A stretch of DNA of 30,429 nucleotides from the IMG/VR virus record IMGVR_UViG_3300028607_002748, positions 1-30,429 of that record; one strand, written 5' to 3'. Within the stretch, counting starts at the first letter, position 1; every line of letters begins with the position of its first letter. Position numbers and translations under genes: made by a program. This DNA comes from a virus. A model generated the notes under the pieces. It was not told the DNA's origin. It searched no databases and saw nothing but the letters and a program-made list of their open reading frames with translations. Shown here in pieces: positions 1 through 30,429 of the stretch.

Positions 1-133
1 CTAAGACTTTGATTTTTATTGAAGAAAAATTTTTTCGTTCCCGCGTAAAAAACTCTTGATTTTAATTTCTGTATATCGATAATTAGTCACATCGAAAGCG
101 AACACGCTAACGATAAACAAATAACAAATTAAG
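1..133 (+). repeat. 133-bp direct repeat, copy 1 (cuts the ParB-like gene)
   Basis: Bases 1-133 are identical to 3562-3694 in the same orientation. The left edge may lie beyond the window because the match begins at base 1. The right edge (base 133/134) falls inside the ParB-like reading frame, whose last ~39 codons are supplied by the repeat. The sequence is AT-rich and contains no transposase or terminal inverted repeats that I can see. It could be a recombination scar, a duplicated leader region, or an assembly-join artefact at a contig end. Confidence 0.95.
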
Positions 134-480
134 CGCTGCAAAGCGACCTGATCGTCTTCGCCGTAGCGCTCGTTATCGACGAGGGACATCTGCTTGGCCA
201 CCAGGTCGTTAATTTTGCCCACGGAGATGACGGGAACCGTTGAAATGCCCTGCTCCATCGCGGCACGCCAGCGGTGTTCGCCACCGAGGATCTCAAAAAT
301 GCCCCCGTCCAGCTCCCGCGCCAGAATTGGCTTAAAAAAGCCCAATTTTTCGATAGAGCCTTTCAGTTTTTCGAAGTTTTGCGCTCCAACGGAGTTGGTA
401 TTCCAGGGATTCGGACGCAGGTTCGCGACTTCCACCTGCAGAATCGTAATTTTCACATCCATAATTCTGATACAATCCAT
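16..480 (-). CDS. ParB/Srx-fold N-terminal domain protein, C-terminus replaced
   Basis: The first ~115 residues carry the ParB N-terminal (ParB/RepB/Spo0J) fold signature: LRPNPWN near the start, then a GGEHRWRAA box at about residues 66-74 (the ParB box II region) and a DNERYGEDD segment. Such proteins act in plasmid partition, as CTP-dependent DNA clamps, or as small phage regulators and nucleases. Full-length relatives continue into a helix-turn-helix part. Here the frame runs instead into the 133-bp repeat, giving a hydrophobic then basic tail (ICYLFIVSVFAF...) that looks non-native. The gene diverges from the helicase gene. Start is uncertain: ATG at 480 or at 462, neither with a strong Shine-Dalgarno. 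Probably a truncated, non-functional or altered allele. Confidence 0.7.
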   Translation of the reverse strand: MDCIRIMDVKITILQVEVANLRPNPWNTNSVGAQNFEKLKGSIEKLGFFKPILARELDGGIFEILGGEHRWRAAMEQGISTVPVISVGKINDLVAKQMSLVDNERYGEDDQVALQRLICYLFIVSVFAFDVTNYRYTEIKIKSFLRGNEKIFLQ

Positions 481-483
481 TGC

Positions 484-503
484 ATAAGTACTTACTTACT
501 ATA
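484..503. promoter_or_regulatory. Weak family-B operator-like site between divergent genes
   Basis: The divergent 64-bp spacer between the ParB-like gene and the helicase gene contains a 10-bp palindrome TAAGTACTTA followed by a second TTAC step. It aligns imperfectly with the GGTAA-N4-TTACC palindromes at 20196, 23711 and 24767. A shared regulator for both divergent genes is possible. The match is weak. Confidence 0.35.
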
Positions 504-544
504 ATAGCCAATTACCATACAAAAGGCACGAAGGAAAGAGGTTT

Positions 545-2104
545 ATGACAGTTCGGATTGTATCGAATGCAGTCAATGCGCTGATTTCTGGCGCTGATGA
601 CAACGTGAAACGGCTCGTTCAGGAGATGTTGAGCTATGAAGTGGAGGCTGGTGACTGGAAAGGAACCAGCACGATGTTCAACTGGAGCAAAAACGCGTTC
701 CCGGCTGGGTTTGCGAAACCAGTTGCAGCCAACCTTCTGAAAGCTGGCATCAAATGCGTGCATGTGCGCAAGGAAAAAGCCCCCGCGCTGGGCAAGCCGA
801 ACCCGGTAGTTAACCCATTCCCGTATAACCCGGACTATGCGTATCAGGATCAGACAGTGGAAACACTGGTGCGCGAAGGGATGATGATTGCCCAGATTGC
901 GACGGGTGGCGGTAAATCGAACGTAGCGTGTAAGGCAGCTGCTCGCATTGGTCGTATGACGCTGTTTTTAACCACGCGATCGGTTCTGATGTTCCAGATG
1001 GCAGAGAACTTCCAGAAATCCATCGACTACCGCGCGGAGAATGGCGAGCCGTGGCTGAAAGGTCAGAAAGTTGGGGTGATTGGATCGGGTGAGTTCCAGG
1101 TCTCGCGCCATATCAACGTTGCCACGGTGCAGACCCTGGCCAGTTTTCTCGAAGAGCCACCGCGCGACGCATCACCGGAGAAAAAACAGTACCACCTGAA
1201 GCGCCGGGAACTGGTTAAGCGCTTTCTGTCCAGCGTTTCTCTGCTGATTCTGGAAGAGGCACACGAATCATCTGGTTCTAACTTCTACGACATCGCCCGG
1301 TTGTGCATCAATGCTGACTACCGTCTGGCGCTGACAGCAACGCCGTTCATGAAGGACTCGACTGAAGCAAATATGCGTCTCATGGCCGTTGCTGGTCGCA
1401 TTGAGATAAAGGTCACGGAGAAATATTTGATCGATCGAGGTATTTTAGCCAAACCCTACTTTCTATATCATAAAATCGCGTACACTCCAGACGAGGTGCG
1501 GATTAGAGCCGAACTTGCTTCAAAACACCTGAATTTTCGGGTTGGAATGAGTACGGCTTACCAGAAAGCCTATCAGTTAGGCATCGTTTATAATCTGGGA
1601 CGCAACGAAGCTATTGTGCGTGAAGCGTTAATGTACAAGAGCCACGGTCTGAACTGTATGACGTTGGTTCGCCTGAAGCGTCATGGTCAGATCTTGATGG
1701 AAATGATGAAAGAGAGCGGCCTGAAGGTCGATTTCATCTACGGAGAATCAAACCAGACTACCCGACAAGCAAAGCTCAACAGTCTGGCGGCAGGCAAGAT
1801 AGATGTTCTGATTGGTTCAACCATTCTGGATGTTGGTGTCGACGTTCCAAGCGTAGGGGCGGTGATTCTGGGTGGCGGCGGCAAAGCCGAAGTTGAGATG
1901 CGCCAACGTGTTGGTCGCGGTCTTCGAGCCAAAAAGAATCAGGCTAACGTGTGCTTTATTACCGACTTCATTGACGTGAGCAATAAATACCTCATGTCGC
2001 ATTCATATGAGCGGAAGCACATTATCGACACGACGCCTGGATTTGCCGAGGGAGTATTGCCGGTGGGTAGCACATTCGATTTCACTGTTTTGAATAGAGA
2101 GTAA
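545..2104 (+). CDS. SF2 DNA helicase, UvsW/RadD-like
   Basis: 519 residues, normal for a compact superfamily-2 helicase of the UvsW/RadD/COG1061 group, which remodels forks and recombination intermediates. The Q-motif glutamine is near 101, Walker A ATGGGKS at about 119-125, motif II EEAH at 237-240 (usually DEAH), motif III-like LTATPF at 263-268. In the C-terminal RecA domain are VLIGSTILDVGVD (motif V) and QRVGRGLR (motif VI, about 460). The first ~90 residues form a separate N-terminal domain, as in T4 UvsW. A strong purine-rich ribosome-binding site (AGGAAAGAGG) precedes ATG 545. The next gene starts two bases after its stop, so they are co-transcribed. The Asp-to-Glu change in motif II is unusual but conservative. 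Confidence 0.9.
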   Translation: MTVRIVSNAVNALISGADDNVKRLVQEMLSYEVEAGDWKGTSTMFNWSKNAFPAGFAKPVAANLLKAGIKCVHVRKEKAPALGKPNPVVNPFPYNPDYAYQDQTVETLVREGMMIAQIATGGGKSNVACKAAARIGRMTLFLTTRSVLMFQMAENFQKSIDYRAENGEPWLKGQKVGVIGSGEFQVSRHINVATVQTLASFLEEPPRDASPEKKQYHLKRRELVKRFLSSVSLLILEEAHESSGSNFYDIARLCINADYRLALTATPFMKDSTEANMRLMAVAGRIEIKVTEKYLIDRGILAKPYFLYHKIAYTPDEVRIRAELASKHLNFRVGMSTAYQKAYQLGIVYNLGRNEAIVREALMYKSHGLNCMTLVRLKRHGQILMEMMKESGLKVDFIYGESNQTTRQAKLNSLAAGKIDVLIGSTILDVGVDVPSVGAVILGGGGKAEVEMRQRVGRGLRAKKNQANVCFITDFIDVSNKYLMSHSYERKHIIDTTPGFAEGVLPVGSTFDFTVLNRE

Positions 2105-2106
2105 GC

Positions 2107-2385
2107 ATGAGCGAGAAACGCGCTATACACTGCCAGGTTCAGTTAACCGAAAAAGCAAACGACAAGCTGGAAACCTTTCAGAATCGACTGCGTGAACGCA
2201 ACATAAAACTGTCAAAGGCAGACATCATTAATCTGGTGCTGTCCAACATGACGATGGCTGATTTTGATAAGGCAGCTACATCATTAGAGGCTTCAGCCAA
2301 AGCTCGCGAAAAGGTCATGAAGATTTACGAAAACTCGGGTATGACCAAAGAAGATCTGGCCGATATTCTAAAACGCCTCGATTGA
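2107..2385 (+). CDS. Small helical protein coupled to the helicase gene
   Basis: 92 residues, charged and almost wholly alpha-helical in character. The segment LSKADIINLVLSNM at about 36-49 resembles the helix-turn-helix of a ribbon-helix-helix protein, preceded by a possible beta strand (HCQVQLT at 8-14). That would fit a small DNA-binding regulator, but the similarity is only visual. It begins two bases after the helicase stop and is followed by a strong terminator, so it forms a two-gene unit with the helicase. It could be a helicase accessory factor or an autoregulator. Confidence 0.75.
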   Translation: MSEKRAIHCQVQLTEKANDKLETFQNRLRERNIKLSKADIINLVLSNMTMADFDKAATSLEASAKAREKVMKIYENSGMTKEDLADILKRLD

Positions 2386-2387
2386 GT

Positions 2388-2416
2388 ATCATGGCGCCTT
2401 GAGGCGCCATGATTTT
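2388..2416 (+). terminator. Rho-independent terminator
   Basis: A GC-rich perfect hairpin (ATGGCGCC / GGCGCCAT with a short TTGA loop) is followed by ATTTTTC. It ends the helicase unit. Confidence 0.85.
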
Positions 2417-2445
2417 TCGTAAAGATAAGGATTTTGTTCGGTACA

Positions 2446-2868
2446 ATGAAACACGCATTACTTCCTCTGATTGCTACCTCCGCGTTACTTATCACTGCAT
2501 GTCAATCTCGTCCTGTTTCTGTCTCTGATGCAAAGCCAGCACCGCAGGCCAGAATATTCAAATACCAATCTCCAGCGGCATCTACGCTGGTGGTACTGAG
2601 GGATAAAAGCATGGTGGGCGCAGGTTGCGACGCATCGATCTTCATCAATGGCGAAACCGTTGCCAAACTTGAGACAGGTGAAAAAGTCACTTTTCATCTG
2701 GATGCCGGAGAATGGATTGTTGGCGCTTCACTGGAAGGCGCCGGGCTGTGCGCACTGAACCCTGCTCGTCAGGAACGCGAGACGATCACCAAAGCTGGCG
2801 AGACGAAAGTCTTCCGGGTGTTCACCAGCAACGCAGGTGACATCGATATCCTACCAACGACACTGTGA
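2446..2868 (+). CDS. Small outer-membrane or periplasmic lipoprotein (DUF2846-like)
   Basis: About 140 residues from ATG 2446. A basic N-terminus, a hydrophobic stretch and the lipobox LITAC (lipidated Cys about 19) mark a signal-peptidase-II lipoprotein. Gln-Ser after the Cys rather than Asp fits outer-membrane sorting. The mature part, with LVVLRDKSMVGAGCDASIFING and a GEK.TFHLDAGEW segment, resembles DUF2846-type beta-sandwich lipoproteins common on enterobacterial plasmids. A TTG at 2434 lies nearer the purine stretch AAGGA, so that start is possible. It sits directly after a terminator and four bases before the next gene, suggesting it opens a second small operon. Confidence 0.75.
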   Translation: MKHALLPLIATSALLITACQSRPVSVSDAKPAPQARIFKYQSPAASTLVVLRDKSMVGAGCDASIFINGETVAKLETGEKVTFHLDAGEWIVGASLEGAGLCALNPARQERETITKAGETKVFRVFTSNAGDIDILPTTL

Positions 2869-2872
2869 CGAT

Positions 2873-3400
2873 ATGACGAATATTACTGACATCACCTACG
2901 GGATTCCTGCAGAAGTCTGGCCGCGAGATTACACCAACGTGGAGAAGGCGCTGATGTTCTGGCGTAAGTCTCTCATTCCTGTAAGGGTCACGATGGAAGA
3001 TGGTCAGGTGTTCTGCATGTACGTTCAGGGTCTCATGTCGTCGCGCAACAAAGTCGACCTTTGCCCTGCCCCGTTCGACAAAGAAAATCGTATAAGGCTC
3101 CCACTTGAGCGAATCAGCACGATTGAATCAGGTGTGACAGAAGGCATTGCGCACGATTTCACGGGTCGGACAACGGTACACCCAGACTATGTGGAGAATC
3201 GGCCATCTCGCCGTGATTTCTTCAAAATTTGTCGCCAGGCTCATGAGATGCAGAAGTCTATAAGGGTCTACATGGCGGATGGCCGTGAAATTGAGGGTGT
3301 GTCTTCAGGCGTAGACGCTTGCCAGGTCACGCTCAACATGGGGGACGGTCGGAAGACAGTCGTCATGTTCGATTGGGTCGAACGGATTTTACCGTTTTAA
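2873..3400 (+). CDS. Protein with two Sm/Hfq-like segments
   Basis: 175 residues from ATG 2873. Residues ~127-175 follow the Sm1 pattern: a hydrophobic strand, then DGREIEG, then SGVDACQVTL, and finally an Sm2-like strand VVMFDWVERILP. The order and spacing match Hfq (NGIKLQG...ESFDQFVILL...YKHAISTVVP). Residues ~33-84 repeat the layout more loosely (IPVRVTMEDGQVF ... NKVDLC ... IRLPLERISTI). The middle is a charged linker. If real, this is a tandem Sm-fold protein, perhaps binding RNA. The call rests on eye-alignment only. It follows the lipoprotein gene by four bases and ends before a strong terminator. No clear Shine-Dalgarno is seen; a GTG at 2837 is an alternative start overlapping the upstream gene. 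Confidence 0.6.
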   Translation: MTNITDITYGIPAEVWPRDYTNVEKALMFWRKSLIPVRVTMEDGQVFCMYVQGLMSSRNKVDLCPAPFDKENRIRLPLERISTIESGVTEGIAHDFTGRTTVHPDYVENRPSRRDFFKICRQAHEMQKSIRVYMADGREIEGVSSGVDACQVTLNMGDGRKTVVMFDWVERILPF

Positions 3401-3411
3401 ATCAATAAGGG

Positions 3412-3441
3412 TAATAACCGGCTAAGTCCGGTTATTATTTT
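3412..3441 (+). terminator. Rho-independent terminator
   Basis: A 10-bp perfect stem TAATAACCGG/CCGGTTATTA with a six-base loop is followed by TTTTA. It ends the lipoprotein and Sm-like unit. Confidence 0.85.
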
Positions 3442-3561
3442 ATGTGTCACTTCCCGTTATATTTATTTCCCCTAATCCCGATTCCGTTTTAAATATATAA
3501 GGGTGATTGACCGAATAGGAAATTTATTTAGGCAACACCTTCGAGAAAACGCATTTTATTT

Positions 3562-3694
3562 CTAAGACTTTGATTTTTATTGAAGAAAAATTTTTTCGTT
3601 CCCGCGTAAAAAACTCTTGATTTTAATTTCTGTATATCGATAATTAGTCACATCGAAAGCGAACACGCTAACGATAAACAAATAACAAATTAAG
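3562..3694 (+). repeat. 133-bp direct repeat, copy 2 (upstream leader of an AT-rich gene)
   Basis: Identical to bases 1-133. Here it sits in the 280-bp spacer before the gene at 3723, ending 28 bases before the start codon, so it probably holds that gene's promoter and part of its leader. This looks like the native context of the repeat, since no reading frame is broken. Confidence 0.95.
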
Positions 3695-3722
3695 TTATCA
3701 ATATTACATAAGGATTAATATC

Positions 3723-4373
3723 ATGTCTAACGTTGCTATCTCTAAAAAATCCATCATCGACGCTGCTGTAGTTATCGCTAATGAATTACAAGTTGCAGCC
3801 AATAACGCTACTCAGACTTATAACAATCATTATCAGAATGGTACGCACACAAAAGCAGATAAAGCTAACATGCTTGCAGCGACTACCAAACTTGCATACT
3901 TCACCAACAACGTTTTAAACGCTGTTAATGATGAGAAATTAGCTGGTGTCTTTTACTACGCGATTAAAGCAAGCAAACAAGCGCCAGAAGTGTTTTTCCG
4001 CGAAGCTATGACCAATAGCTATTCACTCGAAAAATTGGTTTATCTGGTTAAATCTATCAAGTCTGGTAAATGCGTTTATTCCGTCGCTGATATGTCCGGA
4101 TCTCGCGTATTCGCATTAATCGAAATGATTAATGATGAAATGGAGACATTCACAAATGGCGCTGTATTCGATTTAATGAATGAAGCTAAAAAAGCATGTG
4201 AGATTAAATTAGACGCTGGCTACACTCAAGCCAACCAGCTGATCAATCTTTGTGAACGTCTCGGACTGGTCGAGAAGATCAAAGGAATGGGCGCTGCTAA
4301 AAACGGATCTCAGCAATATCGCTTTATCAAGAATGATTTTTATAACTATCTGGCTGATGCTTTCAAAGCGTAA
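3723..4373 (+). CDS. Unknown 216-residue protein with a possible C-terminal winged-helix
   Basis: Not recognised. The protein is mostly helical, rich in Ala, Asn and Lys. The last ~60 residues (ANQLINLCERLGLVEKIKGMG...QQYRFIKNDFYNYLADAF) look like a winged-helix module: a recognition-helix-like LINLCERLGLVEK followed by a short wing and strand. A DNA-binding role would fit. The start ATG is preceded by AAGGAT at a good distance. The DNA is more AT-rich than the upstream genes. It has its own promoter region (containing the 133-bp repeat) and its own terminator. Confidence 0.75.
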   Translation: MSNVAISKKSIIDAAVVIANELQVAANNATQTYNNHYQNGTHTKADKANMLAATTKLAYFTNNVLNAVNDEKLAGVFYYAIKASKQAPEVFFREAMTNSYSLEKLVYLVKSIKSGKCVYSVADMSGSRVFALIEMINDEMETFTNGAVFDLMNEAKKACEIKLDAGYTQANQLINLCERLGLVEKIKGMGAAKNGSQQYRFIKNDFYNYLADAFKA

Positions 4374-4384
4374 ATAGATGGATA

Positions 4385-4410
4385 TAGCGCCCACTATGGG
4401 CGCTATTTTT
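4385..4410 (+). terminator. Rho-independent terminator (first of a matching pair)
   Basis: Stem TAGCGCCC/GGGCGCTA with an ACTAT loop, then a T tract. The hairpin core is the same as that at 4632, after the next gene. Confidence 0.85.
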
Positions 4411-4423
4411 AAGGATAAAAATC

Positions 4424-4627
4424 ATGATTAGTTATGACCAGATCCGCGCGGAATATCGCGCAAAATATCGCGCTTATAAACTTGAATTAATCGACGACTT
4501 AAAAGCGCAACGTGACAAATTAAATTTTACGTTTTCTGATTTGCTTAACAGTAAAAGAGACTGTAAGCGCAAGCGTGAATATTTGCGCTTGTCTGAAATG
4601 ATCGGAAAACTGCAAAACAGCATTTAA
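4424..4627 (+). CDS. Small basic coiled-coil protein
   Basis: 67 residues, strongly basic and helical (repeated RAEYRAKYRAYK, later KRDCKRKREYLR). No family recognised. An AAGGAT ribosome-binding site lies ten bases upstream of the ATG. It is bracketed by two copies of the same hairpin terminator, so it is either expressed by read-through or from a promoter within the 13-base leader plus upstream sequence. A nucleic-acid-binding role is plausible from charge alone. Confidence 0.6.
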   Translation: MISYDQIRAEYRAKYRAYKLELIDDLKAQRDKLNFTFSDLLNSKRDCKRKREYLRLSEMIGKLQNSI

Positions 4628-4631
4628 ACAA

Positions 4632-4657
4632 AAGCGCCCACTATGGGCGCTTTTTTC
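4632..4657 (+). terminator. Rho-independent terminator (second of the pair)
   Basis: AAGCGCCC-ACTAT-GGGCGCTT followed by TTTTT. Same hairpin core and loop as at 4385. Confidence 0.9.
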
Positions 4658-4677
4658 GTTTCAAGATCCGCACACCA

Positions 4678-4706
4678 TAACGCGCCATTGTTGGCGCGTT
4701 TTTTAT
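4678..4706 (+). terminator. Tandem Rho-independent terminator
   Basis: AACGCGCCA-TTGT-TGGCGCGTT followed by six T residues, about 20 bases after the previous terminator. Together they form a double block at the end of the rightward genes. Confidence 0.85.
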
Positions 4707-5271
4707 TGTCTGAAGTCAGCCAAAACAGACCCAAAATAAGCGCCATAAATGCGCCAATTTAACGCGTTTTTACGTGTGGTGGTATATACCCATTAACCAC
4801 AATAAAAAACACGTTATAGCGCGTTTTACAGCGTTTTAGCGCGTGGATTATTTTGTCGTGTCGTGGGCGTGATCGTCTGGCGATAGCTGGCGACGGGATC
4901 CGCGCTATCCTTCGGGACGTGTCGGCAATGTTGGCGCTATCCGTGGGCGCTCGCGTATCATTGGCACGTTGGCGCGACGTGTACGCGCTTGCAGTGGTTT
5001 ACCCACGGATTCACATAATCACATAGCGAAAGCTATCTGGATGGCTCAGGGGCTGAAACTCCACCAGCGTTACCCCAGCGCCGCTACGCAATTTCTGGCG
5101 CGATTCTGGGCTTCTCCCGCTCTGTTTTCTACATAAAGGCAAACCCAGCCGTTTCCCGAAAATTTCCTGACCGTTTCCCTTCGGTTCCCCGGACAGCTCT
5201 CTGGCCGTTTCTGAAATTCCCTGCGGCAGCTGGTGGACGAAAAGAAAGGGGCGTTTCCGGCCCCTCCCCTC
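4707..5271. other. Gene-free spacer rich in GCGC-containing short repeats
   Basis: I see no convincing gene. From 4735 to 4990 short GCG-centred motifs recur (GCGCCA, AACGCG, TAGCGCG, GCGTTTTA) on both strands, giving many small hairpins. From about 5110 to 5230 the sequence changes to degenerate repeats of the kind CCGTTTCCC...AAATTCC, also found at 8220-8350. It marks the junction between the rightward block and the leftward accessory region. A replication or partition locus is conceivable but nothing shows it directly. Confidence 0.5.
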
Positions 5272-5754
5272 TTACTTGCCAGCCATGATGTGAATGCGGT
5301 TCTTTCCGTACACCTCTTTCACGTATTCCCCGCACGAGACACTCCACGAGTCGATTCCTGCTTCGTAGGTGACGTTTTTGCACTTGATGGCATTGTTGGC
5401 GATGCGCATCCCCTCCCCCACTGCTTCCTGTTCGCTGAAGTCGAACCCGGACTCTGTTTTAACCCATAGCGCGATCTGCGTGGCGAACTCGATGAGTTTT
5501 GACTGGCAGAAGCGACCGCTGCGCACCGGGAAGATGAATACGCCAAATCCGGAGGTGGAGACATACGCTTTCTCAAATACGCGCTTATGGCGACGGTTGC
5601 AGATTATGTCATTGGTGATCTGCTGTTTCTCTTTCCCGGACAGCTCGATGGTTACATTGTCACGCCAAGCGCCCAGCACGCTTTTCTCGTTCTCAGAGAA
5701 CGTCACAGAAATATGGCCATGCGCAGGGGTGTTAACAGTAGCGATAAAATTCAT
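5272..5754 (-). CDS. Unknown 160-residue protein, operator-A regulon
   Basis: No family recognised. The protein starts with a beta-rich stretch (MNFIATVNTPAHGHISVTF), has a basic central segment (CNRRHKRVFEK at about 52-62) and ends with an aromatic and Cys-containing part (SWSVSCGEYVKEVYGKNRI). No signal peptide or membrane segment is seen. The ATG at 5754 lies 14 bases downstream of a perfect 13-bp operator-A palindrome within the leader, and a GATAAT -10 lies upstream of that. It is a single-gene unit, read leftward, ending in the repeat-rich spacer. Confidence 0.8.
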   Translation of the reverse strand: MNFIATVNTPAHGHISVTFSENEKSVLGAWRDNVTIELSGKEKQQITNDIICNRRHKRVFEKAYVSTSGFGVFIFPVRSGRFCQSKLIEFATQIALWVKTESGFDFSEQEAVGEGMRIANNAIKCKNVTYEAGIDSWSVSCGEYVKEVYGKNRIHIMAGK

Positions 5755-5768
5755 GGTGATAATTCTTT

Positions 5769-5800
5769 AAACAACTTGTTTTCTTGTTGGTTTAATTATC
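5769..5800 (-). promoter_or_regulatory. Operator-A promoter of the 5754 gene
   Basis: Perfect palindrome AAACAA-C-TTGTTT at 5769-5781. On the gene strand a GATAAT -10 (5795-5800) lies 13 bp upstream of it, with TTGGAC 16 bp further as a -35. The operator therefore sits in the transcribed leader. Confidence 0.85.
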
Positions 5801-5871
5801 GCTACGCGCATAAGGCGTCCAAGCGTTCTGTTTCGGCAACTGGTGGCCGGCAGGGATTCGGAGGGTTGTTC

Positions 5872-5900
5872 GGTAGCCTGGCGGTAAGAGGTGGGTGTTT
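5872..5900 (+). repeat. Dispersed short repeat (GTAGCCTG...GAGGTGGGT), copy 1
   Basis: The motif GTAGCCTG-N6-AAGAGGTGGGT here recurs with small changes at 8965-8990 and 8995-9023. All copies are in gene-free spacers. Confidence 0.75.
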
Positions 5901-5929
5901 TTAGCCTGCGGGAAACAGGATGGTCATTT

Positions 5930-5958
5930 AAGGCCACCAGCATGGGTGGCCTCGTTTT
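5930..5958. terminator. Hairpin after the 5960 gene
   Basis: Stem AGGCCACC/GGTGGCCT. The T tract is on the plus-strand side; on the minus strand only TTAAAT follows, so leftward termination would be weak. Confidence 0.55.
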
Positions 5959-5959
5959 C

Positions 5960-6241
5960 TTAGTGGAGCAGACCGACGTCGATGGTATCGCCGGAGCCAT
6001 CCACGCGGATCATCAGCATGGCGAAAGCATTTAATGGGTATCCTGCGTGCCAGTCCGGGAAGCGGTCATCGCGCATGAAGTCGGCAATGTCATAAACGCT
6101 GTCCTCAAAGCGGAAGAAGCGGGCATCACATTGTTCGTCCTGTTCAATGTGATCCATTTCCTGCTGCTCTTCCGGCGACAGGTCGAGCCAGGATTCCAGC
6201 CATACGTTTTCAGCTTTAGGGGAGATAGTGAAATCGGTCAT
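5960..6241 (-). CDS. Small acidic protein, operator-A regulon
   Basis: 93 residues from the ATG at 6241, chosen because GGAGG lies eight bases before it; two upstream ATGs (6247, 6256) are worse placed. Strongly acidic (SPEEQQEMDHIEQDEQCDARFFRFED), with aromatic clusters. Not recognised. The charge would suit a DNA-mimic or inhibitor protein, but that is only a guess. It is preceded by an operator-A module with two sites 51 bp apart. Confidence 0.75.
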   Translation of the reverse strand: MTDFTISPKAENVWLESWLDLSPEEQQEMDHIEQDEQCDARFFRFEDSVYDIADFMRDDRFPDWHAGYPLNAFAMLMIRVDGSGDTIDVGLLH

Positions 6242-6260
6242 GTGCATATCCTCCATGCGT

Positions 6261-6324
6261 AAACATCTTGTTTTCTAGTTTGTGTAATTATCGCAGTGTG
6301 GATAAGGCAAAAAACATTTTGTTA
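6261..6324 (-). promoter_or_regulatory. Double operator-A promoter of the 6241 gene
   Basis: Proximal site AAACAT-C-TTGTTT (6261-6273, one mismatch), -10 GATAAT at 6287-6292, distal site AAACAT-T-TTGTTA (6312-6324). The two sites start exactly 51 bp apart. Confidence 0.8.
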
Positions 6325-6333
6325 TCGGGGATA

Positions 6334-6360
6334 AGAAAATGGCGCGGGGTACGCGCCATT
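6334..6360 (-). terminator. Rho-independent terminator of the 6764 gene
   Basis: AATGGCGCG/CGCGCCATT stem; read leftward it is followed by TTTTC. It lies just after the stop codon of the gene at 6369-6764. Confidence 0.8.
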
Positions 6361-6368
6361 GGAAGGGA

Positions 6369-6764
6369 TTATTCAAACACGCTTTCGGGAATAAATTCGT
6401 CTACCATCGCGCTGGAAACGATACGCAGACCGTATTGACCCATCCAGGTGCTGTTAGAGTTCAAATCGGAGGTAAACAGCGTATCTACTCTGGTCATCAG
6501 CTTATCGAACATCGCCTTGTCCGCGGTGCGGAAGTACGCTTCCAGCTTTAGCAGCAGCGGGTCGGTTGCGTTGCTGATGTTCTGATAACCTACGGTGTAT
6601 ACCGCACTTTCACCTTCCCCCTCGCGCACTAAGGTGCTGGTGTGAACCTCCGTTCCGGTAGTGTTGTCACGCAGAACGACGGTCAGTTTGGCAACTTTCT
6701 CGCCTAAGGTGGTTTCGGACGCATAATGTAAATCCAGCACAAGATTTTCGCGTAAAACAGTCAT
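6369..6764 (-). CDS. Unknown 131-residue protein, family-B-type promoter
   Basis: Not recognised. N-terminal half is beta-rich (TVLRENLVLDLHYASETTLGEKVAKLTVVLRDN), the C-terminal half more helical (LLLKLEAYFRTADKAMFDKLMTRVDTLF), ending in an acidic FIPESVFE tail. No signal peptide. GGGAGA precedes the ATG. Unlike its neighbours it has no AAACAA-N-TTGTTT site; instead its promoter overlaps a GGTA-GTAC-TTAC palindrome. It is a single-gene unit with its own terminator. Confidence 0.8.
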   Translation of the reverse strand: MTVLRENLVLDLHYASETTLGEKVAKLTVVLRDNTTGTEVHTSTLVREGEGESAVYTVGYQNISNATDPLLLKLEAYFRTADKAMFDKLMTRVDTLFTSDLNSNSTWMGQYGLRIVSSAMVDEFIPESVFE

Positions 6765-6802
6765 CTTTATCTCCCTTTAGTTGACTAACCTATATTATTG
6801 TC

Positions 6803-6820
6803 ATAGGTATGTACTTACAA
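6803..6820 (-). promoter_or_regulatory. Family-B operator in the promoter of the 6764 gene
   Basis: ATAGGTATGTACTTACAAT is a near match to the GGTAA-N4-TTACC palindrome. On the gene strand TTGTAA (inside the site) and TAATAT 17 bp on form a plausible -35/-10. Confidence 0.55.
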
Positions 6821-6832
6821 TACAGGAGACTA

Positions 6833-6859
6833 AAAAAGCCCCGAAGGATGAACGGGGCT
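6833..6859 (-). terminator. Rho-independent terminator of the 7203 gene
   Basis: AGCCCC/GGGGCT stem; read leftward it is followed by six T residues. Confidence 0.85.
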
Positions 6860-6891
6860 GTCGTAGGGTCGACTAATCGCTTTTGCACATG

Positions 6892-7203
6892 TCAGGCTGT
6901 CGCCAGTAGAGAGGCACGCTGGATTTCTTGCTGGGCTGCTTTGTTCGCCTCCAGTAGCGCCTGTTCCAGCTCTCCTTCCGGCCAGATAATCTGTTTTGCC
7001 ATCCACCCTCTTCCACTCTGGCGACGCACACTCATGACGTAACGCGTGCGGGAACCATTGTCGAACGAGACCAGCGTCTCTTTGAACAGGCGAATGGCAG
7101 TGCCATTGGCGATGATATCGAGCAGGGTCAGTTGGCTCATTGCGGTTGGTTTTTCTTTACGTGGCTGGCCCGCACTCAGTTTGGTGATCATCGCGTTTTT
7201 CAT
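6892..7203 (-). CDS. Unknown 103-residue protein, operator-A regulon
   Basis: Not recognised. Lys/Arg-rich N-terminus (ITKLSAGQPRKEKP), a central part with RYVMSVRRQSGRGWMAKQIIWPEG and a helical C-terminus (LEQALLEANKAAQQEIQRASL). No membrane segment. CGGAG lies seven bases before the ATG. A perfect operator-A palindrome starts 12 bases upstream of the start codon, and the gene has its own strong terminator. An internal ATG after PTA (residue 22) would be a less likely start. Confidence 0.8.
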   Translation of the reverse strand: MKNAMITKLSAGQPRKEKPTAMSQLTLLDIIANGTAIRLFKETLVSFDNGSRTRYVMSVRRQSGRGWMAKQIIWPEGELEQALLEANKAAQQEIQRASLLATA

Positions 7204-7215
7204 AATTCACTCCGT

Positions 7216-7248
7216 AAACAACTTGTTTTCTTATTTGTGTAAATAATA
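7216..7248 (-). promoter_or_regulatory. Operator-A promoter of the 7203 gene
   Basis: Perfect AAACAA-C-TTGTTT at 7216-7228. The -10 on the gene strand is TATTAT (7243-7248); TTGTAG about 15 bp further upstream is a possible -35. Confidence 0.8.
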
Positions 7249-7317
7249 CCAGCGAGAAAACGGCTACAAAGCATAGCGTTACGGCGCTGCGCTGCCCCGG
7301 AGGTTGCAAACAGCAAA

Positions 7318-7337
7318 AAGCCACCGTGCTGGTGGCC
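7318..7337 (-). terminator. Rho-independent terminator of the 7643 gene
   Basis: GCCACC-GTGCT-GGTGGC stem; read leftward followed by TTTTTG. Confidence 0.8.
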
Positions 7338-7343
7338 TCACTC

Positions 7344-7643
7344 TTAATCTTCGTCGTCCGGGAACTCAATGTGTACCGCGTCCACCAGCTCCCGCTGTTC
7401 ATCTTCACTGAGCAGGTGCCAGATATCCTTCCCTTTGGGCGATTCCCCTTCTGCCGGGACGAACGACCATAGCTTGCGGTGCAGTTCCGGCCCTACAGCA
7501 TCCAGACATTCGGCCAGCGAATCCACACTCCATACCTCCACCAGCACAGGCATCTTAATTTCATTCCCCGGGCAATCGTCAGAGGCGCAAACTGTAGCGC
7601 CTTCATACTCGCGGCCACAGTGCTGGCAAATGAAAATGGTCAT
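7344..7643 (-). CDS. Zinc-ribbon-like small protein, operator-A regulon
   Basis: 99 residues from ATG 7643, chosen because SD-like GGAGAT lies eight bases before it. CQHC at 5-8 and CASDDC later (about 18-23) give a CxxC...CxxxxC pattern typical of a small zinc ribbon. The rest is acidic, ending EFPDDED. No enzyme motif is visible. A nucleic-acid- or protein-binding adaptor would fit. The single gene is flanked by an operator-A module upstream and a terminator downstream. Confidence 0.8.
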   Translation of the reverse strand: MTIFICQHCGREYEGATVCASDDCPGNEIKMPVLVEVWSVDSLAECLDAVGPELHRKLWSFVPAEGESPKGKDIWHLLSEDEQRELVDAVHIEFPDDED

Positions 7644-7662
7644 GCGCTTATCTCCGATAAAT

Positions 7663-7694
7663 AAACATGTTGTTTTCTTGTTGTTGTTATTATC
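7663..7694 (-). promoter_or_regulatory. Operator-A promoter of the 7643 gene
   Basis: AAACAT-G-TTGTTT (one mismatch) at 7663-7675. GATAAT -10 at 7689-7694, again 13 bp from the operator; a TTTTTC -35 lies about 17 bp further. Confidence 0.8.
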
Positions 7695-7790
7695 GCAATA
7701 AGAAAGCGGGGAAAAAGTATTCATTAAAGGCTGATGTGTTTGTGTCGATTTATTGCTATGTATGTATCTGGCTAACTCAGAGGGAATGTG

Positions 7791-8033
7791 ATGAGCACTA
7801 ACAACTACACAGACGGTTACTTCAGCATCGACGTCGAGAGAGGCGAACTGCTACATGGCGGTATCTCTGTCGGACGCATCATTTTGACCAACGGTCAGAT
7901 TTATACAGAGCTGGACGACACCAGTTCAGACGCACCTGTCGTCTCCGGCCCCTTCGGGACAAGAGAAGAGGCGCTCGATGATTTGTGGGACAACAGGGAC
8001 GATGCGAATCAGGGCAGTGAGATTTTCGAATAA
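7791..8033 (+). CDS. Small acidic protein, rightward
   Basis: 80 residues from ATG 7791, preceded by GAGGGAA at a good distance. Acidic, beta-rich N-terminal half (YFSIDVERGELLHGGISVGRIILTNGQIY) then a helix (GTREEALDDLWDNRDDANQ). Not recognised. It is one of only two rightward genes in the accessory region and is transcribed away from the operator-A gene at 7643. A TATGTATGTAT stretch at 7757-7767 upstream may hold a promoter or a weak family-B site. Confidence 0.75.
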   Translation: MSTNNYTDGYFSIDVERGELLHGGISVGRIILTNGQIYTELDDTSSDAPVVSGPFGTREEALDDLWDNRDDANQGSEIFE

Positions 8034-8651
8034 GCGTCATCGGCGATTTCGCCACCAAAACCCGTAACCCTTTACACTAGATCTGGCTTCCCGACATGAG
8101 CGTGCGAAGCTGATCTGGTCTCAACGCTTAACTGCGGGATTCACCATTTCCCGCACTCTTCAGGTGAATGAGGAATAAGGCATACTCCCGCAGTCGTCCC
8201 TCTCTCTGTACCGGGATGTACCCGTTCCCCGACCGGCAGCCAGCCTTTTCCCGGTTCGTATAGCGGGATTCCCACCGTTTCCCTGAAAACCTCCAGCCTT
8301 TTCCCTGCGGCGACGCTCCCGTTCCTGAAAAGGGACATGACCTTTTCCCTGGATGGCCCGAAGGCTGACCGAAGGGGTGAAAATGGACGTCACGGGGGAT
8401 GAAAACTATGGCTTGAATTTCTACGGAGGAAGTAGCGATCCCCCTCTTCCCCTTCCCACTTATACCTACCTCTAATTCTCCCTCTTATGGGGGCGTATAC
8501 CTCCCCTCTGATAACGCTCTATACGGCGAGTATTTCTTTGGGTGAAACGGGAGGTTTGTTCTCTCTACCGGCGTATGTGGTTTCGTTCTTCTTGAGGTGG
8601 CTCTTCTCTGTGTTTTCGTCTGGGTCGTTCTCGTCGTTTTGGTGAGTGTTC

Positions 8652-8902
8652 TTCTCCGTGTATGGAGTAATGGCAGGTGCGCTTTTCTCTTCGTTTACGT
8701 GAAATGATGGAAGTGTGGGTAATGGCAGTAGGGCGCTTTTGTTGTTCTCCGCATATGAAGTAATGGCGTTCCCTGCTATTCAGGAATTTGCGTAATCTTT
8801 CGGGGTAATAGTGGGTAAGCGAGATTGCGACGGTTCTGTTCTGGTCTTGGTTTGTCCGGGGTTTCGTTCTGGCTGTTCTTCTCCGTGTATTGGGTAATGG
8901 CG
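8652..8902 (+). repeat. Three copies of a TTCTCCG-N-TAATGGC repeat
   Basis: TTCTCCGTGTATGGAGTAAT, TTCTCCGCATATGAAGTAAT and TTCTCCGTGTATTGGGTAAT (each continuing into GGC) occur at 8653, 8745 and 8879, about 90 and 135 bp apart. Shorter GGGTAATGGC cores occur at 8717 and 9034. In different minus-strand frames the copies encode similar peptides (HYSIHGEE, HYFICGEQ, HYPIHGEE), so the DNA motif, not one protein, is repeated. Confidence 0.7.
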
Positions 8903-8964
8903 TCTCGGGGTTTGCGTGCGCGAGCTGCGTTCTCGATTGCCTGGGAAGATTAGGTGGGTGGTCT

Positions 8965-9023
8965 GTAGCCTGGGGCAAAGAGGTGGGTCTTTCCGGTAGC
9001 CTGACAGGAAGAGGTGGGTGTTT
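8965..9023 (+). repeat. Dispersed short repeat (GTAGCCTG...GAGGTGGGT), copies 2 and 3
   Basis: Two adjacent copies of the motif seen at 5872, separated by a few bases. Confidence 0.7.
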
Positions 9024-9091
9024 CCGGGATTTTGGGTAATGGCGTCTCTGGGTTTCCTGTGGGTGTGGTTAACTTGTTTTCCTGTACCTGA

Positions 9092-9104
9092 AAACAACTT
9101 GTTT
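9092..9104. promoter_or_regulatory. Orphan operator-A palindrome
   Basis: Perfect AAACAA-C-TTGTTT. A half-site GTTAA-C-TTGTTT lies 24 bp to the left (9068-9080), far closer than the 51 bp of other pairs, with no -10 between. No gene follows on either strand. It looks like a promoter deleted between its two operators. Confidence 0.75.
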
Positions 9105-9459
9105 AGATATCCAATACAACGCAACGGGAGCGCTTCTGAGCATGTCTATTTTTGGGTGGTATCACGAGTCGTTTTTGACGTTTTGGTCGCAGGGAGATGG
9201 GTTCTGGTGCGCAGGATTTTGGGTATAAGAGATGGCGTGCGAAAACGTCAACTTTTTAGACCAAATCAGGGGAAATCGTTGACATTTCGTTGATGTGTTA
9301 TTTATTTGTTTTCTTATGAGTGTAATTGACTTAAATGCCTTGTCACGCCTGGGCTGGGGTAGGTTGGAAGGGTGGGGAAAGTGGCGATCAACGGACTCTT
9401 ATAGAAATCCTCAATTTGTGACCGCCAATGTCAATGGATTGATAGTCCTGGCTCAATGT

Positions 9460-9978
9460 CTAATAGACATTCCCATTGAAGTGTTTTTGGGTGGCGGATT
9501 CTTGTCGGGTCCAGTCAGGACGTGCATTCTGGTTTTGACAGTCGTAAAAGCGGAGGATATCCCGCATCTGAAAATCGATGTTGTCCTGTGGCGTAGCATT
9601 AACGAAGGTGTAATCGGAAGTCTTCCCACGAACGAGATTTTGCCGTCCAAGATGAATCAGTGCCCAGTTGTGGAATTGCTCGCGGCTTTCGACCTGTCCA
9701 AATGGCGTGAATCCCCAAGCGCTGAAAAATGCCTGCATGTATTCGTCAGATTTAGTGGTTGGGATTATCGCAAACAAGATCTGCTCTCCCACGCCTTCTA
9801 GGTAGGCTTTTCCAGACAATTGGGTCGCGGTTTTGCCTGAAAGAAGCTCTGCGTTGCAGAGCAGCATGGTATCGCGTCCTGCCGGTGGCGCTGTGCGTAT
9901 CAATTCATCTGTGCTTTCAGCAGCCGCTGCGGAAAACGATATGCCCAACGCGAAAGCACAGGTCAAACGAAAATTCAT
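9460..9978 (-). CDS. Secreted periplasmic protein of unknown function
   Basis: 172 residues. A classic Sec signal peptide (short basic start, hydrophobic core, AAAAES, cleavage near residue 20) predicts a periplasmic product. Two Cys residues in the mature part (CNAELL about 41 and YDCQNQ near 146) may form a disulfide. An alpha/beta character without recognised family. AAGGAGAG lies at ideal distance before the ATG. The promoter region carries a degenerate operator-A site, so membership of the regulon is uncertain. Confidence 0.8.
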   Translation of the reverse strand: MNFRLTCAFALGISFSAAAAESTDELIRTAPPAGRDTMLLCNAELLSGKTATQLSGKAYLEGVGEQILFAIIPTTKSDEYMQAFFSAWGFTPFGQVESREQFHNWALIHLGRQNLVRGKTSDYTFVNATPQDNIDFQMRDILRFYDCQNQNARPDWTRQESATQKHFNGNVY

Positions 9979-10005
9979 TGACTCTCCTTGTTTACTTATC
10001 GGTGT

Positions 10006-10018
10006 TATTAACTTGTTT
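10006..10018 (-). promoter_or_regulatory. Degenerate operator-A half-site upstream of the 9978 gene
   Basis: Only the right half TTGTTT and the following TTCTTAT of the module are kept; the left half is TATTAA. A further half AAACAA lies at 10031. Confidence 0.4.
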
Positions 10019-10061
10019 TCTTATATTCGCAAACAAAACCATAATCCGAACTCACCGGTGC

Positions 10062-10979
10062 TCAGTTCCGGTTGTGACCTATTGAGCGCGAAAGCAGGAT
10101 ACTTTTCCAATGTTTTTCACGCCTGTTGATTTCGTGTTTGTCGCTGTTGTTGTCCATGATCTCCAGAATGGAAAACGTGACGTTTTTGAGCCGTTCCTCG
10201 TCGCAGGTACCGAACGCTTCAATCAGTCCGGCGTTCCCACCGTGTCCCGTCGTAAAGTAGGTCTTCCATCTTCCCCATATTCCGTCTTTGCCGTTAGCCT
10301 GGCCAACATACAGCTTCTCTCCATCGACATCGGTTAGCAGGTAAATGCCTTTGACAATACTCAGCGCTGTTTTCCACGATTTTAGCTCCTGCCGGATGAT
10401 GGCTCCCAGACTGACTCTATCCAGTACCACGTTTTTGTAGCCGGGAAACTCACCAAACGAGAGACAAACAGGGGAGATCTCGACGATTTGCATCGTCCCA
10501 GCTAGCGTCTCACCTTTCAGGATAAAGTTGCGAGGACGAGCCGTGCGAACGTACATACGCCCACGATATTCATCCAGTTCAGTAACAGGGGTCAGTTGAT
10601 AGAGATAGTATGTTTCATTCCGACCTGGGACATAATGAGATGCCGTCAGACTACACCCCTTCTTGATATAGGTCCCGGCATAGAGAAATCGTTCCTTATC
10701 TTCAGTTTGAATGAGTGAGACAACATAAGTTCTATCAAAGCTTTTATGCTTCTGTAGACATTGCCAACTATCAAACGTCTTGTTTACGAACTCCGTTATC
10801 GGGTTTTCTTTATACTCGTTGGTGCTAGCTAAATGAATTTTGCAGTTCTGTGGGGTCAGCGGCGGGTATCGCGACTGAAGGTACTGGAATAGTTCCATGC
10901 ATAAAGTGTCCCTGATTAGATCGACTCTGCCGTCTTGTATCTCACACAGAGAGCCGATCTGTCCACTCGGAACAAGCAA
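10062..10979 (-). CDS. GIY-YIG nuclease family protein with extra N-terminal domain
   Basis: 305 residues from a TTG start placed directly after the TAA of the DUF5983 gene. The C-terminal ~95 residues are a GIY-YIG nuclease: GIY at 211-213, YVG at 224-226, catalytic-type Arg in GRWKTY (237), Glu in NRREKHWK (about 288) and a closing GHN (302-304). Such domains cut one DNA strand at a time through a metal ion. The N-terminal 200 residues are unrecognised and may set target choice. No good Shine-Dalgarno and the non-ATG start imply translational coupling to the upstream gene. Restriction of foreign DNA or a repair role is possible. Confidence 0.8.
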   Translation of the reverse strand: MLVPSGQIGSLCEIQDGRVDLIRDTLCMELFQYLQSRYPPLTPQNCKIHLASTNEYKENPITEFVNKTFDSWQCLQKHKSFDRTYVVSLIQTEDKERFLYAGTYIKKGCSLTASHYVPGRNETYYLYQLTPVTELDEYRGRMYVRTARPRNFILKGETLAGTMQIVEISPVCLSFGEFPGYKNVVLDRVSLGAIIRQELKSWKTALSIVKGIYLLTDVDGEKLYVGQANGKDGIWGRWKTYFTTGHGGNAGLIEAFGTCDEERLKNVTFSILEIMDNNSDKHEINRREKHWKSILLSRSIGHNRN

Positions 10980-11297
10980 TTACCAGTCCCATGCAGGCAG
11001 CCAATCCACCAGCTCGGCGTCGCAATCGAATTGCACCGCGTCAAAGCCGGCATCCAGTATGGCCTGTATGTTGGAGATCGCCTCTTTCGAAATGCCGTAT
11101 TCACTTAGCTCTTCTTTCCAGTCACTGCCACGCATTCCAGCACGAACAATCCAGCCGTACTGTGTACCGTGTACCCAATTCAACCCGCGATCGGTAAGTG
11201 GGTCGAAGCAGGCAATGGGTAGCCGCTCTGAATCCGCTGCCGTTACGTGGGCGGTGCTGATCACTGCCGTTTTGTAGACTTCCGTGAACTTCAACAT
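10980..11297 (-). CDS. DUF5983-family protein, first paralogue
   Basis: 105 residues. Begins LKFTEVYKTAVISTAHVTAADSERLP and has FDPLTDRGLNWVHGTQYGWIVRAG, the pattern I associate with the DUF5983 family found on enterobacterial plasmids and phages; function unknown. It shares about half of its residues with the protein encoded at 14420-14740. The gene opens an operon with the GIY-YIG nuclease and is controlled by a double operator-A promoter. GGAG lies six bases before the ATG. Confidence 0.8.
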   Translation of the reverse strand: MLKFTEVYKTAVISTAHVTAADSERLPIACFDPLTDRGLNWVHGTQYGWIVRAGMRGSDWKEELSEYGISKEAISNIQAILDAGFDAVQFDCDAELVDWLPAWDW

Positions 11298-11308
11298 ACC
11301 AACTCCTT

Positions 11309-11372
11309 AAACAAATTGTTTTCTTATATTCGTTATTATCTCAGATAACAAAAGGCTGAAAACAAAATGTTT
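11309..11372 (-). promoter_or_regulatory. Double operator-A promoter of the DUF5983/GIY-YIG operon
   Basis: Proximal perfect AAACAA-A-TTGTTT (11309-11321), -10 GATAAT (11335-11340), distal AAACAA-A-ATGTTT (11360-11372). Site starts are 51 bp apart and the distal one abuts the TTTTCA -35. This is the clearest example of the module. Confidence 0.9.
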
Positions 11373-11381
11373 AAGGGGTAA

Positions 11382-11648
11382 TTAGGTCAATTTAAAGTCA
11401 TCTATGTCGTCCACGAACTCCATATGTCTGGCTTCAACACTAGACAGTCTGATCAGATATGCAAGCCCGTAACTAAGTGAAGTGGGTTGTTCCAGCACAA
11501 ACTCGAACCCGTTCTCATGCGTTTTACCAAGCCAGAATCCACCGCCGTATTCTTTTTTACGTTGGAAGAAAACGAACTGTCCAGGTATTAAGTACTTGAG
11601 CACTTCTCCCCTGTAGACGATCACATATTTGGAATTTTCTCTGCCCAT
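11382..11648 (-). CDS. SOS-controlled small protein of unknown function
   Basis: 88 residues from ATG 11648 (a GTG three codons earlier is possible). Beta-rich: SKYVIVYRGEVLKYLIPGQFVFFQRKK, then FWLGKTHENGFEFVLEQ, ending in an acidic DDIDDFKLT. It looks like a small SH3- or PH-like barrel but no family is recognised. The promoter carries a near-perfect LexA box 14 bases before the ATG, so it should be silent until DNA damage. On temperate phages LexA-run small genes are often anti-repressors (Tum of 186, for example) or inhibitors of cell division; either is speculative here. Confidence 0.8.
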   Translation of the reverse strand: MGRENSKYVIVYRGEVLKYLIPGQFVFFQRKKEYGGGFWLGKTHENGFEFVLEQPTSLSYGLAYLIRLSSVEARHMEFVDDIDDFKLT

Positions 11649-11662
11649 TTCACACACCCCAA

Positions 11663-11682
11663 TACTGTATGTATAAACAGTA
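11663..11682 (-). promoter_or_regulatory. LexA (SOS) box
   Basis: TACTGTATGTATAAACAGTA matches the E. coli consensus CTG-N10-CAG with TA flanks on both sides. It overlaps a candidate -10 (TATACA) that is preceded at 16 bp by TTGCAT. The box lies immediately upstream of the gene at 11648. Confidence 0.9.
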
Positions 11683-11737
11683 GTATTTTAGATGCAATGA
11701 ATCAACTTTGATGGTTAATTAAATAACTAGGTGGTGA

Positions 11738-11750
11738 AAACAATTTGTTT
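11738..11750 (+). promoter_or_regulatory. Operator-A site of the rightward 11836 gene
   Basis: Perfect AAACAA-T-TTGTTT. Read rightward, TTGTTT within it can serve as a -35, with GTAATT 17 bp on as -10. Here the operator lies at -35 only. Confidence 0.75.
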
Positions 11751-11835
11751 CGGCACTTGAGATTTCGGTAATTGCACATACATGGAAAACGACAACGTTT
11801 GAGACCTGATTTGACCCATGTGAAAGGAGGAAACG

Positions 11836-12039
11836 ATGAAGACCTATGATCGCAACCGTAACGCTATCACTGCCGGCAGCCGGGTGATGGTGGCAACGAA
11901 TGGTGCAACGGGAGTCATCAGGGAAATCTGTGGAGAAGGCAAATCAGAAGAACAATTACGCCGCTCTGACTGCGTGTCTATCGAAGGTGTGGAAGGTCTG
12001 TTCTGCCCAATGGATTTAGTTCGCCTGGGGTTCCATTGA
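11836..12039 (+). CDS. Small SH3-like protein, operator-A regulon
   Basis: 67 residues. Sequence such as GSRVMVATNGATGVIREI...SDCVSIEGVEGLFCPMDLVRL suggests a small beta barrel of the KOW/SH3 sort, but no family is certain. A very strong AAAGGAGG ribosome-binding site precedes the ATG. One of the two rightward genes in the accessory region, facing the LprI-like gene across a shared terminator that also contains an operator-A palindrome. Confidence 0.8.
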   Translation: MKTYDRNRNAITAGSRVMVATNGATGVIREICGEGKSEEQLRRSDCVSIEGVEGLFCPMDLVRLGFH

Positions 12040-12053
12040 TTTCACCATCAATA

Positions 12054-12066
12054 AAACAAATTGTTT
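12054..12066. promoter_or_regulatory. Operator-A palindrome at a convergent terminator
   Basis: Perfect AAACAA-A-TTGTTT in the 55-bp gap between two converging genes, overlapping by one base the following terminator stem. No promoter for either gene can lie here. Confidence 0.8.
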
Positions 12067-12088
12067 AAGGCCACAATTAGTGGCCTTA
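12066..12088. terminator. Bidirectional hairpin between converging genes
   Basis: TAAGGCCAC-AATTA-GTGGCCTTA, a 9-bp perfect stem shared by both genes. T tracts are poor. Confidence 0.7.
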
Positions 12089-12094
12089 TCTGTC

Positions 12095-12793
12095 TTATGG
12101 CACAGCGGTAATCAGATCGCAAATGCCTGTTTTAGTTAAATCACTATTCAGCTGCTGAAAATTGGCATTCAACATCGCGGTGTGTATGCGATTCTCAAGC
12201 TCAAAGAAAAGGTCGATCTTGCCCTCTTTTGCTGCGTGCTTCTTCCAGACATTTACCTGGTCGTCAGCAATGCGACTGGCGCAGGTGAACAAAAACGAAC
12301 TCCCTCTGGGAAGAGATGTCGTACTGTAGTACTCACCATTGACCTCAATATACTTAGCCCGGAATGATTCCAGAGTTAGCTCATTACCTTTCTTGGCCGG
12401 CTTTGCGTCTGCCTTGCTTGTCTTTTCCTGAACTTCAGGCTGTTTCTGCGTCGGCTTCGGTGTCTCATTGACCGCTGCTGTAGCGGCCGGAACACCTAAG
12501 CCATTGAGACCATTAATTTGGATAAGATAAGCCAGCTCCAGAGCCTTATCATCAGTGAGTTTTCCACGCATATTTACCCACTGTCGTTGAACCGTCTTTA
12601 GGGTATCTGCATTTTCTGGGTTAGCCTTGAGCGCGCTGGAATAGGTTGCGCTAAGTTGTTCGTCTAATTTTGACAGGCGTTCGTTGTCACAGATTTTGTG
12701 TTCGATTTCTGTCGAAGCCTTTTGGCAGTCAAAGCTGGCTGCAAATGAGACCGGCGATGCCACCAACAATGATGCCAGTAGGATATTTTTCAT
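12095..12793 (-). CDS. LprI-like (DUF1311) periplasmic protein with long C-terminal part
   Basis: 232 residues from ATG 12793, with GGAG just upstream. A Sec signal peptide (KNILLASLLVASPVSFAA) is followed by a DUF1311/LprI-N segment (FDCQKASTEIEHKICDNERLSKLDEQLSATY ... QRQW), the family of the lysozyme-inhibitor LprI. The conserved Cys pair is present. After ~100 residues comes a Pro/Lys/Glu-rich linker and a second domain of about 100 residues with two more Cys. Likely periplasmic and disulfide-bonded; lysozyme or envelope-stress protection is suggested by the family only. No operator-A site precedes it. Confidence 0.8.
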   Translation of the reverse strand: MKNILLASLLVASPVSFAASFDCQKASTEIEHKICDNERLSKLDEQLSATYSSALKANPENADTLKTVQRQWVNMRGKLTDDKALELAYLIQINGLNGLGVPAATAAVNETPKPTQKQPEVQEKTSKADAKPAKKGNELTLESFRAKYIEVNGEYYSTTSLPRGSSFLFTCASRIADDQVNVWKKHAAKEGKIDLFFELENRIHTAMLNANFQQLNSDLTKTGICDLITAVP

Positions 12794-12869
12794 ATTCACT
12801 CCATAAATACAAAAGCGCCTGACTATATCACTTAACCAACTGCTTCTCTCGACTGATCGTCAACCACTT

Positions 12870-13382
12870 TCAGTCCATCACGTACCGCTCTGACATACGC
12901 TCAAGGTATTGGTATGCTGGATTTGGCACCGTTGGCCAGCCTGCATACCACGGTTCATCGCCAAACAAACTCAGCAGTTCGTTACCTACTCCGAAACAGC
13001 AGCAACTCTCTTTTACGTCATCAGCGTTTTCAGCTTCGTCCCACATATTGCGGGCCTGTTCTGCGTCGATTTCTCTCTCCCTGCGCAACTTTATGATTTC
13101 GGACTTTACGAAAAGCAGGTTTGCGTCGTTGTCATCGTCGACCGTACTCAGCAATTGAGGGTCGAGGCAACCAATCAAATAATCGTTGCTCACTCTCTTA
13201 ATAAACGTCTGCACGTCATCCCCGCCCATCGCGAACCAGGCAGCAGTCCATGCTTTCCCATAGCAGGTAATGGTGACTCTTCCCTTGCCCGGCTCGTAGT
13301 TTTCAATCATTACGCGTACCGGGTCGAGACGCTCCAGATCCGTCAGCACAAAGGAAAGAACATCTATTTTTTCGACCTTCAT
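12870..13382 (-). CDS. Phage-type protein of unknown function, cysteine-rich tail
   Basis: 170 residues from ATG 13382, which overlaps the TGA of the gene before it (ATGA). The N-terminal half (LDPVRVMIENYEPGKGRVTITCYGKAWTAAWFAMGG) resembles a conserved lambdoid-prophage protein family of unknown function. A run of three Cys (ESCCCFGVGNELL) comes near residue 130 and the protein ends aromatic-rich. Coupled translation with the upstream 84-residue gene makes a two-gene unit. Confidence 0.75.
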   Translation of the reverse strand: MKVEKIDVLSFVLTDLERLDPVRVMIENYEPGKGRVTITCYGKAWTAAWFAMGGDDVQTFIKRVSNDYLIGCLDPQLLSTVDDDNDANLLFVKSEIIKLRREREIDAEQARNMWDEAENADDVKESCCCFGVGNELLSLFGDEPWYAGWPTVPNPAYQYLERMSERYVMD

Positions 13383-13633
13383 GCAGCCTCCCACGCGTTC
13401 CAGATCAGCGCTTTGTGTTTTTCATAACGTTTGGTGTGTACCGGTTGCAGACTGGCAATGCCTTTCGTCACCATCGCCCGGGCGTTTATCAGCAACGAAT
13501 GCTCTATGCCTTTTTTCTCCAGGTACTCGACAACACCGGCATCGGCACCAATCTCCTTGCCGTCAAAGAGTACGGCCAGCATCAGCTCTTTCTCTGCGAG
13601 GTAGATGGCTGAAAACTCAGGGTCGCGACTCAC
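13379..13633 (-). CDS. Small unknown protein, GTG start
   Basis: 84 residues. A GTG is the only reasonable start. Mostly helical (FSAIYLAEKELMLAVLFDG, then VEYLEKKGIEHSLLINARAMVTKGIASLQP) with a basic tail (HTKRYEKHKALIWNAWEAA). Not recognised. A GATAAT upstream may be its -10, resembling the operator-A promoters but with no palindrome. Its stop overlaps the start of the next gene. Ribosome-binding site is poor. Confidence 0.65.
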   Translation of the reverse strand: MSRDPEFSAIYLAEKELMLAVLFDGKEIGADAGVVEYLEKKGIEHSLLINARAMVTKGIASLQPVHTKRYEKHKALIWNAWEAA

Positions 13634-14209
13634 GATATGGGATTATCTCTTTATCGTTTCTCTCGTGTGCCTGGGGAAAGCTGGATGGTGTTTTCGTGCC
13701 TGTTGGGGTTTGGCGGGTGTCCCAATGCCTGTGATAAGTCGAGTGGTGTTCTTGGGAATTTTTGAGCCTCGCTTCCTTTGGTTGGTGGTATGCCGGTTCC
13801 GCTCTTTCGGTTATGATGGAAGGTTTTGCCTGGATGTGTTGTAGGTGGCTCTTCTCTCGATTTTCGAGTTGATTGGCTTATCCTCTCAAACGCTCTGTAA
13901 CGCTCTCTAAGCGACTCTGATTTGTGGTGATAGTTGGTGTTGGTTTTCCTGTTTAATCTAAACCTGTGCGTTCTGGCGTAGCGTTGAGCGGGTGTAAGAG
14001 TGACTATGCTCAAATGTCAAAAAAATGAGGGAAAAAGTAGTTTTGGTTTGACGTTACGTTGATCTGCAAACAAGTTGTTTTCTTATGGGTGTTATTGCCT
14101 TGTTTACAGCGGTGTTGCGGGTTGGTGAGTGGTTGATTAAGCGGGAAAGTGATGATCAACCTCTCCTTATAGAAACTGCGAGAGGTTGACTGGTTACGTC
14201 AGTGAAAGG
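13634..14209. other. Gene-poor spacer paralogous to the 8.6-9.4 kb spacer
   Basis: No convincing gene; one open minus-strand frame (13651-14013, TTG start) gives a low-complexity Arg/Thr/Pro/His product. G+T-rich on the plus strand, with GAGGTGGCTCTTCTCT-like sequence also at 8595. From 14000 to 14185 it parallels 9240-9420: a GTTGA.ATT.CGTTGAT stretch, an operator-A-type sequence with TTCTTATG.GTGT, then GGGAAAGTG..GATCAAC and CTTATAGAAA. Confidence 0.55.
14068..14080. promoter_or_regulatory. Orphan operator-A palindrome in the spacer
   Basis: Perfect AAACAA-G-TTGTTT followed by TTCTTATGGGTGTTATT, the normal leftward promoter context, but no good gene follows leftward. Confidence 0.75.
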
Positions 14210-14410
14210 TCAACGATTTAACGCCCTCTTTTTAAGGGTCTGCCATTTTTGCCATTCTGAAATGATATTGCCCTCTGAAGTAACCTTTCCACTTATTGTG
14301 GTGGGAGGGTTGGCGATAATACTCTCCAAAGATTCTCCCGCTTCAAGACGTGCGTGTATTTTAAAGTCCGCAGCCTTGGGATTAGTCGGCGCTTTATCTC
14401 CGTTGCTCAT
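14210..14410 (-). CDS. Small basic protein in the second DUF5983 operon
   Basis: 66 residues (SNGDKAPTNPKAADFKIHARLEAGESLESIIANPP...WQKWQTLKKRALNR). Basic and probably helical at the end, with no family recognised. It starts nine bases after the DUF5983 stop, with AGAGAGGAAG as ribosome-binding site, so it is co-transcribed. It takes the place that the GIY-YIG nuclease has in the first DUF5983 operon. Confidence 0.75.
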   Translation of the reverse strand: MSNGDKAPTNPKAADFKIHARLEAGESLESIIANPPTTISGKVTSEGNIISEWQKWQTLKKRALNR

Positions 14411-14419
14411 ACTTCCTCT

Positions 14420-14740
14420 CTACCATTCCCAGATTTTTAACCCGTCAATCGTATCTGCGTCTCGGTCGAAATGCACCACCTCAAAGCCGGCACTCAGGAC
14501 TTTCTCGATGTTCTCGATAGTCGACCAGCTAATGCCTTCCTCGCGCAAAGACTCCTTCCATGACTCGGCACGAAGACCGGCACGGATAATCCAGCCATAC
14601 TCAGTACCGTGAATCCAGTTATAGCCACGGTCAGTGATTGGGTCAAAGCTGATTTGAGGCAGTATCTCGGAGTCCGCTTGAGTAACGTGGGCGGTGCTGA
14701 TAACGGCGACTTTGTATGATTCAGTAATATTCAGGCTCAT
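14420..14740 (-). CDS. DUF5983-family protein, second paralogue
   Basis: 106 residues, SLNITESYKVAVISTAHVTQADSEILP ... FDPITDRGYNWIHGTEYGWIIRAGLRAESWKESLREEGIS. It aligns end to end without gaps worth noting with the protein at 10980-11297, including the shared Trp-rich C-terminus (KIWEW / PAWDW). The promoter belongs to the operator-A family with a perfect distal site and a decayed proximal one. Function unknown; the duplication with different downstream partners suggests a modular pair. Confidence 0.8.
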   Translation of the reverse strand: MSLNITESYKVAVISTAHVTQADSEILPQISFDPITDRGYNWIHGTEYGWIIRAGLRAESWKESLREEGISWSTIENIEKVLSAGFEVVHFDRDADTIDGLKIWEW

Positions 14741-14747
14741 GTGTTTT

Positions 14748-14811
14748 CTCTTTGTTGTTTTCTTAATGGTTTTATTATCTCAACTTGCTATAGGCAGAAA
14801 ACAAGTTGTTT
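14748..14811 (-). promoter_or_regulatory. Operator-A promoter of the second DUF5983 gene
   Basis: Distal perfect AAACAA-G-TTGTTT (14799-14811), TTTTCT -35, 16-bp spacer, GATAAT -10 (14774-14779), proximal half-site TTGTTT at 14755-14760. Alignment of the decayed proximal site keeps the 51-bp spacing. The distal site touches the stop codon of the gene upstream. Confidence 0.85.
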
Positions 14812-15038
14812 TAGGCTTTGTTGAACTCTTTCAACCACTCGGCGGCTGCTTCGTGAACCATGCGTCCTTTTGCGATGGTCATCTCCGCCTGTGGCACTGT
14901 GATGTCGTAATCCTCTGCGAACGCAGCGACGGAAAGGTAGTTGTTCATCCAGTCACGGTAAAGTTCAGCGAGGTTCTCTGAGGTTACTTTTTCTGGGTGG
15001 GTCAAGCTGACTGTCAGGTATGTGTTAGAAGGGATCAT
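14811..15038 (-). CDS. Small unknown protein, operator-A regulon
   Basis: 75 residues from ATG 15038, selected for its AAAGGAG ribosome-binding site. Helical and acidic in the middle (NLAELYRDWMNNYLSVAAFAEDYDITVPQAEMTIAKGRMVHEAAAEWLKEF). It resembles a small helix-turn-helix-like phage protein (AEDYDITVPQAEMTIAKGR), but that is only a visual impression. Single gene with a dedicated operator-A promoter; its stop lies at the operator of the next gene. Confidence 0.75.
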   Translation of the reverse strand: MIPSNTYLTVSLTHPEKVTSENLAELYRDWMNNYLSVAAFAEDYDITVPQAEMTIAKGRMVHEAAAEWLKEFNKA

Positions 15039-15040
15039 GC

Positions 15041-15104
15041 TGGGTTCTCCTTTTCTGGTTGGCGTTATTATCACAAACCAGAAAAGGTAGAAAACAAATT
15101 GTTT
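15041..15104 (-). promoter_or_regulatory. Operator-A promoter of the 15038 gene
   Basis: Distal perfect AAACAA-A-TTGTTT (15092-15104), TTTTCT, 16 bp, GATAAT (15067-15072). The proximal position (15041-15053) is decayed to TCCTTT but keeps the 51-bp phase. Only the -35-side operator remains intact. Confidence 0.85.
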
Positions 15105-15111
15105 AAGGTGA

Positions 15112-15726
15112 TTACTTAATGCTGTCCTCGTAGTTTTTTGCGTCTCTGGTTATTCCTACCACTATCAACTTCTCAGGGCCGTTAGCGTAGATGCCCTTAG
15201 CCTTAACCAGCATATATACCTCATCTACAGTGCCGTAAATTTCGTAATAGTCCATAGGGCAGTGGTTCTGTTCTAACCCTGCTTCTGAATTGTACGCTTT
15301 ACAGAAGCCTGGACTTGACTCGAAAGCGGCTTTATCTCTCACGCCAGCGCGAGTCGCCAGAGCCGGGCCATATTTACTTTTCAGCACGTCCTGCACCGTC
15401 TTCATCTTATCCACACTCACATTGACGAAGGAGTACGCAATTTTCCCGTCTAATGTGCTAAAGAAGATGACTAAATCTGCGTCTTTCTCTTCCTTGAGGA
15501 CTTTGCCTACGTATTCTGATGGTGCGTATAGATACTGAGAAAAACGATCCTTGGTATTGACTGGTTTGTCCGTTGCCTTCCCGTCCTGATCAACCATCGT
15601 ATAACCTGCCATGTCCACCTGAGATGGTGTTTTGTTGAGCACCATCTCATATGGTTTAACGGCAACATCATTACAACCTGAAGCCAGAAAAAGTATTGCA
15701 ACGATGCCAATGTTTTTAATTTTCAT
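15112..15726 (-). CDS. Lipoprotein of unknown function
   Basis: 204 residues. KIKNIGIVAILFLASGCNDV is a signal-peptidase-II signal with lipobox LASGC, so the mature protein is lipidated at Cys18 or so. Asn-Asp follow the Cys; Asp at +3 gives only a weak hint of inner-membrane retention. The mature part is alpha/beta (DADLVIFFSTLDGKIAYSFVNVSVDKMKTVQDVLKSKYGPALATR) with two further Cys. It is the third gene after the DUF4942 methylase and a 59-residue gene. Ribosome-binding site AGAGA is weak. Confidence 0.8.
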   Translation of the reverse strand: MKIKNIGIVAILFLASGCNDVAVKPYEMVLNKTPSQVDMAGYTMVDQDGKATDKPVNTKDRFSQYLYAPSEYVGKVLKEEKDADLVIFFSTLDGKIAYSFVNVSVDKMKTVQDVLKSKYGPALATRAGVRDKAAFESSPGFCKAYNSEAGLEQNHCPMDYYEIYGTVDEVYMLVKAKGIYANGPEKLIVVGITRDAKNYEDSIK

Positions 15727-15767
15727 TTCAATCTCTGATTAGTGGATTTTTTACAAGCCGTTTCATT

Positions 15768-15947
15768 CTAAACAATACGAAAGTGAAGATCTTCAATCAG
15801 TAAACCACCGGCCCGCATGAGCGTTCGCTTGCCCATATACTGATTTCTGACTTTATCCCAATCGGGCCAGTCGGTTCGCTCCGTTGACCATACGCCCCGA
15901 TAGTCTGTGTGGATTGCGTTGTACTCCTTCCGCGTTAACTCAATCAT
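15768..15947 (-). CDS. 59-residue protein between methylase and lipoprotein genes
   Basis: Encodes 59 residues beginning MIELTRKEYNAIHTDYRGVW and ending IEDLHFRIV, with RTDWPDWDKVRNQYMGKRTLM between. AGAGG lies six bases before the ATG, which is nine bases after the methylase stop, so it is translated from the methylase message. Aromatic- and charge-rich, soluble; not recognised. The layout suggests an accessory protein of the methylase. Confidence 0.75.
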   Translation of the reverse strand: MIELTRKEYNAIHTDYRGVWSTERTDWPDWDKVRNQYMGKRTLMRAGGLLIEDLHFRIV

Positions 15948-15955
15948 CTGCGCCT

Positions 15956-17629
15956 CTATGCTCTTTTGAAAACGAATACTGCGACTGTGATGCCGGTGTC
16001 CTCAAACTCACCTGAGAACTCACGACCTGATTTAGCGCAAACGAACTCTTTGCCTATCCATTCTTCTGGCTTGTACCCGGCTGGCAGGACTGCCGCCATC
16101 ATCCCATCTTCGCTGAGATGATTTAGCGCCGTGAGCGTGTGCTCTTTTGCTCGACCCTCCGAATACGGCGGATTGATTGCGATCTTGTCGTAGTCATAAG
16201 GCAGCTGCTTCGACCAGTCGATAAAGTCTTTGTTATGAACGTCGTACCCCTTTGCAGACAGGATGTCACAAAACAGTGGCGATATTTCCACGCAGGTCAC
16301 GTTCTCCGGCGTCGCATTGAGGAATGCCAGCAAATCACCACGACCCGCGGATGGTTCCAGCACTCGGTCAGTTGGTGTGCATTTCAGGATCTGCGCGACG
16401 TACTGAGCAATGGATGCCGGTGTTGGGTAGAACTGGTGTGACTTAACCTCTGGAATGAGGCCCATGGACACGATGCTGTCGAATGTTGCGGTTGGCTCAT
16501 ACGGGAACAGCCAACTGCCTCGCTCCTTCACGCCACCGATAAATCTCAGCGTGCGCTCAAGGTCTTCTATTTGAGCCTTTTGCAGTGACGAGTCGGGGAA
16601 GTACCACGTATTGTCTTTACTATGGCGGCGATCGCGAATAACACCTCTGGTTCTTTCAGATACGGTCTTCTGGATGTAACCGAACTCTTTTGGCGCCTTT
16701 GTCGTTGGCGCCTTGCGACATGGAGCTGGAATCGCTGCGGGCATACTGTAGGCCAGCACTTCGTTTAACTTCCACGCGACGTCGGGGTGGATCTCAAAAT
16801 GGGCGTTACCGTTTTTGAAAATCTTCACGCGCAGTAAGTTACCGTCGATGTTCATCCATTCACCGGTTTCACAGTTATGCGTTCTGTATGCGGCTGACAG
16901 TGCCTCGGCGCAGGGATTGATGGTGATAAACTCTTTGTGCGCAAAGAAGTGCAGTAGTACGCGCAGGTCGTCGATGATGTCCGACTTGTGGTAATTAACC
17001 GAGACGCTCCGGTTCCAGAAATCGGTAATGCAGTTCGCGATGATCAGCTTTTCACTGAAGCCGTATGTTTTGTTGGTTTTGTGCGTAGGACTCAGTGCCT
17101 TGAACAAGCCATATACGCGCTCGGCCAGATACTTATGACGGTCATTCAGTAGCGAGATCATCGTCGGGATAACTGTTTCGGCTGTGAACTCTGGCACGCC
17201 AACGAACTCGTCAACGCGGCGCTCAAATCCGCCAAAATCTTTTTTAACGGTCTTCTGGACGCCTAGCGTGAACTGGGTACGCCACTGGTCGCGGCGCTCA
17301 GCTGGCATGATCAGCAGAACGTTTGTCATATCCGTGACCTTCTTCCAGTACTCGGCCCAGATATTCTGTTTCACCCATTCCAGGTCGACTTTGTCCAGCC
17401 AGGCTCTGTTAAAGCGTGTGCGCTCGTCATCTGGCCGGTGGTTCAGTCGCAGCAGGCGGTTAATCATGTTGTGGCGTTCGTCGCCATAAACGAAGTCGTG
17501 AACCTGATGCATGAAGGCGATCTCTTTCTCGCACTCGGCCACAATTTCGTGGATGACGTTCATTTCCTGCCGGTAGTCGATATCAGTGTTTGGGGTGATA
17601 GCGTCAATGATGGAAAGGGCTGTATTCAT
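15956..17629 (-). CDS. DUF4942-type DNA adenine methyltransferase
   Basis: 557 residues from ATG 17629. The C-terminal third is an N6-adenine methylase: SAM-binding motif I LEPSAGRGD at about 424-432 and catalytic NPPY at 486-489. The region before it (INPCAEAL...LLRVKIFKNGNAHFEIHPDVAWKLNEVLA) fits the DUF4942 family found on enterobacterial plasmids and genomic islands. The N-terminal ~250 residues are helical and may read the target. No restriction gene is beside it, so this is an orphan methylase that could protect the replicon from host restriction. It heads a three-gene operon under a perfect operator-A palindrome. Confidence 0.85.
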   Translation of the reverse strand: MNTALSIIDAITPNTDIDYRQEMNVIHEIVAECEKEIAFMHQVHDFVYGDERHNMINRLLRLNHRPDDERTRFNRAWLDKVDLEWVKQNIWAEYWKKVTDMTNVLLIMPAERRDQWRTQFTLGVQKTVKKDFGGFERRVDEFVGVPEFTAETVIPTMISLLNDRHKYLAERVYGLFKALSPTHKTNKTYGFSEKLIIANCITDFWNRSVSVNYHKSDIIDDLRVLLHFFAHKEFITINPCAEALSAAYRTHNCETGEWMNIDGNLLRVKIFKNGNAHFEIHPDVAWKLNEVLAYSMPAAIPAPCRKAPTTKAPKEFGYIQKTVSERTRGVIRDRRHSKDNTWYFPDSSLQKAQIEDLERTLRFIGGVKERGSWLFPYEPTATFDSIVSMGLIPEVKSHQFYPTPASIAQYVAQILKCTPTDRVLEPSAGRGDLLAFLNATPENVTCVEISPLFCDILSAKGYDVHNKDFIDWSKQLPYDYDKIAINPPYSEGRAKEHTLTALNHLSEDGMMAAVLPAGYKPEEWIGKEFVCAKSGREFSGEFEDTGITVAVFVFKRA

Positions 17630-17641
17630 AATTGCACCATT

Positions 17642-17670
17642 AAACAAATTGTTTTCTTGTTGGTGTTATC
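17642..17670 (-). promoter_or_regulatory. Operator-A promoter of the methylase operon
   Basis: Perfect AAACAA-A-TTGTTT (17642-17654) 12 bases before the ATG. GATAAC (17665-17670) is the likely -10, three bases closer to the operator than in the other promoters. Confidence 0.8.
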
Positions 17671-17731
17671 TTCCCAAAGTTGAAAAGGCGTAAAAGCAGC
17701 ATTCACAGGCGTTGCAGCTGATTTAAGGCGT

Positions 17732-17754
17732 AAAAAGGGGGCTTTCGCCCCCTG
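17732..17754 (-). terminator. Rho-independent terminator of the 18342 gene
   Basis: AGGGGGC-TTTC-GCCCCCT stem; leftward it is followed by TTTTTACGCC. Confidence 0.9.
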
Positions 17755-17769
17755 TCGGCAGGTGAGAAA

Positions 17770-18342
17770 TTAGTGGTGTACGTGCTGCGTTTTGTGCGGC
17801 TGTTTGTTCAGGTCGTGGCGATGGGTCAGCTCGCGCATCATGTCTTCAAGACGGCTCTTGGTGTCGTCAAGCTGGTCGGCCATTGCCCCCAGCAGCTGGC
17901 GAACGGCCATCGGATCGTCGCTGTTCAGCTCAGGCATTTTGAACCCAGCCTGGGAAGACATCAGTTTGAAGGCGGCCAGCAACATCGCCAGAGAAGACTT
18001 CAGCCCGGCGATTTCACGATCTTTGCTGGCGTTGGTTTCATCTGCCTTGACTGAATCCGGTGAGCACTTCGGCTTGCTTACCATTTCCAGCGTTGCCTGA
18101 AGTTTGTCGGCGCGTTCTTTCTCTTCCAGATACGCTTCGCCGAAATGACGCGCCAGCATCACAATTTCAATCGGATCATCAATCATGCTTGAGAACTTGA
18201 GAACGCTGAAAAGGCGGTCGATAGGGGAGGCGTCGTCTTCGTGACCAACCACAAGACCCATGATCTCAACCAGTTCGGCCGCACCAACTTTTTTAATCAC
18301 GCTTTCAACTTTGGCATTAGTTTTTTTGCATTTTTCGCACAT
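17770..18342 (-). CDS. Coiled-coil protein with N-terminal CxxC knuckle
   Basis: 190 residues from ATG 18342. CEKCKK at 2-7 is a lone CxxC, perhaps half of a zinc site in a dimer. After it come a helical region (DRLFSVLKFSSMIDDPIEIVMLARHFGEAYLEEKERADKLQATLEMV) and a long C-terminal coiled coil (DQLDDTKSRLEDMMRELTHRH), ending in a His-rich tail. Not recognised; no enzyme motif. Start chosen at MCEKC rather than the ATG nine codons upstream, because AAGGAAAA lies just before it. Single gene, operator-A promoter, strong terminator. Confidence 0.8.
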   Translation of the reverse strand: MCEKCKKTNAKVESVIKKVGAAELVEIMGLVVGHEDDASPIDRLFSVLKFSSMIDDPIEIVMLARHFGEAYLEEKERADKLQATLEMVSKPKCSPDSVKADETNASKDREIAGLKSSLAMLLAAFKLMSSQAGFKMPELNSDDPMAVRQLLGAMADQLDDTKSRLEDMMRELTHRHDLNKQPHKTQHVHH

Positions 18343-18363
18343 GTGTTTTTTCCTTATGTTTTT

Positions 18364-18392
18364 AAACAAGTTGTTTTCTCGATTGCGTTATT
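18364..18392 (-). promoter_or_regulatory. Operator-A promoter of the 18342 gene
   Basis: Perfect AAACAA-G-TTGTTT (18364-18376); AATAAC (18387-18392) is the probable -10. A shorter leader than usual follows. Confidence 0.75.
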
Positions 18393-18450
18393 GTGGCGTG
18401 ACTGAAAAGGTGGGCAAACGCTACGTAAAGGCGGACACCCACACTGACGG

Positions 18451-19266
18451 TTAATGAAGACGTTTGGATTCCTTCATTTCACGTTCGACATGCTCACGAC
18501 ACGGCTCATACTCAATGGCGCTGGCGGTAATTTTCCCGGCAGCAATTAGCTTCACGGCAGCAAAGCAAAGTCCTTTAAAGGTGAACTTGGCCTGGTTGCG
18601 TCCGTTTCCGATGACAACGTTTTTGCCATATCCGCGGTCAATGAAGATCTTGAGGAACTGGCGGTTAACAGTGATGTATTTGCGCTTAACGTACACATCA
18701 CCCAGCGAGTCCATCAGCGCACCCAGAACAGCCCCGGACGTTCCGAGAATGCGACCAGCTTCATTCAGCCCATAAAGCTCATCAGCAGTGCCGCAAATGG
18801 TGTCCATGAGAATGGCTTTTGGTTTTGCGTTAGATAATGCAACGCCTAACGCCTCGTTCTCTTTCTCCAGACGCTCGTTTTCCTCGACCTGGTGTAACAA
18901 ATGAACCAGAGCTTCTTTATAGGTACGTGGAATAGCAGGCGTTCCGCGGTCGGCAAACATGGACTCAAGCTCTCTCCACCGATCAACAAGGCGTGCGGTA
19001 AATTCAGGAGAAAGCTGCGCCACGACAACGATGCTGTCGCGTTTACCCTGTTCGGCTTCGAACAAGTAAAACGTAGCCGGACGCCCGGCAGTGGGCTTTT
19101 CCACCATTGGTGGAAAAGTAATAACGCCGGATTTAGCGAGTCTTTCAATGGTGCGTTTTACGCTGTCATGGCGACTGCCGACCATTTCGGCGATCTCCTG
19201 ACTGGTCATCGATGGTTTGGCGTGTAAGCCTGTAGTGGTGGGAGTGTGTGCGGTTGCCTCAAACAT
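18451..19266 (-). CDS. Rha-family phage regulatory protein / antirepressor
   Basis: 271 residues. The N-terminal ~110 residues match the Rha (pRha) domain: MTSQEIAEMVGSRHDSVKRTIERLAKSGVI, then VVAQLSPEFTARLVDRWRELE. A coiled coil follows (HQVEENERLEKENEALGVAL, about 123-142), then a C-terminal part like the antirepressor KilAC/ANT type (YGLNEAGRILGTS...YVKRKYITVNRQFLKIFIDRGYG). Such proteins relieve or modulate phage repression. GGAGA lies before the ATG. The gene sits behind an operator-A palindrome and a terminator-like leader hairpin, so its own expression appears to be both repressed and attenuated. Confidence 0.85.
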   Translation of the reverse strand: MFEATAHTPTTTGLHAKPSMTSQEIAEMVGSRHDSVKRTIERLAKSGVITFPPMVEKPTAGRPATFYLFEAEQGKRDSIVVVAQLSPEFTARLVDRWRELESMFADRGTPAIPRTYKEALVHLLHQVEENERLEKENEALGVALSNAKPKAILMDTICGTADELYGLNEAGRILGTSGAVLGALMDSLGDVYVKRKYITVNRQFLKIFIDRGYGKNVVIGNGRNQAKFTFKGLCFAAVKLIAAGKITASAIEYEPCREHVEREMKESKRLH

Positions 19267-19284
19267 ACATTCTCCATTCAGTGT

Positions 19285-19312
19285 AAAAAGGGCCGTCAGT
19301 GGCCCTTGTTGT
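19285..19312 (-). terminator. Terminator-like hairpin in the leader of the antirepressor gene
   Basis: AAGGGCC-ACTGAC-GGCCCTT followed by TTTAC, between the operator and the start codon on the gene strand. It may end the gene at 19375 or attenuate the antirepressor. The sequence after it, ACACTGAATGGA, recurs in the leader of the 20067 gene. Confidence 0.75.
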
Positions 19313-19335
19313 TAACTCTCATTGGTTAATTGGCT

Positions 19336-19348
19336 AAACAATTTGTTT
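19336..19348 (-). promoter_or_regulatory. Operator-A site upstream of the antirepressor gene
   Basis: Perfect AAACAA-T-TTGTTT, the last copy of the family in the window. TTGTTT inside it can be a -35 with AGTTAA about 18 bp downstream as -10. Confidence 0.75.
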
Positions 19349-19374
19349 TAACAGTGCCGAAAATGGATTCGGCA

Positions 19375-19563
19375 TCAAAAGACCCCGAGAATGCTGCCCA
19401 CCGGAACAACGAAAATTCCCACGACACGCGCAAGTGTCATTCCGGCATCAAACTGAAGATCACCACCGTTCACGAGTTTCACCAGATTCATGATCCAGCC
19501 ACCAAGTAGAAAAATGGCGAGGCCAACAATCATCGCGGTGACTTTCCGGAAGGTCCATTTCAT
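19375..19563 (-). CDS. Small inner-membrane protein
   Basis: 62 residues with two hydrophobic segments: AMIVGLAIFLLGGWIMNLVKLV (about 10-31) and VVGIFVVPVGSILGVF at the C-terminus. Basic start (KWTFRKVT) suggests an N-in topology. Its ATG overlaps the TGA of the gene at 19560-19811 (ATGA), so it is translationally coupled. Not recognised. A small holin-like or membrane-exclusion role is conceivable from size and topology only. Confidence 0.7.
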   Translation of the reverse strand: MKWTFRKVTAMIVGLAIFLLGGWIMNLVKLVNGGDLQFDAGMTLARVVGIFVVPVGSILGVF

Positions 19564-19811
19564 GCAATAGCCTCAGTCACAGCAGAAGGAAGATCCGGAG
19601 TTGCAGGTCGAGTTGGAATCGTGTCCAACAGCATCCCATCCAGAGAGACAGGAGGTCGTTCTGGCAGGGGTGTTGTCTGCAAGGTTGTGGTGGAAGTAGT
19701 TGTGTCCGGTATCAACAGACTCTGACCGGCTGGTACGGCTACCGCTGCCAGGGTTGCTATAATTACTCCGTAGGCCATTGGCTTCAGTCGATTTCGTTGA
19801 AAATTTTCCAT
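19560..19811 (-). CDS. Membrane-anchored Thr/Pro-rich protein
   Basis: 83 residues starting MENFQRNRLKPMAYGVI, with AAGGA eight bases upstream. Basic N-terminus, one hydrophobic segment (YGVIIATLAAVAVPAGQSLL, about 14-33), then a Thr/Pro-rich low-complexity outer part. It looks like a single-pass membrane protein with a periplasmic tail. It lies entirely within the second half of the 164-codon frame 19573-20067 in another phase, and its last bases overlap the next gene. Confidence 0.65.
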   Translation of the reverse strand: MENFQRNRLKPMAYGVIIATLAAVAVPAGQSLLIPDTTTSTTTLQTTPLPERPPVSLDGMLLDTIPTRPATPDLPSAVTEAIA

Positions 19812-20067
19812 GAGAACTGTCCTTGTGCGTCTGGGATTCACGCAACACACGAGAGGCGACGGAATCACGCACCTTCTCCATGCCTACTGTCGCACCCAGA
19901 TTTGCTATGGCGGTAGCTTGCGCATCAATGCGCTTCTCCAGCTCAAACACTCGTTCTTCCAGTTCCGCAAGGCGTGCAGAAACACGACCGCTAAACAGCT
20001 CGGTCAGAACCAGGCGAATTGAACGGGGACGTTTATTGAAAGAAGTGAAAGGCGTTTGACGTGCCAT
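19573..20067 (-). CDS. Coiled-coil protein; second half overlaps another gene
   Basis: 164 codons from ATG 20067. Residues 1-85 look genuine: a basic start (FNKRPRSIRLVLTELFSGR) and a heptad coiled coil (RLAELEERVFELEKRIDAQATAIANLGATVG). Residues 86-164 are Ser/Asn/Thr/Cys-rich and look like the off-frame reading of the membrane gene at 19560-19811. Either the two genes truly overlap by 239 bp, or a frameshift near 19815 removed the original stop or fused frame. Leader contains a GC-rich hairpin (about 20097-20118) and the ACACTGAATGGA sequence shared with the antirepressor gene. Confidence 0.6.
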   Translation of the reverse strand: MARQTPFTSFNKRPRSIRLVLTELFSGRVSARLAELEERVFELEKRIDAQATAIANLGATVGMEKVRDSVASRVLRESQTHKDSSHGKFSTKSTEANGLRSNYSNPGSGSRTSRSESVDTGHNYFHHNLADNTPARTTSCLSGWDAVGHDSNSTCNSGSSFCCD

Positions 20068-20096
20068 TTGGATTCCATTCAGTGTCAGAAAGAGTT

Positions 20097-20122
20097 GCGG
20101 CTGGCCAAGCCAGCCGCCTTTT
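20097..20122. terminator. GC-rich hairpin upstream of the 20067 gene
   Basis: GCGGCTGGC-CAA-GCCAGCCGC, nine perfect pairs, followed rightward by CTTTT. It may stop rightward transcription or lie in the leader of the leftward gene. Confidence 0.65.
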
Positions 20123-20191
20123 GGCGTTCCATCCTGGAACAGTACCTAACCGGTACTTCGTCATCCTGACGAACGGTAAGATACCTGATTT

Positions 20192-20223
20192 AAAATGATA
20201 GGTAAATACTTACCTATCATTTT
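20192..20223. promoter_or_regulatory. Strong family-B operator, 32-bp palindrome
   Basis: AAAATGATAGGTAA-ATAC-TTACCTATCATTTT: 15 of 16 base pairs complement. A looser GGTAAGATACC lies 20 bp to the left (20175-20185). It sits between the broken gene at 20210-20335 (whose stop is inside the palindrome) and the 20067 gene, where it can control leftward transcription. Confidence 0.75.
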
Positions 20224-20335
20224 GTGACAAAAATCCAATATCACGCTTGTGAGGCATATCAGCTGCGGAGTAGACGGCGATCTTCGACAGGCGGTCACAC
20301 ATTAAGTCGGCTTTGAGCGAGAAGCGGAAGTTCAC
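20210..20335 (-). pseudogene. 3' remnant of an interrupted gene
   Basis: A short minus-strand frame reading NFRFSLKADLMCDRLSKIAV (from a GTG at 20335) and continuing YSAADMPHKRDIGFLSQNDR to a TAA. Composition and codon use resemble the surrounding core genes, not the AT-rich TIR gene. In-frame the sequence opens only about 15 codons further upstream before a stop at ~20357, with no ribosome-binding site. It appears to be the tail of a gene whose 5' part was lost when the AT-rich cargo arrived. A real 41-residue gene is less likely. Confidence 0.5.
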
Positions 20336-20507
20336 GATAGCTTTTAATGCTGATTAAGGCTTCACTAGTATCGCGGATGTGAGTGAATTAGTGCTGATCA
20401 GCCTTTTAGTTAGGCTCTTAGTCAGCAGTAAAGCCGAGGTGTATGTTAGTTATGAGAAACTATCCAAAATAAGGCATCATGAGACTTTTAAGCAATTTAG
20501 GATTAAA
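20336..20507. other. AT-rich spacer at the cargo edge
   Basis: No gene seen. Composition shifts from about even to AT-rich. Contains two similar GCTGAT.A.GCCTT-type stretches at about 20350 and 20393 but no clear terminal repeats or target-site duplication. Confidence 0.4.
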
Positions 20508-20535
20508 GAAGATGCTTATCTGGATAAGCATCTTC
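20508..20535 (-). terminator. Hairpin terminator after the TIR gene
   Basis: GAAGATGCTTATC-TG-GATAAGCATCTTC, 13 perfect pairs with a two-base loop, ten bases past the TIR-gene stop. The leftward T tract is modest (TTTAATCC). Confidence 0.75.
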
Positions 20536-20544
20536 ATATCTTTC

Positions 20545-23013
20545 CTATGATTTAGGTAAGTACTGTTTTAATTTATCAATAAATTGCTCAATCTCTGCAG
20601 AAGTGAGTTCTGTTAGCTCACGTTTGCATATTCCTACTGCATCATCAAATCTTGAAGTTAAAGTTAACCAAATTGCTTTATATCTTATGAAACTTCCGTA
20701 TGTTTGAGATTTAGGTGAATCAGTTTTTTCAAGAATCCCAATGGCATACTCTAACTTATCAATTCTTCTATATTGTATTGCTAGATCACAGAGCGTTAAA
20801 ACAGGGTATTTGATATCAGGAAAATCCATGATCCCATTTTCAATCAAGGTAAATGCGTCATCAACTTTATTCTCAAACCTAGCAAGTGCTTTAGCTTTGG
20901 CAGAGCAATAAATTTCTTGTGCACGTTGAGCTTGATTCGATTTTAGTCGTTCAAGGATATCCTCAACTAAACCTGGTTCAATATGTGAATCATCTTTGTA
21001 AAAAAGACAGTTTAGATAGTTGTTAGCATTTATTGGATTATTTTTCTGTCTTTCATAAACCTCCTTTGCCAATCCTAAAGCAAGGTCGTGTTCATCATTC
21101 TGTAAATACAATAATACTAATTCACTTTTAGAACGATAGTCATTAGGTCTTTGCCTTAAAACTCGCTTATAGCTGTCAATTGCCCGAGGGCGTTGGCGTG
21201 TTATTCTAAAATAAAAACCATGCAGAAATGAACTTTCTGGTTCAGGAACATCTCGTACCGCATTAAAAAACTCACGGTCATGCAGTCTTGCCAAAGACTG
21301 ACATTTCATAAATAATATGTGCTCTATAACATTTGAATGCATATATTGAGCATTTGAAAGGATCTGATCAGATAATCTCACAGCTTCTTTATAGCTCGCG
21401 GATCCACCTTTTTCGTATAATGATCTTATTGTTTTTACAAAATATGAGGGAACTAATACCCGACTATCTATATCTTTACCAGTTTTGATGGCTTCCTGAA
21501 TGGAAAAAATATAGTCAGATATATCTCTATTGTCATCTGTATATTCTTCAATGAATTTTTTAATATGTTTGCTTAATATGGCATCATATTCACTGGTGGT
21601 TCCAAACTTACTCCTTGATATATAATCCTGTATTACTTGATTTACTCTGATATAATCATTGTTCACACCTAACTGATCACATACAGACATGTTAATAAAG
21701 CTTTGTGTAATTGAATAAAACTCCACTTCATCTACCAATGAAAAAAGGAACTCATAGCTAATGAATTCAAATTTTGAAAGGAAATATAAAAATTCCAACT
21801 TTCGTTGGTCATGGGAAAAACTTTCAACTATTACCTTTGCCTTATCATCAGCATATTCTCTTATTAAATGTGAATCTTTTTTTACTGAGTAAAGGTTTGT
21901 GTCCGATATACTATCCACGGCAAAAAGAACTTGCTCTGGATAACCCGAAAGAAGATCTGAGAAAAAACGCAGATCTTCAGGAGATAAATCTAAGCCTTTA
22001 TATGTTGCATACCTTTTCAAAAGCCCTCGTCTTTCTTGAATATTCAACTCGGGAATTTCTTCAAAGTAATACTCTGGATTTCTATAAGAAAATGTTTTAT
22101 TAGCTCTAAACTTAGATGCTATACAGAAAGTCAAATGACCATAGTGTTTAATATGATCTGTAATCCTTACAAACCAACTTACAACTGTACTATCAGGTTG
22201 AACTATGGCTCCTTTATCTTCAATTAGGATTCGTTCTTTTTCTTCTATAATTCCTTCTATAAGCTTTACCGCAATATTAACTTTTTCGCTTATTGAAGTA
22301 GTCATTAAATCATGGATTTTACCAATATCGCACAAGCCAAGATCGTCGATTTTTAAGATAAAGTCTTCTATGCTATCTGAAGATTCGATTTGTATTATAG
22401 GGAATTCATAAGACTCTCTTATAGCGTTGGATTTTATAAGAGCATTCTTCATAAAGGATTTGCGGCCAATTGAATCTAAACCTGAAGCAATAAAAATTAC
22501 TGGGGGGGATTTGTCAAAATCGTCAAAACGTTGTTCGACATTAGTTGTTTTCTCATTTCTACCCACAAATATTTTTTGTCTTTCTTTCAATGCAGGATGT
22601 GTTTTAAATGCAATCTCTCGTAGTCGAGCATTGATTTTCCTAATAGCAACGTTAGGCTTTCGAATTGGCTGAATATTAAAACCCTCTTTCATCCACGATG
22701 GGATCCTTGGATCTGCAAAAGTTATTTTATTATCTATTATAATTGGATAAATACGTTGTAGATGGCCGTCCTCAACTTTTTTCTTTGCCAAGCGTACTTC
22801 CTCTTTAACCCAATCAGATTCTAATGCAGAATCAGAAAGAAATAAAACAAAAAGAGATGTATCGTCTAACCCATTTAATATTTCCTCTGATGGAGACATG
22901 CCTTTTTCAAAAGTCTGCTCATCGAAAATGAGAGTTTCTTTGCGAAGCCCTGAAGCAACAACTCGTACATAGTCCTTGTCTTTTGAACTATGTGAAAGAA
23001 AACATTTTATCAT
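20545..23013 (-). CDS. TIR - STAND-like NTPase - TPR protein, candidate anti-phage effector
   Basis: 822 residues. Residues 1-~135 are a TIR domain: CFLSHSSKDK strand and turn, LFVLFLSDSAL, then ESDWVKEEV with Glu72 four residues after Trp68, the place of the catalytic Glu in NAD-cleaving TIRs such as SARM1. Next IFVGRNE (148-154) is the entry typical of STAND-type NTPases, and a P-loop-like GLDSIGRKS (178-186) departs from GxxxxGK[ST]. The middle holds a helical NTPase core with LTFCIASKF. From ~500 the protein is helical repeats, TPR-like near 600-720 (AIDSYKRVLRQRPNDYRSKSELVLLYLQND). The expected mode is sensing by the repeats and NAD depletion by TIR. The gene is visibly AT-richer than its neighbours and has its own promoter and terminator, as horizontally gained cargo. 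Confidence 0.85.
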   Translation of the reverse strand: MIKCFLSHSSKDKDYVRVVASGLRKETLIFDEQTFEKGMSPSEEILNGLDDTSLFVLFLSDSALESDWVKEEVRLAKKKVEDGHLQRIYPIIIDNKITFADPRIPSWMKEGFNIQPIRKPNVAIRKINARLREIAFKTHPALKERQKIFVGRNEKTTNVEQRFDDFDKSPPVIFIASGLDSIGRKSFMKNALIKSNAIRESYEFPIIQIESSDSIEDFILKIDDLGLCDIGKIHDLMTTSISEKVNIAVKLIEGIIEEKERILIEDKGAIVQPDSTVVSWFVRITDHIKHYGHLTFCIASKFRANKTFSYRNPEYYFEEIPELNIQERRGLLKRYATYKGLDLSPEDLRFFSDLLSGYPEQVLFAVDSISDTNLYSVKKDSHLIREYADDKAKVIVESFSHDQRKLEFLYFLSKFEFISYEFLFSLVDEVEFYSITQSFINMSVCDQLGVNNDYIRVNQVIQDYISRSKFGTTSEYDAILSKHIKKFIEEYTDDNRDISDYIFSIQEAIKTGKDIDSRVLVPSYFVKTIRSLYEKGGSASYKEAVRLSDQILSNAQYMHSNVIEHILFMKCQSLARLHDREFFNAVRDVPEPESSFLHGFYFRITRQRPRAIDSYKRVLRQRPNDYRSKSELVLLYLQNDEHDLALGLAKEVYERQKNNPINANNYLNCLFYKDDSHIEPGLVEDILERLKSNQAQRAQEIYCSAKAKALARFENKVDDAFTLIENGIMDFPDIKYPVLTLCDLAIQYRRIDKLEYAIGILEKTDSPKSQTYGSFIRYKAIWLTLTSRFDDAVGICKRELTELTSAEIEQFIDKLKQYLPKS

Positions 23014-23099
23014 TAGAAACCCTTTTTCATTTTAGGGAGAAATTGGCATCTTTGTACTTTACATCTTTCGAAGGAGGGTGGAAAGGTGTGTAACTAACC

Positions 23100-23129
23100 T
23101 GTATCCGGTTGATTAACACATAATGTCAA
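23100..23129 (-). promoter_or_regulatory. Candidate promoter of the TIR gene
   Basis: On the gene strand a perfect TTGACA is followed at 18 bp by GATACA, about 90 bases before the ATG. AAGGG lies just before the start codon. No operator of either family is present, consistent with constitutive expression. Confidence 0.6.
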
Positions 23130-23708
23130 CAATGTTCGCTTTTGGCACATTGAAGACATTGCGATGGGCGATTTTTTTCTCTCGCGCGCGTGCGTGTAAA
23201 TATTAAAAATGTTTAGAAAATAAAAACTTACTTCCCAGAACAGGTTTTAATAAAACCTGAACTGAACGAACGAAGTGAGTGAAGTTCACCTCGAACGAAG
23301 TGAGAGGTTGTCTTTTCAGGTAATACTCTCCCAGGGAGGTGAGTACAAAATCTCCTCACCAACCTGGTCGTTACATAACCTGAAAAGTTATGACCTAAGT
23401 CTACTGCCAGCTTAGGCTTGGGAAGTTATGGATGACAGCACCCCAGAACCGAGATCTTCCCACACTTTATGAAGGGGAGTACTGGATTCAACCTCTCGAA
23501 ACACTCCAGACTCGACAATCATAAAGTGACCCTTCTCTCCGCTCACTTTGGTTCCCCCTTCCCCAACCCCTAAACGGTGCCGGTTCTACGCTGGTAGTGA
23601 GCTTTTTTAAACCTGACGCCAGTGACGCTATCCCCCACCCATCAGGTCGAGCTGCCGGAACCAATCCGGAAAGCGGGTAGATTTTATCACTGGCGATCTG
23701 CGTTTTAA
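23130..23708. ncRNA. Structured non-coding stretch beside the TIR gene
   Basis: No gene in either direction. Inverted repeats: CAGGTTTTA/TAAAACCTG at 23241-23259; CTTTTCAGGT (23312-23321) with ACCTGAAAAG (23378-23387), enclosing GGTGAG/CTCACC; CACTTTATGA (23463-23472) with TCATAAAGTG (23519-23528), enclosing CTGGA/TCCAG. A direct repeat CGAACGAAGTGAG occurs at about 23267 and 23293. The nesting suggests a folded RNA or a replication/partition locus, but no known RNA family is recognised, and transcription direction is unknown. Confidence 0.4.
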
Positions 23709-23726
23709 ATGGTAAGTACTTACCGA
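23709..23726. promoter_or_regulatory. Family-B operator, perfect 14-bp core
   Basis: GGTAAGTACTTACC (23711-23724) is a perfect palindrome. It abuts the stop codon of the 23957 gene rather than a start, so it may control transcription into the structured stretch to the left. Confidence 0.75.
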
Positions 23727-23957
23727 TTATTCCGATTGATTATTTTCTCGACCATGAAGCTGGACGTTCAGGGCAAACACCTCATTGATGAGTTCCCCTA
23801 ACAGCTGCTCCACCAGCTCTTTGTGCTCGCCTGAATGAAGACATTTGAGCGACCATTCGTAGAGACTGAAAGCCTTATCGCGATCTTTCATCATGTCGCG
23901 CACTTTGGCCAGAAAATCGCTCTCAACGAGCGCTACGACGTTCGTCGGGTATACCAT
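23727..23957 (-). CDS. Small helical protein of unknown function
   Basis: 76 residues, predicted mostly helical (ALVESDFLAKVRDMMKDRDKAFSLYEWSLKCLHSGEHKELVEQLLGELINEVFALNVQLHG). No family recognised. AAGGAAAA precedes the ATG at a good distance. It follows the phage Dam gene leftward across a large inverted repeat. Single gene; no clear terminator, a family-B palindrome right after its stop. Confidence 0.7.
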   Translation of the reverse strand: MVYPTNVVALVESDFLAKVRDMMKDRDKAFSLYEWSLKCLHSGEHKELVEQLLGELINEVFALNVQLHGRENNQSE

Positions 23958-24032
23958 GATAGTTTTCCTTACTGTGGTTCATAAAATCGATTCTAGAGCG
24001 TCTGAAGAGGGGGTTCCAGTGGGTTCTGGAGG

Positions 24033-24165
24033 TGTAAAACGGTCTGGGAGTTGTTTGGCAATCACGTCTTAAAAAGCCTGCGTCTGTATATATTAATAAT
24101 TAGTACTTAGTTATTTATATATACGGAAGCAGGTTCTCAAACTAACTCCCAGACTGGTGTTTACG
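24033..24165. repeat. Large nested inverted repeat (cruciform-like)
   Basis: Outer arms 24033-24057 and 24138-24165 share GTCTGGGAGTT with flanks; next GCCTGC (24076-24081) pairs with GCAGGT (24129-24134), and GTATATAT (24086-24093) with ATATATAC (24117-24124). The centre contains TTAGTACTTAG, similar to family-B cores. The right arm reaches the stop codon of the methylase gene. It could be a terminator/promoter combination, or a protein-binding or replication element. Confidence 0.7.
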
Positions 24166-24754
24166 CTGCCTTTTTACGTGGTCTCTTCTTCCTGACAACA
24201 TTGGCAGGATCATAACCACCCAGCTTTTTCATCACCGCCAGCGGTATCTTGCTGATGGTGTGCCCAGCTTCCTGACAGTAGCCACGGAAGATAAGCAACA
24301 TGCTACCACCAGGGTTGATGTTCACCTCCACCAGCCCAAGTTCAACATCCGGCTCAACGAACGCAACACGGCCGCCAGACAAGATGACGGTTTCGTTGGC
24401 GCATTCAGCCGCACGCTCGTACCACTGCGTATCGAGGGATTGTGGTATCAACATGACTGTCGTCACTCCACGCGCCTGCTCGCGAATGGCTGCGTCTATC
24501 CAGGGGGTGATTTTGGAGTAGGGCGGGTTAAGGAACGCCACAGTGCCAGGTTCTCCCCAGCTGCACTTGAGCGCATCACGCTCAACACCGATAAAGTTCG
24601 GCAGGAGGGCATTATCTTTGTTGCAGGCGACGTCCACATCGAACTTTACGCTTATGTAACGTTGGATGGCGACAAACAACCACTGCGGTGTGCGCCAAAG
24701 GTCGCGAAGAGAGGCACCACGCTCTCGCTTTTTGATTTTTTCGGCTGCGATCAT
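24161..24754 (-). CDS. Phage DNA N6-adenine methyltransferase (Dam family)
   Basis: 197 residues. Matches the phage Dam family (Pfam Dam): DLWRTPQWLFVAI near the start, FDVDVACNKDNALLPNF, and catalytic FLNPPYSKITPW with NPPY at 76-79. These enzymes methylate adenine, often GATC, and protect phage DNA or mask it from host systems. The C-terminus is a basic tail (VRKKRPRKKAA). AAGG lies before the ATG, and a strong family-B palindrome lies 13 bases upstream of the start. It is the second adenine methylase in the window and unrelated in layout to the DUF4942 enzyme. Confidence 0.9.
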   Translation of the reverse strand: MIAAEKIKKRERGASLRDLWRTPQWLFVAIQRYISVKFDVDVACNKDNALLPNFIGVERDALKCSWGEPGTVAFLNPPYSKITPWIDAAIREQARGVTTVMLIPQSLDTQWYERAAECANETVILSGGRVAFVEPDVELGLVEVNINPGGSMLLIFRGYCQEAGHTISKIPLAVMKKLGGYDPANVVRKKRPRKKAA

Positions 24755-24766
24755 TACTTTGCCTTA

Positions 24767-24788
24767 ATAGGTAAACACTTACCTATTT
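24767..24788 (-). promoter_or_regulatory. Family-B operator upstream of the phage Dam gene
   Basis: AATAGGTAA-ACAC-TTACCTATT, nine perfect pairs around a four-base centre, 13 bases upstream of the start codon. It would overlap the transcription start. Confidence 0.8.
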
Positions 24789-24825
24789 TTTCATTTAATC
24801 CAACGGATAGCAAACAAAGAAGAAC

Positions 24826-24924
24826 GCGCCAGATTCGCAAACGGGAAGCTCTCTGGCGCGTTTTATCGATGCTGGGTATGCAATTAGCTTACCCAGCGTC
24901 CTAAAGCTGTCAGGGGGCTTTAGA
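24826..24924. terminator. Cluster of three hairpins
   Basis: AACGCGCCAGA with TCTGGCGCGTT (followed rightward by TTATC); GCTGGGTA with TACCCAGC (24869-24897); CTAAAGC with GCTTTAG (24901-24924). Together they separate the 25782 gene from the Dam promoter. The last is closest to the 24940 stop. Confidence 0.6.
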
Positions 24925-24939
24925 TCGGGTAGGGGAACA

Positions 24940-25782
24940 TCATCCAATGGAATACTCCGCTATGAATTTTTTGACGATCGGCGACTCTTTATTAAGGGTT
25001 AGATTTCCACCTTCCCTGGTGGCAATGCCAGTAGCTGGAAACACAGCCATCATCTGGCCAGCCTGAGTCGAAGCGGTGTTGAGCGGATATGGTTTCTCCG
25101 GGTTGCTCATTAGCGCCAGTTTAATGCTATTGCTGGTCGCCGTGTTCGCGTCAAGGATATGGCGCATTGCGATTACCGTGTAGACGCTGATTTCCGGCCC
25201 ACCACTAAACCAGTTCAAAAGGTTTAAGATCTTGTCTTTCGCTTTGACTGGCGCCCCTTCGAATGCGGCAGTAAAGCTCTCACTTTCCAGACCGGCTGTC
25301 GCATAGAACGATTCGTCCTTACCTTCCAGCGTGAAGCGAGGTTTGGCCGGGGTACGCTCTGATTTTGCCTTCTGGCGTTTTGGCTGCTCTTCTTCAGGTT
25401 TAGGCTCTGACGCCACTGAAGGTAAAGGGGTTGGATCTGTACCGGTAGTCTCAGTACTTCGAGCGTCAAGTTCAGGCTCTGGCTCGTTCACTATCTCCGC
25501 AACAAGGTCACGCTCTGGTTCCTCGACCTTCACCGATTCGTGCTCAATCTCAAGCTCTTCCAGAACGCTACTCAGATCGCCGGTAGAGCTGGCATTCATG
25601 ACTTCATCCGCCACCGCCTCGACTGGTTTTGCGATTGCATCATCCAGACCAGAGAGAAGATCGTCGATCTCGTCGACACCGCTCGTTTTCGCAGCTTTCT
25701 GCACTGGTTCGTCGAGAGATTGCAACATTGCAGTCAGTTCGTCCAGGTCATCGTTTTTAACAGTGTTTGTAACTGCGCTCAT
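24940..25782 (-). CDS. Acidic, partly disordered phage-type protein
   Basis: 280 residues from ATG 25782, with AAGGAG in good position. The first ~150 residues are acidic and repetitive (DDLDELTAMLQSLDEPVQK, then DEIDDLLSGLDDAIAKPVE), followed by a Pro/Glu/Lys-rich linker with basic KRQKAKSERTPAKPR. The last ~130 residues look folded (RFTLEGKDESFYATAGLESESF ... ISVYTVIAMRHILDANTATSNSIKLALM). No family recognised. The repeated DELDxLL-type motif may be a short binding peptide. Single gene between two terminator regions. Confidence 0.75.
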   Translation of the reverse strand: MSAVTNTVKNDDLDELTAMLQSLDEPVQKAAKTSGVDEIDDLLSGLDDAIAKPVEAVADEVMNASSTGDLSSVLEELEIEHESVKVEEPERDLVAEIVNEPEPELDARSTETTGTDPTPLPSVASEPKPEEEQPKRQKAKSERTPAKPRFTLEGKDESFYATAGLESESFTAAFEGAPVKAKDKILNLLNWFSGGPEISVYTVIAMRHILDANTATSNSIKLALMSNPEKPYPLNTASTQAGQMMAVFPATGIATREGGNLTLNKESPIVKKFIAEYSIG

Positions 25783-25897
25783 TTTTAACTCCTTATGTTT
25801 TCGTTGGTGCGTTTCCGCGTTTTGGTTGAGCGTATTCTGGCAAAACCTATCAGGCGGAAAAGTCATAATTACAGGCAGTTAGAAGAACTGAAGGCAA

Positions 25898-25922
25898 AGA
25901 AAAAGCGCCATCAGGCGCTTTC
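25898..25922 (-). terminator. Rho-independent terminator of the nucleotide-metabolism operon
   Basis: AAAGCGCC-TGAT-GGCGCTTT followed leftward by TTCTTT. The stop codon of the exonuclease gene lies in its stem and loop. Confidence 0.85.
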
Positions 25923-26468
25923 GAATGGGAGTTTGAAGAAGCCGTATTTCTCTCGGGCTTTGAAGAAACACTGCATCATCAGGTCAGTATCGTAGAGAGC
26001 GCTGTGGGCCTTCTCACGGTCGTAAGTGAACCCAAGTGAGAACGCCAGCTCTTCCAGGCGTGGGCGCTTCCCATCCTCGGTAGCCCACAAGCCATCTAGC
26101 ATGGAGTCAACCAGAGGGATATCTGGCAATTTCACCCCATAACTACCGAACTCGTGGCGAATGAACGGAAGGTCAAAAGCCTCTCCGTTATGGGCGACTA
26201 ACGCGCTACATGCGCCCATGTACGCAGCAATCTTGCCTGCGTGGTCAGCCAGTAGCGGTTCCGTCGCCAGATCTTCCAGTGAAATGCCATGCACTGCCTG
26301 CGCCTTCGGATCGATACTGCGACGCGGGTTGAAGCGCATCTCAAGGCTGTCGATGTGCTTCTGGGTTTCCAGTTCATAACGGGTTATCGCGATTTCGATA
26401 ATTTTGTGGCCGGATGTGAAGTCCAGCCCTGTGGACTCAATATCGACGCCACCGACAATCGTGGTCAT
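25911..26468 (-). CDS. DEDDh 3'-5' exonuclease (DnaQ-like)
   Basis: 185 residues. All exonuclease motifs of the DnaQ/epsilon superfamily are present: Exo I VDIEST with Asp9 and Glu11, Exo II VAHNGEAFDLPF with Asp99, Exo III HSALYD with His155 and Asp160 (DEDDh type). The length suits a stand-alone nuclease rather than a polymerase domain. It degrades DNA or RNA from the 3' end, for proofreading, recombination or nucleotide recycling. Last gene of the leftward operon; it begins nine bases after the preceding gene. Confidence 0.9.
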   Translation of the reverse strand: MTTIVGGVDIESTGLDFTSGHKIIEIAITRYELETQKHIDSLEMRFNPRRSIDPKAQAVHGISLEDLATEPLLADHAGKIAAYMGACSALVAHNGEAFDLPFIRHEFGSYGVKLPDIPLVDSMLDGLWATEDGKRPRLEELAFSLGFTYDREKAHSALYDTDLMMQCFFKAREKYGFFKLPFESA

Positions 26469-26477
26469 TGGTACTCC

Positions 26478-26897
26478 TTACAGCTTCTTCGCGCCTTTCA
26501 GCAGTGCGCCACGCACAAACTGAGCAGCCTTTTTCAGTGCGTCCTCGCCACTTTCGCAGACGACCGGCTCGCGCCATTCGCCCGTTGATGTGTTGAGGAT
26601 CTGGATTTGGTTGGTCTCCAGGCAAACGGACACGTACAGAACCGTACCGCCTGAGAGTTTGAGGTGCATAGGAAACAGAGGGCGCTTGGTGCCGCCATTG
26701 AACTGCGACATCGCCACATTGATGGCTTCGCCAACCTCTTCCCCAACAAGCCCTTGAACGGACTCAAACACTGCGCGGATAGCCAGACGTGCTTCACGTT
26801 CACTCATCAAAGAACGGGATTGTTCGTCAGCAATGCGGATCAGTGCTTCAATCGCTTTACGATCTAATTCATCCGAGAGGGGAAGTTCGTCTATCAT
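26478..26897 (-). CDS. Unknown 139-residue operon protein
   Basis: Not recognised. An acidic helical N-terminus (DELPLSDELDRKAIEALIRIADEQSRSLMSEREARLAIRAVFESVQGLVGEEVGEAI) is followed by a beta-rich part (HLKLSGGTVLYVSVCLETNQIQIL) and a basic helical end (LKKAAQFVRGALLKGAKKL). It lies between the kinase and exonuclease genes in the same orientation with short gaps, so it is likely part of the same message, perhaps an accessory replication protein. Confidence 0.7.
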   Translation of the reverse strand: MIDELPLSDELDRKAIEALIRIADEQSRSLMSEREARLAIRAVFESVQGLVGEEVGEAINVAMSQFNGGTKRPLFPMHLKLSGGTVLYVSVCLETNQIQILNTSTGEWREPVVCESGEDALKKAAQFVRGALLKGAKKL

Positions 26898-26960
26898 TCT
26901 GTTTTTCCTCGATTCATTTCGCGTGTCTTATTGTCACACTGCCCAACAGGGGAGCAACAT

Positions 26961-27605
26961 TCAGTGGAAGGTCACTCGTCCTGTTATACGGCGCTCGATG
27001 TTTTCAGCGGCTCTGTCCAGCACTCGCAATACCGATCTGGCTCGCGCTTCAACCGTGCGGCACTTTTCTGAGATAACGAACACCTGCAGATCGCCGGTTT
27101 GGGGAAGAGTGTTGATTTTCGTCAGCTCACCGCACATAAGTGCATCGATGCGAGCAACATAGAGACGGTCAAGCGATCCTCGCTGGGGACGCGCGAGATC
27201 TTTGCTGGAAAGCTCAACGCCCGGGCGAAGACCCGCGATAGCATTGAAGTTGGAAATGGCCGCTTTGTGGCAAAACTGCTCAATGTCGAGAGCCAGCTCA
27301 ATGCAGCGGTCTTCGTTGGTCTGGCCGACAAGGTCAAGCGTATAAGCCATGACATCGGCCGGCGTGCGGTCAATGACAAAGCCTTCAACGCCGCGGGTGA
27401 TCATCTCGATGTGTCTGGCAATCTCCATCTGAACCTGAAGACGTTCGTAAAGGGGCAAACGCTCGCCAACCTTCACCCCCAGACTGCTCATCAGCTTGCC
27501 AACGCCGGCATCCATATACGGAATGCCATAATGCGCATCGATGTACCTTGCCAGGGTTGTTTTTCCACTGCCCTGTGCGCCAGTGATTCCAATCCGGTAA
27601 TCCAT
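26961..27605 (-). CDS. P-loop kinase, probably deoxynucleoside monophosphate kinase
   Basis: 214 residues. Walker A GAQGSGKTT at 9-17, right at the N-terminus as in nucleotide kinases. Other hints: YMDAGVGKLM, and FVIDRTPADVMAYTLDLV near 77-94 resembling the DR(x) substrate segment of dNMP kinases. The C-terminal half is variable. Its ATG overlaps the stop of the dihydrofolate reductase gene (TAATG), so the two are coupled. In this setting it would phosphorylate dNMPs made by thymidylate synthase. An AAA_28-type NTPase is the alternative. Confidence 0.75.
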   Translation of the reverse strand: MDYRIGITGAQGSGKTTLARYIDAHYGIPYMDAGVGKLMSSLGVKVGERLPLYERLQVQMEIARHIEMITRGVEGFVIDRTPADVMAYTLDLVGQTNEDRCIELALDIEQFCHKAAISNFNAIAGLRPGVELSSKDLARPQRGSLDRLYVARIDALMCGELTKINTLPQTGDLQVFVISEKCRTVEARARSVLRVLDRAAENIERRITGRVTFH

Positions 27606-28081
27606 TACGACCTTCTGTATACGATCTGCAAAAAGCCAGGCTCATCCTCATTTGCACGTTGGGTATAAGCCGTTTCGACTGGTACGAACCCTAAAGAACG
27701 CATCATTGGCGCAGGGAAGAACGCATCCGCGCCCGGCACATCCACGCCAATATGCGACAGCCAGATCTCTTCTACGTGTGGCATAAAGAGCGAGTAAATC
27801 TGCCCGCCACCAATCACCCAGACCGGATCTGGTAGTCTCAAAACGTCATCGATGCCAGCGGGGTAGAACCCATTGGGGATATAGCCACGAGAGCGCGTCA
27901 AAACGAGGTTATGGCGCTCTGGCAGCGGGCGTTTAAGACTTTCCATCGTCTTACGTCCCATCACGACAGTGGCGTTTTTGGTGAGTTGTTTGAACAGTTT
28001 CAGATCGGTCGGGCAACGCCAGGGAAGTTCGTTGCCAATGCCGATTTCATAGTTGCGGCCGACAGCTGCAATCATCTTCAT
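27605..28081 (-). CDS. folA: Dihydrofolate reductase
   Basis: 158 residues, the usual size for a bacterial enzyme (E. coli FolA is 159). MIAAVGRNYEIGIGNELPWRCPTDLKLFK carries the catalytic acid (Asp in PTDLK) and the LPW loop; VVMGRKTMESL binds NADPH; VWVIGGGQIYSLF is the glycine loop. It reduces dihydrofolate left by thymidylate synthase to tetrahydrofolate. The ATG overlaps the stop of the HAD-like gene. It may give trimethoprim tolerance if over-expressed, but it does not look like the acquired dfrA or dfrB resistance types. A phage-type gene of the thy-dhfr block. Confidence 0.9.
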   Translation of the reverse strand: MKMIAAVGRNYEIGIGNELPWRCPTDLKLFKQLTKNATVVMGRKTMESLKRPLPERHNLVLTRSRGYIPNGFYPAGIDDVLRLPDPVWVIGGGQIYSLFMPHVEEIWLSHIGVDVPGADAFFPAPMMRSLGFVPVETAYTQRANEDEPGFLQIVYRRS

Positions 28082-28491
28082 TGGCTTACCTCATAGATGG
28101 TTGGTCGCTGGTGAGAATCTGCCAGCGCAGAACGCAGACGCGGATCATGAACCAGTGCGGCGATAAGTAAGTCGCCTTTGTGCTCTGCCAGCGTGCGCTT
28201 GATATGGGTTTCAAAACTGACACCGCACGGAACCAGGTGGAGCCAGTCATAATCAATGCTGAAGTCCTTCAGCCAGCGTTTGGTTGGGCCTTCGAGCGCT
28301 TCCGGACGACTACTGATAAGCACCACTTCAGCACCGGAGCGAGCAAAACCACGCAACATGCGGCTGGTGGGAAAGATGAGTTCATCACCGGCAATGAGAG
28401 CGCCTGCATCTGCATCAGGCACTGCTTTGCGATGGCTGGCTTTCGCCAGCACACCTTCAATTTCACACAACACATACATCCCTCTGGCCAT
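28078..28491 (-). CDS. HAD-like protein with altered catalytic motif
   Basis: 137 residues from ATG 28491, overlapping the thymidylate synthase end closely. The layout is that of a small HAD-superfamily phosphatase, as in the C-terminal half of phage polynucleotide kinase: motif I YVLCEIEGVLA, motif II VVLISSRPE, a Lys in TKRWLKDF, and ALVHDPRL as motif IV. Motif I should read DxDGT, but here both Asp are Glu (Glu10, Glu12) and Thr is Val. Activity as a phosphotransferase is therefore doubtful; binding or regulation is more likely. Sits between thyA and folA in one message. Confidence 0.7.
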   Translation of the reverse strand: MARGMYVLCEIEGVLAKASHRKAVPDADAGALIAGDELIFPTSRMLRGFARSGAEVVLISSRPEALEGPTKRWLKDFSIDYDWLHLVPCGVSFETHIKRTLAEHKGDLLIAALVHDPRLRSALADSHQRPTIYEVSQ

Positions 28492-28492
28492 A

Positions 28493-29608
28493 TCACACCG
28501 CCACTGGAACCTTGATCCACGGAAGAGGGCTGTAGCCGCACACCTGCACACCTTCCCATTTGAAGTCGTCCAGTTCGGCCCATTCATGCGGGAAGATGAC
28601 AACCGGGTCGGACTCTTTGGGCGGCTCGCGATGCATCAGTTCCTCAACGCCTTCCATGTGGTTGTCGTAGAGATGAACGTCAAAGCCAAAATGCACGAAT
28701 GCGCCAGCCATGTGGCCGGTGATCTTCGCGAGGAAGTGGGTGAGAATGCCGTAACCGGCAATATTGAACGGCATACCAACAAAGGTATCGACGCTGCGCT
28801 GCACCAGGCATGAGTTCAGGATGCGTTTCGGGATGCCCAGCTCGTCCAGCAGGTTCTCCGTAATGCCGCCATCTCTTTCCAGAAGACACAGCATCTGGGT
28901 GTAAATGGACTCGTGGCCGTGGCGGTTGTGCTGAATGCCAATGTCGGTGGCCATCGTCAGTCGGGTCTCAAAGTCCAGCTCGCGACTCCACAGTGAAAAC
29001 ACGAAATGGCATGGCGGCAGCTTCATATCTTCCAGTTCGCCAACATTCCAGGCATTCAGCAGGATGCGACGATCTGTCGGGTTGGTGCGAAGCGTGTGAA
29101 CGATACGCTGTAGCTGGTCGATTTCACGGGACAACACAACGCGATCTTCACTTACGCCCAGATACCCCTCGACCTTGTACCCGCGCTCACGGAACGTGTC
29201 GATTTTGCTCAAATACTCGCTATGGCTCACGATGCGGGTGTCTTCCCACCGACGCCATTGCTTGCCATAGACCGGGCCTAAATCGCCATTTTCATCAGCC
29301 CAGGCATCCCAGATTTTGACGCCATTGTCTTTCAGGAACTGGATGTTGCCCACTCCTTTGAGATACCACTCCAGCTCAACCAGTAACGGCTTCAGATTGA
29401 CGGCTTTTCCGGAGATAAGTGGAACAGAGCCGCCCGTCAGCATGTAGTAGGAAGGGACATATGAAACGCTTTTTGTGCCGGTTCCGGTGCGATCACCCGC
29501 GTGAACACCAGTGTTGAGCACCGTTTCAACCACTTTGGCATACGAACCACTGGCAAACTGACCGTTCGTAAAGTCTCGATTCAGTAGGATAGACAAAATC
29601 AACCTCAC
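28493..29608 (-). CDS. thyA: Thymidylate synthase, enlarged phage type
   Basis: 371 codons from the GTG at 29608. ThyA features: DRTGTGT with Arg40, GPVYGKQWRRW at 111-121, catalytic Cys200 in LPPCHF, and QRSVDTFVGMPFNIAGYG from 270. It converts dUMP to dTMP with methylene-tetrahydrofolate. Compared with the 264-residue E. coli enzyme, there are about 34 extra residues between GPVYGKQW and the Cys, and about 51 between the Cys and QRSxD. No ATG exists before residue 56; a TTG at 29596, behind GAGG, is another possible start. A family-B palindrome lies just upstream. First gene of a four-gene overlapping run. Confidence 0.9.
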   Translation of the reverse strand: MRLILSILLNRDFTNGQFASGSYAKVVETVLNTGVHAGDRTGTGTKSVSYVPSYYMLTGGSVPLISGKAVNLKPLLVELEWYLKGVGNIQFLKDNGVKIWDAWADENGDLGPVYGKQWRRWEDTRIVSHSEYLSKIDTFRERGYKVEGYLGVSEDRVVLSREIDQLQRIVHTLRTNPTDRRILLNAWNVGELEDMKLPPCHFVFSLWSRELDFETRLTMATDIGIQHNRHGHESIYTQMLCLLERDGGITENLLDELGIPKRILNSCLVQRSVDTFVGMPFNIAGYGILTHFLAKITGHMAGAFVHFGFDVHLYDNHMEGVEELMHREPPKESDPVVIFPHEWAELDDFKWEGVQVCGYSPLPWIKVPVAV

Positions 29609-29613
29609 ACAAG

Positions 29614-29633
29614 ATAAGTAAGTACATACATAT
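29614..29633 (-). promoter_or_regulatory. Weak family-B operator upstream of thyA
   Basis: ATAAGTAA-GTAC-ATACATAT, an imperfect palindrome sharing the GTAA-GTAC core. It lies immediately before the first possible start codon. Confidence 0.5.
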
Positions 29634-29683
29634 TATTTTATACAAGTTTATCTATCAGAAGTGTGTAAGGCTAGGAGGGGAGT

Positions 29684-29716
29684 AAAAAAAATGGTGGCTC
29701 TTAGGCCACCATTGCA
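29684..29716 (-). terminator. Rho-independent terminator of the MazG-like gene
   Basis: AATGGTGGC/GCCACCATT stem; leftward followed by eight T residues. It separates the 29786 gene from the thyA operon. Confidence 0.9.
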
Positions 29717-29785
29717 ATGAGCAATTAAGAACTTGGACAATAAAACACGCCAAGGCAATATATAATGATAAGTAGATGATTACAA

Positions 29786-30429
29786 TTATTTTTTTACCAT
29801 CTCGTAAAGAGATGAGGATTTCGCCTTCTCAACAAAGCGAGTCAGATCCACATCGCTGTAGGTTGGGGATTTGAGGATCTTGCCATCAGAAATTCTGAAT
29901 CCAATCATCATGTCAGTCCCTTCAGCATGGCGGAAGCCCAGGTCTTCCTTGTCGTATTTGCAATTCTCTACCGCCACACGACGCTCTTCGGCGTCAGCCG
30001 GCCACAGCTTGGTCATGTTGGAACGGTGGATTTCTGCCACCAGCTCAACAATATCGATACCGAGAAAATCAGCCAGGCGGTAGGTCATCATGCAGGCAAC
30101 GTAGATTTTGTTCATCACGCGGCGCAGCTCCTGCACCAATTCGGAATCGCTTATCGGCTTCGCTTCGAGTTTGTCAGCCAGCGCATTCAGCATTAATGCA
30201 GCTTCTTTTGCTTCTTCAAACGGGATGGCCATATCGTCAAAGACCGAGTTGCCCGGAACCATGATGGTGTGGATGAAGCGATCAACACTCTGCTCTTGGG
30301 TGTAGTAACTCATGCCCGTAGAGATGCCGCCTTTGATGGCCACCATTGTGCCGACGCCCACGTAAAGGAAGTCAGCCATTGCATCCAGCAGCGCCGTCAT
30401 ATCCCCATTTTTGGCTGCCGGGATGCCCT
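29786..30429 (-). CDS. MazG/PRA-PH-like nucleotide pyrophosphohydrolase (5' end outside window)
   Basis: At least 204 residues from an internal ATG at 30400; the frame stays open to the window end (GIPAAKNGD before the Met), so the true start lies beyond. The family pattern of phage phosphoribosyl-ATP pyrophosphohydrolase-like proteins is clear: LLDAMADFLYVGVGT, then LADFLGIDIVELVAEIHRSNMTKLWP and DGKILKSPTYSDVDL. The all-alpha NTP pyrophosphatase fold binds metal through acidic residues and removes unwanted nucleotides. It has its own terminator and lies upstream of thyA in the same direction. Confidence 0.8.
   Translation of the reverse strand, partial: GIPAAKNGDMTALLDAMADFLYVGVGTMVAIKGGISTGMSYYTQEQSVDRFIHTIMVPGNSVFDDMAIPFEEAKEAALMLNALADKLEAKPISDSELVQELRRVMNKIYVACMMTYRLADFLGIDIVELVAEIHRSNMTKLWPADAEERRVAVENCKYDKEDLGFRHAEGTDMMIGFRISDGKILKSPTYSDVDLTRFVEKAKSSSLYEMVKK

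Follow-up and report, generated by a model that had tools for sequence, protein, structure and literature searches.

A dispersed 13-bp palindrome marks an element-wide regulon of SSU5-type phage-plasmids, with a ParA partner as candidate regulator

What is controlled by the 13-bp palindrome AAACAA-N-TTGTTT (motif A; 6-1-6 layout; AAACAANTTGTTT) that recurs in a virus record of 30,429 nucleotides, and which protein binds it? An earlier note on this stretch of DNA, here called the window, reported 12 perfect and four near copies and took them for the operators of one repressor silencing an accessory island. All 12 perfect copies were found at the positions it gave, spanning 5.8-19.3 kb of the window, where a Markov model predicts ~0.01, and the near copies deviate by one mismatch at 6261, 7663 and 11360 and by two at 6312. 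With up to two mismatches allowed, the window contains 18 matches against 2.7 expected, a number reached in none of 100 shuffles. A position weight matrix (PWM) separates the real sites (scores of 14.7 or more) from the background of the window (11.5 or less). Two extra matches with two mismatches, at 10773 and 20666, score 11.5 and 10.3, clearly below the real sites, and look like noise.

The association with GATAAT hexamers that the earlier note had described is real and positional, since among 112 motif A sites from six genomes the distance to the -10 element forms two sharp peaks. In type 1 the -10 hexamer ends 13 bp before motif A, so that the site lies just past the transcription start; in type 2 the hexamer starts 19 bp after motif A and the site covers the -35 region. 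The sites of the window, which are palindromic and listed without strand, are the following.

5769-5781, perfect; type 1, downstream of GATAAT, before minus-strand ORF 5272-5754
6261-6273, one mismatch; type 1, before minus-strand ORF 5960-6256
6312-6324, two mismatches, PWM score 14.7; over the -35 region, upstream partner of 6261
7216-7228, perfect; type 1, before minus-strand ORF 6892-7203 (SSU5_113 family)
7663-7675, one mismatch; type 1, before a minus-strand zinc-ribbon-like gene within ORF 7344-7724
9092-9104, perfect; conserved in SSU5 at 90740
11309-11321, perfect; type 1, before minus-strand DUF5983 gene 10980-11297
11360-11372, one mismatch; upstream partner of 11309
11738-11750, perfect; between minus-strand ORF 11382-11657 and plus-strand ydfZ-like gene 11836-12039
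12054-12066, perfect; between the convergent ydfZ-like and LprI-like genes
14068-14080, perfect; type 1 geometry with a weak -10, no clear gene
14799-14811, perfect; type 2, over the -35 region, second DUF5983 gene 14420-14740 (minus strand)
15092-15104, perfect; type 2, before minus-strand ORF 14811-15074
17642-17654, perfect; type 1, before a DUF4942/methylase gene (ORF 15956-17647, minus strand)
18364-18376, perfect; type 1, before a minus-strand gene within ORF 17770-18369
19336-19348, perfect; upstream of a Rha/Ant-type antirepressor gene, 18451-19266 (minus strand)

Most of these sites occupy operator positions relative to sigma-70 promoters; those at 9092, 11738, 12054 and 19336 showed no clear promoter of either type. 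Some promoters, in the window those of 6261/6312 and 11309/11360, carry motif A in both positions, 51 bp apart. In either position a bound protein could occlude or block RNA polymerase, and the geometry, together with a published transcriptome, suggests repression. An action at the RNA level in the 5' leader was considered and rejected: in type 2 the site precedes the -10, which favours binding to DNA rather than RNA, and the 13-mer would form only a weak hairpin.

Read in reverse, the window follows ~73-103 kb of the genome of Salmonella phage SSU5 almost colinearly, with the genes in the same order and 94.9% identity over 64% of the queried stretch; it is likewise nearly colinear with many Enterobacteriaceae plasmids. 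Judged by this similarity it is a piece of an SSU5-type phage-plasmid that comprises less than one third of an element of ~105 kb. SSU5 itself has 21 motif A sites, every one of them intergenic in a genome with 11.6% intergenic DNA, and the promoters marked include those of terS (terminase small subunit), parA, dnaB, a cobT-like gene and nrdB. The SSU5 sites include those at 56, 81, 30449, 34385, 42729, 56848 and 70219; the absence of copies outside 5.7-19.4 kb thus holds for the window and not for the element. Motif A was found in all SSU5-supergroup records tested. It stands at orthologous promoters of the phage-plasmid of E. coli LF82, and the relatives have roughly 6-16 perfect copies each: 18 of 18 larger IMG/VR records carry 6-15, with none for the reversed motif as a control, and Klebsiella AR_0096 carries 16. 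The sites are therefore conserved in relatives and, because they also mark core promoters in complete genomes, motif A defines an element-wide regulon. Of the original proposal, the idea of a single DNA-binding regulator acting at many sites in operator position is supported; the restriction to an island is not, in view of the core promoters named above.

The motif is specific to the element. Motif-positive elements come from Enterobacteriaceae and negative ones from other families, as would be expected if a host regulator of Enterobacteriaceae bound motif A. Such a regulator should have targets of its own, yet no perfect copy was present outside the phage-plasmid contigs of a 5.5-Mb Kluyvera and a 5.1-Mb Buttiauxella assembly (the scan of the genome collection yielded three hosts only). 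The equal density in host chromosomes that the earlier note had named as a counter-argument was thus not seen in these two genomes, and we regard a host regulator as extremely unlikely. Relatives in Moellerella, Pectobacterium, Acinetobacter and Xenorhabdus lacked motif A, and a de novo search in the motif-A-negative relatives gave no clear dispersed substitute.

The genes common to motif A elements were screened for a candidate regulator, and the gene behind parA stood out. Its product (SSU5_034 in SSU5, CYRAN_29 in Cyrano; PHROG 5111) has 96-119 amino acids, and the gene follows or abuts that of a ParA of 221 amino acids (SSU5_033; MipZ/AAA_31/PHROG ParA) without an HTH match, i.e. without the N-terminal HTH domain, as is typical of type Ib systems. 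A perfect AAACAAGTTGTTT precedes the pair in 51 of 52 viral loci, the sole exception being cut off by a contig end, and in divergent lineages the site is perfect or has one mismatch. This invariant site places motif A in the promoter of the candidate's own operon, a feature shared with KorB and omega. Of the 797 plasmids with a match, 735 encode an SSU5_034 of at least 95% identity. At ~50% overall identity, motif-A-positive lineages keep constant a basic, GRP-containing arm (PQGRPTRGK), a strand (SRTMS) and a helix (FTRSDVIRAAI). In nine of nine motif-A-negative relatives all three are changed together, and the right half of the parA site differs as well. This covariation is not enough to name the regulator: positive and negative lineages form separate clades, and in a genome-wide control the contrast was as large or larger in 12 other families. 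Twelve members of the family were compared with profiles, of which Pfam RHH_1 matched six (best E 0.028) and NCBIfam aCcr1 seven (best E 1.6e-4), both below cut-off. An AlphaFold monomer of low confidence (pLDDT 64) shows an extended segment followed by helices, and a fold search gave no match. In an LF82 lysogen, CYRAN_29, there labelled a RelE/ParE toxin, is reported to be expressed 9-fold above the prophage background, and the 5-fold list of that study (PMC9928086, Table 1) includes no gene directly behind motif A.

We therefore regard SSU5_034/CYRAN_29, presumably a protein with an RHH-like fold, as the best candidate for the motif A regulator. With moderate confidence we propose that a phage-plasmid-encoded regulator uses motif A as its operator. 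This regulator would most likely be SSU5_034, doubling as predicted centromere-binding partition protein and as global repressor with ~20 dispersed sites. Two dimers of SSU5_034 would bind the 6-1-6 palindrome over the -35 region or just past the start site. During plasmid life this would hold the promoters of early lytic and accessory genes, and the parA operon itself, in a silent or low state. One could instead assume that the sites serve mainly as a centromere (parS) with little effect on transcription; they cluster in one arm of the element, a copy invariably precedes parA, and archaeal SegB sets a precedent. The fixed -10 spacing and the 21 of 21 intergenic positions indicate transcription control, however, which makes a centromere-only function improbable. 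A centromere array upstream of parA, as in type Ib systems, was not seen, the promoter containing a single 13-bp palindrome.

By analogy, the proposed network would be less like an island silencer than like the systems of KorB, pSM19035 omega and archaeal SegB. SopB of phage N15 is known for the silencing of lytic genes. N15 is likewise a phage-plasmid with several separate centromere sites (PMC7205306), but it has four IR sites (IR1-4) and an HTH-type ParB in place of ~20 short sites. The nearest published parallel appears to be SegB of Sulfolobales, an RHH partner of the ParA protein SegA that binds a scattered 13-bp 6-1-6 palindrome, one copy of which lies before segA (PMC12284271); the candidate discussed here is weakly RHH-like and motif A also precedes the ParA gene. 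SegB acts on an archaeal chromosome and at another sequence (TCTAGA S TCTAGA), a role in repression is not established there, and no sequence homology is claimed. Omega of pSM19035, an RHH partition protein (ParB), controls partition and copy-number genes through sites that overlap several promoters (PMC9499535). These are arrays of 7-10 heptads at the copS, delta and omega promoters, in contrast to the single palindromes at ~20 promoters described here, and the one palindrome at the parA promoter weakens the partition reading of SSU5_034. KorB of RK2, together with KorA, exemplifies a partition protein that acts as plasmid-wide repressor via dispersed palindromic operators (PMC11790492); it is an HTH ParB-CTPase working at a distance, while the candidate is small and RHH-like, with sites inside promoters.

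A second dispersed palindrome (TAAGTA-N-TACTTA, GGTAAGTACTTACC; TAAGTA/GGTAAG type) occurs, mostly in intergenic DNA, throughout these elements, at four places in the window, and directly before the integrase-adjacent HTH gene in Cyrano, pHCM2, pKpn and E. coli PI6. C1 of phage P1 is a phage-plasmid repressor with many dispersed operators and an asymmetric 17-bp site. By comparison with C1, the integrase-linked HTH protein (XRE-type, CYRAN_45 family) might be the motif A repressor in an immunity network: CYRAN_45 is annotated as a putative repressor and is expressed 10-fold above background in the lysogen (PMC9928086), the gene is present in nearly all plasmid members and no copy was detectable in SSU5, which was isolated as a phage, and the recognition-helix region differs between motif-A-positive and -negative lineages. 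Yet the promoters of this family carry GGTAAGNNCTTACC or variants and never motif A, so that, unlike in P1, motif A does not adjoin the immunity repressor gene; Acinetobacter phage-plasmids have a different dispersed palindrome, TCAGTCAGTACTGACTGA, with copies adjoining the HTH homologue, and Moellerella has kept the HTH gene and the second motif and lacks motif A. Binding of motif A by this protein is accordingly quite unlikely. Since its own promoters and the Acinetobacter homologue region carry palindromes other than motif A, the immunity gene is best matched, as far as sequence comparison can tell, to the second class. Within the reach of the tests, the earlier note was right in recognising no repressor gene in the window: both this gene and the ParA partner lie outside the window's part of the element.

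On this net reading the elements carry a two-layer operator network, motif A and the second palindrome, that was previously unlabelled. Somewhat more tentatively, the partition protein would act as a second, plasmid-state repressor of ~20 lytic and accessory promoters beside the operators of the HTH repressor, with segregation and phage silencing forming one circuit, so that the two processes may be coupled. In the open-access subset of the literature we found neither an earlier account of motif A nor one of lytic gene silencing in plasmid-state SSU5-type elements. Elements of this type account for hundreds of the plasmids sequenced from Klebsiella, Escherichia, Enterobacter and Salmonella, and some phage-plasmids carry resistance genes (PMC9600943). 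The elements belong to a common family of viruses that persist as plasmids of gut bacteria, and in which motif A marks ~20 promoters; with a defined list of sites, a candidate regulator and a second class of operators, their lysogeny control becomes directly testable.

Other phage-plasmid proteins are possible binders of motif A, PHROG 1513 above all. Three of them are encoded in the window.

3723-4373, PHROG 1513
2107-2385, PHROG 1466, RHH-like
2837-3400, FljA-like gene

To these we add the winged-helix PHROG 900 and PHROG 4054 (SSU5_046). Most of the five are conserved among the elements that bear motif A, and several resemble DNA-binding proteins; in SSU5, none has motif A before its own gene, and we consider it unlikely that the regulator is among them. 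The putative DNA-facing strand of PHROG 1466 varies while motif A does not, the likely recognition helix of PHROG 900 is unchanged in motif-negative Moellerella, and SSU5_046 was not found in all motif-positive genomes, which led us to set these three aside. FljA is known to target the fliC leaders of Salmonella; motif A is absent from these leaders, and the FljA-like gene was rejected on this test. The P1 Cra-like SSU5_068 and SSU5_113/117 are not DNA-binding by inspection. The HicB-like SSU5_054/CYRAN_50, which was also rejected, carries a different palindrome in its own promoter (GTTGACANNTGTCAAC in Cyrano).

A motif-A promoter, carrying the dispersed 13-bp palindrome AAACAA-N-TTGTTT, lies ahead of each of the two DUF5983 copies in the window. 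The window also encodes two proteins with PADLOC matches, and the TIR_2 gene is likely an anti-phage defence gene aboard the phage-plasmid.

10980-11297, minus strand: DUF5983, first copy
14420-14740, minus strand: DUF5983, second copy
10062-10979, minus strand: GIY-YIG protein, UzuA match (E 1e-58)
20545-23013, minus strand: TIR_2 domain protein, strong TIR-NLR match (E 8e-166)

A FljA-like gene of the window is present across 769 plasmid records. In Cyrano, the relative in E. coli LF82, CYRAN_29 looks like the ParA partner protein rather than the toxin of its annotation, and expression of CYRAN_43 in the LF82 lysogen is reported as 723x above the prophage background (PMC9928086 Table 1).

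Window 2837-3400, plus strand: FljA-like gene (Flag1_repress, PF03614)
L008:29975-30334: CYRAN_29, annotated as RelE/ParE toxin
L008:40268-40822: CYRAN_43, adjoining the integrase

A second dispersed palindrome of the window matches the class that, in relatives, precedes the gene for the HTH repressor linked to the integrase.

485, 20199, 23711 and 24768: palindromes of TAAGTA/TAGGTA/GGTAAG...CTTACC type

About 18 palindromes of TCAGTCAGTACTGACTGA type are scattered over the Acinetobacter phage-plasmid NZ_CP155456.1 (L170-L175).

Follow-up and report, generated by a model that had tools for sequence, protein, structure and literature searches.

The locus examined here raises the question of what a small gene set behind a LexA box does for the element that carries it, and in particular whether it is the switch for induction of that element. 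The window, by which we mean the whole stretch of DNA analyzed, is a viral contig of 30,429 bases with its genes in the order found in SSU5-like phage-plasmids; this gene order marks it as a fragment of such an element, most of the full-length records examined being about 100 to 115 kb long. In clinical Enterobacterales, SSU5-like phage-plasmids are a common finding, and resistance genes may be among their cargo (PMC9600943); how DNA-damaging drugs wake them has not been worked out in the literature that we found.

The LexA box and the gene behind it

The gene runs on the minus strand from an ATG at position 11648 to a stop at 11382. The features of the locus are as follows:

11382..11648, minus strand: 88-aa protein of the family phrog_2100 (function unknown), from the open reading frame and a profile match; predicted small alpha/beta core followed by an acidic, low-confidence C-terminal tail ending in DDIDDFKLT
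11657..11660, minus strand: GGGG, Shine-Dalgarno-like, 8 bases 5' of the ATG, read from the sequence
11663..11682, no strand assigned: LexA box TACTGTATGTATAAACAGTA, from sequence match and matrix score; kept in 73 of 76 distinct homologues
11677..11705, minus strand: predicted sigma-70 promoter, with -35 TTGATT (11705-11700), a 17-base spacer, and -10 TACTGT (11682-11677) within the LexA box
11738..11750, no strand assigned: putative operator AAACAANTTGTTT, about 55 bases upstream of the LexA box (a fixed spacing), adjoining the divergent ydfZ

A preliminary description of this DNA had claimed a near-consensus LexA box that overlaps a promoter and lies 14 bases ahead of an 88-residue gene, and this was borne out: the box differs from the consensus TACTGTATATATATACAGTA at two positions, the predicted -10 element falls inside it, and the gap to the ATG is exactly 14 bases. 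TACTGTATGTATAAACAGTA is the sole match to TACTGTATATATATACAGTA in the window at three mismatches or fewer, and none of 100 shuffles yields one. A matrix that we compiled from 21 known E. coli LexA boxes gives it 27.9 bits, on par with the top known boxes; the runner-up site in the window reaches 11.2 bits, and shuffling yields 0.045 sites per window at or above 15 bits. The AAA.TTGA of the -35 region is invariant in nine aligned relatives. The further claim that this is the only gene with such control holds for the window, which has no other strong box, but not for the full-length relatives, where a recombinase encoded elsewhere is also under predicted LexA control.

The encoded protein matches phrog_2100 (PHROGs v4), a sequence cluster without function, over its full length (residues 1 to 84 of 85; E = 6e-37). 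Compared with close relatives, the coding sequence has a dN/dS of 0.07 to 0.13 and is therefore under purifying selection, and identical or related copies were found in 447 plasmid records, 36 phage records, and 367 matching stretches in viral contigs. Pfam and NCBIfam gave no match for 11 members of the family, be it to S24, to DinI (PF06183), or to any other domain, and PDB sequence searches returned chance-level matches alone. AlphaFold2 predicts a fold of four short strands and then two helices, with a mean pLDDT of 81 and values below 50 at residues 1 to 4 and 86 to 88; fold searches against PDB and BFVD retrieved nothing at an E value of 0.001 and no VIA-align Z score of 5 or more. A PADLOC match to PDC-M42A (E = 0.006), present in only 2 of 51 members, was taken as noise. 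The literature searched describes neither a function for the family nor its control by LexA.

Predicted SOS control across the phrog_2100 family

From 130 extracted loci, we obtained 76 distinct homologues of phrog_2100, carried by SSU5-like phage-plasmids and by P22-like, lambda-like, and P2/186-like phages (in the P22-like phages, the gene sits between eaA and xis/int). A strong LexA box is present at 73 of the 76, down to about 36% protein identity; only L030 and L050, both shortened, and L026, for which 57 bases of upstream sequence were available, have none. The box takes one of two positions. At 42 of the homologues it lies directly 5' of the start codon, typically by 8 to 23 bases (solo layout), and at 31, in P2/186-like prophages, it lies 200 to 590 bases upstream, ahead of an operon (operon layout). 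The best protein tree (71 rows) implies five changes between these layouts and its well-supported branches force at least three, the protein being short and many forks of the tree open; LexA control has been retained through these changes.

Predicted SOS control is thus the most constant feature of the family. The near-consensus box at the promoter and its retention in nearly all distinct homologues strongly support, on sequence grounds, the assignment of the 88-aa gene to the LexA (SOS) regulon; by established SOS biology, induction by DNA damage would follow. As a phage gene under SOS control it is nothing out of the ordinary; the interest of phrog_2100 is that it is widespread, uncharacterized, and consistently predicted to be SOS controlled.

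Antirepressor, switch, or accessory gene

The same description had proposed that the gene encodes an antirepressor or induction switch. The 88-aa protein would then bind and inactivate the lysogeny repressor of the phage-plasmid after DNA damage, like Tum of 186 and GfoA/GftA of Gifsy-1/2, which are likewise small phage proteins that LexA controls directly; LexA control together with small size does match the GfoA/GftA pattern (PMC3121763). SSU5-like phage-plasmids are, moreover, induced by DNA damage: Cyrano was induced 39-fold by ciprofloxacin (PMC9928086), and mitomycin C induced most of the SSU5-like elements on which it was tried (PMC9600943). A search of three phage-plasmids with phrog_2100 turned up no S24-type cleavable repressor. 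SSU5 itself is an exception among its relatives in that it lacks the recombinase; its sole strong LexA box is that of the 88-aa gene and no S24 repressor turned up in it, with which an induction role in that element would be compatible as well.

Against this, the operon loci already contain a separate gene of the Tum type. A small Tum-N-like gene stands between the LexA box and phrog_2100 at all 31 of them, so that in P2-like phages phrog_2100 lies downstream of the Tum-like gene and not in its place; DinI is additionally present, neighboring phrog_2100, at 20 of the 31, and neither gene occurs at any of the 42 solo loci. The Tum-N-like proteins themselves show sequence similarity to 186 Tum, with E about 1e-5 in two of the types. 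At the level of sequence, the 88-aa gene is separate from the antirepressor. Phrog_2100 itself gave no match to Tum or GftA even at an E limit of 10 and no detectable similarity to irsA or DinI. An irsA- or GfoA-type identity, suspected from the position after DinI, was dropped, as there was no sequence similarity to irsA or GftA.

The company that the gene keeps points the same way. SI8 and S135 have family proteins that differ at one residue, whereas their repressors share only 34% identity across 61 aa. S24-type cleavable repressors were found in 4 of 11 carriers of phrog_2100 and not found in the other 7, so that the gene occurs whatever the mode of induction of its phage. Some phage-plasmids also do without the gene: Cyrano, G006, G007, and G009 have no phrog_2100 match. 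A search of Cyrano with the family profile came back empty, and a 33% tblastn match inside its stomatin-like gene was discarded as chance. In G001, a frameshifted remnant persists (L191:261-464 and 313-456, minus strand) with its LexA box retained, so the gene is dispensable there. Cyrano thus lacks the gene and is nonetheless induced by ciprofloxacin, with the caveat that its strain also carries the prophage Cartapus, which has a 48% identical phrog_2100 homologue under LexA control; possibly this homologue acts in trans on Cyrano induction. Because a Tum-like gene precedes phrog_2100 in every operon locus, near-identical copies sit beside unrelated repressors, and some phage-plasmids dispense with the gene, the 88-aa protein is probably not an antirepressor, and we consider the proposal unlikely; the distribution of AAACAANTTGTTT (below) and a better switch locus elsewhere also weigh against it.

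That locus is the one of the tyrosine recombinase of SSU5-like phage-plasmids (L138:4306-5412, minus strand; LexA box at 21437-21456 of NZ_AP018351). A LexA box lies 24 to 29 bases 5' of the recombinase ATG in 39 of 40 close homologues, and the gene runs tail-to-tail, overlapping by a few bases, into a gene for a putative 129-aa helix-turn-helix (HTH) repressor. It is also present, with its LexA box, in phage-plasmids where phrog_2100 is absent or broken, and as a predicted LexA target it is better conserved than the 88-aa gene. This suggests that the recombinase-repressor locus is the likelier induction switch, a candidate that could act by transcriptional interference or by recombination. 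The two conserved LexA-controlled genes are concrete targets in SSU5-like phage-plasmids.

Other roles can be drawn from the neighbors in the operon. In P2/186-like phages, phrog_2100 directly follows tum/dinI, the slot taken in 186 by orf97 (L134:8105-8836), which is annotated "expression from plasmid blocks 186 infection"; by this analogy, the 88-aa protein would be an SOS-induced host takeover or exclusion protein that blocks superinfection or host functions. The analogy is one of position, however: orf97 codes for 243 aa and matches phrog_2100 at chance level only, and the defense-model matches of the family are weak and scattered, so we regard such a role as quite improbable. Perhaps SOS accessory genes can be exchanged at this slot. 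SOS control and the DinI neighbor could likewise suggest a modulator of the DinI or PsiB kind that tunes RecA or LexA cleavage. Phage DinI and UmuD-like (HumD-type) genes are, like phrog_2100, LexA-controlled accessory genes, but phrog_2100 has no DinI similarity, no S24 (UmuD-like) domain, and no other Pfam or NCBIfam match, and since it coexists with DinI it is not DinI's replacement in those operons; this role seems to us very improbable.

The reading that we favor, with slightly better than even confidence, is that the 88-aa gene is a moron-like accessory gene of the SOS response, tightly repressed by LexA, in the temperate phages and phage-plasmids of enterobacteria, and that its product would act on host replication or repair through its tail. 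When DNA is damaged, RecA-driven cleavage of LexA frees the promoters that LexA covers. Intact LexA would thus cover the -10 element and keep the 88-aa gene silent, and cleavage would free the promoter and allow the protein to be made whatever the state of the phage's own repressor; the protein would then presumably act on the host replication or DNA repair machinery during induction. A role in replication or repair at the SOS stage would agree with what is seen in two phage-plasmids without phrog_2100, Cyrano and G006: each has a LexA-controlled UmuD-like gene in its stead (L136:39311-39700 and L190:453-842, minus strand, respectively), the G006 gene being so named from a reading of its sequence alongside that of the Cyrano gene.

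How the tail might contribute is suggested by its composition. In 71 of 72 full-length members, an acidic stretch near the C-terminus is followed by a polar residue and then [FLYM]-[STKRNE]-L; tail length varies, and 27 of the 72 end in LF (for instance, NLSLF or DFTLF). The tail bears a resemblance to the bacterial clamp motif, as well as to the UmuD clamp-binding peptide and the SSB tail. We hypothesize from this pattern that it is a short linear docking motif, its last residues extending from a folded alpha/beta core and docking on the beta clamp or on an SSB-binding protein. The glutamine of the clamp motif is not conserved in phrog_2100 tails, and the tail in the window, DFKLT, has no terminal Phe; the bacterial motif, QL(S/D)LF at the C-terminus, is itself said to be more variable than its consensus implies (PMC9690074). 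Since the tail and the N-terminus of the model are of low confidence and no fold was matched, this mechanism is without structural support. A bolder version would make phrog_2100 a new class of SOS-induced proteins that dock through a C-terminal peptide on the host replication clamp or on a partner that binds SSB tails, redirect replication or repair during induction, and are traded between unrelated phages together with their LexA promoter; we think it rather unlikely that all of this applies.

Putative operators and other genes of the window

Perfect AAACAANTTGTTT palindromes occur at 12 sites in the window between 5769 and 19348, mostly intergenic, and at 8 to 13 copies per full-length phage-plasmid, with or without phrog_2100. 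They appear to form the regulon of a putative repressor. Of eight other phages with phrog_2100, seven lack the motif, and the copy at 11738-11750 of the window is probably context and not part of the control of the 88-aa gene. SI8 has a single copy, upstream of its LexA box at the spacing seen in phage-plasmids, suggesting that its phrog_2100 cassette was acquired from a phage-plasmid.

A more conventional antirepressor candidate, without LexA control, is a Rha/Ant-type homologue encoded at 18451-19266 on the minus strand (phrog_63; E = 5e-44), with AAACAANTTGTTT upstream at 19336-19348. Two DUF5983 paralogues (10980-11297 and 14420-14740, minus strand) also each have AAACAANTTGTTT upstream. 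Farther along, at 20545-23013 on the minus strand, the window codes for an 822-aa TIR-domain protein with a full-length PADLOC match to TIR-NLR (E = 8e-166), probably an antiphage defense gene.
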